DNA from: Nocardia nova SH22a
GTDB taxonomy: Bacteria > Actinomycetota > Actinomycetes > Mycobacteriales > Mycobacteriaceae
NCBI RefSeq assembly: GCF_000523235.1
Contig: NZ_CP006850.1
Span: 682,001-746,000 of the forward strand
Direction: 5' to 3'
Length of the DNA: 64,000 nt
Positions 1 to 64,000 of this stretch are shown in pieces. Below the pieces are notes generated by a model. The model saw only the letters and a list, made by a program, of their open reading frames with translations. It was not told where the DNA came from and ran no database searches. Each line of letters opens with the position of its first letter. Position 1 is the first letter of the stretch. The translations under genes and the position numbers were made by a program.

Positions 1-1
1 T

Positions 2-439
2 TCAGCGGTCAACGACACCACTCGTGAGGTGGGCGGCACCCTCGGCGTCGCGGTCCTCGGGTCGATCATGACCTCGGTCTACACCCAGCGAGTCGGCGCC
101 CGCATCGACGGGATTCCCGACGCCATCATGAATCCCACGCAGAAGAGTCTCGCCCGCGATACCCCCATCAGCGTGCTCGAGATCGTGAAGGCCCCGATCA
201 GCCCGTTCTTCGCCGGTGCGAAGGCCGACCTCGTGCACAGCATGAAGGTGGCCGCCCTGGCCGGATCGACAGCGGCCTCCTGGGCGGCGGTCGGGGCGTT
301 GCTCACCTGTGCGGCGTTGGTCGCGGCCGTGCTCCCGTGGAAGCCCGAACGCGGTGCGTCCCTGCTGCTCGGCCGGGCCGACGAGCCTGCGGGAAATACT
401 GCCCTGGCTGACGATGCCGAAACGGTCCGCACCGCATAG
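2..439 (+). CDS. DHA2-family MFS drug exporter, C-terminal end (partial)
   Basis: The frame is open from the window edge to the TAG at 437-439, so this is the last 145 or so codons of a gene that begins outside the window. It starts with the string SAVNDTTREVGGTLGVAVLG, which is the late conserved segment of 14-TM DHA2 (EmrB/QacA-like) proton-driven exporters. One more hydrophobic helix follows (about AVGALLTCAALVAAVLPW), then a short polar cytoplasmic tail. The family exports lipophilic drugs and cations from the plasma membrane; the substrate cannot be told from the tail alone. It converges with the phoU gene downstream. Confidence 0.8.
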   Translation, partial: SAVNDTTREVGGTLGVAVLGSIMTSVYTQRVGARIDGIPDAIMNPTQKSLARDTPISVLEIVKAPISPFFAGAKADLVHSMKVAALAGSTAASWAAVGALLTCAALVAAVLPWKPERGASLLLGRADEPAGNTALADDAETVRTA

Positions 440-522
440 CGATTCGACCTGAAACCGGCCGCGTGAACTCGACAGCTGTCGACTTCGCGCGGCCGATTTC
501 CGTACCAGCGTGCGGGGGAAGC

Positions 523-1185
523 TCAGTCCTGGGCGTCGGGGTCCGGGGGAAGTACGCCGGTCACCAGGAACACCACGCGGCGCCCGATCTCCACGGCATG
601 GTCGGCGAAGCGCTCGTAGTAGCGGCCCAGCAGCGTGACATCGACGGCCGCGGCGACGCCGTGCTTCCATTCCCGGTCCATCAGCAGCGAGAACAGGTGG
701 CGGTGCAGATCGTCCATCGCCTCGTCGTCCTCGTTGAGCTGCGCGGCCCGCTCGGGATCGCGCGATTCGAGGACCTCCTTGGCGGCCGCACCCATATTCA
801 CCGCGATCCGGCCCATTTCGGCGAAGTAGCCGTTGACGGCCTCCGGAAGGGCGTGGTTGGGGTGGCGCCGCCGGGCGACCTTGGCGACGTGCAGTGCCAG
901 CACGCCCATGCGGTTCACATCGGCCACGATCTGGATCGCGCTGACCACCTGGCGCAGATCACCGGCGACGGGCGCCTGCAGCGCCAGCAGTGCGAAGGCC
1001 TTCTCCTCGGCCTGCGAGATCATCTCGGCGATCCGGTCGGACTCGGAGATCACCTGCTCGGCCAGCACGATATCGGCCTGCAGCAGGGCCTGGGTGGCCT
1101 GCTCCATGGCCGTACCGGCCAGTCCGGCCATCTCGCCGAGCATATCGGCGAGATCGGCCATTTGTTCGTTGTAGATGACACGCAT
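523..1185 (-). CDS. phoU: PhoU-family phosphate signalling protein
   Basis: The protein is 220 aa, the normal PhoU length, and is made of two similar three-helix repeats. It starts [16 protein letters not shown] and has the acidic E/DxxxD-type metal-binding segments of the family (for example near [10 protein letters not shown] and DEAMDDLH). PhoU proteins couple the Pst phosphate transporter to a sensor kinase and promote persister-type tolerance in mycobacteria, where they are called PhoY. No pst genes are visible nearby. The LCP gene lies upstream on the same strand with an 87-nt gap, matching the mycobacterial phoY2 neighbourhood. ATG at 1183-1185 is the first start in frame with the family N-terminus. 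Confidence 0.92.
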
Positions 1186-1272
1186 GAAACCAAAGACTAG
1201 TCAGCGGTGCTGACCAAGTCACGAACGGTGGGTGAATCATCGGTGCCACCCGATTGCGCAGGTGGGCGGGGG

Positions 1273-3816
1273 TCACTTACACAGATCGTCGGCGGCGTTG
1301 ACGTGTTCCAGATCGGAGGGCAGTGCCACCGGTTCGGTGGAATCGGCGGCGCCCGCCGGTGCCGGAACCGGGGAACCGAACGGTGTCGGGGTGCCGACGG
1401 TGCCGGAGTAGTCCGTTCCGAGCGCCACCTCGACGATGCTGCCGAGTCCGGTGGCGACGGCGAACTTGGCGCCCGGCAGGGACGAGGCGACCGTGGCCGC
1501 CTCCGCCTCGTGACCGGGCGAGTACCGCACGGTGGTGGTGTCGACCGTGCCGCCGGAATAGTTGCCGACGTTGTAGATCTGGAATCCCTCGGCGGCGATC
1601 TTGGTCGCCGCGGTACCGGCCACACCGGTCAGGCCCGATCCGTTGGATACCTGCACCGACACCGTACTGGGGTCGACCGCGCTGAGCTGCGGCGGAGCGG
1701 GCGGCTGGCTGGGTTTCGGCGCCTCGGGCGCCTTCTTCTCACCGGGCAGCGGCTGGTCGTCGATGACCGCCTGGAAGATCGCCTTGATATCGGATTCGCG
1801 CGGGATCTCGTTGCCGTAGGAGGTGGTGCCGGCGGTCGGCACGGTGAGGAACGTGATGGCGCCCGCGTCCATCTTCTGCATCGACCGGCCCAGCATCAGC
1901 AGATCCCTGGTGGTCACGTGATCCATGAACGCGTGACTGCTGAACGCGTTGATGAAGCCGTTGAGCTTGCCGATATCGAACAGCACCTTCGACGAGAGCG
2001 CGCCGCGCAGCAACGAGGACAGGAACAGCTGCTGGCGATGAATGCGGTCGTAGTCGCTGCGCTCCTCGCCCTGAACATGGCGTGCGCGTACGTAATCCAA
2101 GGCGACCGGACCGTTGAGCTTCTGTCGTCCCGCATTCGGCAGGACGGTGCCGAGTTCCTCGTCGATCAGCGGCCGGTTGGTACACACCTCGACGCCGCCG
2201 ATGGTGTCGACCATCGATTGGAAGCCGCTGAAATCGATGCCGACGAAATGGTTGATGTTCAACCCCGACATCTTCTGGATCACCTTCGTCAGGCACTTCG
2301 GCCCGCCGAGAGCGTAGGTGGCGTTGAGCTTGTCGCCGGTCGCGGCGGGGAATTTCGCGTCGGTGTACTTGGCCTTGTCGTTGTCCCAGCCCTCGCATTC
2401 GGGCCGGCTCACATCGAGATCGCGGGGGAACGACACCGCCACGACCCGAGACCGGTTGGCCGGTACGTGGACCAGCATCACGGTGTCCGACCGCGCGCCC
2501 TCGGCGTCGTCGGTGGTACCGGCGCCGAGCTGACTGTCCACCCCGGCGCGGGTGTCGGTGCCGACGATCAGGAAGTTCTCGTCACCGGTCTGACCGGCGG
2601 CGTCGACCACATCGGCGGAGTTCTGGTCCAGCGCCGACACCTGGGTGAAGCCGTTGTCGGTGGCGCGCAGGTAATTCCAGCCGACTCCGGTCGCCAGCAG
2701 GGCGATCACCGCGCAGACCGTCGAGGCGGAGCGGCCCGCGACCCGGACACGGCGGCGGCGTCGCTGCCTGCTCGCGGCCAGCCGGGAGAGTTTCGGTTTC
2801 TCCTCCGGTTCCGCCTCGGTGACCGAAGGTGTTGCGGCTGAGCCGGATTCGTCGTCCGGCATGGGGAGTTGATCGGTGACCTGTTCGGCCACGGGCGCCT
2901 GTCGCGCGGCGGGTGCGTCCGGGGCCCGGTATGCGGTGGTGGGCGCGGCGTCGGCGGCGGCCGCCGGAGTGGCTGCGGCACCGGGCTTTCCGGGCGGTGC
3001 GGCCGGTACTCGCCCGGCGGCGGGCGCCTGTGATTCGGCCGCGGGGGGTGGTGGTGTGGGTGGCGGTGATGCCGCGGCTCGGCGCTGCTCGGCGGTGTTA
3101 CGACGCTGTGCCGGGCGTTTCCCGCGAGTGGTCTGCTCCGGACCGGCGGCGCGATTGGCTTGTGCCGCACGAGGATCGGCGCTCCTGCGCCCGCGCGGGG
3201 GAGTGCCGGGAGGCTCGGCCGCGTCCGGGGCGGCGGCGCGTCCGGGGGCCGTGGGAGGTGTATTGCGTGCGGGATTCGCCGATTCCCCTGAACGGGGTGC
3301 CGCAGCGCGGCCCGGAGGTGCGGCGTTCCGGCCAGGTGGTGCGGTAGGAGGTTGAGCGTTTCGACCGGGTGGTGCGGCAGGCGGCTGAGCGTTCCGGGCA
3401 GGTGGTGTGGCAGGCGGCTGGTTCCGGCCGGGGGGCGCGGCGGGAGGTTGAGCGTTCCGGCCGCGGGGTGCGGTGCGGTTCGCTCCGGTCGATGCCGCCG
3501 TCCGCGCGGCGTTATCCGTTGTACGGCTGTGGTTTCCGGGCTGACGCGCCTCGCGTTCGGGTTGCGCGGCGCGTCCGGCGCCGCGTGCGGCCCGCCCACC
3601 GTCTCCGGCGTCGTCCTTGCGCCGCCGGGTGGTGCGCTCGCTGTCGACCCGCTGCACCAGATCCTGGACGGTCAGCTGCTTGGTGGGTTTCGGCTCGTCC
3701 GTGCGCCGATTGCGAGGGGTGCCGGCGTTCTCGCCGGACTCGGGGCCTGGGTAGCGCTCCCAGGGTGCGCGACCTCCGGGCCGGGACGCACGCCCGCGCC
3801 GATCGTCGTCACCCAC
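1273..3816 (-). CDS. LytR-CpsA-Psr (LCP) cell-wall ligase with long disordered N-terminus and LytR_C domain
   Basis: This 847-aa protein attaches polymers such as arabinogalactan to peptidoglycan at the outer face of the membrane. Residues 1 to about 365 are a Pro/Ala/Arg-rich, apparently disordered cytoplasmic region with short PPGRN-type repeats. One membrane helix follows (around VCAVIALLATGVGW), then the LCP catalytic domain (SFPRD, NATYALGG, YVRARH, conserved Arg/Asp) at roughly 450-640, and a C-terminal LytR_C domain (VQVSNGSGLTGVA). GTG 3816 is preferred over TTG 3819 because a GAGG ribosome site sits 7 nt before it. Typical LCP proteins are 300-500 aa, so the excess is all in the N-terminal tail. 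It lies between phoU and dusB. Confidence 0.9.
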   Translation of the reverse strand: MGDDDRRGRASRPGGRAPWERYPGPESGENAGTPRNRRTDEPKPTKQLTVQDLVQRVDSERTTRRRKDDAGDGGRAARGAGRAAQPEREARQPGNHSRTTDNAARTAASTGANRTAPRGRNAQPPAAPPGRNQPPATPPARNAQPPAAPPGRNAQPPTAPPGRNAAPPGRAAAPRSGESANPARNTPPTAPGRAAAPDAAEPPGTPPRGRRSADPRAAQANRAAGPEQTTRGKRPAQRRNTAEQRRAAASPPPTPPPPAAESQAPAAGRVPAAPPGKPGAAATPAAAADAAPTTAYRAPDAPAARQAPVAEQVTDQLPMPDDESGSAATPSVTEAEPEEKPKLSRLAASRQRRRRRVRVAGRSASTVCAVIALLATGVGWNYLRATDNGFTQVSALDQNSADVVDAAGQTGDENFLIVGTDTRAGVDSQLGAGTTDDAEGARSDTVMLVHVPANRSRVVAVSFPRDLDVSRPECEGWDNDKAKYTDAKFPAATGDKLNATYALGGPKCLTKVIQKMSGLNINHFVGIDFSGFQSMVDTIGGVEVCTNRPLIDEELGTVLPNAGRQKLNGPVALDYVRARHVQGEERSDYDRIHRQQLFLSSLLRGALSSKVLFDIGKLNGFINAFSSHAFMDHVTTRDLLMLGRSMQKMDAGAITFLTVPTAGTTSYGNEIPRESDIKAIFQAVIDDQPLPGEKKAPEAPKPSQPPAPPQLSAVDPSTVSVQVSNGSGLTGVAGTAATKIAAEGFQIYNVGNYSGGTVDTTTVRYSPGHEAEAATVASSLPGAKFAVATGLGSIVEVALGTDYSGTVGTPTPFGSPVPAPAGAADSTEPVALPSDLEHVNAADDLCK

Positions 3817-3966
3817 CAACGAACCTCACTTCACGTCATTACTTCGGCACAACCGCATGCGCGGGCAGCACCGGTTGCAGCGGCCCCCGCCATGATAACG
3901 ATTACGGCACAGTTGGCCACTTCTAAACCAGTATTAACTGTCCGCGCAGGTCGGAGAGTATTTGCA

Positions 3967-5118
3967 TCAGCCTCCGCTGTGCATGACATCGGCGGCCGCC
4001 GGAACCGTCCGATCTTCCGGATCGTCGAGCCATCCCTCCGGCAACACCACCTTCGCGGCCGGGGAACCCTGGCGTCCGCGCGGGCCCTGAGCGTCCGCGG
4101 GGAACGGGACGTCGGGCGGAAGCTGGTCGATGAGTTCGCGCAGCCGGGTGAGACTGCTCACGGTGGCGAAACTGCGGCGCAGTTGCGAGCCGAGCGGGAA
4201 CCCCATGAAGTACCAGGCCATGTGTTTGCGGATATCGCGCATGGCCTTGTCCTCGCCGTCGTGGTCGACGAGCAGGGTGGCGTGCCGGTAGAGGATCTCG
4301 CCGACCCGGCCCAGCCGCGGGCCCTCGGGGACCGGCTCACCGCGCAGCGCGGCGCTGAGTTCGGCGAACAGCCAGGGGCGGCCGAGGCAGCCGCGTCCGA
4401 CGACCACACCGTCGCAACCGGTTTCGGCGATCATCGCCAAAGCGTCGGCGGCGGAGAAGATATCGCCGTTGCCGAGTACCGGAATGGTGGTGACGGCTTC
4501 CTTGAGCCGGGCGATGGCCGACCAGTCGGCCTGCCCGGAATACAGCTGGGCGGCCGTGCGAGCGTGCAGTGACACCGCGGCCGCGCCCTCGGCCTCGGCG
4601 ATGCGGCCGGTGTCGAGATAGGTGAGATGGTCGTCGTCGATGCCGATGCGGAACTTGAAGGTCACCGGAACGCCCGCGGGTTCGGCCGCGGCGACCATCT
4701 CGCGGACGATGTCGGCGAACAACCGGCGCTTGTAGGGCAGCGCGGCGCCGCCGCCGAGCCGGGTCACCTTCTTCACCGGGCAGCCGAGATTCATATCGAT
4801 GTGATCGGCCCAGCCCTCGCCCACGATGATGCGGACCGCCTCGCCGAGCGTCTTCGGATCCACCCCGTAGAGCTGCATCGAGCGCGGCTGCTCGTCGGCG
4901 TCGAAGGACATCATGTGCAGTGTCTTCTCGTGCCGCTCCACCACCGCCCGGGCGGTGATCATCTCGCAGACGTAGATGGAGGTCCGGCTGCCGAACTCCC
5001 GGCACAACTTCCGGAAGGCGACATTGGTGATGCCCGCCATCGGCGCGAGCACCACCGGCGGATCGACCGGATAGGGGCCGATTCGCAGAGGCGTGCGTGC
5101 GTCGAGGGCGACAGTCAT
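3967..5118 (-). CDS. dusB: tRNA-dihydrouridine synthase (DusB/Nifr3 family)
   Basis: This is a 383-aa FMN-dependent TIM-barrel enzyme that reduces uridine to dihydrouridine in tRNA D-loops, using NADPH. Family marks are LAPMAGITNVAFR near residue 25, the substrate-binding Cys113 within NLGCPVKKVTRLGGG, the KFRIGIDD segment and the phosphate-binding GNGDI and GVVVGRGCLGRPW motifs. Length and start (ATG 5118) are standard. It precedes the LCP gene on the same strand. In M. tuberculosis the neighbour on its other side is desA1, but here a 25-kb gene cluster intervenes. Confidence 0.95.
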   Translation of the reverse strand: MTVALDARTPLRIGPYPVDPPVVLAPMAGITNVAFRKLCREFGSRTSIYVCEMITARAVVERHEKTLHMMSFDADEQPRSMQLYGVDPKTLGEAVRIIVGEGWADHIDMNLGCPVKKVTRLGGGAALPYKRRLFADIVREMVAAAEPAGVPVTFKFRIGIDDDHLTYLDTGRIAEAEGAAAVSLHARTAAQLYSGQADWSAIARLKEAVTTIPVLGNGDIFSAADALAMIAETGCDGVVVGRGCLGRPWLFAELSAALRGEPVPEGPRLGRVGEILYRHATLLVDHDGEDKAMRDIRKHMAWYFMGFPLGSQLRRSFATVSSLTRLRELIDQLPPDVPFPADAQGPRGRQGSPAAKVVLPEGWLDDPEDRTVPAAADVMHSGG

Positions 5119-5415
5119 GATCTCCAGTGTCCCAGAGTGCGCGGCGTGGTCGGTCTCACGCCCGGATCGGACCGCGACCCGGCCCGCTCGATGTTCAACT
5201 GCGAACTTTACCGAATTATGCGACGTCGGTTAAATTGGCGCAGCCAGACGAGGAGTCGGTCTGCGATAGAGGGGGATTTTTCTCGAGCCGGTCGGATATG
5301 GCTTCCGTGAAATGAATACGGCCTTTTTCTGGTGCCTGTTGCCAGGTCGCGAGCGGTTCCTCGAATTCTTCCCCTGCGAAATACGAAATCTATCAACAGA
5401 AGAGGAACGGCGGAT
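5119..5415. promoter_or_regulatory. Divergent intergenic region (dusB / biosynthetic cluster) with a GTTCAACTG half-site
   Basis: This 297-nt gap separates dusB (minus) from the first cluster gene (plus). It contains GTTCAACTG at 5193-5201, identical to the left half of the StrR-like operator found at 24642-24670, followed by an AT-richer stretch (about 5206-5235). No matching right half sits 11 nt away, so it is at best a half-site. A GTTC/GAAC inverted pair lies inside it (5193-5206). A purine-rich ribosome site (AGAGGAAC) precedes the ATG at 5416. No open frame in the gap looks like a gene. Confidence 0.4.
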
Positions 5416-6201
5416 ATGACCGACGTCGAAACTGCTGACGAAAAGATTCGATCCGCACAAGCCATCATCGATGCGCTGGATGCACCCGAAATTTCTCCGG
5501 ACAGTGCCGTAGAGGAAATTCACCAGGGATTGTTCGCACGGCTCGACCATTCCATCGGCGCGCTGTGGGAGGAGGCGAACCGCAGCCGGTTGTGGCGGCA
5601 TCTGCTCGAGGAAGACATCGACATCTCCCTCTACGGCGCGGTGATGACCCAGATCTACCACTACGCGCGGCACAACTCGATCAATCAGGCGGTCGCCGCC
5701 TTCCGGGCCACCCCCGAGGACACCGATCTGCTTCGCTACGCCTACAAGCACGCCCGGGAAGAACTCGGGCACGAGAAGTTCGCGGTGCACGACCTGCGCG
5801 CGATCGGCGTGCTCGGGCCCGACGAGCAGATCACCGAGAGCCCGGTGATCGCGAACCAGGCACTGGTCCGCTATCTGTACGGCGTCGCGCTGTGTGACGG
5901 CCCGATCCCGCGGCTGGGATATTCGTACTGGGCGGAATCGGTCGAGCCGCACATGCGTCCGCTGCTGCAGCGGCTGCGCGAGACCCTGGGGCTCACCGAC
6001 AACGAGATGACGTTCTTCGAGGCCCACGGCGACATCGACGTGCGGCACTTCGAGGACGTCAAACGGGCCATCACCCGTGCGGTCCGGACACCCGAGCAGG
6101 CCGATGCGGTGCACGGTGTGGCGGTCACGACCCTGTGGCTGACGATCTCACTGCTCGATCAGACCTACGATCGCTGGCTCGCCCGGAACTCGGAGCGATG
6201 A
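5416..6201 (+). CDS. Haem-oxygenase-like diiron oxidase (HDO), UndA-like
   Basis: This 261-aa all-helical protein is of the 'iron-containing redox enzyme' family (TENA/haem-oxygenase fold, non-haem diiron). Candidate metal ligands are E116 and H119 (EELGH), E174, and the signature Hx3Dx2H formed by H204, D208 and H211. As I recall the family, UndA uses E101/H104/E159/H194 with the same E-x2-H spacing and the same 58-residue gap to the next Glu. HDOs decarboxylate, fragment or N-oxygenate acyl or amino substrates; UndA makes 1-alkenes from fatty acids. ATG 5416 is chosen over the longer frame from 5332 because AGAGGAAC lies just upstream. Its stop overlaps the next start (ATGA), so it is translationally coupled to the PKS genes. 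Family call is firm; the reaction is inference. Confidence 0.8.
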
Positions 6202-7919
6202 CGACCACGGGGGACCCGACGGCAGGCCATATCGCGATCATCGGCACGGCCTGCCGTTATCCGGGCGATGTCGAGTCGCCGGAGCAACTATGGGATCTGG
6301 TCGCCTCCGGTCGCGACGCCGTCACCACGGTCCCCCGTGACCGAGGATGGCCGCTCGATCGGATCTATGCCCCGGGCGGGGCGGGGCCGGGCGGCACGTA
6401 CACCATCGAGGGTGGATTCCTGCGCGATCCGGCCGGATTCGACGCCGAATTCTTCGGTATCCGTCCCGACGACGCGGTCACGGTGGATCCGCAGCAACGG
6501 CTGCTGCTCGAGGTGGCGTGGGAGGCGATCGAGCGCGCCGGAATCGCGCCGGAGGAACTGCGCGGATCGGATACCGGCACATTCGTCGGGCTGGTCGGCA
6601 ACGACTACGGGGCACTGCTGGCGCGGACTCCGGAATTCTCCGGCCGGGTCGCGGCCGGAAATCTCGGGCAGTTCGCGTCGGGCCGGGTGGCGTGCACCCT
6701 CGGGCTGGAAGGACCGGCGATGACGCTGGACACCGGCTGCTCGTCGTCGCTGGTCGCGGTGCATCAGGCGGTGCGTGCGCTGCGCGGCGGCGATTGTGCG
6801 ATGGCGCTGGCCGGTGGTGCGACGGTCATGGCGACGCCGCAGTCGTTCATCGAATCGTCCCAACTGCGACTGCTGGCTCCCGATGCGCGCTGCAAGGCGT
6901 TCTCGGCCGCCGCCGACGGCACGATCTGGGCCGAGGGCGCGGCGATGATCGCACTGGAGCGCCTGGCGGACGCCCGGCGCAACGGACATCCGGTACTCGC
7001 CGTCATCGAGGGCAGCGCGATCACCCAGTGCGGGTCGACCACCGGGCGGCCACAGCCGACGGTGAGCGCGGTGGAACGCGTCATCACCCGCGCCCTCGCG
7101 GACGCGGGCTCGACGACCGACCGGGTCGACGCGGTCGAGGGCCACGGTCTGGGGGCCGTGCTCGGCGATGCGGTGGAACTGGAAGTGTTGGCGGCCACGT
7201 ACGGACGAGACCGGCTCCGGCCGCTGTGGCTGGGGACGGTGAAGTCCAACTTCGGCAATGCGCAAGCCGCGGGCGCGATCGCGGGCATCGTCAAGATGGT
7301 GGCGGCCCTGCGGCACGGTGTGCTGCCCGCCACCCTGCACTGCGAAACCCCTTCGGCGGACACGGGATCGGTGCGCCCGCTGAGCCGATCGCGCGGCTGG
7401 CCCGCCCGCGACGGCGTCCGCCGATGCGGGATCACCTCCCTCGGCGGCAACGGCACCTACGCGCACCTGATCATGTCGGCGGCCGACGATGGCGACGCCT
7501 CGATGGGCGTCCCCCTGCGGACCAGCTTCGACCGGCGCCGATACTGGCCGACCGGGATCGAGCCGTCGGCCGAACCGGCTGCGCACCGGACGGCAGCCGT
7601 GGCCGTCTCCCCGGTTCCGCGGAATCCCGCCGCATCCGAGGCGGACGGCGTTGCCGCACAACCGGATCCGGACACTCCGGTCCTCGAGGCCGTGCGAATT
7701 CTGACCGCGCGGATCCTGTGTCACGACGACGCCGCGGCGGTGTCCATGGACCGCACCTTTCACGATCTCGGATTCGATTCCATTGCCCGAGTGGAACTGC
7801 GCAATCGATTGGCCACGCATTTCGGCTGGGTGATCCCGGTGACCGTCACTCTCGATCACCCCACGCCGAGGAAATTGGCAACGCACCTGACAGAACGGAT
7901 CGCACCCCGCGTCGCGTGA
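6198..7919 (+). CDS. Type I PKS protein: ketosynthase-ACP didomain with altered KS active site
   Basis: This 573-aa protein has a ketosynthase domain (about 12-435) joined by a linker to an acyl carrier protein (about 490-570) whose phosphopantetheine Ser is S528 (GFDSI). The KS has the nucleophile C181 (DTGCSSSL, normally DTACSSSL) and the first His, H316 (EGHGLG). The second catalytic position, normally His in KSNIGH, is Asn354 (KSNFGN). The usual GTNAHV segment is also changed (NGTYAHL). There is no AT domain. Loss of that His usually abolishes decarboxylative condensation, so the KS may transfer or hold a chain rather than extend it. It overlaps the HDO gene by 4 nt and is followed after 23 nt by the large PKS gene. 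Confidence 0.88.
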
Positions 7920-7942
7920 CCGCCGCCTTCCGGGAGGGAACT

Positions 7943-10900
7943 ATGCAACCGACCACCCTGGTCGATGTCCTCACAACATGGGAATCCGAGCGATCGGACA
8001 CCACCGCGTTCCGATATCTCGAATCCGGTGAAGTGGACGGTCCCGTCACCGAACTCACCTTCGGCGATCTCGGCCGACGCGCCCGAGCCATCGCCGCCGC
8101 CCTGCGCGAACGGGGTGCGGACGGAACCCGGGCATTACTCCTTTTTCCGCCGGGACTCGATTTCGTCGCCGGTTTCTTCGGCTGCCTCTACGGTTCGGTC
8201 GCCGCGGTTCCCGCACCGATCCCGCAATCGCACGACATCGATCGCGTATATCGGCGCTTGTCCCGCATCGTCGCCGACGCCGATATCCGTGTCGTACTCA
8301 CCACGGCCGCGGTACTCCCGGAACTCGTCGGCGCCGCCGAACACTTTCCCGGACTGTCGGAACTCGAGTGGCTGGCGATCGACGATATCGGTGCTGCGCC
8401 GACGGCATCCGCCGATATCGTCGTCGCCCCCGACGACATCGCGTTCATCCAGTACACCTCCGGTTCGACCTCCGATCCCCGCGGCGTCGTCGTCCGGCAT
8501 GCCAATCTTCTGCACAACCAGCGGATCATCGCGGAAACCTTCGGGCACACACCCGAAGCCGTCGAGTGCTGCGACGGGAATCTGTTCGTCAGCTGGTTGC
8601 CGGTCTTCCACGACATGGGGCTGATCGGCCCGGTGCTGCAGTCGGTCTACATGGGCGCCGCCTGCGTGCTCATGTCGCCGCGGCATTTCCTGGAACGCCC
8701 GCAGCGCTGGCTCGAGGCCGTGGCGCGGCACGGCGCTCATACCAGCGGTGCACCGAACTTCGGATACGAACTGTGCCTGCGCCGACCGCCCTCGCCGGAC
8801 GATCCGCTCGATCTGAGCCGCTGGCGCGTGGCGTTCAACGGCGCCGAACCGATTCGCACCGACACTCTCGCGCGATTCGCCGACACCTTCGCCGCCCACG
8901 GATTCCGCCGCGATTCGCCGACGCCGGTGTACGGCCTGGCCGAGGCCACGTTGCTGGTGTCCGGCCAGCAGCGTCGACGGCCGCCGACCGTGGCGCCGCG
9001 CCCCGACGCACGCGCCGAGGTCGTCGGCGTCGGCAGCGCACCGTCCGGTATGTCGATCGTGATCGCCGATCCGGCCGGGTCGACCGAATGCGCGGACGAC
9101 GAGATCGGCGAGATCTGGGTGGCCGGAACGAGTGTCTGCGTCGGTTATCTGGGCGAGCCCGAACGCAGCGCGGGCACTTTCGGCGCCGTGCTCGCCGACG
9201 GTCGCGGCGGATTCCTGCGCACCGGCGATCTGGGGTTCGTGCGCGACGGTGAGCTGTTCGTGACCGGTCGGCACAAGGACCTCCTGATCATCGACGGTGT
9301 CAATCACTATCCACAGGACATCGAACTGACCGCCGAGCGCGCGCACCCCCAGGTCCGGGCGGGATGTGTCGCCGCGTTCTCGATCGACCGGGAGCAGGGC
9401 GAGACCGCGATCGTGGTCGCCGAGGTGAAGACCGACGATGCCGAGATCCTGGCGACGATCGCCGCGGCCGTTCGCGGCGCGGTCAGCCGGGAACACCGCA
9501 TCCGGGTCGGATCGGTCGAGCTGATCCGCCCCGGAACGATCCCGAAGACCAGCAGCGGCAAGATCCAGCGGCAGCTCTGCCGGAACTCCTATCTGGCGGA
9601 CGGTCTCGCGACCTTCCCGTCCGTCGCGGCCCGGGAGCCGTCGTCCGGGCCCGATCCTGCCGCGGACCGCGTGGCGTCGTGGCTGGTGAGGGCCGTCGCG
9701 GACGCGGTGGGGATGACGCCCGAACGGATCAGCCCGACCTGTCCGCTGGCCGACCACGGTCTGGGATCGCGCGAACTCGTGGAGCTGGCGACGGCACTGT
9801 CCGCGGAAATCGGGCGCCCGGTCGACACCGCGCTGCTGTTCGAATATCCGACGATCGCCCAGCTCGCCGCGGCCCTGTCCGGCGCCGGTCGGCGCGAAGC
9901 GCAGCCGGTGGTCATCGCACACCACGACGACCCCATCGCCATCGTCGCCGCCGCATGCCGATTCCCCGGTGGCGCCGACGATCCCGGGCAGCTGTGGCGG
10001 CTGCTGGCCGACGGGCGCAGCGCGATCTCCGAGGTCCCGGCCGGGCGGTGGGGTGATCACGATCGCTACCTCGGCGAACCGGGGGAACCGGGTAAGACCT
10101 ATACGCTCAGCGGCGGATTCCTTTCCGACATAACAGGTTTCGATGCCGACTTCTTCGGCGTCAATCCGCGGGAAGCTGCCGCCATGGACCCGCAACAGCG
10201 GCTGCTGCTGGAACTGGCGTGGGAAGCGCTCGAGCGAACAGCGGGAGATCCGGCCGCCTTCGCGGGCACGGCCACCGGCGTGTTCATGGGATTGTTCGGC
10301 ACCGGCTATCTGGACGGCGTGGACACCACGCAGTGGGACGGTTACACCGCTACCGGCGTGGCCGGTAGCGTCGCCTCGGGCCGGATCGCCTATCTGCTGG
10401 GGCTCGAGGGGCCCGCGGTGACCGTCGACACCGCGTGTTCGTCCTCCTTGGCCGCGGTGCATCTCGCGGCACGCGCCCTGCGCGACCACGAATGCGATGT
10501 GGCCCTCGCCGGTGGTGCGACGCTGCTGGTCTCGCCGCGATTGCATATCGAATTCAGCCAGCTCGCGGTGTTGTCCCGCTCGGGCCGATGCGCGCCGTTC
10601 GGCTCGGAGGCCGACGGTGCCGTGTGGTCCGAGGGTGGCGGCGTGATCGTCCTGAAGCGGCTGGCCGACGCCCAGCGCGCCGGTGACCGGGTGCTGGCGA
10701 TCCTGCGCGGCTCGGCCATGAATCAGGACGGTCGCAGCCAAGGGCTGCAGGCGCCCAGCGTGTCCGCGCAGGAACAGGTCATTCGCTCGGCGCTGTCGGC
10801 CGCCGATCTGACACCCGACGATATCGACTACGTCGAAACCCACGGCACCGGAACGGAAATCGGCGACCGCATCGAAGCCGCCGCCCTGGCCCGCGCCTTC

Positions 10901-13900
10901 GGATCCGCCCGCCGGGACCATCCACTGCGCATCGGCTCGATGAAGTCGAACATCGGTCACACCCAGGCCGCGGCGGGTGTCGCGGGCCTGCTGAAAACCG
11001 TGCTGTCGCTGCAGAACGAGCGGCTCGTGCCGTCGCTGCACAGTGCTCACCCCCGCGATGACATCGAGTGGACCGGCCTGCGAATTCAACAGTCGGACGA
11101 GCCCTGGCCCCGCGGCCGCCGGGTGCGGCGGGCGGGCGTCTCGTCCTTCGGAATCAGTGGCACAAACGTGCATGTGATCCTCGAGGAGGCTCCCGCACGA
11201 ACCGAACCGTCGCGATCGAGCGAACCGGCCGATATCCCGTGGGTCCTGGCGGCGCCGACACCGAGCGCACTCGCCGCCCAGGCACTGCGACTGCGGCAGC
11301 ATCTGCGCGATCGCCCCGGCGAGCACTCCGCCGACGTCGGCGTCACCCTCGCCCGGCGGCACCGCGACTTCCGGCACCGCGCGGTGATCATCGGCGCCGA
11401 TCGGGAATCGCTGCTGACGGGACTGGATCAGCTGGCGGCGCCGGATACCCCGGTCGGCTTGTCCGGCAACGTGGTTCGCGGGCATAGCGCACCGCTCGGC
11501 GCCCCGGTCCTCGTCTTTCCGGGGCAGGGGGCGCACTGGCCGGAGATGGCTGTGGCGATGCTGGCCTCCAGTCCCGTCTTCGCCGAGCATGTGCGGCGGT
11601 GTGCGCGGATTCTCCGGGAGTTCGTCGACTGGTCGCTGCTCGATGTCCTCGAGGGTTCCCCCGACGCCCCGGATCTGGAGCGCACCGATGTCGTGCAACC
11701 GGTGATGCTGTCGGTCAACACGGCGTTGTCGCAGGTGTGGGCCTCGGTCGGGGTGCGGCCCGCCGCGGTGATCGGGCATTCCCAAGGGGAGATCGCCGCC
11801 GCCTACGCCGCCGGCGCACTGTCGCTGCGTGACGCGCTGGAGCTGTCGGTCCGGCGCGGTACGGCCCTGGCCGAGCTGGATGGATCGGGCGGTATGGCGT
11901 CGATCGCGCTGCCCGCGGGCGAAGTGCGGGAACTGCTTTCGTCGTGGCCGGGCGCGCTGGAGGTCGCAGCGGTCAACAGCCCGACGTCGGTCGTGGTGTC
12001 GGGGGAGATATCGGCGGTCGAAAGTCTGCTGTCGTGGTGTGAGGACCACGAGATCCGGGCTCGCCGCATAGCGGTCGGCTATGCGTCGCACTCCGCGCAT
12101 GTCGACCGGGTCCGCGATCGGCTCGACATGACGGTGCGCCCGGCCGAGGCGACCTCGGTGGCGTTCATCTCCTCGGTCACGGGTTCGAGACTCGGCACCG
12201 GCGATCTCGACGGCGCCTACTGGTTGCGCAATCTCCGCGACACCGTGCGCTTCGACGATGCCGTCCGGGCCGCGCACGAATACGGATACCGGACGTTCAT
12301 CGAGGTGGGCCCGCATCCCATCCTGGTCGCCGCGCTCACCGAGACGATGGAGGAACTGGGCGGGAGCGTCTTCGTCGGCGCCACGACATCCCGATCCGCC
12401 GATGGAATGCCCGGCTTCCTCGCCTCGGCCGCCCGGCTCGACGTCAGCGGCGGCGTGGTGGACTGGAGACGATACTTCGGGTCCGCCGGGCAGCCGGTGG
12501 ATCTGCCGACGTATTCCTTTCTGCGCGAACATCATTGGCTCGAGCCGGTGCGCCGCCACGACGACGTGACCGAACTGGGACAGACCGAGGCCGGACATCC
12601 CATCCTCCGCGCGATCGTGTCGGCCCCGTGGTCCGGCGAGGTGATCCTCACCGGCAGCCTGTCGGCCGCAACCCTGCCGTGGCTGCGCGACCACGCGGTG
12701 CACGACACCGTCCTGCTCCCGGCGACGGCATTCGTCGACCTCGCGCTCCGGGCAGGACGGGAAGTCGACACGACGGCGATCGGGGAACTCGTACTGCGGG
12801 AACCGTTGATCATGCCGAAAACCGGGCGTATCCGGATCCAGGCAGTGGTCGGCGGCGGCGAATCCGGCGAGCGGACGATCGAGATCTACGCGCGCGACGA
12901 CACCGGCGGCTGGCGGCTGCATGCCCACGGTGTGCTGGCCGGTACGACGGTCTCCGTGCCCGAGGTCGGCCACCGATGGTCGCCATCCGGTGCGGCGGCC
13001 GATGTGGCGACGGTCTACGAGTACCTGACCGACCGTGGGTACCGGTACGGATCGGCCTTCCGTCTTCTGCGCGCGGTCCGCCACGGCGTCGGCGAGGTGT
13101 TCGCGGAGGTGGCGCTGCCTCCGGAGCGGCATGGCGAGGCCGCCGAATTCGGCATTCATCCGGCACTGTTCGACGCCTGCCTGCACGCCGCAGTCCTGCT
13201 CGAGGACACACCCCGGGTCGTGGTTCCGGTCGCCTGGACCGGCTGTGCCCTGCACGCACGAGGTGCGACGTCGTTGCGTGTGCGGGTGGCCCGCACCGGC
13301 GCCGATACCGTCACCGTCACCGCCGTCGATCTCGCCGGAAATCCGGTTCTCACGGCGGAGTCCGTGCTGACCCGCCCCCTCGACACCGGCCGACTCGGTG
13401 CCGGCGGATCCCTGTTCGCCGTCGAATGGCAGCGGGTCGCACCGGATCCGCCGTCCCCGACTCCACCGACGCGATGGCACGATCTGCCCGACGGACCCGG
13501 CCTACCGGCAATGGTGATGGTCGAAGCCGATTCGGGAACGACCGCCGAGGCGGTACACACAGGCGTCCGGACGATGCTCGCGATCCTGCAGTCGTTCCTC
13601 GACCGGGCCGAAACCTCGGACTCCCGGCTCGCCGTGATCACGCGTGACGCCGTCGCCCCCTCGGGCGTCGGCGCGGTCGATCTGGCCGGTGCGGCGGTCT
13701 GGGGCCTGGTCCGGTCGGCGCAGGCGGAGCACCCCGGCCGCATCGTCCTCATCGATATTCCGGGGACGGCCGCGGTGTCCGCGGAACAGGTCGGCGCCGC
13801 TCTCGCCGGGGACGAACCACAGATCGCGATCCGTGACGGGGTGGGCCACGTCCCGCGACTGGCCGCCCTACCGGCCGCACCCGCGCCGGGGCCGAGCGAG

Positions 13901-15214
13901 ATCGCCCAGGGCACAGTGGTTGTCACCGGAGCCCCGGGCGCTCTCGGTTCGTTGATCGCGCGCCATCTGGTCACCGCGTACGGGGTCGAGCGACTGCTGC
14001 TGATATCCCGGCGCGGTCCCGCCGCCCCGGGCGCGGATCATCTGCGCGCGGAGCTGACCGCCGCCGGCGCCGACGTCACCCTGGCCGCCTGCGATCTGGC
14101 CGATGGCGACGCCGTCGCGAAACTACTGGGCGGAGTTCACATTTCCGGCGTCGTGCACGCGGCCGGAGTACTCGACGACGCCACGATCGAGGCGCTGGAC
14201 GAGAACTCGGTCGAGGCGGTGCTGCGCCCGAAGGTGGACGGCGCCCTGCACCTGCATCATGCGACCGCGCATCTGAATCCGCCGTTGTTCGTGCTGTTCT
14301 CGTCCGCGGCCGGAATCCTCGGATCACCGGGACAGGCCAACTACGCGGCCGCCAACGCGTTCCTGGACGCACTGGCCGTGCATCGCCGGGCCAGCGGGCT
14401 GTCCGGACAGTCCCTGGCCTGGAGCGTGTGGGAGATCGGCCTGCCGAACAGCGCTTCCGGCTCGGCGCAGGACCGGTTGCGCCGGGCCGGACTGCCGCCG
14501 ATCCGGGCGGAACGCGGGCTGGCGCTGTTCGATGCCGCACTGGGCGCCTCGGAGCCGGTCGTGGTCCCCCTCGAGCTGGACTACGACAAGCTGCGCGCGA
14601 ATCCGCAACGATCCGCGATGTTCGGCAATCTCGTCCGGCAGCGGAGTCGGCCCCCCGTCGGCACGACCGACAGCACGCGACACTGGGCATCGAGGCTCGC
14701 CGGACTCTCCGCCGACGCGGCGACACAGGCCGTCCTGTCCCTGATCCGTATCCAGGTCACCGACATCCTCGGAGAAGGCGCGGCGACCGAGTTCACTCCG
14801 GACCGCGTGTTCACGGACATGGGCTTCGATTCCTTGGTGGCCGTCCAGTTCCGGAACCGGCTGCGATCGGAGGTCGGGATTCCACTGACGGTCACGACCG
14901 TCTTCGACTATCCGACCCCGCTCGACCTGGCTCGATACCTCGTCGGTGAGCTCACCGAAGCGGGCGTGGACGAGTCCGTCTCGGAGGATCAGCGGATTCG
15001 CGAACTGCTGACGACGATCCCCATCGACAGCTTGCGCCAGGCCGGTCTGCTGGACCCGATCGTCGCCCTGTCGAGTGGTGCGCGGCAGCCCGGCACGGCG
15101 TCGACCCCGATCGACGGGCTGGACATCGACGCACTGGTCGATCTCGCGCTGGGCGTGGACGCCGATTCCGAACTGGCGGAACTGATTCCGGGGGAGATGA
15201 ACCATGGCGACTGA
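7943..15214 (+). CDS. Type I PKS: FAAL-ACP-KS-AT-DH-KR-ACP
   Basis: This 2,423-aa synthase begins with a fatty-acyl-AMP ligase (about 1-560; [26 protein letters not shown]) that would load a carboxylic acid on ACP1 (S609, GLGS). One module follows: KS (662-1085, C832, canonical His residues), AT (about 1188-1536, S1280 in GHSQGE, YASH at 1380-1383, which predicts methylmalonyl-CoA), DH (about 1551-1825; H1584, D1744), KR (about 1989-2170; LDD motif of B1 type, Y2134) and ACP2 (S2297). The DH motif reads [10 protein letters not shown], with Asp at the usual Gly. There is no ER domain, so an alpha-methyl enoyl product is expected if DH works. ATG 7943 follows GGAGGG. A C-terminal tail of about 80 residues may dock to the next protein. 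Confidence 0.93.
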
Positions 15215-17954
15215 GGAACAGGTCGTCCGGGCCCTGCGCGCGGCGTTGACCGACAACGAACGATTGCGAGCCCAGCTTCGGCAGCTGCGGGCCCCACGGC
15301 GAGAACCGGTCGCGATCATCGGCGCGGGATGCCGCTATCCCGGCGGCGCCGAGTCACCGGCCGATCTGTGGGACATCGTCGCCGCCGGGCGCGACACCGT
15401 CACCGGGCTTCCGCGCGATCGCGGCTGGGATCTGGCGAACCTGTACGACCCGGACCCTGACGCGACCGGCCGGACCTACGCCCGCGGTGGTGGATTCCTG
15501 CGCCGGGCCGCCGATTTCGATGCGGGATTCTTCGGCATCAGTCCCCGCGAAGCGCTGGCCATGGATGTCCAGCAACGGTTGCTGCTCGAAATCGCCTGGG
15601 AGACGCTGGAACATGCGAGCATAGACCCGAAGACGTTGCACGGCAGCCGAACCGGCGTCTACGCGGGCGTGCTGTCCTCTGATTATCTGCTGCGGTTGTC
15701 GGGCCGCGTCCCGTCACAGTTCGAGGGATATCTGGCGACCGGCAACGCGACCAGCGTGCTGTCCGGGCGGATCTCCTACTCCCTCGGACTGCAGGGTCCC
15801 GCGATCACCTTGGATACCGCCTGCTCATCGTCGCTGGTCGCGATCCACCTCGCCGTGCGCGCCCTGCAGGCCGGGGAATGCGCACTGGCGCTGGCCGGTG
15901 GGGTGACGGTGATGTCGACGCCGACGCTGCTGGTCGAGTACGCCAGGCAACGCGGCCTGTCGGCCGACGGCCGCTGCAAGGCGTTCTCCGATTCCGCCGA
16001 CGGGGTCGGCTGGGCCGAGGGCGCGGGCATGGTGGCCCTGGAGCGCCTGTCGGACGCGGTACGCAATCAGCACCCGGTGCTGGCGGTGATCGCCGGAAGC
16101 GCGGTGAACCAGGACGGCGTCACCAATGGCATATCCTCACCGAACGGGCTCTCCCAGCAGCGGGTGATCCGCGACGCGCTGGCCGATGCCCGGCTCACCC
16201 CGGCCGATATCGACGTGGTCGAGGCCCACGGAACCGGAACACCGCTCGGTGACCCGATCGAGGCGCAGGCCCTGCTAACGACCTACGGCCGCGACCGCCC
16301 GGCCGATCGGCCGCTGCTGACGGGATCGGTGAAGTCGAATATCGGGCACAGCCAGGCCGCGGCGGGTGTCGCCGGGGTCATCAAGATCGTCGAGGCGCTG
16401 CGGCACCGCAGCGTGCCCGCGTCGCTGCACATCGACGAGCCGAACCGGCACGTCGACTGGTCGAGCGGTGCGGTCGAACCCGTCACCTCCGCCAGGCCGT
16501 GGCCGGCATCGAATCGCCCACGGCGCGCGGCCGTTTCCGCGTTCGGAGTCAGCGGCACCAACGCGCACCTCATCCTCGAGGAGCCGCCGCGCACGCCCGA
16601 GGCGCCCCGGCCGGAGGGTCCGCGCCGCACCGTCGTGCCGCTGTCCCTGTCGGCCGCTACCGCGGCGGCATTGCGCGGACAGGCCGCGAGACTGTCCGCG
16701 CACCTGCGCCGCCACCCCGGGACGGATCTCACCGACCTCGCCTGGTCGCTGGCGACGACCCGCACGACGTTCGAACAGCGCGCGGTGATCCTCGGGACCG
16801 ATTACGCCGAGGTCCTGGAGACCGTCGAACTTCTGGCCGACGACGCCCCGGACGCGCGTGCCGTCCGCGGTCGAGCCGAGTCGATCGGAGCGCCGGTCTT
16901 CGTCTTCGGTGGCAGCGGAACACAGTGGGCCGCAACGGTATCGGAGCTGACAGAGACCTCACCCATATTCGCCGCGCACCTGCGCGAGGGTGCGGAGGCT
17001 CTCACGGAATTCGTGGACTGGCATCCGCTCGACGTGCTGCGCGAAGAACCGGACGCACCGCCGCTGGACCGTCTCGACGTCATGCGGCCGGTGTGGTTCA
17101 CGGTGATGGTCTCGCTTGCGCGACTGTGGGAATCGCTGGGCGTGCGCCCGGCCGCGGTGATCGGGCACTCCGACGGCGAGATCGCCGCCGCCCACATCGC
17201 GGGTGCGTTGCCGCTCCGCGACAGTCTGCGGTTGATCGTGTCCCAGGGCAAGGCGTTGACGACTCTGGTGGGCACCGGTTCGATGGCGTCGATCATGTTG
17301 CCCGGCAAGGAAGTTCGGAAGCTGATCGACGACTGGGGGTTGCCGCTGGAAGTGGCCGCCGTCGACGGTCCGGCCGCCACCGCGGTCGCGGGCGCCTGCG
17401 ATGCGGTCGAGAAGGTGGTGGAATGGTGCACGGCGCACGACATCCCGACGATGCCGATCGCCGCCGAGTACGCCGCACACTGCTCCGATGTCGATCGGAT
17501 CCGTATCGAACTGACCCGGGCGTCCACCGGCATCCGCCCGCACCGTGGCGCGGTCGACTTCTATTCGACCGTCACCGGTGCCCTCGTGGACACCGCCGAG
17601 CTGGATGCGGAGTACTGGTTCCGCAACGTGCGCGAACCGGTGCGGTTCGCGAAGGCGGTCCGCGCCGCCTACCGCGCAGGTCACCGCTCCTTCCTCGAGA
17701 TGAGTCCGCAACCGGCACCGGTCCTTCCGCTCGAGCGGACGCTGGCCGAGACGACCGATGGATCGCCCCGATTCGTGGGCGGGACCATCGACCGGGGCGA
17801 GGCGGGGCTGCATGGATTTCTCGCCTCGGTGGCGCGATTCCATGCCGCGGGAGGCCGGGTCGAGTGGAGCGAATATTTCACCGCCGCCTCACCGCGACGA
17901 GTCGAGTTGCCGACCTATGCCTTCGACCGCAGCCGATACTGGCTGGAACCGTAG
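15204..17954 (+). CDS. Type I PKS: KS-AT protein without ACP; AT lacks the extender Arg
   Basis: This 916-aa protein begins with a short charged helix (about residues 3-30) typical of N-terminal docking coiled coils. Next comes a canonical KS (C207 in [21 protein letters not shown]) and an AT-like domain (about 555-915). The AT keeps its Ser656 (GHSDGE) and the YAAH His motif, but FPGQGxQW is replaced by FGGSGTQW, and the Arg that binds the extender carboxylate is Gln681 (VSQGKAL). From memory, loading-type ATs that accept monocarboxylic acids also lack this Arg. The gene ends just after the post-AT linker ([14 protein letters not shown]), with no ACP or release domain. It overlaps the upstream PKS gene by 11 nt. 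Its stop lies 7 nt from the stop of the convergent TetR gene. Confidence 0.9.
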
Positions 17955-17961
17955 AAGGGGG

Positions 17962-18603
17962 TTACCGGGTGGCCTGCAACGCGTCATCCGGTGCCACCCG
18001 CGGATCGGCCAGGGTGTCGAGGCATACGTGCGCGGCGCGGGCGGCTGCCTGGAGATGAGAGATGTCGATTCCGCCGTCTGTCCGCAAACCGTGCACCAGG
18101 CACGCGCGGATCGTGGCGGCGGCCAGGGAGGCCGCGGCTTCGGGCGCCGGATACAGGCGTGCGATCGCCTCGGCGAGCACCGTGGTCGCCGGATCCTCGA
18201 CCCCCGCACGGCCGCTCATGGCCACCGCGGCGAAGACGGGAATCTGATACGAGGATGCGGCCGCGCCGACCAGATCGGTGAGATCGCCGCAGTCGGCAGC
18301 GGCCAGATCGGAACGGAGCTGCCCGGCATGCCTTTCGGCCAGGCCGTAGAGCATCGACTCCACCGACGGGAAGAACTTGTAGATCGTCGCCCGTGGCCAG
18401 TCGAGATCCTGTGCGATGCGCGGCACGGAGAAGCCCTCGATTCCCTCCGCGAGCAGCAACTCGGCCGCGGCGTCGAGGATCTGTTCCACCCGCTCACGGG
18501 ATCGGCGCTGCTGGGGGATGCGTGGAAGGCGTGCCTTGATCGGGCATACCGTCTCTTTGACCGTCCCCACCGCTGTGCTCCTTCCTCGGCGCTCGATGTC
18601 CAT
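17962..18603 (-). CDS. TetR-family transcriptional regulator (cluster-associated)
   Basis: This 213-aa protein has an N-terminal TetR helix-turn-helix (about 38-85: ILDAAAELLLAEGIEGFSVPRIAQDL...ATIYKFFPS) and a variable helical ligand domain. ATG 18603 is chosen because AGGTGG lies 5 nt upstream; the longer frame from 18645 adds no conserved residues. It is divergent from the hydrolase gene at 18772. The palindrome at 18648-18667 lies between the two starts and is the obvious candidate operator. A local, autoregulated repressor of the hydrolase and downstream genes is likely; the ligand is unknown. Confidence 0.85.
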   Translation of the reverse strand: MDIERRGRSTAVGTVKETVCPIKARLPRIPQQRRSRERVEQILDAAAELLLAEGIEGFSVPRIAQDLDWPRATIYKFFPSVESMLYGLAERHAGQLRSDLAAADCGDLTDLVGAAASSYQIPVFAAVAMSGRAGVEDPATTVLAEAIARLYPAPEAAASLAAATIRACLVHGLRTDGGIDISHLQAAARAAHVCLDTLADPRVAPDDALQATR

Positions 18604-18647
18604 TAAACCACCTGCGTAGTGAGGTCTACCGGCGAGATGCGACATGT

Positions 18648-18667
18648 GTTACCTTTTGAAAGGTGAC
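18648..18667. promoter_or_regulatory. Candidate TetR operator between divergent genes
   Basis: A near-perfect 20-bp palindrome, GTTACCTTTTGAAAGGTGAC, has arms ACCTTT/AAAGGT around a TG centre, one mismatched pair, then matching GT/AC ends. It sits 45 nt upstream of the TetR start (18603, minus) and about 105 nt upstream of the hydrolase start (18772, plus). That is the expected position for an autoregulatory TetR site. Binding is inference. Confidence 0.55.
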
Positions 18668-18771
18668 AAAAGTTGCCTATTGTCCGGGGTGGCGAGGGGA
18701 GTGCGGCACAATGATTATCGCCCTCACAATCACCGCGCGCACGCGTAGCGGGAAGTTCGGGGAGGCCGCGG

Positions 18772-19503
18772 GTGGGATCGGCTGAGACGCACTCGACCAC
18801 CGAACCATCGAATGCCGTGGGCGTACTGCTGCTGCACGGGCTGACCGACTCCCCGGATGCCTTCGTGCCGTGGGCGGATCGGTTGCGGGACAACGGATTC
18901 GTGGTCTCGACGCCGCTGCTGCCGGGGCACGGGACATCGCTCGGCGATCTGCGGCGCACCGGGTGGCGGGATTGGCTGCGCGGTGCGGCGGAAGCCTTCG
19001 CGGACCTTGCTCGTGAGTGCCGGACCGTTGTCGTCGGCGGGCATTCGATGGGTGGCGCACTGGCTCTCGAGCTGGCCGCCGCGCATCCGGAGATCGCGGC
19101 GGTGCTGCTGGTGAATCCGTCTGTGGCACACCCGTCTCCGTTCATTCCGGTGCTCGGCGTGCTCAAGTACGTGGTGCCGTCGCTGCCCAACTCGCGGCTG
19201 GTGAGCAAGCCCGGCGCACCGGTCACCTACTACCCGCGGATGCCGCTGGCGTCGATCGAATCGATGTCGCAGCTGTGGCGGCATCTGGAAACACGGTTGC
19301 CCGAAGTGAAACAGCCTGTCCTGCTGTTCCGTTCGGTGGCCGACGGCAAGGCCGGTGAACTCTGCGCCCGGCGGGTGCTGACCGGAGTGTCCTCCGATCG
19401 CGCCGAAGAGGTCCCGCTGCCGAACAGTTTTCATCTGGCGATGCTCGATTACGACGCCGAATTGATATTCGACAGTTCGGTGAAATTCCTGAAGTCACTC
19501 TGA
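18772..19503 (+). CDS. Alpha/beta hydrolase (carboxylesterase/lipase-like), possible releasing enzyme
   Basis: This 243-aa protein has the alpha/beta-hydrolase fold: oxyanion segment LLLHGLTDSP, nucleophile Ser92 in GGHSMGGA, probable acid D191 (RSVADGKAG) and His221 (SFHLAML). It resembles monoacylglycerol lipase and EstD-type carboxylesterases. The PKS proteins have no thioesterase domain, so this stand-alone hydrolase is the best in-cluster candidate for releasing or editing the chain. That role is inferred from context. GTG 18772 is preceded by GGGGAGG. No other start fits the ribosome site. Confidence 0.82.
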   Translation: MGSAETHSTTEPSNAVGVLLLHGLTDSPDAFVPWADRLRDNGFVVSTPLLPGHGTSLGDLRRTGWRDWLRGAAEAFADLARECRTVVVGGHSMGGALALELAAAHPEIAAVLLVNPSVAHPSPFIPVLGVLKYVVPSLPNSRLVSKPGAPVTYYPRMPLASIESMSQLWRHLETRLPEVKQPVLLFRSVADGKAGELCARRVLTGVSSDRAEEVPLPNSFHLAMLDYDAELIFDSSVKFLKSL

Positions 19504-19519
19504 ACCACGACCAACGGAA

Positions 19520-19544
19520 GAGGTATGGGATCGGCCCATACCTC
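19520..19544. repeat. Inverted repeat between hydrolase and AurF-like gene
   Basis: GAGGTATGGG and CCCATACCTC form a perfect 10-bp inverted repeat around the loop ATCGG. It lies in the 69-nt gap between the hydrolase stop (19503) and the diiron oxygenase start (19573). No T-run follows, so it could be a weak terminator, an mRNA-processing hairpin or an operator. Confidence 0.55.
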
Positions 19545-19572
19545 GGGTTCCGCTCATTCCGGGAGGGTTTAA

Positions 19573-20472
19573 ATGGTCGACACGCAGCAACGCAATGGAA
19601 CGCAACCGCGTAAGTCGCAGAAACTCATGACGGCGTCCGTCATCAATTCCTACGATCCGAACGTCGATATCGATTGGGACGCACCACTGGTCGAGGGCAA
19701 GTGGTTTCTCTCGGAGCGGTTCTGTTCGTTGGCCGGAACCGACCTGTGGGATTCGCTGACCTTCGAACAGAAGGTGATCTGCAGCCGAGAGGAACTCGCC
19801 GGATCGCTGGGCTCGGGCGTCTGGACCGAGCACATGCTGCTGGCCCTGGTGTCCCGCTATGTCTACGATCGCCCGATCACCGACCCGGACGTGCAGTTCG
19901 CGCTCACGGAGATCGCCGACGAATGCCGTCACATGATCATGTTCGCGAAGACGCTGGACGCGATCGGCGCCGAGCCCTATCGGGCGCCGTGGCAGATCAG
20001 GCACGTCGGCCGCCCGCTGAAGAAGGCCGCGCCGCTCATCGTGCTGTGGGCGATGCTGCTGATGACCGAGGAGATCTTCGAGCAGATCCAGCGCGAGGTC
20101 GCCAAGGACGAAAGCGTCCAGCCGGTCGTCCGGACCATGTCCCGCATCCATGTGGTCGAGGAGTCCCGGCACATCGGTTTCGCCCGGGCCGAATTGGATC
20201 GGCTGGTGCCGCAGTTGTCGAAACCGCAGCTTTCCGCGTTGCGGACGATGCTCGCGACCTCGGCGCCGCTGTTCATCGACGGACTCTTCAGCCCGGAGAT
20301 GTACCGGCGTTCGGGTCTCGACCCGAAGGTGGCCCGCGCGGCCGCCAAGAAGAACAAGGAGTTCCGCGAGACCTTCAAGTGGGCGGCCTCCCGCGTGACC
20401 GATCACTACCGGTCGATCGGCCTGATCGGCGGTGCCTCGGAGCGCGTCTGGCGCCGGGCCGGGGTCATCTGA
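19573..20472 (+). CDS. AurF-like diiron oxygenase
   Basis: This 299-aa ferritin-like helical protein is of the AurF (p-aminobenzoate N-oxygenase) family. Predicted ligands are E86, E117-x2-H120 (DECRH), E167, and H193-x3-E197-x2-H200 (HVVEESRH). The last spacing equals the H223/E227/H230 set I recall for AurF. Members oxidise aryl-amines or act as hydroxylases, and many are of unknown substrate. The start is preceded by GGGAGG. Its stop overlaps the start of the DUF4873 gene by one base. It is the second diiron oxygenase in this cluster and probably tailors the acyl chain or head group; the substrate is unknown. Confidence 0.85.
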   Translation: MVDTQQRNGTQPRKSQKLMTASVINSYDPNVDIDWDAPLVEGKWFLSERFCSLAGTDLWDSLTFEQKVICSREELAGSLGSGVWTEHMLLALVSRYVYDRPITDPDVQFALTEIADECRHMIMFAKTLDAIGAEPYRAPWQIRHVGRPLKKAAPLIVLWAMLLMTEEIFEQIQREVAKDESVQPVVRTMSRIHVVEESRHIGFARAELDRLVPQLSKPQLSALRTMLATSAPLFIDGLFSPEMYRRSGLDPKVARAAAKKNKEFRETFKWAASRVTDHYRSIGLIGGASERVWRRAGVI

Positions 20473-20801
20473 TGTCCTTCGGCCACGGTCACGAGAACGA
20501 TCACTTCGACGGTTACGCGGGCGCCGCGGAATTGACGGTCGGCGAGACGCCGCTGCGGGTGGAGGTCACCATGCGGGGCTTCTTCCACCCGGCCGACGGG
20601 CGCTACCAGTGGTACGGCCGGGTCGTATCGGACGACCTCGCCGAATTGGTCGGGTCCCGCAAGAGCCAGGTGTCGATCCGCACCGAGCACGGATCGGCGT
20701 CGGCCACGGTCTGGGAACCCGATCTGTGGGGACGGTATCGGATCAGAGGTTTCGGCATGCCGCCGTTCGAGATCAGTGGAATAGCAGACGAGGAGAACTG
20801 A
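20472..20801 (+). CDS. DUF4873-type small protein
   Basis: This 109-aa soluble protein opens MSFGHGHENDHFDGYAG and carries the central pattern MRGFFHPADGRYQWYGR seen in DUF4873 proteins. In actinobacteria these occur next to, or fused with, flavin or diiron oxygenases. The function is not established. ATG 20472 overlaps the stop of the AurF-like gene (TGATG), so the pair is translationally coupled, suggesting an accessory or partner role. The MMPL gene starts 3 nt after its stop. Confidence 0.72.
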   Translation: MSFGHGHENDHFDGYAGAAELTVGETPLRVEVTMRGFFHPADGRYQWYGRVVSDDLAELVGSRKSQVSIRTEHGSASATVWEPDLWGRYRIRGFGMPPFEISGIADEEN

Positions 20802-20804
20802 GCG

Positions 20805-23177
20805 TTGGCACACGACGATTTGGGGATAGCCGAGGCCGATCCGCCATCGCTCGCCGATGAACCCGAGAAGTCCGCACGCGGGCCCGCCGCCCGCGTGGCG
20901 GCGTTCACGGGCCGTCATCGTCGCGCCATCGCCGCCGTCTGGATCGCACTGCTCGTCGTGGCCGCGCCATTCGCCGCCACGATCATGTCGGTGCTCAGCG
21001 GTGGCGGATGGGACGCCCCCGGATCGCAGAGCGCGGAAGCCGCTCGCGTCCTGTCCGATGCGAATCTCAACGGGCGCGGCAAACTCACCGCGGCCCTGGT
21101 GATCCGCGATCGTGACTACGCCGTGGCCGACAAGGAATTCGATACCCGCGTCCGGCATGCGATCGAAGTCGCCACCACGGACAAAGACCTGCCGGTTTCC
21201 TCGGTGTACGGCTGGTCGACCCTCGATCGGGGCACCCGGGACGAGTTCCTGGGTAAGGACCGGCACACGATCGTCGACTCCATCGGCATCGATCTCGACG
21301 GCGGTACGGCCCGCAACGTCCTTCCCGGAGTGCAGAATCGGCTGACCGACGCCTTCGCCGACGACGGTCTCGACGTGTCGATCGTCAGCCAGGACGCGTT
21401 CTTCGGCGCGCTGAACAAGGCGAGTCAGGACGATCTCATCCTGGCCGAGCTGATCACGTTCCCGCTCATCGCGCTGATCCTGATCGTGCTGTTCCGCAGC
21501 GTCGCCGCCGTGGCGGCCTCGATGGCGGTCGGGGTGACCACCATCGTCCTCACCTTGGGCGTCCTCTCGCCGATCGCCCACGCGACGGAACTCTCACTGT
21601 TCCTCGCCAACACCGCCACGATGCTCGGCCTCGGTGTCGGAATCGACTACTCGCTGTTCGTGATCGCGCGATATCAGGAGGAACTGGCGCGCGGGCGAGA
21701 AGTCGGCGAGGCGGTCGCGGTCGCGGTGCGCCGATCCGGTCACACGATCCTGTTCTCCGGAACGATCGTCCTGGCCTGTACCGCGACGCTGTTGTTCATC
21801 CACCTCAACATCGTGTTGTCCCTGGCCGTCGGCGCGATGACCGCCGTGGCGATCTCGATGCTGGTCTGCACGCTGCTGCTGCCGACATTGCTGCACATCA
21901 TCGGCAAGCGGATCAATTGGGGCCGACCGCGTTTCCTGCCCGGTCGTTCGGCCATCGGAGGCGTGACCGCCCCCAGCGGCCGGTGGCGGCGGTTCGCCCT
22001 GGCGGTCATGCGGCGGCCGATCGTCTTCGGCCTGCTCGGCGTCGTTTTCATGGGCGTGCTGTCCTATCCGGCCATGGGGTTGAAGACCTTCACCCCCGAT
22101 GTCGGCGTCCTGCCCGCCTCCGATCCGTCGCGTCAGGGCTTCGAGATCATGTCGGAGCAGCTGGGAGTCGGTGTTCCGTCTCCGGTGCGGGTCGTCGTGA
22201 CCAGCCCGACCTCGCTGGCCACCGACCCGGCCGCCGGTGGGGAGTTCGTGCACCTGGTCGACGAACTGGGTTCGATCCCGCACGTCGAACGGACGCTGTC
22301 CTACGTCAACGTCCTGCGGCAGGTCGCCGGGGACCCCGTGGCCGCGGGACGTACCTTCGCCGACGGCGGCTATTCCAAGGATGTCCGCCAATCGGTCCAG
22401 TACTTCCTCTCGAAGGACGGCCGCACCGGCGTCATCGAGTTGCGGACCGACTCGTCGGCGGGCGGTGACGGTTCCCACGAGGTGGTCAACGCGGCGCGCC
22501 AGGTCATCGACCACCGCCAGGGCTCGGCCCTGCATGTGGTCGTGGGTGGTGAGTCGGCCGAAGGGCTCGACGCCAACGTGCTGTTCGAGCAGAACCTGCC
22601 GAAGATCATCATCGCGATGCTGGTGGTGATATTCGTCGTGCTGATGGTGACATTCCGGTCGATTCTGCTGCCCATCAAGGCCATTGCGCTGAACGTGCTG
22701 TCGATCGGCGCGACCTTCGGAATCATGGTGCTGGTGTTCCAGCACGGATTCGGCACCGGCCTGCTGGGGCTGCATCACACCGGATACATGCAGAACTTCG
22801 TCCCGATCCTGATGCTGGCAATCCTGTTCAGCCTGAGTACCGACTACGAAGTGTTCCTGCTGAATCGGATCCGCGAAAGCTACATCCGCACCGGCGACAA
22901 CACGGGTGCGGTGGCCGAGGGCGTGCAGGCGACCGGTCCGTTGATCTCGGGCGCGGCCATCTTGATGATGGCGGTCTTCGGGGCCTTCGCCTTCACCGGC
23001 GTCGTTCCCATCGAACAGCTCGGCTTCGGTATGGCGCTGGGTGTGCTGATCGACGCGACGGTGGTCCGCCTCATCCTGGTCCCGGCCGCCATGCGGCTGA
23101 TGGGGAAGTGGAATTGGTGGTTCCCCGGTCGGCCGGACATCAGTCGAGGCGCAGTGGAATCCGAATCGCATTCCTGA
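20805..23177 (+). CDS. MMPL-family RND transporter
   Basis: This 790-aa membrane exporter shows the MmpL pattern of two halves, each with one helix, a large extracytoplasmic loop and five further helices. The proton-relay Asp-Tyr pairs are D281-Y282 (GIDYSLF) and D680-Y681 (STDYEVF), equivalent to the essential pairs of MmpL3. The N-terminal 35 or so residues are polar and cytoplasmic. MmpL proteins move lipids, glycolipids and lipopeptides across the inner membrane, so this is the likely exporter of the cluster product. The start is TTG 20805, with GAGGAG about 10 nt upstream; no closer ATG or GTG is in frame. Confidence 0.93.
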   Translation: MAHDDLGIAEADPPSLADEPEKSARGPAARVAAFTGRHRRAIAAVWIALLVVAAPFAATIMSVLSGGGWDAPGSQSAEAARVLSDANLNGRGKLTAALVIRDRDYAVADKEFDTRVRHAIEVATTDKDLPVSSVYGWSTLDRGTRDEFLGKDRHTIVDSIGIDLDGGTARNVLPGVQNRLTDAFADDGLDVSIVSQDAFFGALNKASQDDLILAELITFPLIALILIVLFRSVAAVAASMAVGVTTIVLTLGVLSPIAHATELSLFLANTATMLGLGVGIDYSLFVIARYQEELARGREVGEAVAVAVRRSGHTILFSGTIVLACTATLLFIHLNIVLSLAVGAMTAVAISMLVCTLLLPTLLHIIGKRINWGRPRFLPGRSAIGGVTAPSGRWRRFALAVMRRPIVFGLLGVVFMGVLSYPAMGLKTFTPDVGVLPASDPSRQGFEIMSEQLGVGVPSPVRVVVTSPTSLATDPAAGGEFVHLVDELGSIPHVERTLSYVNVLRQVAGDPVAAGRTFADGGYSKDVRQSVQYFLSKDGRTGVIELRTDSSAGGDGSHEVVNAARQVIDHRQGSALHVVVGGESAEGLDANVLFEQNLPKIIIAMLVVIFVVLMVTFRSILLPIKAIALNVLSIGATFGIMVLVFQHGFGTGLLGLHHTGYMQNFVPILMLAILFSLSTDYEVFLLNRIRESYIRTGDNTGAVAEGVQATGPLISGAAILMMAVFGAFAFTGVVPIEQLGFGMALGVLIDATVVRLILVPAAMRLMGKWNWWFPGRPDISRGAVESESHS

Positions 23178-23206
23178 ACCGCTATTCATCCGAGAAGGGG
23201 CTGGTT

Positions 23207-23758
23207 GTGAAACAGAAGGCCGTCATCTCCGAGGCCGTCCCCGGACGTACCGAACCGCCGCCGGACGGCTACACGGCCAGTGCGACGGTGCACGTCGATG
23301 CGCCCGCGGACCTCGTGTACGACATCGTGTCGAACGTGATCGGGTATCCGGAATGGGTCGCCGAGACCATCCGGTGCACATGGCGCGGTACCGATACCGA
23401 ACCGCGGGTCGGGGCTCGGTTCAAGGGCACCAACAAGTACCGCTGGCGGCGGTGGACGACGAAATGCATGGTGACCACCGCCGAACAGGGCCGGCACTTC
23501 GAGTTCAGCGTGGACCCCGTGCTCATCGCGAAGCTCTGGCGGCGAGAGCCGTTCGCGCTCTGGGGTTATCGGATCGTTCCCACGGCGAACGGCACCGAGG
23601 TCACCGAGTACACGCGCAGATTGGAGCCGCGGCTCGCGACGCTGTGGATGAATCGCATCCTGCTCGGTATCGGTGACCGCGACGTTCACAACCAGCACAA
23701 CATCGACAAGTCGGTCGTCTCGCTGAAGACCTATGCCGAATCGCGTGCCGCCGCGTAA
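23207..23758 (+). CDS. SRPBCC-family (polyketide cyclase/START-like) protein
   Basis: This 183-aa protein has the SRPBCC helix-grip pattern (ATVHVDAPADLVYDIVSN..YPEWV..). The fold binds hydrophobic ligands; members include aromatases/cyclases, lipid-binding proteins and detoxification factors. GTG 23207 is chosen because AGAAGGGG lies just upstream and homology-like sequence begins after it; the frame extends back to 23108 but overlaps the MMPL gene. It is the last gene before the 18-bp hairpin at 23843 and may bind or shape the cluster product. Confidence 0.75.
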   Translation: MKQKAVISEAVPGRTEPPPDGYTASATVHVDAPADLVYDIVSNVIGYPEWVAETIRCTWRGTDTEPRVGARFKGTNKYRWRRWTTKCMVTTAEQGRHFEFSVDPVLIAKLWRREPFALWGYRIVPTANGTEVTEYTRRLEPRLATLWMNRILLGIGDRDVHNQHNIDKSVVSLKTYAESRAAA

Positions 23759-23842
23759 GTCCGGAATTTCCGGTTCCTGACGGATTGTCGGTCGTAATGG
23801 CCGATCCGGGACGGTTCTCGAATAGTCCTGGCCGGGGTATTT

Positions 23843-23885
23843 CACCGCGATTATGGCGACGGGTGGAGTCGCCATAATCGCGGTG
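23843..23885 (+). terminator. Strong hairpin, likely terminator of the PKS/MMPL operon
   Basis: A perfect 18-bp inverted repeat (CACCGCGATTATGGCGAC and its complement) encloses a 7-nt loop, GGGTGGA. It starts 85 nt after the SRPBCC stop. A GU-rich stretch without a long T-run follows, as is usual for high-GC terminators. Confidence 0.65.
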
Positions 23886-24641
23886 TTCGGTTGTTGTGGA
23901 TATCCGTCGAACGAGCAACTGCCGGCCGGCTTCGCCGGAGTCCGGCGGTCCGTATCGGGCGGCTCTTGTTCGCCGAATGTTCGCCTCACTACTGATTCGG
24001 TAGGTCGACCTGTGGCTGATCTCGTTTGCGAACGCCATCGTGAAACCGGGCTGCCGAGCGGCCCGGTGACTCGTGCTGAGGGTGGTGTCGCCGATTTCCC
24101 TTGCGGTGGTGGTGATTTCACCGGGATCGTCCGTACCGACCGGTGCGTCACTGCGGGCGCACCGCTGACCGGTGACATGAAACCGCTTCCTGTGCTTAGC
24201 GATACATCTCGCAGCGTTGCCCGGATCCGACTGGACGCCGTATGTGCGGTAGCGAAAGGCGCCAGCGCTCAACGTATCCCGATCGTTGTCGAGTCGGCAC
24301 CCGCCTCGAGCGCGGACGGCTCCGGCGCCCCGGCTCGATGTGCCGGGATCTCCGATGGCGTCGAAGTTGCTGGCCTACCCGACGGGCCCCGCGCGGACCG
24401 TCGGATGCCCCTGTTGCCGGGGGCCTCGCCGTGCTGCAACGTCCGGTTCACCGCAGGTCCGGCGGTGTGCGTACGACACGCCGCTGGTCACGGGCGAAAC
24501 GCCGAGATGCTATGTGCCAGTGTTCAACTGATCTTGTTGAAGCAGTAAGAGCTGCCGTAACATCGCCTTCGAGCCCGCGCCGGTTGCAGCCTGCATTCAC
24601 GCGGTCAACGACGACTACGTGACAATCTGATTTGCGTGGGT
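23886..24641. other. Long gene-poor stretch upstream of the StrR-like regulator
   Basis: About 750 nt without a convincing gene. The open frames here (for example 23853-24548 plus) have no recognisable domain, no ribosome site and biased composition. A second GTTCAACTG occurs at 24522-24530, forming TTCAAC-N7-GTTGAA (24523-24541). The stretch probably combines a regulatory region and eroded sequence. Confidence 0.4.
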
Positions 24642-24670
24642 GTTCAACTGGGGATATTACCCGGTTGAAC
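24642..24670. promoter_or_regulatory. StrR-like operator GTTCAACTG-N11-CGGTTGAAC
   Basis: Two 9-nt half-sites, GTTCAACTG (24642-24650) and CGGTTGAAC (24662-24670), face each other across exactly 11 nt. The consensus I know for StrR and related pathway regulators is GTTCGACTG-N11-CAGTCGAAC, so both spacing and most bases match. The site ends 20 nt before the regulator start at 24691, where it could allow autoregulation. Confidence 0.7.
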
Positions 24671-24690
24671 ATGGTGACTATGGGGGCTTG

Positions 24691-25641
24691 ATGAGAGCTT
24701 GTAGGTCCGGAGAGAGTCGCGCCGAGGTCCCGCTATGCGTGTTGTTGCCAGCTGATTCACCGAGATCTGGGGGTGTGGATCCAGTTCATATCTCATTATT
24801 GGCCGAGTTGGATGCAACGGAGCTGCCGCCGATAGTCGTTCACCGTTCGACAATGCGAATAATCGACGGAATGCATCGATATCTCGCCGCGCAGCGGCAG
24901 GGTGTCACACTGATAGAGGTCGAATTCTTCGACGGCACCGAAGAAGAGGCATTCGTTCGAAGTGTCGAGCTCAATGTAAAACAAGGACTTCCGCTCTCGC
25001 TCAAGGATCGGAAGTCGGCGGCGCGGCGAATACTTCAATCCTCGCCGTCGCTGTCGGATCGCACGGTCGCGACATCGGTCGGTCTTTCCGCGAAGACCGT
25101 CGCGGCGGTTCGCAAGCAGTTGGAAGGAGACCTGGGACCGGCGACCCGAGTGGGTTCGGACGGGCGCAGGAGGCCCGTCAACCCCGAGATGGGCCGCAGC
25201 AGGGCGCGTGAGCTGCTACTACAGCAGCCGGATATGCCGTTGCGTTCGGTCGCGGCAGCGGCGGGTATATCAGTGGGGACCGCGCACTCGGTTCGCAAGG
25301 CATTGCGAGAGGGCGAGGTGGTGTCGGCGCCCGAGGAATCGGCACGGCAGCCGTCCACATCCCTGCTGGAACACGACGAATTCCAATCACTTCTGCAAAA
25401 GCTGCGCAATGATCCGTCCATCAGATTCAGCGAATCGGGTCGGCGACTGATCCTCTGGCTGCAGGATGTCGCGGTGCATCAATCGGAGATCGCGTCCATG
25501 GTCGACGGATTGGCGCTGCACTGTATGCCGACGGTCGCGCAATTGGCGAGGCATCACGCCGCGCTGTGGATCGCCGTGGCGGAGAAACTGCGGGAAACGC
25601 AGGACAATGGAAACATCGAATTGAAATCGAACTCCGCGTGA
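24691..25641 (+). CDS. StrR-like pathway-specific regulator (ParB N-terminal domain)
   Basis: This 316-aa protein has a ParB/sulfiredoxin-like N-domain (VDPVHISLLAELDATELPPIVVHR...IIDGMHRYLAAQ, about 25-115). Two helix-turn-helix segments follow (about 130-165 and 185-230: SVAAAAGISVGTAHSVRK) and a helical C-terminus. This is the layout of the StrR/NovG family of antibiotic-cluster activators. ATG 24691 is preferred to the GTG at 24640: the operator 24642-24670 would otherwise lie inside the gene, and the extra N-terminal residues are not family-like. It stands between the two halves of the cluster and is the best candidate for its activator. Confidence 0.8.
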   Translation: MRACRSGESRAEVPLCVLLPADSPRSGGVDPVHISLLAELDATELPPIVVHRSTMRIIDGMHRYLAAQRQGVTLIEVEFFDGTEEEAFVRSVELNVKQGLPLSLKDRKSAARRILQSSPSLSDRTVATSVGLSAKTVAAVRKQLEGDLGPATRVGSDGRRRPVNPEMGRSRARELLLQQPDMPLRSVAAAAGISVGTAHSVRKALREGEVVSAPEESARQPSTSLLEHDEFQSLLQKLRNDPSIRFSESGRRLILWLQDVAVHQSEIASMVDGLALHCMPTVAQLARHHAALWIAVAEKLRETQDNGNIELKSNSA

Positions 25642-25738
25642 ATTCTTGAAATCGCAGCGGGCCCTGACGGTACGTTCACCTGTTGGTCACTGAATATTCA
25701 CAGTGGCATGACCTACGATTCGAAAGGCGGTGTCGGCT
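25642..25738 (+). promoter_or_regulatory. Promoter region of the SCP2/ACAD/E1/KAS operon
   Basis: GTTCACCTG at 25674-25682 matches the StrR-like left half-site in 8 of 9 bases. Just downstream, CACTG-N8-CAGTG (25688-25705) surrounds the palindrome TGAATATTCA. The ribosome site GAAAGG lies at 25722-25727. The half-site suggests the same regulator may act here, but no 11-nt-spaced partner is present. Confidence 0.35.
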
Positions 25739-26125
25739 GTGCCCATTTTCAAGTCAGTCGAGCAGGTCGAAGAGGTTTACCACCATTTGTTCAAGATTCT
25801 TTTGAGCGATGACGAGGTGATCGCCAAGGCGAAAGCGGTGGACCGCACCCTGCATCTCATACTCACCAAGCCGGACGTGGAATTCTTCGTCACCCCCGAG
25901 GGTGTGGTTCCGGGACCCGACGGCCGCAAGGAAATCAAGGTCAAGATGTCCTGCGACACCGGACATGTGCTGTGGACCGGGGATCTCCTGGTGCCGCTGG
26001 CCGTGGCGACCGGCAAGGTCCGGATCAAGGGGAACGTCGCAAAGGTTCTGGAGTTCGTGCCGGTGTTGCGCCCGGCATTCGACGTGTATTCGACCATCGC
26101 CGCCGAACACGGCATCGTTGCCTGA
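25739..26125 (+). CDS. SCP2-like lipid/sterol-carrier domain protein
   Basis: This 128-aa protein resembles SCP2 sterol-transfer folds: an N-terminal helical part (VEEVYHHLFKILLSDDEVI), a beta-sheet with EIKVKMSCDTGHVLWTGDL, and a C-terminal KGNVAKVLEFVPVLRPAF helix. Such domains bind acyl chains or acyl-CoA and may present them to enzymes. GTG 25739 is chosen over GTG 25730 because GAAAGG ends 11 nt before it, against 2 nt for the other. It is the first gene of a five-gene operon; the acyl-CoA dehydrogenase starts 10 nt after its stop. Confidence 0.6.
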   Translation: MPIFKSVEQVEEVYHHLFKILLSDDEVIAKAKAVDRTLHLILTKPDVEFFVTPEGVVPGPDGRKEIKVKMSCDTGHVLWTGDLLVPLAVATGKVRIKGNVAKVLEFVPVLRPAFDVYSTIAAEHGIVA

Positions 26126-26135
26126 GAGGGGACTC

Positions 26136-27350
26136 ATGTCCATCACCGACGTTTCACTGTCCGATCTTCGTGAGGGCGCCGAAGATATCGACGGACTCCG
26201 GCAGGCGATCCGCGATTTCGCGGACACGGTCGTGCGTCCCCGGGTGCTGGCCAACGATGCCGCTCCCGCAGAGGAATTCGACTGGGAACTCGTCCGTGCC
26301 GGTCATGCTCTCGGCCTGTTCCGGTTGGTTGTTCCCAAGGAGTTCGGCGGGCTCGGCCACGGCGTGATCGGTGTCGCGATCATGATGGAGGAGCTGGCCG
26401 CCGTCGACGCCGCCACGGCGCTGATGTTCGGCTCGACCATGCTGGGCCAGGTCCCCGTGCTGCTGTCCAACGACCCGCAGTTGCAGAGCCGGTTCCTGCC
26501 GCTGTTCGCGGGCGACGAGCCCGTGCTCGCCTGCAACGCCATCACCGAGGACGAGGCCGGCTGCGATCTGCTGATCCCCGAATTCGCCGGGCACGCACAG
26601 AATGTCATGACCGCGCGGCGGGACGGCGATCACTACGTCCTCAACGGCCGCAAGCGGTTCATCAACAACGCGATCGTCTCCACCTTCGGCTCGGTCTACG
26701 CGAACCTCGAGGGTCATGAGGCAGCGGACGGCCTGACGGCGTTCATGGTGGACTTCGACAGCGAGGGCGTGGTGCGCGGCCCGGTGGCCGACAAGATGGG
26801 ATATCGGGCCTGTCTGGGCAGCGAGCTGATCTTCGACGACGTCCGGGTTCCCGTCGAGAACGTGGTCGGCGGGGAGGGCGCGGGTGTGATCATCAATGTC
26901 GCCCAGATGAACATGGCCCGTGCCACGGTCGCGGCCCTGTCCACCGGAATCGCCCGCGGCGCATTCGAATTGGCGAAGGACTGGTGCGCCGAGCGGATCC
27001 AGGGCGGCGTGCCGCTGTACAAGCATCAGTTCTCGGCCCGCAAACTCGCCGAGATGGCGTCGAAGGTGGAAGCGTCTCGCTTGCTGTACCTGGACGCCGC
27101 CGAGGTCGCCGACAACGAGATCCCGGTTCCCGCTTACAAACCCGCCGTCGCGAAGCTGTTCGCCGACCGGGTCGCGATCGAGGTCGCGACCGAGGCGATG
27201 TCGCTGATGGGGGCGCGTGGTTACATCCGCGAATTCGGTATGGAGAAGTTCGTCCGGGAGTCCTTCGGTGCCCGGATCTACGAGGGCACTCCCGAAGTAC
27301 TGGCACTGGCGATCACCGAGGCGCTGTATTCCGACGACGACGACTTCTGA
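26136..27350 (+). CDS. Acyl-CoA (or acyl-ACP) dehydrogenase
   Basis: This 404-aa flavoenzyme of the acyl-CoA dehydrogenase family has an N-terminal helical domain, a middle beta-domain (CNAITEDEAG, FINNA) and a C-terminal helical domain. The probable catalytic Glu is in ARIYEGTPEV near residue 384, the usual position for short/medium-chain enzymes. It oxidises the alpha-beta bond of a thioester, passing electrons to ETF. Within this cluster it could introduce a double bond into the FAAL/PKS-derived chain while bound to ACP or CoA. ATG 26136 follows GAGAGGGG. Confidence 0.88.
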   Translation: MSITDVSLSDLREGAEDIDGLRQAIRDFADTVVRPRVLANDAAPAEEFDWELVRAGHALGLFRLVVPKEFGGLGHGVIGVAIMMEELAAVDAATALMFGSTMLGQVPVLLSNDPQLQSRFLPLFAGDEPVLACNAITEDEAGCDLLIPEFAGHAQNVMTARRDGDHYVLNGRKRFINNAIVSTFGSVYANLEGHEAADGLTAFMVDFDSEGVVRGPVADKMGYRACLGSELIFDDVRVPVENVVGGEGAGVIINVAQMNMARATVAALSTGIARGAFELAKDWCAERIQGGVPLYKHQFSARKLAEMASKVEASRLLYLDAAEVADNEIPVPAYKPAVAKLFADRVAIEVATEAMSLMGARGYIREFGMEKFVRESFGARIYEGTPEVLALAITEALYSDDDDF

Positions 27351-27378
27351 GCAGTTCACAGCGAGACGAGGACGTGAC

Positions 27379-28329
27379 ATGTCCAATTCGACCCCGGGAA
27401 TTCTGCGTCTGCACCCCGATCACGGATCGGCTGTTCAGCGCTACGTGAGTGACATCTGCCGGATGCAGGACCGGCTTCGTTATCGTGGTTTGCCGTCCGA
27501 GCTGGCGACCGTCGAGGGCGTGCACGTGACGGATCGGCACGGTGTGACCACGGTCGTGGCGCGCACCAGCGACATTCCGCATCGGTACCTGCTGGGTATC
27601 GCGGGATTCCGGCTTTCGCAGTATGTCCGAGTCGGATTCATGAGTGCCGAGATGGCGGCGCGGGACGCACTGTTCTGCGAGCCGTTGAACACGATGAATC
27701 CGGACGACTGGCACGTCGTCTGTCTGGACACCGACACCGGGGAGATGCTGGGCTATGTCGAACTGGCCAGCAACGGCGGCCCCGCGGAATCGGTCCGGAG
27801 CAAGCAGCGGCGACTGTTTCCGGTCGAGGAGGTGCACGGCATCGACATCTTCGAGACAGTCGGTGCGCCAGCGGATCTCAACACGGAGAACGTGCGCGAG
27901 GTCAAGCGGATGATGCACGCGGAGACGATGTCGGACCGGCGGCTGCGCTACCGGGTGAGCATCGAGCTGATCCTCGGTCTGCAATGGGTCTGCGAATCCA
28001 CCACCCCCCGGGTCCGGGCCGTGATCGGTGACGCCGAGGCACACGTCGCCCTGCGGCACATCGTCACGGTGGGGCTGAACCCGACCGTGGTCGGCGGAAC
28101 CACGCCGCGGCTTCCGGCGGGACATCTGCTGCACCCCTGCTACGAGATCCGGGAATTGGTCGAACCGTTCTACGGCGAGGTTCCCGCCGACATCGGGCTC
28201 CGCCGTGAGGTCGCGGAGAAGGTGGTGTCGGATCCGAACATCCTGGCCAATCTCCGGCTGCTGGTAGCGCAGGACATGAAGAGCCGGGTGACCCGGGTCG
28301 ATATCGGCTCCGCGGTCGAGGCGGTGTGA
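27379..28329 (+). CDS. Unrecognised protein, possibly GNAT/FeeM-like acyltransferase
   Basis: I do not recognise this 316-aa protein with confidence. It is soluble and mixed alpha/beta, with no signal peptide or membrane helix. A stretch around HVVCLDTDTGEMLGYVELA looks like the central beta-strands of GNAT or FeeM/LuxI-type acyltransferases, and REVKRMMHAETMSD precedes a long helix (YRVSIELILGLQWVCES). If it is such an enzyme, it would join the acyl chain to an amine. It is bracketed tightly by the acyl-CoA dehydrogenase (28-nt gap) and the E1-like gene (1-nt overlap), so it belongs to the pathway. Confidence 0.45.
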   Translation: MSNSTPGILRLHPDHGSAVQRYVSDICRMQDRLRYRGLPSELATVEGVHVTDRHGVTTVVARTSDIPHRYLLGIAGFRLSQYVRVGFMSAEMAARDALFCEPLNTMNPDDWHVVCLDTDTGEMLGYVELASNGGPAESVRSKQRRLFPVEEVHGIDIFETVGAPADLNTENVREVKRMMHAETMSDRRLRYRVSIELILGLQWVCESTTPRVRAVIGDAEAHVALRHIVTVGLNPTVVGGTTPRLPAGHLLHPCYEIRELVEPFYGEVPADIGLRREVAEKVVSDPNILANLRLLVAQDMKSRVTRVDIGSAVEAV

Positions 28330-29327
28330 TGGCGATGACCGACACCGCGGCGACCGGATGGGACCCGGACAGCTTCTACCGTGAGCTGACGACCAGGAAC
28401 AAGGGGCTCGTCCCGGCCCGTCAGCAGACCGCGCTCGCCCGCGCCCGGGTGCTGATCGCGGGCTGCGGCTCGACCGGGGGCGCGGCCGCGGAACCGCTGG
28501 CCCGGCTGGGGGTGCAGCGGTTCATCCTGGCCGACAACGGCGAGTTCGAACTGAGCAACCTCAACCGTCAGCACGCCACGACGGTGGACGTCGGACGGAA
28601 CAAGGCGGCCGTGGCCGCCGACCGCATCCGTGCGGTCAACCCGTTCGCCGAGGTCGAGGTCGATACCGGCGGCATCACCGATGTCAATGCCGACGATTTC
28701 GCGCGCGGCTGCGACGTCGTCATCGACGGGGTCGATGTGACCGAGCTGTCCGGCTGGCAGGCCAAGCTGCGGCTGCACGAGGCCGCAGCGGCGGCGCGCA
28801 AGCCGGTGCTCAGCGGCTACGACATGGCCGGTGTGCAGTACGTCCGGTTCTACGACTACCGGCGGCCGGGCGCCCGGCCGCTGGACGGGCGCGTGACGGC
28901 ACGGCACCTGGCGACCCTGGACGTCCCGGCGATCATGTTGCGGGTGGTGCCGGCACGTTTCGCGCCGCTGGAGATGATCCGCAACCTGCGGGACAACATC
29001 CACGACCCGGACTACCACGTGCCCCAATTGGTCTACGCCGCATTGGCTTTCGGCACGCTGTCGGCCCGGATGGTCGCGGAGGTGCTGGCGGGGGACGGTA
29101 TTCGCCGTCATACCGCCATCGACGTGCACGACGTGGTGCGCACGCGGCGGCAGAAGGCGACCGTCCGGGCGCATCGCGCGGTCCTGCTGCTCAGGTCGGT
29201 GCCGCAGGTGATCCGGTTCAGCGGGCCGGGCAGCCATCGCCTGCCGGGGGAGGCGACGCAGGAAGAGGTGGCCGCGGAATCGCGCGGCACGTTCGAATCG
29301 GCCAAGAGCGATGCCGGGAGTGTGTGA
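28329..29327 (+). CDS. E1-like adenylyltransferase (ThiF/MoeB/HesA family)
   Basis: This 332-aa Rossmann protein has the nucleotide loop GCGSTGG (45-51), the acidic D69 after the second strand, and NLNRQ (77-81) with the Arg that contacts ATP phosphates. The family adenylates a C-terminal carboxylate of a ubiquitin-like or peptide partner, or cyclises or dehydrates small substrates. No CxxC zinc pairs and no ThiS/MoaD-like partner gene are visible, so it may adenylate a small molecule or peptide. It overlaps the upstream gene by one base (ATG 28329; GTG 28326 also possible) and sits 3 nt before the KAS gene. Confidence 0.75.
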   Translation: MAMTDTAATGWDPDSFYRELTTRNKGLVPARQQTALARARVLIAGCGSTGGAAAEPLARLGVQRFILADNGEFELSNLNRQHATTVDVGRNKAAVAADRIRAVNPFAEVEVDTGGITDVNADDFARGCDVVIDGVDVTELSGWQAKLRLHEAAAAARKPVLSGYDMAGVQYVRFYDYRRPGARPLDGRVTARHLATLDVPAIMLRVVPARFAPLEMIRNLRDNIHDPDYHVPQLVYAALAFGTLSARMVAEVLAGDGIRRHTAIDVHDVVRTRRQKATVRAHRAVLLLRSVPQVIRFSGPGSHRLPGEATQEEVAAESRGTFESAKSDAGSV

Positions 29328-29330
29328 GTC

Positions 29331-30575
29331 ATGGCAGAGGGACCCAGGGGATTCCGCGACGTCGTCGTGACGGCGCTGGCCGCCACGACATCGATCGCGG
29401 GTGATGTGGACGCGACGTGGAAGGGGCTGCTGAACGGCGAGAGCGGGATCGACGTACTGGAGGACGATTTCGTCGCCGATCACGACCTGCCCGTCCGGAT
29501 CGGCGGTCAGCTGCGGGTCGCGCCCGAGATGTCGCTGAACCGGACGGATATCGACCGGCTGTCCTACGTCGAGCGGATGGCCCTGGTGCTCGGCCGCGAG
29601 GTGTGGCGCAATGCGGGTGATCCGGAGGTGGACGGTGACCGCCTCGGAGTCGCCATCGGCACCGGACTCGGTGGGCACGACGCCTACACCGATGTGCACA
29701 ACGGGCTTCGCGACGGCGGCTACCAGCGGGTCTCACCCCTCGCGATGCAGATGATGATGCCCAACGGCCCGGCGACCTGTGTCGGCGTCGAACTGGGCTG
29801 CCGGGCCGGGGCCAACACGCCGGTGTCGGCCTGCGCGTCGGGCTCGGAGGCCCTCGCCAACGCATGGCGCATGATCGTCATGGGCGACGCCGACATCGTC
29901 GTCGCGGGAGGGGTGGAGGGCCGGATCGACGCGCTGCCGATCGCGGCGTTCTCGATGATGCGCGCGATGAGCACCCGCAACGACGATCCGAAGGGGGCGT
30001 CGCGCCCGTTCGACGCCGAGCGCGACGGGTTCGTCTTCGGCGAGGCGGGTGCGCTCCTGGTCGTCGAGTCCGAGGAGCACGCCAGGGCCCGCGGCGCCGA
30101 GATCCACGCCCGGCTCCTGGGCGCGGGCATCACTTCCGACGGTTTCCACCTGGTCGCTCCCGATCCGGACGGCCGGGGCGCGGCCCGCGCGATGACCCGG
30201 GCGATCCAGACCGCGGGACTGTCGAAGTCCGATATCGGACATGTGAACGCCCATGCCACCGCCACATCCGTCGGGGACGTCGCGGAGGCGCGGGCGATCA
30301 GGTCCGCGATCGGCGACCACGCCTCGGTCTACGCGCCGAAGTCCGCGCTCGGTCACTCCATCGGAGCGGTCGGGGCACTGGAATCGGTGCTCACCGTGCT
30401 CAGCCTCCGCGACGGGATCATCCCGCCCACGCTGAACTACGAAACTCCGGATCCCGAGATCGGCGACCTCGACATCGTCGCTCGCGAACCTCGCCGTGGC
30501 CGGATCGACCACGCCGTCAGCAACTCCTTCGGCTTCGGCGGCCACAACGTCGCCCTCGCCTTCGGCCGGTACTGA
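29331..30575 (+). CDS. Beta-ketoacyl-ACP synthase (KasA/KasB-like)
   Basis: This 414-aa KAS I/II-type condensing enzyme resembles mycobacterial KasA/KasB ([33 protein letters not shown]). The catalytic Cys168 lies in VSACASGSE. The His residues are in NAHATAT (normally NAHGTGT) and KSALGHSIG. It would elongate an acyl-ACP with malonyl-ACP. Its place at the end of the five-gene operon suggests a duplicated, dedicated KAS that builds the starter acid or an extra chain, rather than the housekeeping mycolate enzyme. The operon ends at the hairpin at 30595. Confidence 0.9.
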
Positions 30576-30594
30576 CCCGAGCCCGACGAACAAG

Positions 30595-30628
30595 AACGGG
30601 ACCGATGCCCTTGGGCATCGGTCCCGTT
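30595..30628. terminator. Bidirectional terminator between KAS and desA1
   Basis: A perfect 16-bp inverted repeat (AACGGGACCGATGCCC with its complement, tight 2-4-nt loop) lies 19 nt after the KAS stop and 12 nt before the end of the convergent desA1 gene. Both ends carry A or T bases, so it can serve both strands. It also marks the right-hand edge of the biosynthetic cluster. Confidence 0.85.
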
Positions 30629-30639
30629 TCGGTATCCGG

Positions 30640-31605
30640 TCAGCTGGCGGCGGTGAGGTTGCGCTCGCGCTTGGCGGCCTCGCGGGCCAGCGAGCGGTCG
30701 CGCTGCTCCTCGAACTTCACCACGTCCTTGCTCAGCCTCTCGAGGAACTGGCCGAGCCGCTCGCGAGTCTCCTCGCCACGGGCGGTGAAGTCGTCGCGCT
30801 CGAAGACGCGCCACTTCTTCAGCACCGGCTGGACGACCTCTTCCAGGTGCTGGCGCAGGTCGTAGATGCCGTGCTTGGCCATCAGCACACCGTTGCGGCG
30901 GAAGTTCGGCATTCCGGCGCCGGGCATCTGGAAGTTCTCGAGGATCAGGGTGATCGCGTCGAGGGCCTGATCGGGCGCCAGGTCCAGCGCCGCACCGCAC
31001 ATGTTGCGGTAGAAGATCATGTGCAGGTTCTCGTCGGCGGCGACGCGCTGCAGCATCCGGTCGGCGATCGGGTCGTCGCAGACCTTGCCGGTGTTGCGGT
31101 GGCTGACCCGGGTGGCGAGCTCCTGGAAGGTCACGTAGGCGACCGAGTGCAGGAATCCGGCGTCGGCCTCGGCAGGAGAGGCGAAACCGTTGGTCATGTG
31201 GATCATGCGGGCCTGTTCGAGGGCGACCGGGTCCACGCCGCGGGTGACCACCAGGTAGTCACGCATGACGATGCCGTGCCGGTTCTCCTCGGCGGTCCAG
31301 CGGCCGACCCAGGTTCCCCAGGCGCCGTCCTGGGAGAAGTTCTCGGCGATCTCGCGGTGATAGGAGGGCAGGTTGTCCTCGGTGAGCAGGTTGGTGATCA
31401 TCGCGGCCTTGGCGACCTCGCTGAGCTGCGACTGCTCGGGGTCCCAGTCGATGCCGCCCATCGCCGCGAAGTTGCGGCCCTGATCCCACGGAACGTAGTC
31501 GTGCGGGTGCCATTCCTTGGCCATCGAGAGGTGCCGGTTGACGTTCTCTTCGGCAACCGGCTCCAACTCTGTGAGCAACTCGAGTTGAGTCAGATCCCTT
31601 GCCAT
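30640..31605 (-). CDS. desA1: Acyl-[ACP] desaturase DesA1
   Basis: This 321-aa ferritin-like diiron desaturase has the two EExxH-type ligand motifs, EENRH (106-110) and DENLH, and further ligands around TEDNLPSYHREI. In mycolate-producing actinobacteria DesA1 introduces double bonds into acyl-ACP used for mycolic acids. ATG 31605 is chosen because AAGGG lies just upstream. In M. tuberculosis it directly follows the dus gene; here the two are about 25 kb apart. An inverted repeat at 31685-31696 upstream may regulate it. Confidence 0.93.
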   Translation of the reverse strand: MARDLTQLELLTELEPVAEENVNRHLSMAKEWHPHDYVPWDQGRNFAAMGGIDWDPEQSQLSEVAKAAMITNLLTEDNLPSYHREIAENFSQDGAWGTWVGRWTAEENRHGIVMRDYLVVTRGVDPVALEQARMIHMTNGFASPAEADAGFLHSVAYVTFQELATRVSHRNTGKVCDDPIADRMLQRVAADENLHMIFYRNMCGAALDLAPDQALDAITLILENFQMPGAGMPNFRRNGVLMAKHGIYDLRQHLEEVVQPVLKKWRVFERDDFTARGEETRERLGQFLERLSKDVVKFEEQRDRSLAREAAKRERNLTAAS

Positions 31606-31684
31606 ACATACGCCCTTCGATGTTGTCCTGCTATACAGCCAGTCGTCCAGTCGTCCCCCTGTTGGCCTGCCGCCGCCCATACCT

Positions 31685-31696
31685 TACGGCACCGTA
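31685..31696. promoter_or_regulatory. Short inverted repeat upstream of desA1
   Basis: TACGG-CA-CCGTA lies 80-91 nt upstream of the desA1 start. DesA genes of mycobacteria are repressed by the TetR-type MadR at palindromes, so this is a candidate operator; I cannot confirm the motif from memory. The rest of 31606-31939 shows no gene. Confidence 0.35.
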
Positions 31697-31903
31697 GGTG
31701 TGATGCGAAGCGCACCTGTACGCGTTCACAGCCTCGCCTACCGACCCATATGGGTGTCGGCACAGGTTCCGACCGCCAGCGAGTGTAGGCGGAGAACCTG
31801 TGCGTGACGGTGTATCGCTCGCGAACTCCGAACGTTAGCTTCGTTTCGGATTCGTGGCGGGACGCACAGGTCGCGGAGGTTCGATTCCGCCGACCGGAGT
31901 GTC

Positions 31904-31935
31904 GGAAGGCCGGAGCGACGTCGCTCCGGCCTTCC
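31904..31935. terminator. Terminator hairpin of tRNA-Lys
   Basis: GGAAGGCCGGAGCGAC is followed at once by its exact complement, giving a 32-nt palindrome that folds into a GC-rich hairpin. It starts 4 nt past the 3' end of tRNA-Lys on the minus strand. Confidence 0.7.
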
Positions 31936-31939
31936 GGTG

Positions 31940-32012
31940 TGCCCCCACCAGGGCTCGAACCTGGGACCTGCGGATTAAAAGTCCGTAGCTCTACCAACTG
32001 AGCTATAGGGGC
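31940..32012 (-). tRNA. tRNA-Lys (anticodon TTT)
   Basis: On the minus strand the sequence GCCCCTATAGCTCAGTTGGT begins a full cloverleaf. The anticodon loop is CTTTTAA (anticodon TTT), the T-arm is CCAGGTTCGAGCCCTGG, and the acceptor pairs GCCCCTA with TGGGGGC. The discriminator base is A and CCA is not encoded. Confidence 0.96.
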
Positions 32013-32895
32013 GCGAGGCGCAAGTCTAAGTGTTTCGGGCGCGGAAGTGGTAACCGGTATCCGGGTAGTGCTCCGGCCCTGGGTATTCGTGCTGGTCGGG
32101 GCTGAGGAGTGCGGTTCGGCGCGCTGCGTGGCGGGCGGCCCGGAAGGGGATGGGCGACGCGCGGGCCGTCCGCCGGGAGTGGCGGAGATCGGTCATCCGG
32201 CCGGTGCGGGCGGTCCGGGGACGGGGTCTGTCGTGGGTGTTTGCCCGGCAATCTCCTTGCTCAACAATTTGTTTCAGCGCAGAAGTATGGAAACATTGTC
32301 CAATCGTAGTGCGTGGCAACATATTTGGTACGGGAGGTGGTCGTATCGATGGAACCGCCCGGCGGACGGGCGCAGCGGCCGGGTCGAGTGGCGGACCGGT
32401 GCGGTGTCGGTGTGTGGCGATGAACAGTGCTGGGGCGAGGCGATATTCGCGTATGCGACCAGCGGGCGGTTGCTAACGGGGCGTTTGCCGCAAGCGACCG
32501 CGATGCGCTACCCAGGTGACTTTCCGGTAGGTGACGCACCTTGCCCGGATTCGGGGTACGGTTGCCGCTTGGTGAATTCCGGCGGAACCGGGAACTCTTC
32601 CGGCGGTTGGGAATCGGCCGAAGGTTGTGCTATCCGAATGTGCCGCGCGGTGGCGGCGACGTCGCAGGAGGCGGATTCGAGACGAACGAACCCGGGTGCG
32701 CACCCCCTGCAGCGCACCCGGGCGTCGAAACTATACCAGCCGGTGTGTTTCAGGTATTCCTGCGAATTTTCGAACCAAAAGTCTGAAAGCCGGGCGCTGG
32801 CCCGGGATCAAGTAATTGAAAATCTTATAACTTTCGTCGAGGACCGTCCCTCATCGGTTCCTCGGGTGGCAAGCAGCTTCGGAGGCGTTTCGAGC
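32013..32895. other. 880-nt intergenic region upstream of the ScbR-like regulator
   Basis: A frame stays open through this stretch because of high GC, but it has no domain and weak start signals. An 11-bp inverted repeat (CCCGGGTGCGC-N10-GCGCACCCGGG, 32691-32722) lies in the middle. The last 100 nt are AT-rich (about 32795-32840, with CTTATAAC), which suits a promoter of the regulator at 32896. I see no other gene or mobile element. Confidence 0.4.
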
Positions 32896-33561
32896 ATGGC
32901 ACGGCAGCAAGAGCGGGCCCGCCGGACACGGGCGGCGATCATCAGGTCCGCCGCCGTTGAATTCGGCAAGAGCGGCTACGCCGCGGCATCGCTGAATCGC
33001 ATATTGGAAGGGTCCCGCGCGACCAAGGGCGCGATGTACTTCCATTTCGATTCCAAGGAGGATCTGGCCCGGGCGGTGCTGGACGCTGCCGTCGAACGCT
33101 ATCGATCCACCAGTGAAAGATGGCAGGCCAGAACGGATCTCGAGCCGCTGGACATCCTGCACGGGATGATCGACGAGGTCGCCCTGCGGCTGGACAACGA
33201 CATCATCACCCAGGCGGAGTTCCGGCTCGTCATCGAGCCGGAGTTCTATCAGGACGCGCGGGCCGGGGGCAGCCGGATCGTCGGCCGCACGACGCGGGAT
33301 CTGGCGGTGCGGGCGATGGATCGCAAGCAGCTGCGGTCCGACGCCGACCCCGACCGCTTCACCCGGACGCTCGCGGCTTCGCTGGCGGGCCAGCGCTACA
33401 TCGTCGACCTCCTGGGCGGCGGTATCGATCTGCGCACCCGGTTCACCGAGGCGCTGGAGGTGATCGTCGAGGCGATGGCGACGGCCGAGTGGCTCGACGA
33501 ATTCCGCCGTCACGGCTGGCGTGCCTCCGCCCGCCTCGAAGATCTGAATCTGGGCCTCTGA
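32896..33561 (+). CDS. ScbR/ArpA-like TetR regulator (gamma-butyrolactone-receptor type)
   Basis: This 221-aa protein has the HTH region RRTRAAIIRSAAVEFGKSGY...TKGAMYFHFDSKEDLA, the pattern of ScbR/ArpA autoregulator receptors. The ligand domain has the expected length. Such proteins repress secondary-metabolite or signalling genes until a butanolide-type ligand binds. No AfsA-like synthase is nearby, so it may be an orphan or respond to another ligand. ATG 32896 has GGAGG about 12 nt upstream; the 280 residues the frame could add are non-conserved. Confidence 0.78.
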   Translation: MARQQERARRTRAAIIRSAAVEFGKSGYAAASLNRILEGSRATKGAMYFHFDSKEDLARAVLDAAVERYRSTSERWQARTDLEPLDILHGMIDEVALRLDNDIITQAEFRLVIEPEFYQDARAGGSRIVGRTTRDLAVRAMDRKQLRSDADPDRFTRTLAASLAGQRYIVDLLGGGIDLRTRFTEALEVIVEAMATAEWLDEFRRHGWRASARLEDLNLGL

Positions 33562-33651
33562 CCAGCCGATTTGGGAATAGTGCAAAGCCTGTCATAAGCT
33601 ATGCGAGCTCCCAACGGAAGCCGTTGAGAAACGGCCGGAGAGATCCGGCGG

Positions 33652-33724
33652 GCCCCCTTCGTCTAGCGGCCTAGGACGCCGCCCTTTCAAGGCGGTAGCG
33701 CGGGTTCGAATCCCGTAGGGGGTA
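33652..33724 (+). tRNA. tRNA-Glu (anticodon TTC)
   Basis: Cloverleaf beginning GCCCCCTTCGTCTAGCGGCC, with anticodon loop CTTTCAA (TTC) and T-arm CGGGTTCGAATCCCG. The acceptor is closed by AGGGGGT and the discriminator is A. It is the first of three clustered tRNA genes. Confidence 0.96.
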
Positions 33725-33751
33725 CGGTGGCAACATCGTTGGAGCATGCAA

Positions 33752-33825
33752 GGCCCTGTGGCGCAGTTGGTTAGCGCGCCGCCCTGTCACGGCGGAGGTC
33801 GCGGGTTCGAGTCCCGTCAGGGTCG
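33752..33825 (+). tRNA. tRNA-Asp (anticodon GTC)
   Basis: Cloverleaf beginning GGCCCTGTGGCGCAGTTGGT, with anticodon loop CTGTCAC (GTC), T-arm CGGGTTCGAGTCCCG, acceptor pair CAGGGTC and discriminator G. It lies 27 nt after tRNA-Glu. Confidence 0.96.
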
Positions 33826-33858
33826 CTTTGTTGTCTGGCATTCGGTTCGGGTGCCTCC

Positions 33859-33932
33859 GGCCAGGTAGCTCAGTTGGTACGAGCGTCCGCCTGAAAAGCG
33901 GAAGGTCGCCGGTTCGATCCCGGCCTTGGCCA
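33859..33932 (+). tRNA. tRNA-Phe (anticodon GAA)
   Basis: Cloverleaf beginning GGCCAGGTAGCTCAGTTGGT, with anticodon loop CTGAAAA (GAA), T-arm CCGGTTCGATCCCGG, acceptor closed by TTGGCC and discriminator A. It is the last tRNA of the cluster and is followed by a terminator. Confidence 0.96.
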
Positions 33933-33937
33933 CTTTC

Positions 33938-33974
33938 AATCCCCTCGATCTATACAGGTCGGGGGGATTTTTTT
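33938..33974 (+). terminator. Rho-independent terminator after tRNA-Phe
   Basis: An AATCCCC...GGGGATT stem is followed by a run of seven Ts, a classic intrinsic terminator for the tRNA cluster. It also faces the end of the convergent marR gene at 33986. Confidence 0.9.
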
Positions 33975-33985
33975 GTATCCGTCCC

Positions 33986-34474
33986 TCACCCTCGCTGTAC
34001 CTCGTGCGCCCACGCGCTCAGGCCCGCTACGAAACCGGCACGATCCCGCGGGGACAGGCTCTCGAGTACCCGCAGCAGTGGCGCCGAGCGCAGTGCGACG
34101 AAACCCTCGATCGCGTTCCGGTGGTTGTCGGACAGGGATATCAGGGTGCGGCGGCGGTTGGCGGGATCCTCCCGGCGGTGGACCAGGCCCGCCCGGCTCA
34201 GATCGCCGACGACCTCGCTGGTGGTGGACATCGACAGACCCATTCGCGCGGCGAGTTCGCCCACGCTCAGCGCCGGGGCGACGACCAGTTGCGGCAGTAC
34301 GGCGCCGTGCCTGCCGGTGAGTTTGTGCGCCTGGAAGATCTCGGCGAGTTCGTCCGGCATCTCGCTCTGCGCTCGGCGGAAGAACGCCTCCACCAGCGGC
34401 ACGAAACCGATCGCCTCGGTTACTTCGTCGGCGTGTGGAATGCGCGGCGTCGTGGAGGTCTTGTCGTTCGTCAC
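33986..34474 (-). CDS. MarR-family transcriptional regulator
   Basis: This 162-aa winged-helix protein has the MarR DNA-binding core (LSVGELAARMGLSMSTTSEVVGDLSRAGLVHRREDPANRRRTLISL, about 68-113). It is divergent from the small monooxygenase gene at 34536, with the palindrome at 34486-34508 between them. MarR proteins typically repress a divergent oxidoreductase or efflux gene and respond to phenolics or oxidants, so autoregulation and control of the monooxygenase are likely. Confidence 0.88.
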   Translation of the reverse strand: MTNDKTSTTPRIPHADEVTEAIGFVPLVEAFFRRAQSEMPDELAEIFQAHKLTGRHGAVLPQLVVAPALSVGELAARMGLSMSTTSEVVGDLSRAGLVHRREDPANRRRTLISLSDNHRNAIEGFVALRSAPLLRVLESLSPRDRAGFVAGLSAWAHEVQRG

Positions 34475-34485
34475 GGGATCATTCT

Positions 34486-34508
34486 ATAGTTTCGTGTATA
34501 CGAACTAT
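34486..34508. promoter_or_regulatory. Candidate MarR operator
   Basis: An imperfect palindrome has arms ATAGTTtCGT and ACGAACTAT around a GTAT centre, with one extra T in the left arm. It lies in the short divergent promoter region of the MarR gene (start 34474) and the monooxygenase gene (start 34536), close to both starts, where a repressor would block both. Confidence 0.55.
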
Positions 34509-34535
34509 TCGTAAAACCGAACAATGGAGCGCATC

Positions 34536-34877
34536 ATGGCAGACGACGAGCCGATCACGCTGATCAACGTCTTCGAGGTCCCCGCCGACCAGGTGGACGA
34601 GCTGATCGAGGACTGGCGCGAGCGTGCGCGAATCATGAGCACCAAACCCGGATTCCGCGATTTCCGGCTCCACCGCGCGGTGTCGGGCGACTCCCGCTTC
34701 CAGTTGGTCAACGTCGCGCGCTGGGACAGCGCGCAAGCCCTGCGGGCGGCCGTATCCGATCCGGAATTCCGGACCCGCAGAGCCGAAGCCATCACAACCA
34801 GCCCGGTCCTGGAGCAGGGCGCGAACCCCGCCACGTACCGGGTGGTCGCCGAACAGGTCGCCGACCCGGAGAAGTAA
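34536..34877 (+). CDS. Antibiotic-biosynthesis-monooxygenase (ABM) domain protein
   Basis: This 113-aa ferredoxin-like dimeric alpha/beta-barrel protein (ITLINVFEVPADQVDELIEDW...FRDFRLHRAV) is of the ABM family, which contains cofactor-free quinone-forming oxygenases and haem-degrading enzymes. The haem-degrading Asn/His set is not evident, so the substrate is open. ATG 34536 is preferred to ATG 34524 because GGAG sits 9 nt upstream. It is divergent from a MarR gene and probably controlled by it. Confidence 0.8.
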   Translation: MADDEPITLINVFEVPADQVDELIEDWRERARIMSTKPGFRDFRLHRAVSGDSRFQLVNVARWDSAQALRAAVSDPEFRTRRAEAITTSPVLEQGANPATYRVVAEQVADPEK

Positions 34878-35045
34878 GTAACAGTCGCCTTCGAAGTCTC
34901 CAGGCGCGGTCCGTTCGTGGCTCGCGCGCTCCTCCAGGGCATCGCTCGGCCCAGTGCCCACGATGCCCTGGAGCCGTCGGGCTCCGAAATCGGTGCCCGA
35001 TGCGGGAGCGGGTGTCGGCGCGGCGGGACGAAGATCGCGTTCGTC

Positions 35046-35064
35046 TTCGTCTCGGGGAGACGAA
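35046..35064. promoter_or_regulatory. Palindrome upstream of the PucR gene (shared motif)
   Basis: TTCGTCTCGGGGAGACGAA is a perfect 8-bp inverted repeat with a 3-nt centre, 48-66 nt before the PucR start. The same core, GTCTC-N3-GAGAC, recurs at 36644-36660 before the next operon, which suggests a common operator. Confidence 0.6.
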
Positions 35065-35111
35065 TTCCGAGCGGAATGCCCGTTGGGGCCGCGGCGGCGA
35101 ACTACCGTCGA

Positions 35112-36386
35112 GTGGTGACGAGGGCGCGGCGGGACGAGATCGGTGTGGGCGAGTACGTCGCCCGCATCGCCGCGCGGATGAACGAGCAGGTCACCGATGT
35201 CAGTTCGACCATCCGGGACGCGCTCGAGCAACTGATACCGGAGTTGCGGGGGGATGCGCGGACGGTCGAGTTGCTGGGGGCCAGTGTCGAGGGGAATGTC
35301 GACACGATTCTGCACGCGCTGCGGCACGGGATCGCGGTGGAGCGGATCACCGCCCCGGCCGCCGCGCTCGAGTACGCGCGTCGGCTCGCGCAGCACGGGG
35401 TGCCGGTCAACGCGCTGGTGCGGGCGTATCGGCTGGGGCAGCGGCGGCTCACCGAACTGGTCTTCGCGGAACTGCACGCCATCGACATGGAACCGACCAC
35501 GCGGATCGCGGTGATCGAGGAGATCACCGATGTGCTGTTCGCCTATATCGACTGGATCTCGCAGCAGGTCGTCGCGGTCTACGAGGAGGAGCGCGAGCGG
35601 TGGCTGGAGAACCGGAACAGCGTGCGCGCCATGCGAGTTCGGGAGGTGCTGGCCGAGGACACCGCGGTGGATGTCGACGACGCCACCGCCGCGATCCGGT
35701 ATCCGCTGCGCTGGCATCACGTGGCGATGGTGCTCTGGTACCCGGACGCCGACTCCGACAGCGACGATCTGGCGCGATTGCAGCGATTCGTCCGGGAACT
35801 GGCCGCTGCCGTCGAGACCGCCGCCGGTCCGCTGTTCGCCGCGGCCGATCGGACCAGCGGGTGGGTCTGGCTGCCGTACAAATCCGATCCCGGCGATCCG
35901 GCCGCGCGGATTCGCCGGTTCGCCGCCGACCGGCCCGACGCTCCGCATATCGCGATCGGCGCGGCGGGTGCGGGAGTCGACGGCTTCCGCCGGTCCCACC
36001 GGCAGGCTCAGCAGGGCCGCGCGGTGGCGGCACGAGGCGGACCCGCGCAGAAGATCGTGGCGTCCACCGATCCCGGATTGGTGGCGGCCGCACTGCTCGG
36101 CGGGAACCCGGCGGCGGTCCGGGACTGGGTGGCCGACGTCCTCGGACCGCTGGCCACCGACACCGCGAGCGATGCCCGGCTGCGTGACACCCTGCGGGTG
36201 TTCCTCGGCGCCGGTGGCAGTTACAAGGCCGCCGCGCAGGAGCTGGATCTGCACTACAACTCGGTGAAGTACCGGGTGGGCCGGGCCGTGTCCCGGCGCG
36301 GGCGACCCATCGCCGACGATCGCCTCGACGTGGAGATCGCACTCCTGGTGTGCCACTGGTACGGCAAGTCGGTGCTCGCCCGCTGA
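35112..36386 (+). CDS. PucR/CdaR-family transcriptional regulator
   Basis: This 424-aa protein has an N-terminal helical sensory region (about 1-180, RsbRD-like; REEITDVLFAYIDWISQQV), a middle GGDEF-like CdaR region and a C-terminal PucR helix-turn-helix (TLRVFLGAGGSYKAAAQELDLHYNSVKYRVGRA, about 360-395). The family activates adjacent catabolic or biosynthetic operons. The start is taken as GTG 35112 (or GTG 35115), just after the 35046 palindrome; the frame runs further upstream without conserved sequence. It precedes the CoA ligase operon on the same strand and probably controls it. Confidence 0.85.
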   Translation: MVTRARRDEIGVGEYVARIAARMNEQVTDVSSTIRDALEQLIPELRGDARTVELLGASVEGNVDTILHALRHGIAVERITAPAAALEYARRLAQHGVPVNALVRAYRLGQRRLTELVFAELHAIDMEPTTRIAVIEEITDVLFAYIDWISQQVVAVYEEERERWLENRNSVRAMRVREVLAEDTAVDVDDATAAIRYPLRWHHVAMVLWYPDADSDSDDLARLQRFVRELAAAVETAAGPLFAAADRTSGWVWLPYKSDPGDPAARIRRFAADRPDAPHIAIGAAGAGVDGFRRSHRQAQQGRAVAARGGPAQKIVASTDPGLVAAALLGGNPAAVRDWVADVLGPLATDTASDARLRDTLRVFLGAGGSYKAAAQELDLHYNSVKYRVGRAVSRRGRPIADDRLDVEIALLVCHWYGKSVLAR

Positions 36387-36759
36387 CCGCCGGGCGTGGT
36401 GAATGCGCGAATCGAAGCCGGTGACAAGGCTTCCGCCGCGCGGCCGATCGCCACAATTTCGGGTTGAACCGCGCGAGGCGACCGGACCGAGTCGATGCCG
36501 CGACGTAATCGTTCGTGGTGATCGACCGCAATCGACCATCCGCCCAGTCACCGTGGGATTTGGTCCGCGAGGACGAATCCAGGGGACGCTCGGCATGGTC
36601 GGCGCGACCGGTGTTGTCCTCTCGACGCACCGAGGCGTGATCTTTGTCTCGCCGAGACAAGACTTGGGCGGTAATTCGTCCACCGAGGATGGTGTGGTGC
36701 AGCTCACTGATTTCTAGCGTTGTCGTATCCGTTCGACACCGAGAATTCAGGGACCGTCC
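36387..36759 (+). promoter_or_regulatory. Promoter region of CoA ligase operon with palindrome
   Basis: This 373-nt gap holds TTGTCTC-GCC-GAGACAA at 36644-36660, which shares the GTCTC-N3-GAGAC core with the site before the PucR gene. The site is 100 nt upstream of the ATG at 36760. No gene-like frame is seen in the gap. Confidence 0.6.
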
Positions 36760-38205
36760 ATGCACCTCTCCGAGTTACCCGACTCCCGCAGCCGCCGCGA
36801 TCCCGGCGCACCCTGCGTCGCCGACGATCAGATCGGGTTGAACAACGCCGAGTTCGCCGACGCGGTACGACGGGCCGCTACCGCATTTGCCGCGCACGGG
36901 GTTTCGTCCGGCGATGTGGTCGCGGTGATGCTGCCGAACACCGTGTCGCTGGTGGTGTCCCTGTTCGCCGCATGGCGTCTGGGCGCGGCGGTGACGCCGG
37001 TCAATCCATCGCTGGTCGACGCCGAGATCGGCTACCAGAGCGCCGATGCCGGGGCGAAGGTGCTGGTCACGGATCGGCCGATGAATATCGGGGTCACCGT
37101 GCTGACCTCGGCCGAACTCACCGCGGGGCCGCCCGCCGACATCCCGATCGAGACTCGTGACGATGCGCTGGCCCTGCTGGTCTACACCAGCGGGACGACC
37201 GGACGGCCCAAGGGCGTCATGCTCGACCACGCGAATCTGAATGCCATGTGCGCCATGGTGATCGGCGCCTTCGAACTCACCGCCACCGATCACAGTCTGC
37301 TGGTCCTGCCGTTGTTCCACGTCAACGGCATCGTGGTGAGCACCCTGTCGCCGCTGCTGGCCGGTGGGCGTGCCACGATCGCGGGCCGCTTCGATCCCGG
37401 CACCTTCTTCGACCGGCTCGAGCGCAGTGGGGCCACCTATTTCTCCGCGGTGCCCACCATCTACACGATGCTGGCCGATCTGTCGCCGGAGATCGCTCCC
37501 GACACCTCTGCGGTGCGGTTCGCGGTCTGTGGCGCGGCGCCGGCCAGTGCCGAACTGTTGCGGAAGTTCGAGAACCGTTACGGCATACCGATCGTCGAGG
37601 GCTACGGGCTGTCGGAGGGGACCTGCGCGAGTGTGGTCAATCCGCTGCGCGGTCGTCGCAAGCCGGGGACGGTCGGACTTCCGCTGCCGGGTCAGACGAT
37701 CCGCATCGCCGATCCCGACGGCAATCCGGTCGAGGCGGGCGGCACGGGCGAGGTGCTGATCCAGGGGCCGAATGTCATGCGCGGCTATCTGAATCGGCCG
37801 CAGGAGACCGCGGACACGATCGTCGACGGGTGGCTGCGCACCGGCGATATCGGCCGGTTCGACGAGAACGGCTATCTGGTCCTGGTCGATCGTGCCAAGG
37901 ACATGATCATCCGCGGCGGCGAGAACATCTACCCCAAGGAGATCGAGAGCATCGTCTACCAGCTGCCCGAGGTCGCCGAGGCCGCGGTGGTCGGCCGGGC
38001 CAGCGAGATCTACGGCGAGGAGCCGGTGCTGTTCCTCGCCCTGAATTCCGGGGCCACGCTCACCGCCGACGACGTACTCGCCCACACCCGCCGGAACCTG
38101 TCGAAATACAAGTTGCCCGTGGCGATCACATTCCTCGACAACCTGCCGAAGAACCCCGTCGGCAAGCTCGACAAGCCCTCCCTGCGCCGCACCCTGCCCG
38201 CCTGA
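36760..38205 (+). CDS. Acyl-CoA synthetase (AMP-forming)
   Basis: This 481-aa ANL-family enzyme activates a carboxylic acid to its CoA thioester through an acyl-adenylate. Motifs are LLVYTSGTTGRPKGVMLDH (P-loop, about 140), YGLSEG, GWLRTGDIG and the C-terminal catalytic Lys in NPVGKLDK. It is short at the N-terminus compared with typical 520-aa FadD proteins. It is the first gene of an operon with a DUF3556 protein (27-nt gap) and a phytoene-dehydrogenase-like flavoprotein. The substrate is unknown. Confidence 0.9.
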   Translation: MHLSELPDSRSRRDPGAPCVADDQIGLNNAEFADAVRRAATAFAAHGVSSGDVVAVMLPNTVSLVVSLFAAWRLGAAVTPVNPSLVDAEIGYQSADAGAKVLVTDRPMNIGVTVLTSAELTAGPPADIPIETRDDALALLVYTSGTTGRPKGVMLDHANLNAMCAMVIGAFELTATDHSLLVLPLFHVNGIVVSTLSPLLAGGRATIAGRFDPGTFFDRLERSGATYFSAVPTIYTMLADLSPEIAPDTSAVRFAVCGAAPASAELLRKFENRYGIPIVEGYGLSEGTCASVVNPLRGRRKPGTVGLPLPGQTIRIADPDGNPVEAGGTGEVLIQGPNVMRGYLNRPQETADTIVDGWLRTGDIGRFDENGYLVLVDRAKDMIIRGGENIYPKEIESIVYQLPEVAEAAVVGRASEIYGEEPVLFLALNSGATLTADDVLAHTRRNLSKYKLPVAITFLDNLPKNPVGKLDKPSLRRTLPA

Positions 38206-38232
38206 TCCGCTCACGAAAGAGGAGATATTCCG

Positions 38233-40029
38233 ATGGGATTCACCAAGCCGGACCTTCCGGCAGTCGACCCGGACACATTCCTGCAGAAACCGCTCATGGA
38301 ACGGATGCGCGTACTCGGCGCCGACTGGGCCGAAAACGGTTTCGGCTCACCGAAAATGGTGCACTGCGTATACATCCTCAAACTGGTCGTGCTCTACGCG
38401 ATCGGCGGAATCACGGTGGCCACACTGACTTCCGGGCTGCCCGCGTTCTGGCATGTCGCCGAGTGGTGGAATCAGCCGATCGTCTATCAGAAGGCGGTCG
38501 TCTGGACAGTGCTGCTGGAGGTCGTCGGCCTCGCCGGTTCGTGGGGGCCGCTGGCGGGCAAGGTGAAGCCGATGACCGGGGGAATCCTGTTCTGGGCCAG
38601 GCCCGGAACCATCCGGCTGCGTCCCTGGAAGTGGGTGCCCGGCACCGCGGGGGATCGCCGCACCTGGTTCGACATCACGCTGTATCTGGCCCTGCTCGCG
38701 AGTCTGGTTGTCGCACTGGCCTTACCCGGTGTGCACAGCGATTCGCTGGCGGCGGTGCTGCCGGACAACACCTCCGGGCTCATCGCTCCCGCGGTCGTGG
38801 CCGCGCCGATCGTGCTGCTGATCCTCAACGGACTGCGGGACAAGGTGATCTTCCTCGGCGCCCGCGGTGAGCAGTATCTGCCCGCGCTGATCGCCTTCAC
38901 CGTGTTTCCGTTCGTGAACATGATCATCGCGCTGAAACTGCTGATCGTGGTCGTCTGGGTCGGCGCCGGATTCTCCAAACTCGGCAAGCACTTCTCCAAT
39001 GTGGTGCCGCCGATGGTGTCCAACAGCCCGTCGGTGCCGTTCAAGTCGGTGAAACGCGCGCACTACAAGGATTTCCCGCGCGATATGCGGCCCTCCGGCG
39101 TCGCGCATTTCATGGCCCACGTCAACGGCACCTGTGTCGAGATGCTCGTCCCACTGGTGCTGCTGTTCTCGACCAACAAGTGGCTGACACTGGTCGCGGC
39201 GCTGATCATGGTGATCTTCCACCTGTTCATCGTCTCCACCTTCCCGCTGGCGGTGCCGCTGGAATGGAATGTGCTGTTCGCCTACGCCACAGTCTTCCTG
39301 TTCCTCGGATTCCCGGCCTGGAACGGATACGCGGTGTGGGACATGTCCCCGGTGTGGCTGGTGGTGCCGGTGGCCGCGGCGCTGCTGTTCTTCCCCGTGC
39401 TCGGTAATCTGCGGCCGGACAAGGTGTCGTTCCTGCCCTCGATGCGGCAGTACGCGGGCAACTGGGCCTCGGCGGTCTGGACGTTCGCGCCCGGCACCGA
39501 GGAGAAACTGAATCGGGTGACCCGCTCGGCCGGAAACCAGATCGACCAGTTCATCGAATTCGGTTACGAACCGCAGTGGGCCGAGATCACCCTGCAGAAG
39601 ACGATCGCGTGGCGCACTCTGCACAGCCAGGGGCGCGGGTTGTTCTCGCTGCTGATTGCCCGGCTGCCCGATATCGATTCGCGTACAGTTCGCGAGGGGG
39701 AATTCCTCTGCAACTCGATCGTGGGTTTCAATTTCGGTGACGGCCACTTCCATGGTGAGGAGATGATCCGCGCGGTGCAGGACGAGGCTCGTTTCGAACC
39801 CGGCGAATGTGTGGTCGCCTGGGTGGAGTCGGAGGCGGTCGGCAGCGGGGTGCAGCACTACAAGCTGATCGACGCGGCGCTGGGCGTGATCGAACGCGGC
39901 ACCTGGCGGGTCGCCGACGCCGTCGCCGAGCAGCCGTGGCTGCCGCACGGTCCGATCCCGTTGCGTCCCACCTGGACCCGCTCGGTGTCTACCGAGCCCA
40001 CGCAGGACGATTTCGGAGTGGTGGCGTGA
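38233..40029 (+). CDS. DUF3556 polytopic membrane protein
   Basis: This 598-aa membrane protein of the actinobacterial DUF3556 family has about 9-10 hydrophobic helices in residues 45-395 and a soluble C-terminal domain (about 420-580, with NFGDGHFHGEEMIRAVQDEARF). His-rich motifs (KRAHYKDFPRD, HFMAHVNG) lie between helices and could be catalytic. The layout recalls HTTM/VKORC-type membrane enzymes, but no activity is established. It is sandwiched between a CoA ligase and a flavoprotein whose start overlaps its stop, so the three probably act on one lipid. Confidence 0.75.
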   Translation: MGFTKPDLPAVDPDTFLQKPLMERMRVLGADWAENGFGSPKMVHCVYILKLVVLYAIGGITVATLTSGLPAFWHVAEWWNQPIVYQKAVVWTVLLEVVGLAGSWGPLAGKVKPMTGGILFWARPGTIRLRPWKWVPGTAGDRRTWFDITLYLALLASLVVALALPGVHSDSLAAVLPDNTSGLIAPAVVAAPIVLLILNGLRDKVIFLGARGEQYLPALIAFTVFPFVNMIIALKLLIVVVWVGAGFSKLGKHFSNVVPPMVSNSPSVPFKSVKRAHYKDFPRDMRPSGVAHFMAHVNGTCVEMLVPLVLLFSTNKWLTLVAALIMVIFHLFIVSTFPLAVPLEWNVLFAYATVFLFLGFPAWNGYAVWDMSPVWLVVPVAAALLFFPVLGNLRPDKVSFLPSMRQYAGNWASAVWTFAPGTEEKLNRVTRSAGNQIDQFIEFGYEPQWAEITLQKTIAWRTLHSQGRGLFSLLIARLPDIDSRTVREGEFLCNSIVGFNFGDGHFHGEEMIRAVQDEARFEPGECVVAWVESEAVGSGVQHYKLIDAALGVIERGTWRVADAVAEQPWLPHGPIPLRPTWTRSVSTEPTQDDFGVVA

Positions 40030-41444
40030 CGACCGCGCTGGTGGTGGGCGGCGGGCCCAACGGGCTCGCCGCCGCCGTCGCCCTCGCCTCCGAGGGGGTC
40101 GAGGTCACCGTGCTCGAGGCGGCCGATCGGGTCGGCGGGGGTGCGCGCAGTAGCGAGGCCGTCGTGCCCGGCCTGTTGCACGACCACTGTTCGGCCATTC
40201 ATCCGATGGCCGTCGGCTCGCCGTTCCTGGCCGGTCTCGGGCTGGAGCGGTACGGACTCACCTGGCGGTTGCCCGAGATCGACTGTGTGCATCCACTCGA
40301 CGACGGCAGCGCCGGTGTGCTGTACCGCTCGGTCGAGCGGACCGCCGCCGGGCTGGGACGCGACGGGTCGCGCTGGCGACTGGCCTTCGACCGCCCGGTG
40401 CGGCGCTACGACGCACTGAGCGAGGACATCATGCGTCCGCTGCTGCGTGTACCGCACCACCCGCTCACCCTGGCCCGGTTCGGCGCGCCCACCGTGCTGC
40501 CCGGATCCGCGTTCGCGCGGCTGCTCCGGACCGAACAGGCGCGCGCCTTGTTCGGAGGTGTTGCGGCGCATGCGTTCCGGCCGCTCGACCGGCCACTCAC
40601 CTCCGCCGTCGGACTGGGCATTCTCACCGCCGGGCATCGGCACGGCTGGGCGGTGGCCGAGGGCGGCTCACAGTCCATCACGAATGCGCTGGTGGCTCTG
40701 CTCACGGATCTCGGCGGCAAGGTCGAGACCGGGGTGCGGGTCGAGACGGCGGCGCAACTGCCTCCGGCCGACATCACCATGTTCGACCTGGCCCCGGACG
40801 CGGTCACCCGGATCCTCGGTGATCGGCTGCCGCGTCGAATCCGGCACGCGTTCAACCGTTTCCGGCGTGGTCCGGGTGCTTTCAAGGTCGATTTCGCGGT
40901 GGAAGGCGGTGTGCCGTGGACCAACCCGGATGCCCGCCGCGCCGGAACCGTCCACCTGGCCGGGACCTACCGGGAACTGGCGGCGACCGAACGCGAAATC
41001 CACGCGGGCCGCATGCCCGAACGCCCCTTCGTCCTGGTCGGCCAGCAATACCTGGCCGACCCGAAACGCTCGGCAGGCGATGTGCACCCGCTGTGGAGCT
41101 ACGCGCACGTCCCCAACGGCTACCCCGGCGACGCGACCGAGGCGATCATCGCCCAGATCGAACGCTTCGCCCCCGGCTTCCGGGAACGGATCGTGGGACA
41201 GTCGATCCGCAGAACCACCGAGATGGCGGCCTACAACCCGAACTACGTCGGCGGCGACATCATGACCGGCGCCAAGGACATCCGCCAACTGATCTTCGGC
41301 CCCCGAACAACCTTGTCCCCCTACACCCTCGGCCTCCCCGGCCACTACATCTGTTCAGCAGCAACCCCACCCGGCCCGGGCGCACACGGCATGTGCGGAG
41401 CCAACGCCGCCCACCTCGCCCTGGCGGAGCTGGCGAGGCGGTAA
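40026..41444 (+). CDS. FAD-dependent oxidoreductase (phytoene-desaturase-like)
   Basis: This 472-aa flavoprotein has an N-terminal dinucleotide motif (VVGGGPNGLAAAVALASEG, 6-24; then ADRVGGGARS) and a C-terminal GAHGMCGANAA segment of the NAD(P)/FAD oxidoreductase/carotenoid desaturase family. It is likely a desaturase or isomerase of a hydrophobic, polyunsaturated or prenyl substrate. GTG 40026 overlaps the DUF3556 stop (GTGA), showing translational coupling. Confidence 0.88.
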   Translation: MTTALVVGGGPNGLAAAVALASEGVEVTVLEAADRVGGGARSSEAVVPGLLHDHCSAIHPMAVGSPFLAGLGLERYGLTWRLPEIDCVHPLDDGSAGVLYRSVERTAAGLGRDGSRWRLAFDRPVRRYDALSEDIMRPLLRVPHHPLTLARFGAPTVLPGSAFARLLRTEQARALFGGVAAHAFRPLDRPLTSAVGLGILTAGHRHGWAVAEGGSQSITNALVALLTDLGGKVETGVRVETAAQLPPADITMFDLAPDAVTRILGDRLPRRIRHAFNRFRRGPGAFKVDFAVEGGVPWTNPDARRAGTVHLAGTYRELAATEREIHAGRMPERPFVLVGQQYLADPKRSAGDVHPLWSYAHVPNGYPGDATEAIIAQIERFAPGFRERIVGQSIRRTTEMAAYNPNYVGGDIMTGAKDIRQLIFGPRTTLSPYTLGLPGHYICSAATPPGPGAHGMCGANAAHLALAELARR

Positions 41445-41538
41445 TCATGTTCGAGGTGGGCCAACAGGCCGGGTCGGCGGACACCGGCGACCACCAAGGC
41501 TCGCAGCCGTATCTCGGTTGATTCGGTGCGGGTGGCTG

Positions 41539-42432
41539 TTACTTCAGGACGTTCACCGCGCGCGCGATGACCAGTGCCGCGGTGATCAGGGACAGGGCCG
41601 ATTCGGCCATCATCAGGGTCTTGGCCCAGCGGGACATGGGCATGACGTCGGTGGGGCTGAAGGCGGTGGCGTTGGTGAAGGAGAGGTAGAGGTAGTCGAG
41701 GAATTCCGGCTCCCAGTCCCTCGGGGACAGGTCGGGGCTCTGCATCTGGACGAAGAGGAAGTCGGGGAGGGGCTTTCGGGCGTGGGCGCGGGCCGCGGGG
41801 CCGCCACGGTCGAATTCCCAGTACCAGAGGGCGAATACGGTGACGTTGGTGAGCCAGATCGCCGCGCCCGAGCCCAGGAGAACGGGTGGGTCGTTGCTGA
41901 CGGTGCCGTTGAGCAGGCCCGCGACCAGGCGGAAGACCGACCATGCCGTCGCGATGCCCAGTAGCGCCGACAATCCGAGACTGCACCAGCGCAGCCAGAT
42001 CTCCTCCCGGTTCAGGCGTACCGGACTGCTCACCACCAGGACGACCAGCAGCACCCCTTCCAATACCGGTAGCAACCACAGCGGCCGCAGCTGGAAATGT
42101 TCGGGCAACACCAGTTGCAGGACGATGATGCCCACCATCGCAGCCGTTGCCGCCCAGCGTGATTCGCCCGCAGTGCGGCGCGCCCATGCCGGGACCTCGT
42201 TGTCGGATTCATGCGTGGAGTCGTCCCCGCGAGAGTTCTCGCCGGGTTCGTCGCGGGAGCTGTGGTCACCGCCGCCGTTGTGGCGGGTGCTGTCGTCGCG
42301 GGAGCTGTCTTTCTCGGGGCCGCTCACCCGAGCAGTATTGCCCGCCGCCGCCGGGTTCGCGCGCAGGAACGCGGAAGACTCCGATCGGGTACCGAGCGAG
42401 CCGTTGCGAAACGGCCTGCGTGCCGGGGCCAC
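41539..42432 (-). CDS. Predicted membrane protein (DUF1345-like, ion-channel-like pore segment)
   Basis: This 297-aa protein has a highly charged 85-residue N-terminus and then about five hydrophobic helices. The last region (LDYLYLSFTNATAFSPTDVMPMSRWAKTLMM) resembles the pore-loop-like end of DUF1345 and two-TM potassium-channel-like proteins. The function is unknown. The true start may be later in the frame, since the first 80 residues are low-complexity. It is divergent from the small secreted protein at 42489. Confidence 0.6.
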   Translation of the reverse strand: MAPARRPFRNGSLGTRSESSAFLRANPAAAGNTARVSGPEKDSSRDDSTRHNGGGDHSSRDEPGENSRGDDSTHESDNEVPAWARRTAGESRWAATAAMVGIIVLQLVLPEHFQLRPLWLLPVLEGVLLVVLVVSSPVRLNREEIWLRWCSLGLSALLGIATAWSVFRLVAGLLNGTVSNDPPVLLGSGAAIWLTNVTVFALWYWEFDRGGPAARAHARKPLPDFLFVQMQSPDLSPRDWEPEFLDYLYLSFTNATAFSPTDVMPMSRWAKTLMMAESALSLITAALVIARAVNVLK

Positions 42433-42488
42433 ATCGTATGGTGGGGAGATTCATACGGGTCCGTCGGCGTCACGGGAGGTATGTGGAC

Positions 42489-42896
42489 ATGACATCGGTT
42501 CGCGGGATTGTGCTGGGTGGTGCGATCGGAGTGCTGCTCGGCTTGTCGGCGGGAGTGGCGGGGGCGGATACGGTTCCGTTCCAGCTCAATCCGTCGCCCT
42601 ACGGGAATCCCAACGGCAGTATCGATTCGCTGCCTGCCCACTGTGTCGCCGTCACCGGCGCGCGGCCCGGAGAAATCACGATCACCGGGGCGGATCCGAG
42701 GGGCTGGGGATGTTATTCGGCCCCGGTGCGGTGGCTGAACCTGTCCACCGGTGCGACGGGTGAGGCGCATCTGTCCAACGGGCTGAACGGCATTCCGCCC
42801 GCTGCCACCCTCGCCACGGGCAGTGGGCAGGTCGCCGTCATCGTCCTCACCGGAGGTGTGTACACACCCGGCGTGGTCACCGCCTGGGTTCCGTAG
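42489..42896 (+). CDS. Small secreted protein of unknown function
   Basis: This 135-aa protein has a clear signal peptide (RGIVLGGAIGVLLGLSAGVAGA, cleavage near residue 26). The mature 109-aa domain holds two Cys (HCVAV, GCYSA) that probably form a disulfide. The beta-rich sequence (ITITGADPRGWGCY) suggests a small extracytoplasmic sandwich domain. I do not recognise a family with a known role. ATG 42489 follows GGGAGG. Confidence 0.7.
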   Translation: MTSVRGIVLGGAIGVLLGLSAGVAGADTVPFQLNPSPYGNPNGSIDSLPAHCVAVTGARPGEITITGADPRGWGCYSAPVRWLNLSTGATGEAHLSNGLNGIPPAATLATGSGQVAVIVLTGGVYTPGVVTAWVP

Positions 42897-42897
42897 C

Positions 42898-43210
42898 CGG
42901 CGCACGCCGCACGCCGCCGTAGATACCGCGGCGGACGACGAAGCGTTGGAGCGACGCGACGGTCCAACGGGGGCGTTCGGCCACCTGCGCCGCGCAGCTC
43001 ATCGCGGCGGCGCCACCGCCGATGACCGCCACCGTCCCGGCATCCGCGATACGCCGATGTGCCGCAGCGAGATCCGCGTCCACGTCGGCGTCGTTCTGCA
43101 GGGTGGGATGTCGCCAGAAGCCGTTGGTCACGCCGGTAGTCGCGCATCCACTCCTGTGGCCGGGCCAGCCGCATCCCGAGTTCCTGACCGCTGACCAAGC
43201 CGGGTTTCGC
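42898..43210 (-). pseudogene. Remnant of an FAD/NAD(P)-dependent oxidoreductase
   Basis: On the minus strand a frame reads GFWRHPTLQN...DLAAAHRRIADAGTVAVIGGGAAAMSCAAQVAERP, which matches the middle of Ndh/AIF-like flavoproteins (second dinucleotide-binding motif GGGAAA). It breaks into unrelated sequence after about 60 residues, so both ends of the gene are missing. It is best read as a decayed fragment; a short functional protein is unlikely. Confidence 0.5.
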
Positions 43211-43223
43211 GGTGATGCCGACG

Positions 43224-44102
43224 TCATGCCATGCGCTTGCGGGGCGGCAGCGGGACGAAGACGGAAATCCGCTGGATCACATCGCGGTACTCGGGGCGTC
43301 GCTGCAAACTGCGCTGTTCCATCATGGGGATGCTGACGCCGACGAACATGGCGACCATGGTGACCACACCGATCAGCACCCACCAGTCACCGGGCGCCGC
43401 GGCCAATCCGAACAGTCCGAACGCGAACCAGACTCCGCATTCGCCGAAATAGTTCGGATGCCGCGACCAGGCCCACACGCCCCGGTCCATGACCTGTCCG
43501 GGCGATTTCGTGGCCGCGAATCGCTGCATCTGCAGATCCGCGGTGGCTTCCAAGGCAACCGCGCCCATACCGATCACGAAGGCGACCACATCGAGCGCAC
43601 CGAATGCCTCACCGGCCCTGGTCGCCACCACATACACCGGCACCAGCCCGAGGAAGACCTGCAGCGTCGGGAAGACGTGGATACCGAACAGATCGGCGAC
43701 CATCGCGAACCGGCCCGCCCGCTCGCGCACCATCGGATATCGCCAATCCTCGTGGTGCATACCGGGAAATGTGCGGACCCAATTGGCCGTGAGCCGCACA
43801 GCCCACACCAGCATGACCGCGATCATCAGCCACCAGCGCGCGGAGTCGGCGACTTCCCCCGCGTCGATCCACCAGTAGAACGCGAGCAGTGGGGGAATCA
43901 CGCTCCAGAACGGATCGTAGAAACTGGAGTTCCGGTAGATCCGGCTCGCCACGAAGATCACGACGGTGGCGATGAGATCCGCGATCAGCCCGTCGAGCCA
44001 CGCCTGCCCGGTGCCGGGACCCCAGATCAGCCAGACGAGACCGGCGGCGACGGCGACCACGTAGGCGACCGTGACTCGAACCAGGGAGGCCGCTCTGCTC
44101 AT
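43224..44102 (-). CDS. DUF1295 membrane protein (steroid-reductase/ICMT-like)
   Basis: This 292-aa protein has about seven hydrophobic helices and the C-terminal signature SRHPNYFGECGVWFAFGLF, near residues 215-235. The signature is characteristic of DUF1295 and related isoprenylcysteine-methyltransferase/steroid 5-alpha-reductase families, where it binds NADPH or SAM. The middle pattern DPFWSVIPPLLAFYWW is also typical. It is a probable lipid-modifying reductase of unknown substrate. The 326 nt upstream (44103-44428) hold no gene I can support. Confidence 0.8.
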   Translation of the reverse strand: MSRAASLVRVTVAYVVAVAAGLVWLIWGPGTGQAWLDGLIADLIATVVIFVASRIYRNSSFYDPFWSVIPPLLAFYWWIDAGEVADSARWWLMIAVMLVWAVRLTANWVRTFPGMHHEDWRYPMVRERAGRFAMVADLFGIHVFPTLQVFLGLVPVYVVATRAGEAFGALDVVAFVIGMGAVALEATADLQMQRFAATKSPGQVMDRGVWAWSRHPNYFGECGVWFAFGLFGLAAAPGDWWVLIGVVTMVAMFVGVSIPMMEQRSLQRRPEYRDVIQRISVFVPLPPRKRMA

Positions 44103-44428
44103 GAGCGCACTCTATGCACTGTGCAGCCGAGCGGAGCCGGATTCGGACAACAGGGAACGGGCGACTCGTACTCACTGCGATGCATCGGATCCGATCCGCC
44201 ACCGGGTGTGCTGGTCGGTGGGCGGCTCATCGGCCCGTCCACCCGAAGCGCGGAGGTGTACGCCTCGGCCGACGAATTGTGCAGTCCCCGGCGATCCTCC
44301 ACGGTTCCCGCAGGGCTTCGCAGGGAAGTTCGGCGCCTGCGCGTCGGGTCGTGCGGGCGGCAGCACCGGTGAGCGTCTGCGGTTACTCGTCCGCCCGGAC
44401 CGGGCGCATCGGTCGTATCCCGCCGAGG

Positions 44429-45172
44429 TCAGCGGGATACGAACCGATCGAGGCGACGCGCGGTTTCCTCGGTGCGGATGAGGTCGCCGATTTCCTTGCG
44501 CTCCAACGCGTATCCGTCGCCCGTGTGGGCGGAGGCGATACACCGCTTCGCGGCGTTGTAGGCGTCCGCCGGGTGAGCGGCGAGCCGTTCGGCGAGTGTC
44601 ATCGCGGCGGATTCGGTCTCGCCGCCCGCCCAGTGCACCAGGCCGAGGCGTTCGGCGGTCGTCCCGTCCACCAGCTCCGCGCCGAGAATCAGCCGGTAGG
44701 CGATCCCCGGGCCGACCAGACGGGTGAGGCGCTGGGTGCCGCCCGCGCCCGGTAGCAGGCCGATGCCCACCTCGGGCAGGCCGATCTTGGCGGTGCTGCG
44801 GGCGATACGGAAATCGCAGGCCAGTGCGAGTTCGAAACCGCCGCCGGTCGCCGCGCCGTCGATTGCGGCGATGGTGGGTTTCGGCGATGCCTCGACCGCC
44901 GCGAATGCCTCTTGCAGCAGTAGGCAGAACGCCTCCAGACGCTCCCCGCGGTCGGGCAGGTCCCGCCAGGAATCCATCATCGCGATGTCGGCGCCGGCGC
45001 AGAACACCTTCGCGGCGCTGCGGATCACGATCGCGCCGACATCCGGGTTGCCGCCCAATTCGGCTATGGCTGCGGCGAATTCACCGGCCTGCCGCTCGTC
45101 GAAGGCGTTGACCGGAGCGCGGTCCAGGGTGCAGATGCCGACGCTACCGGCATGAGAGATGGTGACTGGCAC
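44429..45172 (-). CDS. Enoyl-CoA hydratase/isomerase family protein
   Basis: This 247-aa crotonase-fold protein has the oxyanion-hole segments [12 protein letters not shown] (about 70) and [17 protein letters not shown] (about 105). A catalytic Glu is probable in [18 protein letters not shown] (about 130), the pattern of true hydratases. It acts on trans-2-enoyl-CoA. It starts 6 nt after the TetR gene stop, so they form one transcription unit. Confidence 0.88.
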
Positions 45173-45178
45173 TGTGTT

Positions 45179-45841
45179 TCACTCCATGAGGTGTCGATAT
45201 GTCCGCGCGGCATCGGGAGTGAGCAGGGTCGGCAGCACGAACCGCAGCTGCGCCTCGAGATAGGACTCCACGGTGTAGCGCGACGCGAAATGCCAATGTT
45301 TGAGGGCCCAGGTGTGGGCCAGCATCATCAGATTGAACACGACCAGATCCGGATCCAGATCGTTCATGAGCCCGGCCGCGATGCCGTTCTCGACGGCGGT
45401 GCGCAGCGGTGCGGAGGTCTCGACCTCCAACTCCTTGATCCGCTCCCGGCCTTCCGGATCGAGCGTCCGGCTCTCGCGGTAGGTGAGAACGACGGCGTCG
45501 AGGTTCTCGTCCACGATCTCCACATACCGCCGGAAGCCCGCCGCGAGCCGTTCCACCGGATCCTCGCCGACGGCGTCCATGGCCGGATCGAGCTCGTCGC
45601 GGAAGGCGTCGAGGATGTCGACGATGGCGGCCAGCAGCAGATCTTCCTTACCGCCGAAGTACTTGTAGATCAGCCCGACACTGACATCGGCCTGTTCGGC
45701 GAGTGCCTGCATGGACATCTGATGAAAGCCGGTGGTCTGCATGACGGCGACGGCGGCGTTGAGGAGCTGGCGGCGGCGCGAACTGGTTCGCACCGCGCGC
45801 ACCGCCTCCTCGAGTTCCATCGGTGCGGTTCTCTTCGCCAT
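45179..45841 (-). CDS. TetR-family regulator of the acyl-CoA catabolic operon
   Basis: This 220-aa protein has a TetR HTH (QLLNAAVAVMQTTGFHQMSMQALAEQADVSVGLIYKYFGGKEDLL, about 22-70) and a helical ligand domain. ATG 45841 follows AAGGG. The palindrome at 45871-45884 just upstream resembles the one before the first gene of the operon (51497-51514), so it probably represses itself and the five genes to its right. Acyl-CoA esters are the usual ligands of such FadR/KstR-like proteins. Confidence 0.87.
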   Translation of the reverse strand: MAKRTAPMELEEAVRAVRTSSRRRQLLNAAVAVMQTTGFHQMSMQALAEQADVSVGLIYKYFGGKEDLLLAAIVDILDAFRDELDPAMDAVGEDPVERLAAGFRRYVEIVDENLDAVVLTYRESRTLDPEGRERIKELEVETSAPLRTAVENGIAAGLMNDLDPDLVVFNLMMLAHTWALKHWHFASRYTVESYLEAQLRFVLPTLLTPDAARTYRHLME

Positions 45842-45870
45842 CGGGCATACCCTTCCGTACAGCAGTCGAA

Positions 45871-45884
45871 TGAACGACGGTTCA
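45871..45884. promoter_or_regulatory. Candidate operator TGAACGACGGTTCA (regulon site 1)
   Basis: TGAAC-N4-GTTCA is an inverted repeat 30 nt upstream of the TetR start. With its left flank it reads GAATGAACG-N4-TTCA, the same core as the site upstream of the hydratase gene at 51453. Confidence 0.6.
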
Positions 45885-45911
45885 CTCAACTGTAGAGTGG
45901 CTCACCGGCGA

Positions 45912-47060
45912 TCAGATCCCCAGGTCCTTGGCGATGATCGTCTTCATGATCTCGGTGGTGCCGCCGTAGATGCTCTGGATGCGGGCATCCACGAAGGCCC
46001 GCGACACCGCGTATTCGCGCATGTACCCGTACCCGCCGTGCAGTTGCAGACATCGGTCGGCGACCCGCATCTGCAGTTCGGTGGTCCACCATTTCAGCCG
46101 CGCCGCGCGGGCCGCGGTGAGTCCGCCCGCGACATGTTCGGCGAGGCAGTCGTCCAGGAAGGTCCGCGCGATATCCAGTTCGGTGGCCAGCTCCGCGAGC
46201 ACGAACTTGGTGTTCTGGAAATCCGAGATCGGACTGCCGAAAGCCGTTCGCTCCCGGACGTATTCGAGCGTCTGCGCCAGGACACCCTCGGCGGCGGCCA
46301 CCGCGCCGACCGACAGCGACAGCCGTTCCTGCGGCAGATTGCGCACGAGTTGGTAGAAGCCCTCGCCCTCGTCGCCGAGCCGGTCGGCCACCGGGACGCG
46401 CATATCGGTGAAGGTCAGCTCGCTGGTGTCCTGGGCGTGCAGTCCGATCTTCTCCAGATTGCGGCCGCGACCGAAGCCGGGCGTATCGGCTGCGACGACC
46501 AGCAGGGTCAGGCCCTTGTGCGGATCGGGGGAGGTGCGCGCGGCGACGACGAACAGGTCACCGTTCTGGCCGTTGGAGATGAAGGTCTTACTGCCGTTCA
46601 CGATGTAGTGGTCGCCGTCGCGGACCGCGGTGGTGCGAATTCCGCTGAGATCACTGCCCGTTCCCGGTTCGGTCATGGCGATGCCGAGCACCGTCTCACC
46701 GGTGACGACGCCGGGCAGCCACCGGGCCCGCTGCTGGTCGTCGGCCAGGTCGGTGAGATACGGCAGGACCACGTCGTTCTGCAGTGAGAAGGCGATACCC
46801 GCCGCGGCGCACCCGGCCCGGGTGAGTTCCTCGATCACGATGGCGTGATAGCGGAAGTCCTCCACGCCCGGCCCGCCGAACCGTTCGGGGACGGGGAATC
46901 CCAGCAGTCCGAGCTTGCCCGCCTCGGTGAACAGCGAGCGGTCCAGGCAGCCCGCCTGCTCCCAGTTCTCGTGTGCGGGAACGACGGTCTGCTGGACGAA
47001 ATCGTGGACGACCTGCCGGAACTGCCGATGTTCGGAGTCGTATTCCAATCGTGCGTTCAT
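45912..47060 (-). CDS. Acyl-CoA dehydrogenase
   Basis: This 382-aa flavoenzyme has the family signatures IAMTEPGTGSDL (FAD/substrate) and LQLHGGYGYMREY plus IYGGTTEIMKTIIAK at the C-terminus. In the latter, IYEGT is IYGGT, so the catalytic Glu is not at the common site and may be elsewhere, as in long-chain/isovaleryl-type enzymes. ATG 47060 is chosen because the longer frame adds non-conserved residues. It lies 11 nt downstream of a second acyl-CoA dehydrogenase gene in the operon. Confidence 0.9.
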   Translation of the reverse strand: MNARLEYDSEHRQFRQVVHDFVQQTVVPAHENWEQAGCLDRSLFTEAGKLGLLGFPVPERFGGPGVEDFRYHAIVIEELTRAGCAAAGIAFSLQNDVVLPYLTDLADDQQRARWLPGVVTGETVLGIAMTEPGTGSDLSGIRTTAVRDGDHYIVNGSKTFISNGQNGDLFVVAARTSPDPHKGLTLLVVAADTPGFGRGRNLEKIGLHAQDTSELTFTDMRVPVADRLGDEGEGFYQLVRNLPQERLSLSVGAVAAAEGVLAQTLEYVRERTAFGSPISDFQNTKFVLAELATELDIARTFLDDCLAEHVAGGLTAARAARLKWWTTELQMRVADRCLQLHGGYGYMREYAVSRAFVDARIQSIYGGTTEIMKTIIAKDLGI

Positions 47061-47071
47061 GCCGGTACCTC

Positions 47072-48253
47072 TCAGCGGAAGGCGTTCTCGCCGGTGAAGG
47101 CTTGGCCCAGGACGAGCTGATGCATTTCGGGTGTCCCCTCGTAGGTGAGAACCGATTCGAGGTTCACCATGTGCCGGATGATCGGGAACTCGAGCGATAT
47201 CCCATTGCCGCCCAGAATCGTTCGCGCCGTCCGGCAGATCTCGATGGCCTCGCGGGTGTTGTTCAACTTGCCGAAGCTCACCTGCTCCGGCCGCAGCCCG
47301 ACCCCGTCCTTGAGCCGCCCCAGATGAAGCGAAAGCAGTTGGCCCTTGTGCAGTTCCACCGCCATATCGGCGAGTTTGGCCTGGGTGAGCTGGAATCCGG
47401 CGATCGGTCGGCCGAACTGGTTGCGCTGCATCGAATAATCGCGCGCAGCCTCCCACGCCGATCGCGCCGCGCCCATCGACCCCCAGATGATGCCGTAGCG
47501 CGCCTCGGACAAGCTCGACAGCGGAGCCCTGACACCCTTGCCTTCGGGCAGCAGCGCGTCGGCAGGCAGCCGCACCTCGTCGAGTACCAGCTCACTGGTG
47601 ATCGAGGCACGCAGTGACAGCTTGTGTTCGATCGTGTGCGCGCTGAATCCCGTTGTGTCGGTGGGAACTACGAAGCCGCGGATGCCCTCCTCGGTATTGG
47701 CCCACACCACCGCGACATCGGCGATCGAGCCGTTGGTGATCCACATCTTGCGCCCGTCGAGGATCCAGTCGTCGCCGTCGCGGCGGGCGCGGGTCTTCAT
47801 GGCCGCCGGATCGGACCCGACATCCGGTTCGGTGAGCCCGAAGCAGCCGATGATCTCGCCCGCGGCCATCCCGGGCAACCACCGCTGCTTCTGTTCCTCG
47901 GACCCGTTGTTCCAGATGGAGAACATCGCCAGCGAGCCCTGCACGGAGACCAGCGAGCGGATACCGGAGTCACATGCCTCGAGTTCGAGGCAGGCCAGGC
48001 CGTAGTGCACGGCCGAGGAACCGCCGCAGCCGTAGCCCTCCAGATGCATGCCGAGCAGGCCGAGTTTGCCGAACTCCCGCGCCAATTCGCGCGCGGCGGG
48101 CAGATCGCCCGCCTCGAACCAGTCGGCGATGTGCGGGGTGATGTGCTCGGCGCAGAAGCCGCGCACACTGTCACGCACGGCCTTTTCGTCCTCGGAGTAG
48201 AGCGAATCGAGGTTCAGCGGATCGAGCGGATCGAAGGCGGGGCGGGTGCTCAT
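47072..48253 (-). CDS. Acyl-CoA dehydrogenase, glutaryl-CoA-dehydrogenase-like
   Basis: This 393-aa enzyme is closest in pattern to GcdH-type dehydrogenases (DPLNLDSLYSEDEKAVRDSVRGF, CFGLTEPDVGSDP, LTYEGTPEMHQLVLG). The catalytic Glu is present in YEGT. GcdH enzymes desaturate and decarboxylate glutaryl-CoA, but relatives act on ring or branched acyl-CoA. Its start overlaps the stop of the CoA ligase gene by 4 nt (ATGA). Confidence 0.9.
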   Translation of the reverse strand: MSTRPAFDPLDPLNLDSLYSEDEKAVRDSVRGFCAEHITPHIADWFEAGDLPAARELAREFGKLGLLGMHLEGYGCGGSSAVHYGLACLELEACDSGIRSLVSVQGSLAMFSIWNNGSEEQKQRWLPGMAAGEIIGCFGLTEPDVGSDPAAMKTRARRDGDDWILDGRKMWITNGSIADVAVVWANTEEGIRGFVVPTDTTGFSAHTIEHKLSLRASITSELVLDEVRLPADALLPEGKGVRAPLSSLSEARYGIIWGSMGAARSAWEAARDYSMQRNQFGRPIAGFQLTQAKLADMAVELHKGQLLSLHLGRLKDGVGLRPEQVSFGKLNNTREAIEICRTARTILGGNGISLEFPIIRHMVNLESVLTYEGTPEMHQLVLGQAFTGENAFR

Positions 48254-49899
48254 GCGCGTTCCTTGTCGGGGTAGGTGAACAGACCGGCCGCGGCATCGTC
48301 GCGGGCCTGCTCCGTCAGTTTGTAGTGCAGCTTCTTACCGGTGGCCGAGACGGGCAGTGAATCGACGAACCGGTAGGCGCGCGGGCGCTTGAAGGCCGAC
48401 AGCATCGGATGGGTCCGGCAGTGCCGGTCGAGTTCCGCGGCGCTCAGCGGATCCGCCGCCACCACATACGCGACCACCAGCTGACCCCAGCGTTCGTCCG
48501 GAACGCCCACGACCAGCGAATCGTCCACGGCGGGATGTTCGTTGAGCGCCTCCTCGACCTGGACCGGATGCACATTCTCGCCGCCGGAGATCAGCATGTC
48601 GTCCTTGCGGCCGACGATGGTGACGAATTCCTGTTCGTCCCAGGTGGCGAGGTCACCGATATACAACCAGCCGCGATGGAATTTGCGGGCCTCCTGCTCG
48701 GGCGAGTCCACATAGGCGTTCGCCCCCTTGGGTGAGCGGACGATCACCTCGCCGACCTCGGCGCCGTCCTTGGCCACGGTCTCGTCGGGCTCGGCCAGCC
48801 GATCGTCGAAGACCCGCACCACCGCGACATCGTCGTCGATGCACGCCCGTCCGGCGGTTCCGGCCATGGCGGGCAGATCGGTGGGCCGCAGGAAGGTGTT
48901 CCAGAACCCCTCGGTACTGCCGTAGCCGTTGAAGATATTGGGGTTCAACACCTTCTGGTAGCGCAATGCAGCCTCCCGCTCCAGCGGTGCGCCCATCGTC
49001 ACGATGCCGCGCAGACTCGACAGATCCCGGCGCCGGGTCTCCTGGGCGTGGGCCAGCATCGCGAGGTTGGTCGGTGCGCCGATGAGGAAGGTCAGCCCGT
49101 ACCGCTGCACGTGGTCCAGCGTGGCGTCGGCGTCGAAGGCCCGCATCGGCACCAGTGACGAACCCAGATAGAACGTGGGATTCGGTCCGGCGCAATACAA
49201 TCCGCCGCGATGGAACCACGGCGTCATGTTCAGCGTCTTGTCCTCCGGCGACAGCGGGAAATGCATGATGACGTCGTGGGCGCTGAAGATCTCCGCCGTG
49301 CTGTTGAGCGGAACGCCCTTGGGCATCCCGGTCGTGCCGGAGGTGTAGAGGCGCGTGGTCTCGTCCCAGGCGGTGCGGTGCGCGTCCAGTGGCCGGGCGG
49401 TGGTGGCGAGCAGATCGTCGTAGCGGATCGCGCCGGGCAGGGGATCGCCCGGGCCCACCGCCACCAGCACCTCGGGACGGAAATCGCAGCGCTCCAGCGC
49501 ATCTCGCACCATCTCGGTGAGATCGGTGTCGTAGATGTAGATCCGGGGCCGGTTCGCGCCGAGGATGTACGAGGTCTCACCGGCCGCGAGCCGGAAGTTC
49601 ATGGGCGAGCCCACGGTCCCGGCGGCCTGTGTCGCCAGATAGAGGGTGGCGAACTCCACCCCGTTGAACAGCTGATAGGCCACGACCTCACCCGGTCCCG
49701 CGCCCGCGTCGGCCAGTCCGGTGGCGAGCCGGTCGACCAGCGCGCCGAATTCCGCGTAGTCGAGGGTGATTCCGCTGCCGGGGTCCTCGATCGCGGGGCG
49801 GTGGGCGTAGCGGTGGACGTTGCGCCGGAAACCGTTGAGGTAGGTGAAGTCGTGCTCGAAATACTGCCGGTAGGCGTGTGCGTCGTACATGTCGGTCAA
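48250..49899 (-). CDS. Acyl-CoA synthetase (FadD-type)
   Basis: This 549-aa ANL enzyme has RLYTSGTTGMPKGVPL (about 187-202), YGSTEG, GWLYIGDLA and catalytic Lys in SATGKKLHYK. It would activate the operon's substrate acid to its CoA ester. It overlaps both the SDR gene upstream and the dehydrogenase gene downstream by 4 nt, showing tight coupling. Confidence 0.92.
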   Translation of the reverse strand: MTDMYDAHAYRQYFEHDFTYLNGFRRNVHRYAHRPAIEDPGSGITLDYAEFGALVDRLATGLADAGAGPGEVVAYQLFNGVEFATLYLATQAAGTVGSPMNFRLAAGETSYILGANRPRIYIYDTDLTEMVRDALERCDFRPEVLVAVGPGDPLPGAIRYDDLLATTARPLDAHRTAWDETTRLYTSGTTGMPKGVPLNSTAEIFSAHDVIMHFPLSPEDKTLNMTPWFHRGGLYCAGPNPTFYLGSSLVPMRAFDADATLDHVQRYGLTFLIGAPTNLAMLAHAQETRRRDLSSLRGIVTMGAPLEREAALRYQKVLNPNIFNGYGSTEGFWNTFLRPTDLPAMAGTAGRACIDDDVAVVRVFDDRLAEPDETVAKDGAEVGEVIVRSPKGANAYVDSPEQEARKFHRGWLYIGDLATWDEQEFVTIVGRKDDMLISGGENVHPVQVEEALNEHPAVDDSLVVGVPDERWGQLVVAYVVAADPLSAAELDRHCRTHPMLSAFKRPRAYRFVDSLPVSATGKKLHYKLTEQARDDAAAGLFTYPDKERA

Positions 49900-50630
49900 C
49901 CGGCCATGGTGAGTCCGCCGCTGACGCTGAGCACCTGACCGGTGATGAACGACGCGTCGGGGGAGGTGAAGAAGAGGACCGGGGCGGCCACCTCTTCGGG
50001 CCGGGCCAGCCGGCGGAACGGAATCGCCTTGATCAGTGCCTCTTTCAGGCCCTCGGCCTGCGCCTGGAACAGCGGCGTGTCGGTCGGCCCGGGGCAGACG
50101 CAGTTGACCGTGATCGAATACCGGGCCATCTCGCGGGCCAGCGATTTGGTGAGCGCGATGACACCGCCCTTGGCCCCGGCGTAGATGGTCTCCCCGGCAC
50201 TGCCGACCCGCCCGGCGTCACTGGCGAGGTTGACGACCCGCCCGCCACCGGCCTCGACCATCCCCGGCAGGAATGCGCTGCACATGTGCACCGGGCCGAG
50301 GTAGTTGATCCCCACCACCTTCTGCGCGAATTCCGGTGTGGCATTGAGGAATTTGTCGGTGCGATCCCATCCGGCGGCATTGACCAGGACGTTCGGCACA
50401 CCGACCTCGGCATGTACCTGATCGCGCAGGGCCTGCACCTGTTCGGCGTCGGCGATGTCCACCTTCATGGCGAAGATGCGATCGGACCGCTGTTCGGCCG
50501 TGCGCTTCGCGGAATCCAGATCGAGGTCCGCGGCCACCACGGTGGCCCCGTTCGCGGCCAGGGCCAGTGTGATGGCGCGTCCGATACCCGATCCGGCTCC
50601 GGTGACCACGGCAATGATCTTGTCGCTCAT
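49896..50630 (-). CDS. SDR oxidoreductase (3-hydroxyacyl-CoA / BadH-like)
   Basis: This 244-aa classical SDR has the cofactor motif TGAGSGIG (10-17), NAAG, and the YxxxK pair in YAGAKGG with Ser upstream (NLASDAG). It resembles FabG and 2-hydroxycyclohexanecarboxyl-CoA dehydrogenase (BadH). In the operon it would oxidise the hydroxyacyl-CoA made by a hydratase. ATG 50630 is chosen; it lies 13 nt after the hydratase gene. Confidence 0.88.
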   Translation of the reverse strand: MSDKIIAVVTGAGSGIGRAITLALAANGATVVAADLDLDSAKRTAEQRSDRIFAMKVDIADAEQVQALRDQVHAEVGVPNVLVNAAGWDRTDKFLNATPEFAQKVVGINYLGPVHMCSAFLPGMVEAGGGRVVNLASDAGRVGSAGETIYAGAKGGVIALTKSLAREMARYSITVNCVCPGPTDTPLFQAQAEGLKEALIKAIPFRRLARPEEVAAPVLFFTSPDASFITGQVLSVSGGLTMAG

Positions 50631-50643
50631 GATGTTTCGATCC

Positions 50644-51453
50644 TCAGTTGACGGCGGCGCGGGCGGAGGGGAAGTCGGGCGCGCGCTTCTCGCGCAGCGC
50701 GGTGTAGCCCTCGGTGACATCGGGGCCCATGAAGCAGAGCATCTCGTAGGCGGCGGACTGGTCGAAGATCGGACCAGCCTGCTTCAGCCAGTTGTTGAGC
50801 GCCTTCTTGGTCCACCGGATCGCCAGCTGGGAACCGACGGCGAGCTTGGCGGCCACCGCGAGCGCGTCGTCGAGCACCTGCTCGCGCGGGACCGCGCTGG
50901 TGACCATGCCGATCCGCTCGGCCTCGGCGCCCCCGACCATCTCGCCGGTGAGCAGGTAGTACTTGGCCTTGGCCATACCCGAGAGCAGCGGCCACAGGAT
51001 CGCGGCGTGATCACCGGCGGCGACACCGAGTTTGACGTGTCCGTCGCCCAGTTTGGCGTCCTGCGCGCAGATCGAGATGTCCGACAGCAGGGCCACGACG
51101 AGACCGGCGCCCACCGCGACCCCGTTGATCGCGGCCACGACCGGCTTCTCGCAATTGATCATGTTGTAGACCAGATCGCTCATCTCCTGGAGCATGTTCG
51201 CGACCCGCTCGTGGTCACCGGCCATCCGCTCGACCATCGCCAGATCCCCGCCGGCCGAGAACGCCTTGCCCGCACCCGTGATCACCGCGACCCGGGTCTC
51301 CGGATCGGCCGACACATCCGACCAGACCCGGGCCAGTTCGGCGTGCATCTGCTCGTCGGCCGCGTTGTATTTCTCCGGCCGGTCGATGGTGATGAGCAGG
51401 ACGCCGTCCTCCAGACGTTTGAAGGTCAGCTGCTCGTAGGTCGAGAAATCCAT
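50644..51453 (-). CDS. Enoyl-CoA hydratase/isomerase, first gene of operon
   Basis: This 269-aa crotonase-fold protein has oxyanion segments [15 protein letters not shown] (about 65) and [17 protein letters not shown] (about 110). The catalytic Glu of hydratases is replaced around [19 protein letters not shown], so it may be an isomerase, hydrolase or thioesterase variant rather than a hydratase. The start, ATG 51453, lies 44 nt from the candidate operator. Confidence 0.86.
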
Positions 51454-51496
51454 GGCCCGTCCTCGCGAATCGAAGTGAGTGAATGAGAATTTGTTG

Positions 51497-51514
51497 TGAA
51501 TGAACGTACATTCA
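51497..51514. promoter_or_regulatory. Candidate operator TGAATGAACGTACATTCA (regulon site 2)
   Basis: A near-perfect 18-bp palindrome, 44-61 nt upstream of the first gene of the minus-strand catabolic operon. It shares GAATGAACG-N4-TTCA with site 1 (45871-45884) in front of the TetR gene, so the TetR product probably binds both. Confidence 0.6.
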
Positions 51515-51599
51515 ACGCGAAAGTGTGTCAAGGGCCACAGGGGTGCGGGAAATCGCCGGATCGCTGACAGGTCGCCGGGCTGATGCAACGATGAACGGT

Positions 51600-51779
51600 A
51601 TGGGCGATTCCGACGACCGCTGGTACTACTGCCTCAAGCACAACCGTGCCGAGCAGGGCAAACGCTGCTGGTTCGCCGATCGGATGGGGCCGTATCCAGA
51701 TCGGGCCACCGCCGAACGCGCGCTGGACATCGTGCGCGAGCGCAATGCCCGGGAGGACGCGCGTGACGGTAAGGATTGA
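51600..51779 (+). CDS. Small conserved actinobacterial protein
   Basis: This 59-aa protein, WYYCLKHNRAEQGKRCWFADRMGPYP..., matches a small family I have seen next to ppm1 or lnt in mycobacteria and nocardiae. Its two Cys and conserved aromatic residues suggest a compact fold. The function is unknown. ATG 51600 or 51591 could be the start. The next gene, ppm1, lies 117 nt downstream on the same strand. Confidence 0.7.
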   Translation: MGDSDDRWYYCLKHNRAEQGKRCWFADRMGPYPDRATAERALDIVRERNAREDARDGKD

Positions 51780-51896
51780 GGCGCTCCCGGGCTGCTCGTA
51801 GCCACTCAGGGAGGTGGGCTACGGTTCTCCACAGCAGCGTTGTGCCCGTATCCGGAGCGGGCGCGCAGTCAGGTCGATTCGAGCGGAGGGCGACTT

Positions 51897-52616
51897 GTGA
51901 AGGTGACCGTGGTGGTGCCGACCTACAACGAGCGGGAGAACCTGCCGGTGGCGGTGGAGCGTCTCACCGCATTACCGGTCGCCGACCTGCACGTTCTCGT
52001 TGTCGACGACAACTCTCCGGACGGCACCGGTGAGGTCGCCGACAAACTGGCCGCCGAACTCCCGGATGCGGTGCGGGTCCTGCACCGCACCGAGAAGGAC
52101 GGCCTGGGCCGCGCCTACATCGCCGGTATCACCCAGGCGCTCGACGAGGGCGCCGACGTGGTGATCCAGATGGACGCCGATCTGTCCCATCCGGCCGAGG
52201 TGATTCCGGCGATGCTCGAAAAGCTCGAGACCTCCGGCGCCGGTGTGGTGCTGGGCTCGCGCTACGTTCCCGGCGGCTCGACCGCGGCCGAGTGGAAGTG
52301 GTACCGCAAGGCGCTGTCGGCGTGGGCCAATTTCTATGTGAACGCGATCCTGCGTCTGGGCGTCAAGGACGCGACCGCCGGATTCAAGGCGTGGAAGGCC
52401 GATACGCTGCGGGCCATCGACGTGGCCTCGATCCACAGCAACGGCTACTCCTTCCAGGTCGAGATGAACTACCGCACGATCAAGCAGGGCATCTCGATCG
52501 CCGAGGTGCCGATCCGCTTCGAGGAGCGCACCAAGGGCGCGTCGAAGATGAGCCTGAAGGTGCAGCTGGAGTCGGCGCTCATGCCGTGGAAGCTGCTGTT
52601 CGGCCGCAGCGTCTAG
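51897..52616 (+). CDS. ppm1: Polyprenol-monophosphomannose synthase
   Basis: This 239-aa GT2 glycosyltransferase (GT-A fold) transfers mannose from GDP-mannose to polyprenyl phosphate, supplying the donor for lipomannan, lipoarabinomannan and protein mannosylation. Motifs are VVVPTYNERENLP, VDDNSPDGTG, the metal-binding QMDADLSHP, and GSRYVPGGST. GTG 51897 follows GGAGGG. There is no fused Lnt acyltransferase domain, unlike the single Ppm1 polypeptide of M. tuberculosis. Confidence 0.95.
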   Translation: MKVTVVVPTYNERENLPVAVERLTALPVADLHVLVVDDNSPDGTGEVADKLAAELPDAVRVLHRTEKDGLGRAYIAGITQALDEGADVVIQMDADLSHPAEVIPAMLEKLETSGAGVVLGSRYVPGGSTAAEWKWYRKALSAWANFYVNAILRLGVKDATAGFKAWKADTLRAIDVASIHSNGYSFQVEMNYRTIKQGISIAEVPIRFEERTKGASKMSLKVQLESALMPWKLLFGRSV

Positions 52617-54037
52617 TCCGGCCAGTCGCGCAGTGTGTCGATGAACAGCTGACGCACGCCCGCGATCTCGCTCTCCATATCGCTCGGATCCCAGCCGCTC
52701 ACATCGATCGGCGGTAGCACCGCCACATCGACCGTGCCCCTGCGCACGATTGCCGAATTCCGCCAGGCGATCTCGCCCGCATTGCGGATCACGATCGGAA
52801 TGACCGGAACTCCGGCCGCGATCGCGATGTGGAAGGCGCCCTTCTTGAAGGGGCCGATCCGCGGTGTCAGTGACCGGGTGCCCTCCGGCGCCACCACGAT
52901 CGACAGACCACCGCGCAGCGTCTCGACGACCGGTTCCAGCGCCGCCTTCGCACTCGTCGTGTCGGAACGGTCGATGAAGGTCGCCTCCGCGAACCGCAGC
53001 AGCGGGCCGAAGACGGGATTGGCGGTGACCTCCTTCTTCACGATCGCGGTGAATCCGGAGCGCAGCACCTGCGCCAGCACCACCATGTCGAACTGACTCT
53101 GATGGTTGAACAGGAACACCGCGGGCCGCGGCCGCCGTGCGTATTCGCCGCCGGTCACCCGGATGCGCACGCCGGTGGTGCGCAGGGTGGCGTCGGCGGC
53201 GGTGGCGATCATGGCGTCGGCCATGCTGCGATGGTCGCGGGTGGCCGCGCGGGAGGCGACGCCGAAGGCCGCGCCGCTGAGCAGTCCCGCGAAACCCACC
53301 GCGGTGCGGGCGTAATCGGCGGCTCCGGCCGACTCGCGCGGCTGGAAGGTCAGCGTCGGCCACTCCCGTTCCCGCGCGGTGAGCGCCATGCGCGGGCCCG
53401 GATTGACCGCGACCGGATGCCCGGCCGACTCCAGTAGCGGGATGTCGGGCGCGGCGTCGGCATAGGCGTAACTGCCGGCCGGATCGATATCGTGTGCCTG
53501 CGCGAAGCGCCGGAACGCCGCCGCTTTCTCGTTGCGCCACAGCGGTTTTCCCTCGGTGAAACCGGTGAGGACGCCGTCGGATACCGCCATCTCGGTGCAC
53601 AGCACGTGATCGATGCCGAGTTCCCGGGCCGTGGGCCGCACCTGGAACCGGGTGAGGCTGCTCGCCAGCACCACGGTGTGCCCGGCGTCCCGATGCTCCC
53701 GGATCAGTTGCCACGCTTCGGGATACACATGACCGTGGACGGCGCTTCGGAACAACTGTTCGCCGAGTGCGGTGAGTTCCTCGGGGGTGTGCCCGGCCCA
53801 CACATGGGTGGTGCGCTGCAGGAATCGCTCGTATTCACCCTCGGTGCGGGAACCGCGGATGCTGGTCAGCAGGGTGTCGGCCAGGGCGCTCCCGGAATCG
53901 CGATGCCGCAGCAACCGCAGCGGTGCGGGGGCCGGGGTGAATCCGGCCACCACCGTTCCGCCGAAATCGAATACGGCGGCCACCCCGGGACCCTGCGGGC
54001 CGGTCCGGACGGCCGCGATCGCCTCGGTGAGATTCAC
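52613..54037 (-). CDS. HAD-like / PlsC acyltransferase fusion
   Basis: This 474-aa protein has an N-terminal HAD-IB phosphatase-like domain (about 20-225) and a C-terminal 1-acylglycerol-3-phosphate acyltransferase (about 265-470). The latter has NHQSQFD and the substrate motif PEGTRS. The HAD nucleophile motif reads FDFGGT: the first Asp is kept, but the second Asp of DxD is Gly, while the later motifs (LASSLT, Lys, YADAAPD) remain. Phosphatase activity may therefore be impaired. The start GTG 54037 overlaps the plsB stop (GTGA). It acts in phospholipid/triacylglycerol synthesis at the membrane. Confidence 0.87.
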   Translation of the reverse strand: MNLTEAIAAVRTGPQGPGVAAVFDFGGTVVAGFTPAPAPLRLLRHRDSGSALADTLLTSIRGSRTEGEYERFLQRTTHVWAGHTPEELTALGEQLFRSAVHGHVYPEAWQLIREHRDAGHTVVLASSLTRFQVRPTARELGIDHVLCTEMAVSDGVLTGFTEGKPLWRNEKAAAFRRFAQAHDIDPAGSYAYADAAPDIPLLESAGHPVAVNPGPRMALTAREREWPTLTFQPRESAGAADYARTAVGFAGLLSGAAFGVASRAATRDHRSMADAMIATAADATLRTTGVRIRVTGGEYARRPRPAVFLFNHQSQFDMVVLAQVLRSGFTAIVKKEVTANPVFGPLLRFAEATFIDRSDTTSAKAALEPVVETLRGGLSIVVAPEGTRSLTPRIGPFKKGAFHIAIAAGVPVIPIVIRNAGEIAWRNSAIVRRGTVDVAVLPPIDVSGWDPSDMESEIAGVRQLFIDTLRDWPD

Positions 54038-56391
54038 ACGATCCCCCGGCGATTGGACGGGTCGAGGGTGGCCGCCCGGGAGATGCGGGCGCCGATGGCG
54101 GCCAGTTCCTCGGCCAACTCGCGGCGGCGGATGGCGAGATCGGGTGTGCCCGGATCCAGCAGACCGTGGTTCTCCGCGAGTTTCAGTGCGCTGGAGAACA
54201 ATTCGGAGGACACCGATTCCGTGCTGTGCAGGCGCTGCTGCAACAGCATCTGCCGTCCGACCGCAAGGCATTCAGCGACGAACTGCTTACGATCCAGGGG
54301 TTCGGCCGGATCGGCGGCGGCCAGGCGTTCGGCCACCACCAACTGGGCGTCGAAGAACGAGCGCACCACGCGATGGGCCATGATGAATCCGGAATCCGCC
54401 AGGGCGCAGACGAGTTCACCGGCGCTGTCGCGCTGTTTCCACTCCTGGTCCAGCAGTACCATTTCCGCGCTCATCGCGGCGGCGAACTCGATGCGGTCGG
54501 GGAAGAAGAACTCGAATTTCAGCAGATCCCGCAGGCGGTAGGCGGCATCCCAGATCGCCTCGATACCCGGTGCGGCACCGGCCTGCTGATCGGCGACCTC
54601 GAGGATCGCCAGTTCCAGAATCGCCCGGTCGACGAACCAGTGCACCGCGCTGTTGCGATAGAACGCCGCCTCCAGATAGGCGCCGGTGTCGATCGAATAC
54701 ACCGGCTCCAGCCCGCCGCGATAGACGGTGACCACCTTCGCCGCCGACAGCTGTTCCAGCACCACCGCGAGACCCTGATCGTCGCGCAGCGTCTCGAGTT
54801 CGCCGGTGGGCAGCGCGCGGCGGCGGATGTAGCCGAGTACCGGCTCCAGCACGTGGCGCACCTCGCCGAGGGTGAGGGCGCGCTCGTGCACGCCGAGCAG
54901 GGTCAGCGTAACCAGCGCGTTGACCGTGATCGGCGTGACCGCGTTGATCCCCACCGCGACCTCGAAGGCCAAGCGTTGCACGGCCTTCCGCGCCCGGCTC
55001 TCCAGTTCGTCGTCACCGGGGGCCGAGTGCAGCGGATCGCCGTGCACCGTGAGCCGGTCGCGCGCCGACAGCGGTTCGCCGAAGCGCACGTACACCCGCC
55101 CGGCTGAATGCTGCTGACTGCGGATGTAGCTGGCCAGCCAGGTGAGCCCCTCGGCCTTCTTGGCGCCGCCCACCTGCTCGGTCGCGATGGAACCCAGCTC
55201 GTTGAGCCGCTCGTAGGTGATCGAGACGGGAACCAGCATCACATCGTCGATGCGCCGGGCGCGGATGGCGGCGGCCAGATAGTTCAGCAGGCCGAACCGG
55301 GGCGGGCGCAGTTTGCCCGTGCGGGTGCGGCCGCCCTCGAAATACCACTCCAGATTGAACCGCTTGCCCAGCAGATAGGCGAAGTACTCCTCGACCACCG
55401 CCTTGTAGACCTCGTCGTCACCGAAGCTGCGGCGGATGAAGACCGTGCCGGTGCGCCGCGCGATCGGCCCCATCGGCCAGAAGCTCAGATTCGCGCCGCC
55501 GATCACGTGATTGGGCGGGAAATCGTTGCGCGCCAGGGCATCACCGAGTACGAAGGCGTCCACATAGGAGCGGTGCGAGGGCAGGAACACCAGTGGGTGG
55601 GTGCGGTTGAGCCGCCGCAGCGCGGCCAGTCCGGAGCGGTCGGCGTCGACCTTCCAGGTCGAGGCGTGGACCGGCCGCATGGCCTGGGTGAACAGATCCG
55701 ACACCAGCCGGCTCTGGGCCGCGACGAGTTCGCGCAGCGCCTTCTCCGCGCGCCGGTACACCTCCCGGGGCTCGGCGCCGGACTCGTTCGCGATGGCGTC
55801 GAGGCGGCGCAGGAATTCGGGGGAGTCGAGGATTTCCTCGACCACCAGCCGCGGCACCTTGTAGCGATCCCCGATCACGGCGCGTTCGGCGCGTTCCAGG
55901 GCCACCGTGCCCGCCCGGACGATCGCGCGGGCGAACGGTTCCGAACTCCCCGCGACGGTGGGATTGTTCGCGCGCAGATCGCTGAGCCGGGCCGGTTGCC
56001 CGGTGAGGATCAGATGCCGGTCGGGCGCCCTGTCCACGAGGCGGCGCTGCAGGAAGCGGTGCGGGCGGCGCGGATTGCTCATCAGTACGAGATCGGCGAA
56101 GGTGGTGCGGCGCACGCCGTCTCGCTCCGCGGGCAGCCACAGCACCCGGACCGGCAGCACCAGCGGATCGTCGCGGCGGCCGACCAGCCGGGCGGCGACG
56201 GCGGTGGGGTCCAGATCGATCTGGGTGACGGCCGCGTCGACGCCGAGTTCCGCGGTGACGCCGCCCTCGGCCAGCCAGCCTCCGATCAGTTCGCGTTCCA
56301 CCGCCGACACCGCGTCCACGAGGGCGACCACCGAACGCGGCTCGTCGTCCGCGGTGTGCGGAGCCGGAATCCCGGCGACGTGATCGATCAT
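54034..56391 (-). CDS. plsB: Glycerol-3-phosphate acyltransferase (PlsB-type)
   Basis: This 785-aa protein makes 1-acylglycerol-3-phosphate from glycerol-3-phosphate and acyl-CoA/ACP. Catalytic motif HxxxxD is in FLPSHRSYVDA (near residue 270), and the glycerol-phosphate motif FEGGRTRTGKLRPPRFG lies near 345. Length matches PlsB of mycobacteria. ATG 56391 follows GGGAGGG. It is coupled to the HAD-PlsC gene, as with plsB2 and plsC of M. tuberculosis (Rv2482c-Rv2483c, from memory), so the pair carries out consecutive acylations. Confidence 0.94.
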   Translation of the reverse strand: MIDHVAGIPAPHTADDEPRSVVALVDAVSAVERELIGGWLAEGGVTAELGVDAAVTQIDLDPTAVAARLVGRRDDPLVLPVRVLWLPAERDGVRRTTFADLVLMSNPRRPHRFLQRRLVDRAPDRHLILTGQPARLSDLRANNPTVAGSSEPFARAIVRAGTVALERAERAVIGDRYKVPRLVVEEILDSPEFLRRLDAIANESGAEPREVYRRAEKALRELVAAQSRLVSDLFTQAMRPVHASTWKVDADRSGLAALRRLNRTHPLVFLPSHRSYVDAFVLGDALARNDFPPNHVIGGANLSFWPMGPIARRTGTVFIRRSFGDDEVYKAVVEEYFAYLLGKRFNLEWYFEGGRTRTGKLRPPRFGLLNYLAAAIRARRIDDVMLVPVSITYERLNELGSIATEQVGGAKKAEGLTWLASYIRSQQHSAGRVYVRFGEPLSARDRLTVHGDPLHSAPGDDELESRARKAVQRLAFEVAVGINAVTPITVNALVTLTLLGVHERALTLGEVRHVLEPVLGYIRRRALPTGELETLRDDQGLAVVLEQLSAAKVVTVYRGGLEPVYSIDTGAYLEAAFYRNSAVHWFVDRAILELAILEVADQQAGAAPGIEAIWDAAYRLRDLLKFEFFFPDRIEFAAAMSAEMVLLDQEWKQRDSAGELVCALADSGFIMAHRVVRSFFDAQLVVAERLAAADPAEPLDRKQFVAECLAVGRQMLLQQRLHSTESVSSELFSSALKLAENHGLLDPGTPDLAIRRRELAEELAAIGARISRAATLDPSNRRGIV

Positions 56392-56512
56392 GGCGGACCC
56401 TCCCTCTACGGCGCTCCACCATTCAAGCTCGCGGAGACGCATTCCCGCAGGAAGTTGGGCACGACGCACGGAAAGCGACATCGATGTGCGATCCGGCACA
56501 AGACCGGGAAGG

Positions 56513-56531
56513 CCAGGTAATGCTAACCTCA
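56513..56531. promoter_or_regulatory. IdeR-like iron box 1 upstream of salicylate synthase
   Basis: CCAGGTAATGCTAACCTCA matches the IdeR/DtxR consensus TTAGGTTAGGCTAACCTAA at 14 of 19 positions. It is followed 10 nt later by a second box, a common tandem arrangement for iron-repressed siderophore genes. Confidence 0.65.
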
Positions 56532-56541
56532 CCTCTTGTAG

Positions 56542-56560
56542 TTAGGTAAGCATAACCTTG
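56542..56560. promoter_or_regulatory. IdeR-like iron box 2 upstream of salicylate synthase
   Basis: TTAGGTAAGCATAACCTTG matches the IdeR consensus at 13-14 of 19 positions and ends 8 nt before the GTG start. It overlaps the ribosome-site region (GGAGGAA), so bound repressor would block transcription at or near the start. Confidence 0.7.
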
Positions 56561-56568
56561 GAGGAACG

Positions 56569-57912
56569 GTGTCGACCACGGACGAGCGGGTGCGAGGCGG
56601 TTATGAAGACGGTCCGGGGGCGATGGGTCGGGCGGCGGTCGCACCCGCCGATGCCATGGCCGCGCTGGCCGCGGCCGACCGATTCGGTGAGTACGTCTGC
56701 TACGAAGGCCCCGGCGGCTGGGTGTTCGCCGCCGACCCGATCGGCGGTATCGAACTGGATTCCGGTGAGCTGCGGGTCGAATGGGAGGGCCGCGCGACCG
56801 TCGAGCCGTGGCAGGGCCGTCCGGCCGCGGTGATCGACGCGGCGCTGGCGAAACTGCCGCTGGCCGGCCGTAATGCCTACGGCTGGATCGGCTTCGAATT
56901 CTGCGCCTGGGCGCTGGACGCGGCCGCGCATGTGCCCGAGCGGACCACCCTGGCGAATCTGATGATTCCGCGCATCGAGGTGCGCGTCGACGATGCCGGG
57001 GTGCGGGTGTCCGGTGCGACCCCGCAGGAGACCGCCGATATCCACGAGCTGATCGCGCGCGCGGGTGCGGCGGCACCGCCGCAGGCGCGCCCTGTCGACG
57101 TGAGCATCGATCCGACCGATTACCGCGGCCGGGTCGCCGAGGCCGTCGGCGAGATCCGGTCCGGGCGGTATCAGAAGGTGATTCTGTCGCGGAAGGTGGA
57201 TCTGCCGTTCCCCGTGGATGTTCCGCAGACCTACCGGCTCGGGCGGGCCAACAACACACCAGCGCGCTCGTTCCTGTTGCGGCTCGGCGGCCTGGAGGCG
57301 GCCGGATTCAGTCCGGAACTGGTGGCCTCGGTCGACGACAGTCGCGTGGTGACCACCGAACCGCTGGCCGGTACCCGCGCCTTCGGACGTGGCGACCAGG
57401 CCGATGCCGCGGCCCGCGCGGAACTGGTCGGCGATCCGAAGGAGATCGTGGAGCACGCGATCTCGGTGCAGACGTCGTTCGGTGAGATCGCCGCGGTGGC
57501 CGAGTCCGGCAGCACCGTCGTCTCCGATTTCATGGCCGTGCGCGAGCGCGGCAGTGTGCAGCATCTGGCCTCCACGGTGCGGGGCGATCTGGCCGACGGG
57601 AAGACCTCGTGGGACGCGCTCGAGATGCTGTTCCCGTCGGTCACCGCCTCGGGAATTCCGAAGCGAGCCGGAGTGGACGCGGTGTTCCGGCTGGACCACG
57701 ATTCGCGCGGACTGTATTCCGGTGCGGTGGTGACGGTTTCGCCGACCGGCGCGCTCGAGGCGACGCTGGTGCTGCGCGCGATCTATCAGACCACCGAGGG
57801 TGCGTGGTTGCGCGCGGGCGCGGGCATCGTGTCGCAGTCGCAGCCGGAGCGCGAATTCACCGAGACCTGCGAAAAGCTCGGTAGCGTAGCGCCTTACGTG
57901 GTCGAAGCCTGA
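56569..57912 (+). CDS. nbtS: Salicylate synthase (MbtI/Irp9 family)
   Basis: This 447-aa chorismate-utilising enzyme converts chorismate through isochorismate to salicylate, the starter of nocobactin/mycobactin siderophores. Conserved segments are KVILSRKVDLPF, LAGTRAFGRG, ELVGDPKEIVEHA and GVDAVFRLDHDSRGLYSGAV. The size and motif set fit MbtI/NbtS rather than anthranilate synthase (no glutamine amidotransferase partner). Two iron boxes precede it and a salicylate-AMP ligase is convergent just downstream. GTG 56569 follows GGAGGAA. Confidence 0.92.
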   Translation: MSTTDERVRGGYEDGPGAMGRAAVAPADAMAALAAADRFGEYVCYEGPGGWVFAADPIGGIELDSGELRVEWEGRATVEPWQGRPAAVIDAALAKLPLAGRNAYGWIGFEFCAWALDAAAHVPERTTLANLMIPRIEVRVDDAGVRVSGATPQETADIHELIARAGAAAPPQARPVDVSIDPTDYRGRVAEAVGEIRSGRYQKVILSRKVDLPFPVDVPQTYRLGRANNTPARSFLLRLGGLEAAGFSPELVASVDDSRVVTTEPLAGTRAFGRGDQADAAARAELVGDPKEIVEHAISVQTSFGEIAAVAESGSTVVSDFMAVRERGSVQHLASTVRGDLADGKTSWDALEMLFPSVTASGIPKRAGVDAVFRLDHDSRGLYSGAVVTVSPTGALEATLVLRAIYQTTEGAWLRAGAGIVSQSQPEREFTETCEKLGSVAPYVVEA

Positions 57913-58037
57913 GCGGTGGGTCCCGGCGGGGATCAGCCGATCACCCGCCGGGACTCGTCGCGGTTCGCGAGCGGCCGGTTCCGCTTGGTGCCCGGCCGGT
58001 CACGCGCCTTGTCGTCTCGAGCCGCGCGATCCGTCGC

Positions 58038-59678
58038 TCAGGTCGCGGTGTTCGCTGTGTTGTCGTAGGTGGCCCGCAATACCTTCTTGTCGATCTTCCC
58101 GACCGCGGTGAACGGCAGCGCGTCGGCCTGCCGCAGGATGTCGGGCAGCTTGTAGGTCGCCAGTCCGCGTTCGGTCAGGAAGTTCTTGATCTCCACCAGA
58201 CTGGGCAGCTCCCCGTCGATCACCAGTACGGCGCAGACCTTTTCGCCCAGTGCGGCATCGGGCAGGCCCACCGCCGCGGCATGCCGGATCGCCGGATGAG
58301 CGAGCAGGTGCTCCTCGAGTTCATCACACGAGATGTTCTCCCCGCCCCGGTTGATCACATCCTTGATCCGGCCGGAGACGATCAGGTGTCCGCTGGGCAG
58401 CAGTCGCACCAGATCGCCGCTGCGATAGAAGCCGTCGGGCGTGAAGCCGCGGGAATTGTGTTCCGGCGCACGGTAGTAGCCGCGGATGGTGTACGGGCCG
58501 CGGGTCAGCAGCTCGCCCTCCTCGCCGGGCGCCACGTCGTTGCCCTCACCGTCGACGACCCGCACCTCGTCGTCCGGGGACAGCGGGCGGCCCTGCGAGA
58601 CGAAGACCAGATCGTCGGGATCGTCGAGCCGGGTGTAGTTGATCAGTCCCTCGGCCATGCCGAACACCTGCTGCAGTTTCGCGCCCAGCGCCGGAGTGAC
58701 CTCGCGGGCATTGACCTCGGCCAGTTTCGCCCCGCCGACCTGCAGCAGCCGCAGGCTGGACAGATCGGCCTCCTCCCATTCGGTTGCCGCGCACCACAAC
58801 TGGGCCAGCGGCGGGACCACCGCGGTCACCGTGACACCGAATTTCTCGATGGTGGCGAAGGCGTTCTCCGGGCTCGGGTCGGCCAGCATCACCATCGACG
58901 CACCGGCCGAGACGGTTCCGAGGATGCCCGGGCACGACAGCGGGAAGTTGTGCGCGGCGGGCAGTGTCGCCATGTACACGTCGCCGGATGTGAGATCGCA
59001 CAGCTCGGCGCTGGCGCGGGCGTTGTAGGCGTAGTCGTCGTGGGTGCGCGCGATGAGCTTGGGCAGGCCGGTGGTGCCGCCGGAGACCAGCATCAGCGCG
59101 ATACCGGCGGCGTCGACCTCCGGCAGCGAACCGCCTTCGCGCGGAACCGAACCCAGGTCCGTGTACGGGCCCGGATCGCCGAGGACGAAGATCTCGCGCA
59201 GCGAGGGCACCCGCTCGGCGACCGCGGCGGCCAGCTCGCGATAGTCGAAGTCGCCGACCCGATCGGCCACGATGTATCCCACCGCGCCCGACAGCCGGGT
59301 CAGATGTTCGATCTCGGCCTGCCGGTGCGCGGGCAGTGCCAGCACCGGCACGATCCCGGCGCGCAGCGTGCCGAACAGCACCTCGACGAATTCGGTCACA
59401 TTCGGCAGCTGGATCACCACCCGGTCGCCGGATTCGACACCGGCCGCGAGCAGTCCGGCCGCCATCCGGTCGGCGCGACGGTCGAGTTCGGCGTAGTCGA
59501 GCGGCCCGGCGGGGGTGTGCACGGCCGTCCGCTGCGGCCAGGTCCGTGCCGCGGTGCGCAGCAGTTCGCCCAGCGGCTCGCCGCGCCAATGGCCCGCGGC
59601 GCGATAGCGGTCGGCGAATTCGGCGGGAAACGGTACGAAACCGTCGAGCAGGTCCTGCCGGTCCGAGGTGGTGGTCAC
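58038..59678 (-). CDS. Salicylate/2,3-dihydroxybenzoate-AMP ligase
   Basis: This 546-aa adenylating enzyme of the EntE/MbtA class has LMLVSGGTTGLPKLIARTH, AAHNFPLSCPG (His-Asn selective for 2-hydroxybenzoates), FGMAEGLINYTRLDD and GKIDKKVLR. It activates salicylate and loads it on a carrier protein of the siderophore synthetase, which is not in this window. GTG 59678 is chosen; an IdeR-like box lies at 59727-59745. From memory the Nocardia homologue may be the gene called nbtT. Confidence 0.9.
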   Translation of the reverse strand: MTTTSDRQDLLDGFVPFPAEFADRYRAAGHWRGEPLGELLRTAARTWPQRTAVHTPAGPLDYAELDRRADRMAAGLLAAGVESGDRVVIQLPNVTEFVEVLFGTLRAGIVPVLALPAHRQAEIEHLTRLSGAVGYIVADRVGDFDYRELAAAVAERVPSLREIFVLGDPGPYTDLGSVPREGGSLPEVDAAGIALMLVSGGTTGLPKLIARTHDDYAYNARASAELCDLTSGDVYMATLPAAHNFPLSCPGILGTVSAGASMVMLADPSPENAFATIEKFGVTVTAVVPPLAQLWCAATEWEEADLSSLRLLQVGGAKLAEVNAREVTPALGAKLQQVFGMAEGLINYTRLDDPDDLVFVSQGRPLSPDDEVRVVDGEGNDVAPGEEGELLTRGPYTIRGYYRAPEHNSRGFTPDGFYRSGDLVRLLPSGHLIVSGRIKDVINRGGENISCDELEEHLLAHPAIRHAAAVGLPDAALGEKVCAVLVIDGELPSLVEIKNFLTERGLATYKLPDILRQADALPFTAVGKIDKKVLRATYDNTANTAT

Positions 59679-59726
59679 GGGGTATGCCTCCCGGGTCGAG
59701 CCGCGCGGCACCGCTGCCGCCGTTAG

Positions 59727-59745
59727 ATAGGTTAGGCAACCCTAT
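59727..59745. promoter_or_regulatory. IdeR-like iron box upstream of salicylate-AMP ligase
   Basis: ATAGGTTAGGCAACCCTAT matches the IdeR consensus at 15 of 19 positions. It lies about 50 nt upstream of the GTG at 59678 on the minus strand and explains coordinate iron control with the salicylate synthase. Confidence 0.7.
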
Positions 59746-59847
59746 ATCAACTGGGGGCTCGTGGCCCGCCCGGCCGCCCCGCCGCCGTGACCGCGCGCAT
59801 GGCCGCTGACGACACATCGTGGTTGCGACCGGCCTAGACTCGTGCGG

Positions 59848-60729
59848 GTGAGCGGTTGGAACATCTCGGATATTCCGGACCAGAGCGGTCGCACGGTCAT
59901 TGTGACCGGTGCCAACAGCGGTCTCGGCGCGGTGACGACCAGGGCCCTGGCGGGCGCGGGTGCGCAGGTGATCATGGCCTGCCGCGACGAGGTGAAGGCC
60001 CGCGCGGTCGCCGACACCATCGGCGACCGGGTGCAGGTCCGCAGACTCGATCTCGCCGACCTGGCCTCGATCCGCGAATTCGCGCGCGGTGTCGACGGCG
60101 CGGATGTGCTGATCAACAACGCCGGTGTGATGGCACTGCCGCTGCACCGCACCGCCGACGGCTTCGAAATGCAGTTCGGCACCAATCATCTCGGCCATTT
60201 CGCACTGACCGGCCTGCTGCTGGACCGGATCTCCGAGCGGGTCGTGACGGTGGCCAGCGGGGCTCATCTGATCGGCCGGATCGACCTGGCCGATCCGAAC
60301 TACGAACATCGCCGCTACGAACGCTGGCGCGCCTACGGCCAATCCAAACTGGCGAATCTGATGTTCGCCTACGAACTTCAGCGCAGGCTCACCGCATCGG
60401 GATCGTCCAAGGTCTCGGTGGCCGCCCATCCGGGCTACGCCTCCACCGAACTGCAGTCGCATACCGAATCCTTCCTGGACTCGATCATGACCCTGGGCAA
60501 CCGGATTCTCGCCCAGTCGGCCGAAATGGGTGCCCTGCCAAGCCTTTACGCGGCCACCGCGCAGGTCGAGCCGGGCGCGTTCTACGGACCCGGTTCGCTG
60601 GGCGGCCTGCGCGGCTACCCGACCCGGTCCGGTTCCTCGGCGGCCTCGCGCGACGAGGTCACCGCGCGCAGGCTGTGGGATCTGTCGGAGAAGCTCACCC
60701 AGGTGGATTTCTCCTTCGCCCGTCGCTAG
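59848..60729 (+). CDS. SDR oxidoreductase (retinol-dehydrogenase-like)
   Basis: This 293-aa classical SDR has TGANSGLG (about 20-27), NNAGVM, a Ser-Tyr-Lys set with YGQSK (about 165-169), and the extended C-terminus of the protochlorophyllide/retinol-dehydrogenase group common in actinobacteria. The substrate is unknown. GTG 59848 is preferred to GTG 59842. It is divergent from the AMP ligase gene, with the iron box between them, so iron control of this gene is possible. Confidence 0.85.
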   Translation: MSGWNISDIPDQSGRTVIVTGANSGLGAVTTRALAGAGAQVIMACRDEVKARAVADTIGDRVQVRRLDLADLASIREFARGVDGADVLINNAGVMALPLHRTADGFEMQFGTNHLGHFALTGLLLDRISERVVTVASGAHLIGRIDLADPNYEHRRYERWRAYGQSKLANLMFAYELQRRLTASGSSKVSVAAHPGYASTELQSHTESFLDSIMTLGNRILAQSAEMGALPSLYAATAQVEPGAFYGPGSLGGLRGYPTRSGSSAASRDEVTARRLWDLSEKLTQVDFSFARR

Positions 60730-60831
60730 CCCGCCGACCTGCGTGACCGGCGTCACATCGGGTGATGTCACACTCGATGTGGCGACGTCGTCTCCCTTAC
60801 GTAGCACCGCCACACAAGGAGGACACCGGTC

Positions 60832-61305
60832 ATGGAACCCCGCTTCAATTCGTTCGGTAACGAGCTCGCGATGAAGTTCATCAAGCGGATCGGCAACGCG
60901 GGCCAGGTGGTCGACACCAGCACGCTGCCCAAGGCCACTCAGGAATTGGTGAAACTGCGGGCCAGTCAGATCAACGGCTGCGGTTTCTGCACCGATATGC
61001 ACTCCAAGGACGCGGCCGCCGCGGGGGAGACCTCGGTGCGGCTGAATCTGGTCGCCGCCTGGCGCGAGGCCGTCGTCTTCACCGAGGCCGAGCGGGCCGC
61101 GCTCGCGCTCACCGAGGAGGGCACCCGCATCGCCGATATCCATCGCGGTATCGGCGACGAGACCTGGCAGCAGGTCCGCAAGCACTACGACGAGGATCAG
61201 ATCGCGGCGCTGATCGCGCTGATCGCCCTGATCAACGCCTACAACCGGCTCAATGTCATCGCCGGAACCCCGGCCGGTGAATATCAGCCCGGTATGTTCG
61301 GCTGA
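60832..61305 (+). CDS. AhpD-like carboxymuconolactone-decarboxylase-family protein
   Basis: This 157-aa helical protein has the redox motif C-x-x-C in NGCGFCTDMHSKDA near residues 50-60, with His downstream, as in AhpD-like peroxidase partners. It probably participates in thiol redox defence. ATG 60832 follows AAGGAGG. Two repeated Ile/Ala helices (IAALIALIALIN) form the C-terminal core. A terminator-like hairpin follows. Confidence 0.85.
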   Translation: MEPRFNSFGNELAMKFIKRIGNAGQVVDTSTLPKATQELVKLRASQINGCGFCTDMHSKDAAAAGETSVRLNLVAAWREAVVFTEAERAALALTEEGTRIADIHRGIGDETWQQVRKHYDEDQIAALIALIALINAYNRLNVIAGTPAGEYQPGMFG

Positions 61306-61323
61306 GCGGACACGCACGAAACA

Positions 61324-61360
61324 GGGCCCGGCACAGGATCTTTCGATCCCGGCCGGGCCC
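61324..61360 (+). terminator. Hairpin terminator after AhpD-like gene
   Basis: GGGCCCGGC and GCCGGGCCC pair across an inner GGATC/GATCC stem with loop TTTC. It lies 19 nt after the stop. No T-run follows. Confidence 0.7.
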
Positions 61361-61435
61361 CGCCGTTGCCGCGGTCGGTTGTGGTGATGGTCACGTTCGC
61401 GGACCTGGCGGCGGAAACGGCTGCGAGTGCCCTGG

Positions 61436-61599
61436 TACAGTCGCCCTCGTGCAGCGCGCGTATTTCTGGTTTACCAAGCCGGCCCCGGGTGGGTCGGTCG
61501 GTGACCCGCGCTGACCTTCGCCCACCCCCGAGCCGGATGACAGACCGGCTCCACGGGATTCGCTCGGATGGGTCGGCCTGAGAAAAGGAACCCATCACC
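61436..61599 (+). promoter_or_regulatory. Leader/attenuator region of DAHP synthase
   Basis: A TACAGT -10-like hexamer (61436-61441) lies 7 nt before the leader-peptide GTG, so the transcript may be leaderless. Downstream, GGGTC...GACCC (61491-61507) and GAGCCGG-N8-CCGGCTC (61530-61551) can form alternative stems between the leader peptide and the aroF start. This arrangement is expected for ribosome-mediated attenuation. Confidence 0.55.
61449..61514 (+). CDS. Aromatic leader peptide (aroF attenuator)
   Basis: This 21-codon frame begins GTG and reads MQRAYFWFTK near its start: four consecutive aromatic codons (Tyr-Phe-Trp-Phe) in a very short peptide ending TGA, 85 nt before the DAHP synthase gene. 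Corynebacterium glutamicum aroF is known to be controlled by a Phe-rich leader (AroR), so a comparable ribosome-stalling role is likely here, sensing Tyr, Phe and Trp together. Confidence 0.65.
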   Translation: MQRAYFWFTKPAPGGSVGDPR

Positions 61600-62697
61600 A
61601 TGACCACAGCAGCCGATGTCGACGCATTGCACAGTGATCTCGACGATCAGCGCACGCTGAAGATCAGCCCCCTGCTCTCGCCCGCCGAGGTGCGCCGCGA
61701 CCATCCCATCGACGATGCGCTCGCCGACACCGTGCGGGCCGGTCGCGCCGACACCGTGCGGGTGCTCGACGGCGCCGACGACCGCCTGATGGTGGTTGTG
61801 GGCCCGTGCTCGGTGCACGATCCCGAGGCCGCGCTCGACTACGCCCGCAGGCTGGCCGCCAAGAGCGCCGAACTGTCGGATCGGCTGCACGTCGTGATGC
61901 GGGTGTACTTCGAGAAGCCGCGCACCACGCTGGGCTGGAAGGGACTGATCAACGATCCGCATCTGGACGGCTCGTTCGATGTGAACACCGGGCTCGGACT
62001 CGGGCGGCGGCTGCTGGTCGGCATCACCGAGCTGGGATTGCCGGTGGCCTGTGAATTCCTCGATCCGATCACTCCGCAGTACATCGCGGACCTGGTCTCC
62101 TACGGTGCGATCGGAGCGCGGACCGCGGCCAGCCAGGTGCATCGGCAGCTGTCGAGCGCGCTGTCGATGCCGGTGGGTATCAAGAACGGCACCGACGGCG
62201 ACGTCCAGGTAGCCGTGGACGGTGTGCGCGCGGCCGGCGCCAGCCACGTCTTCCCCGGCACCGATCTCGACGGCCGCTCGGCGCTCATCCGCACCAGCGG
62301 CAATCCGGACTGCCACGTGATCCTGCGCGGCGGCAGCGCGGGCACCAACTACGACGCCGAATCCGTGGCCGAGGCATGTCTGCGGCTGGAGAAGGCCGGA
62401 CTGCCGCAGCGCGTGGTGGTCGACGCCAGCCACGGCAACAGCAACAAGGACCACAACAAACAGGTCGATGTGGTCACCGATGTCGCGGAGCGGATCGCCA
62501 CCGGCGATCGTGCGGTGGTCGGCCTGATGATGGAGAGCTTCCTCGTCGCCGGGCGGCAGGACCTGACGCTGGGGCAGGCCGCCGAGCTGACCTACGGGCA
62601 GTCGATCACCGACGCGTGCCTGGACTGGGACACCACCGCGAGCCAGCTGGATCGCCTTGCCGATGCGGTGGCCCGCCGCCGCGAGGCCACCGCCTGA
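61600..62697 (+). CDS. aroF: 3-Deoxy-7-phosphoheptulonate (DAHP) synthase, class I (AroF/AroG type)
   Basis: This 365-aa enzyme condenses PEP and erythrose-4-phosphate, the entry step of the shikimate pathway that feeds aromatic amino acids and salicylate. Motifs are VVGPCSVHD, MRVYFEKPRTTLGWKGL, GIGARTAASQ and DASHGNSNKDH with metal-binding Cys/His/Glu positions. ATG 61600 follows GAAAAGGA. The aromatic leader upstream suggests control by charged-tRNA levels; the siderophore genes nearby also need chorismate. Confidence 0.95.
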   Translation: MTTAADVDALHSDLDDQRTLKISPLLSPAEVRRDHPIDDALADTVRAGRADTVRVLDGADDRLMVVVGPCSVHDPEAALDYARRLAAKSAELSDRLHVVMRVYFEKPRTTLGWKGLINDPHLDGSFDVNTGLGLGRRLLVGITELGLPVACEFLDPITPQYIADLVSYGAIGARTAASQVHRQLSSALSMPVGIKNGTDGDVQVAVDGVRAAGASHVFPGTDLDGRSALIRTSGNPDCHVILRGGSAGTNYDAESVAEACLRLEKAGLPQRVVVDASHGNSNKDHNKQVDVVTDVAERIATGDRAVVGLMMESFLVAGRQDLTLGQAAELTYGQSITDACLDWDTTASQLDRLADAVARRREATA

Positions 62698-62810
62698 CGG
62701 TCCGGCATCCGGGCCTCACAACACCGGGCGCTCGGTCCGGCGCCAAACGACAACGCCCGACTGTCCTGTGCCGAAATCGGTTGTGAGCCGCCGTCCTCCG
62801 GTGCGGCGGC

Positions 62811-63992
62811 TCAGGACCGGGCCGCACCATGAGCGGCATGCAATCTGCGGACTGCCTCGTCGAGAGTCTCGTCCTTCTTACAGAATGCGAAGCGGATCAA
62901 GCGATCCCAGGACGGTCGATCGTCGGCGAACACGCTCAGCGGCACCGCGGCCACTCCCAGTCGTTCCGGTAGCTCCCGGCAGAAGGTCAGGGCGTCGGCG
63001 GAAGTCAGCGGGCTGATATCGGCGCAGACGAAGTAGGTCGCATCGCTGCGCTGCACCGTGAATCCGGCGTCGCCGAGCGCCTCCGACAGGCGAATACGCT
63101 TGTCCGACAGGCTGTCCCGCAGATCCCGCACCCATGCCTGCTCGTGTTCGAGCGCATAGGCCACCGCGGGCTGGAACGGCCCGCCGCCGACGAAACTCAG
63201 AAACTGCTTCGCGGCGATCACCCCGTCGATCAGTGGCGCCGGTCCGCACGCCCAGCCGATCTTCCAGCCGGTGACGCTGAATGTCTTGGCGGCGCTGGAG
63301 ACCACGACGGTGCGCTCGTACATGCCCGGCAGTGTCGCAATGCTGATGTGGGTGTTGCCGTCGTAGACGAGATGTTCGTAGACCTCGTCGGAGACGACGA
63401 TCAGATCGTGTTCGCGGGCGAGGTCGGCGATCGCCTCCAGATCGGCCCGGGAGAACACCGCGCCGGTGGGGTTGTGCGGTGTGTTCAGCAGCAGCATGCG
63501 GGTTTTCGGGGTGATCGCGGCGCGCAGACTGTCCAGGTCGAGGGCGAATCCGGTGCCGTCGGGCACCAGGTGCGCGGTGCGGCGGGTGGCCCCGGCGAGT
63601 GCGACGACCGCGGCGTAGGAGTCGTAGTACGGCTCGATCAGGACCACTTCCGCACCCGGTTCCACCAGGCCCAGCACCGCCGCGGCCAGTGCCTCGGTCG
63701 CGCCGACGGTCACCAGCACCTCACGGTCGATGTCGTAGTCGGTGCCGTAGCGCAGGCGGCGATCGGCGGCGATCGCGCGGCGCAGCACCGGCATCCCGCG
63801 ACCGGGCGGGTACTGGTTCACCCCGTCGGCGATCGCGGTGCGGGCGGCCTCCAGCATCGCGGCGGGGCCGTCGGTATCGGGAAATCCCTGGCCGAGATTG
63901 ACCGCATCGTGCCGCACGGCCAGTTCGGTCATCTCCGCGAAGATCGTGGCGCCGAACGGGCGCAGGCGGGCGACGGTGGGGATCGCTGACAT
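62811..63992 (-). CDS. Pyridoxal-phosphate aminotransferase (DapC-like)
   Basis: This 393-aa class I/II aminotransferase has NLGQGFPDTDGP, NTPHNPTGAVFS, SDEVYEHLVYDG and the PLP Lys in SSAAKTFSVTGWKIGW. Closest in pattern is N-succinyldiaminopimelate aminotransferase DapC of actinobacteria (Rv0858c-like), with kynurenine/glutamine transaminases as alternatives. ATG 63992 lies near the window edge; any promoter is outside. Confidence 0.88.
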   Translation of the reverse strand: MSAIPTVARLRPFGATIFAEMTELAVRHDAVNLGQGFPDTDGPAAMLEAARTAIADGVNQYPPGRGMPVLRRAIAADRRLRYGTDYDIDREVLVTVGATEALAAAVLGLVEPGAEVVLIEPYYDSYAAVVALAGATRRTAHLVPDGTGFALDLDSLRAAITPKTRMLLLNTPHNPTGAVFSRADLEAIADLAREHDLIVVSDEVYEHLVYDGNTHISIATLPGMYERTVVVSSAAKTFSVTGWKIGWACGPAPLIDGVIAAKQFLSFVGGGPFQPAVAYALEHEQAWVRDLRDSLSDKRIRLSEALGDAGFTVQRSDATYFVCADISPLTSADALTFCRELPERLGVAAVPLSVFADDRPSWDRLIRFAFCKKDETLDEAVRRLHAAHGAARS

Positions 63993-64000
63993 GGTCTCAA

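Follow-up and report, generated by a model that had tools for sequence, protein, structure and literature searches.

Which product the lipid-type gene cluster in this stretch of DNA (the window, 64,000 nucleotides of an 8.35-Mb, single-contig host genome) is equipped to make, and whether all of its genes serve that product, is the question raised by this locus. The sequence-only reading could name no known pathway combining these genes. That statement stood for the full gene set and was too strong for the core, because the 3′ cassette is common to the lipothrenin (lit) cluster and is related in logic to the tyz and trz oxazolone pathways. The reading missed what the lit gene order and the recurrence at 19 loci point to: by analogy, the 3′ half is a putative N-acyl amino acid cassette shared with lit, not generic lipid tailoring. 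Judged from gene content, the core is already of a known kind, and its combination with a modular FAAL-PKS, an HDO and an SRPBCC protein was seen at none of the other 18 loci compared here and in none of the flanks added to them.

The cluster is a real unit, a clean insertion relative to congeners and beyond chance. In blastn against the congener G002 (locus L073), whose DusB is the most similar of the same-genus set (96%), homology ended at window position 5134 and restarted at 30596, so that 25,461 bases (25.46 kb) are inserted between dusB and the acyl-ACP desaturase gene/tRNA-Lys at a site where G002 carries 44 bp. These edges place the span first proposed close to the true unit. Eighteen genomes of the same genus were searched in addition to the window's; each of them had dusB, and the desaturase gene was visible in the flank fetched with dusB in 14 of these and not in the other four. 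Near-identical homologues elsewhere were listed for K (99%), HDO (100% over 90%) and KS-AT (94%, carrying the name Nocardia nova), the longest contig given being 256,180 bases in each case, and none of the three is an exact copy of the window sequence, the differences being slight. The genes of the block are collected in Table 1.

Table 1. Features of the inserted block, in window positions, with the basis of each assignment.
Feature	Position	Strand	Basis
Inserted block (cluster)	5135..30595	.	blastn against congener G002 (L073)
HDO-fold (haem-oxygenase-like) diiron-type protein, PF14518	5416..6201	+	Pfam
KS-ACP	6135..7919	+	Pfam/NCBIfam; motif reading
FAAL-ACP-KS-AT-DH-KR-ACP	7943..15214	+	Pfam/NCBIfam domain scans
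KS-AT with docking domain, without ACP	15204..17954	+	Pfam/NCBIfam
TetR-type regulator	17962..18645	-	domain scan
Alpha/beta hydrolase	18772..19503	+	domain scan
AurF-type diiron N-oxygenase, LitN-like	19573..20472	+	PF11583, 270 bits
MMPL exporter	20805..23177	+	domain scan
SRPBCC/polyketide cyclase-like protein	23108..23758	+	domain scan
ParB/StrR-like putative regulator	24640..25641	+	weak HTH matches; ParB/StrR named from the sequence itself
SCP2-like small protein (LitI position)	25730..26125	+	Pfam sub-threshold and AlphaFold model
Acyl-CoA dehydrogenase-type flavoenzyme, ACAD (LitJ position)	26136..27350	+	domain scan
K, predicted LuxI/FeeM-fold N-acyltransferase (LitL position)	27379..28329	+	predicted fold
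E1/ThiF-like adenylating cyclase (predicted; LitM position)	28329..29327	+	PF00899
KasA/KasB-type beta-ketoacyl-ACP synthase (KAS)	29331..30575	+	NF005916

Domain scans with Pfam/NCBIfam confirmed the KS-ACP, FAAL-ACP-KS-AT-DH-KR-ACP and KS-AT genes of the sequence-only reading, together with its MMPL, SRPBCC, acyl-CoA dehydrogenase, E1-like and KasB-like genes, and the exporter and both diiron families that it had named were present (MMPL; HDO, PF14518; AurF, PF11583). The first gene, whose ORF spans 5332-6201 with the Met at 5416, previously taken as the start, lying internally, had been called a UndA-like HDO. The HDO part was borne out by PF14518; the UndA part was not, as the sole PDB match at E ≤ 0.1 was 3dde, annotated as of unknown function, and UndA-type terminal-alkene formation is unsupported beyond the superfamily. 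H110, E144, H147, H232, D236 and H239 were invariant in 10 alignment rows. A Gln at the ExxH position was considered as a mutated ligand and dropped, being nearly invariant across the family. The AT of the FAAL-PKS, the first AT of the cluster, carries GHSQG and YASH motifs, which we take to be of methylmalonyl type, and is accompanied by a DH and by a KR with an LDD motif; no ER was seen in the domain scan of this protein. The FAAL-primed, methyl-branched, unsaturated chain suggested earlier is thus also what these domains predict. In the KS of KS-ACP, the third catalytic residue is Asn instead of His (KSNFGN), and this KS is probably non-condensing. In the AT of KS-AT, Gln stands for the usual Arg, which was found in 114 of the 120 listed homologues (five gapped; the lone Gln is that of an N. 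nova protein), and Ser stands for the oxyanion Gln, which was found in 106 of the 120 (four gapped, ten with another residue). Because the listed homologues mostly have Arg at the former position, KS-AT probably loads no extender. Given the functional roles that we presume for the altered residues (the Arg and the oxyanion Gln in KS-AT; KSNFGN in KS-ACP), both proteins may serve to transfer or release the chain instead of elongating it.

Between this half and the cassette, the gene described as AurF-like/DUF4873 kept its AurF assignment, and the domain scan found no DUF4873 either in the AurF ORF or in its downstream neighbour (20432-20860). With the AurF proteins of three lit-type loci (L057, L058, G139), the window AurF shares 55-56% identity, against 25-32% with four other AurF genes among the six AurF places of its own genome, and the MMPL protein is 49-51% identical to the MMPL adjoining the same cassette in two Streptomyces. 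The proposed StrR-like gene gave only weak HTH matches and is a putative regulator, its StrR/ParB identity being a label from sequence reading. The SCP2-like assignment fell below the Pfam cut-off (19.3 versus 21.3 bits) and was upheld by an AlphaFold model (pLDDT 85.9) matching SCP2 structures (best E, 1.6e-5). ACAD is 76% identical to its S. varsoviensis counterpart and 67% to that of G139, and carries a YEGT motif whose Glu we take to be catalytic; it takes the place that a flavin desaturase has in the tyz/trz pathways. K had no family match in domain scans of the cluster ORFs, and its predicted model has a fold like that of acyl-homoserine-lactone (AHL) synthases and FeeM; because of this predicted LuxI/FeeM-like acyltransferase fold, K is probably an N-acyl amino acid synthase. 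The gene had received no clear name before and turns out to be the key gene. The start of E1 overlaps the K stop codon (TGATG), and the best PDB match of E1 was TcdA (E, 3.9e-11). With TrzS-type ThiF domains, E1 shares D137, NLNR and PQ at 26-28% identity, a likeness at the level of sequence, and D137 probably corresponds to the Asp altered in the cyclase-deficient TrzS D217A variant described in the available text of the oxazolone papers (PMC10404671, PMC12856293). KAS exceeded its family cut-off (NF005916; 668 versus 560 bits). Its orthology with the KAS of the Streptomyces cassettes is unproven, because its identity to those proteins (47-50%) is lower than that to a KasA/KasB-type paralogue encoded in the same genome (77%).

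To follow the cassette across actinobacteria, 19 loci were compared: the window, 16 Streptomyces places, G139 and G092, 18 of them chosen for K and G092 for E1. A word-based search of 5.8 billion proteins listed 13 relatives of K with E ≤ 0.001, including one that is 99% identical. A pattern scan for K in an 84,980-genome collection confirmed one of 16 stretches, in S. varsoviensis, and was insensitive, as whole-genome searches later found more K loci. In these whole-genome searches, where scoring is limited to the top candidates of a first look, K was placed in 2 of the 150 genomes from the genus (its own and G139), in 15 of 392 Streptomyces genomes (16 places) and in 1 of 396 genomes drawn from the phylum (its own only), and plasmids gave no match. 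G092, from the same taxonomic order, was reached via its E1, the sole close E1 among 98 other genomes; four standalone E1 loci in other Nocardia had no K alongside, and one of these (L105) held an ACAD-like gene (28% identity). The order SCP2-like/ACAD/K/E1-like recurred across the loci, and tblastn detected K and E1 in 19 of 19, ACAD in 18 (absent from L070) and SCP2 in 16 (that of G092, missed by tblastn, was found by Pfam), counts that do not represent independent events because the loci are related. AurF and a strong FAAL occurred in the same four loci (window, L057, L058, G139), RNR-like and GMC genes in three (L057, L058, G139), KAS in seven, TauD in three, a nitroreductase in two (L059, L062), a strong amidase in three (one more weak) and a strong MMPL in three (one more weak). 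In tblastn, HDO, SRPBCC, the ParB-like gene and the modular PKS were confined to the window, with none in the other 18 loci; weak KS-type matches (91-99 bits) in six loci coincided with KAS genes there, and weak hydrolase matches (36-40 bits) occurred in three.

In the window, 9-22 kb separate K from the upstream PKS and HDO genes, and the comparison was therefore extended to cover up to 20 kb of additional upstream sequence at 15 of the 16 Streptomyces loci (7.8 kb at L061; L064 had none left) and up to 20 kb of additional downstream sequence at 11. These added flanks gave no match to HDO, PKS, AurF, SRPBCC, ParB-like or MMPL, and weak FAAL-type matches appeared at two sites, with best scores of 111 and 66 bits. 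An S. varsoviensis FAAL was ruled out as part of the K locus, since it lies on contig C33 and K on contig C22. That no modular PKS was found close to the cassette at the 18 other loci or in these upstream flanks is what would be expected if the window held two units side by side, a FAAL-PKS/HDO lipid pathway and a separate N-acyl amino acid pathway, rather than genes for one product, and the opposite-strand TetR gene separating PKS and AurF fits such a division. We nonetheless consider it quite improbable, as the block in its entirety forms a single insertion at one position, the genes lying between both halves include AurF and MMPL, which are found with the cassette at other loci, and the homologues sharing the 256,180-base longest contig come from both halves.

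What the cassette may do is best judged from lit of Streptomyces aureus LU18118, whose product, according to the available text (PMC10616846), is an iron-binding lipid, the N-hydroxy-Thr amide of hexadecanedioic acid, with d-allo-Thr and dehydrobutyrine forms among the products of the pathway. The genes described there include litI (124 aa), litJ (ACAD), litL (hypothetical, 311 aa), litM (ThiF) and litN (AurF), and the L057 order FAAL-RNR-ACP-GMC-SCP2-ACAD-K-E1-AurF follows litD-litN of its Table 5 (PMC10616846, available part). In the same text, deletion of litL abolished all lipothrenins (1-14), that of litM left the l-Thr form only, with the d-allo-Thr products gone, and that of litN removed N-hydroxylation; deletions of litE, litH, litJ and litP had minor effects, and loss of litD (FAAL) lowered production without ending it. 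On comparative grounds, the window core matches this cluster through gene order, gene lengths, the AurF identity and the Streptomyces look-alike locus, and not through the lit sequence (ON169987) itself. For the oxazolone systems, the available parts of the papers describe a combined NAS-fold protein, ThiF protein and flavoenzyme in tyz, trz and oxz, with TyzB/TrzS-type ThiF proteins closing N-acyl amino acids to oxazolones and mmpL9 flanking tyz (PMC10404671, PMC12856293).

We consider it fairly probable that the two halves of the cluster serve one pathway, in which a FAAL-PKS chain is used by K to acylate an amino acid, the product is activated, ring-closed and epimerised by E1 (and ACAD), AurF N-hydroxylates it and MMPL exports it. 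As the domains and motifs suggest, FAAL would adenylate a fatty acid and load the fused ACP, and one methylmalonyl-type extension followed by reduction and dehydration would give a 2-methyl-2-enoyl chain. K would move this acyl chain onto an amino acid to form an N-acyl amino acid, in line with its predicted fold and the litL deletion in the syntenic cluster, and the E1-like protein would adenylate the carboxylate and close an oxazolone, as TyzB/TrzS do. Oxazolone rings readily lose alpha stereochemistry. Such loss would explain why the d-allo-Thr products disappear on litM deletion, and the oxazolone route would explain both the d-allo-Thr and the dehydrobutyrine products of lit. AurF may N-hydroxylate the amide, by analogy with the litN deletion, before presumed export by MMPL. 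The role of ACAD in this pathway is uncertain because the effect of litJ deletion was only minor (PMC10616846, available text).

The recurrence of the cassette in order in the 19 loci (18 chosen for K) argues for this pathway, though in L070, where no ACAD was found, E1 lies about 6 kb from K. Against it, hhalign gave no sequence relationship between the K family and presumed TrzA homologues (probability 0.2%), the predicted model of K being nevertheless of the same fold class as TyzA/TrzA; counterparts of the RNR-like LitE, the GMC LitH and the DUF4873 LitO were not found in the window cluster; and what the lit authors put forward for LitM was a dehydration and not an oxazolone (PMC10616846). 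The cassette's logic of NAS-fold protein, ThiF and flavoenzyme would also suit an acyl-oxazolone lipid of the tyrazolone/tryptazolone kind as the end product, with ACAD replacing the nitroreductase desaturase and AurF and HDO acting on the acyl chain or at another step. This agrees with the nitroreductase genes of the cassette relatives L059 and L062 and with an MMPL gene adjoining the cassette in the window, L071 and L056, as mmpL9 flanks tyz; it appears unlikely, as tblastn found no nitroreductase-family flavin oxidase in the window cluster and AurF is of the lit type, for which the published product is a hydroxamate. Beyond the N-hydroxylating pathway preferred for the window, it is a tentative and rather doubtful suggestion that the cassette serves actinobacteria generally as a device for making an N-acyl amino acid with a LuxI-fold enzyme and closing it to an oxazolone with a TcdA-like E1, the ring letting the alpha-carbon invert before AurF N-hydroxylates the amide; the window chain would come from a FAAL-PKS and not from fatty-acid synthase alone, giving a polyketide N-hydroxy-amino-acid lipid without an NRPS.

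In the two texts checked, counts of "oxazolone" in the lipothrenin paper (PMC10616846) and of "lipothrenin" in the tryptazolone paper were both 0, and neither text links lit with oxazolones. LitL, a "vague hypothesis" in print (PMC10616846, available text), would gain from the predicted model a structural reason to be the amide-forming enzyme. LitM is linked to ThiF-type oxazolone cyclases, which offers an azlactone mechanism, open to experiment, for an epimerisation so far without explanation, and the window presents the cassette joined with a modular PKS.

Among known systems, mycobacterial FAAL-PKS-MmpL lipid clusters pair a type I PKS primed by a FAAL with an exporter of the MMPL family. 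The window resembles them in both respects and differs in having an amino-acid cassette, and its PKS scores far below the Pks2 and Pks13 family-model cut-offs. In the ham cluster (fragin/valdiazen), a protein resembling haem oxygenase is encoded along with an AurF homologue and a polyketide cyclase (PMC5878181), and the same Pfam kinds occur together in the window. That HDO, AurF and SRPBCC jointly assemble an N-N (diazeniumdiolate) head group of the ham type is nevertheless very improbable: no NRPS (A-T-R) carrying an amino acid was present among the cluster ORFs scanned, AurF is closer to the lit types, and the three genes are scattered in the window, a comparison made at the level of Pfam families and not of ham sequences. 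No cupin or aminotransferase was seen either, and the window has a FAAL-PKS and the K/E1 cassette instead. Like tyzABC, trzAS (Mtb) and oxzAB, the window places an N-acyltransferase of predicted AHL-synthase-like fold beside a ThiF-type cyclase and a flavin oxidoreductase, with an acyl-CoA dehydrogenase where those systems have a nitroreductase-type oxidase. With lit, it has in common a FAAL, a LitN-type AurF and the order SCP2-like, ACAD, LitL/K and LitM/E1 (judged from gene position and from likeness to L057-type loci), to which it adds KS-ACP, the FAAL-PKS fusion, KS-AT, HDO, SRPBCC, a KasA/B-type KAS and MMPL.

Only two E1-type (ThiF-like adenylating) matches were listed in the window's own genome, the cluster E1 and a protein read from its sequence as MoeZ-like, and no TrzS-type ThiF-oxidase fusion, named after the oxazolone cyclase, was seen there (both among the best 22 of 34 candidates scored); such fusions were frequent in other Nocardia. 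Standalone E1 proteins of 396-417 aa from other Nocardia (L101, L102, L103 and L105) shared 29.5-31.5% identity with the cluster E1 over most of its length, and the stretches fetched around them held no match to K, the predicted LuxI/FeeM-fold N-acyltransferase. Across the chromosomal contig, AurF-type genes occurred at six places, two of them adjacent at 4.058 Mb, and the cluster KAS had four further KasA/KasB-type paralogues (62-77% identity).

Plasmids of Pseudomonas (23 of 27 matched plasmid records) bore relatives of the diiron-type HDO, with approximately 47% identity. In the one plasmid inspected, a phenylacetate-CoA-ligase-family gene adjoined the HDO relative, with anthranilate-synthase-like genes close by.

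Genes beside the cassette and the plasmid-borne HDO relative
Feature	Locus	Position	Remark
Nitroreductase	L059, L062		beside cassette
Amidase	L064, L066, L067		beside cassette; label from sequence reading
TauD	L068, L069; also G092 (same-order genome found through its E1)		beside cassette
HDO relative	L034	8001-8624	Pseudomonas plasmid

The tailoring genes accompanying the SCP2-ACAD-K-E1 cassette varied among the 16 Streptomyces K places (L056-L071). This variety suggests a still unexplored family of N-acyl amino acid products.
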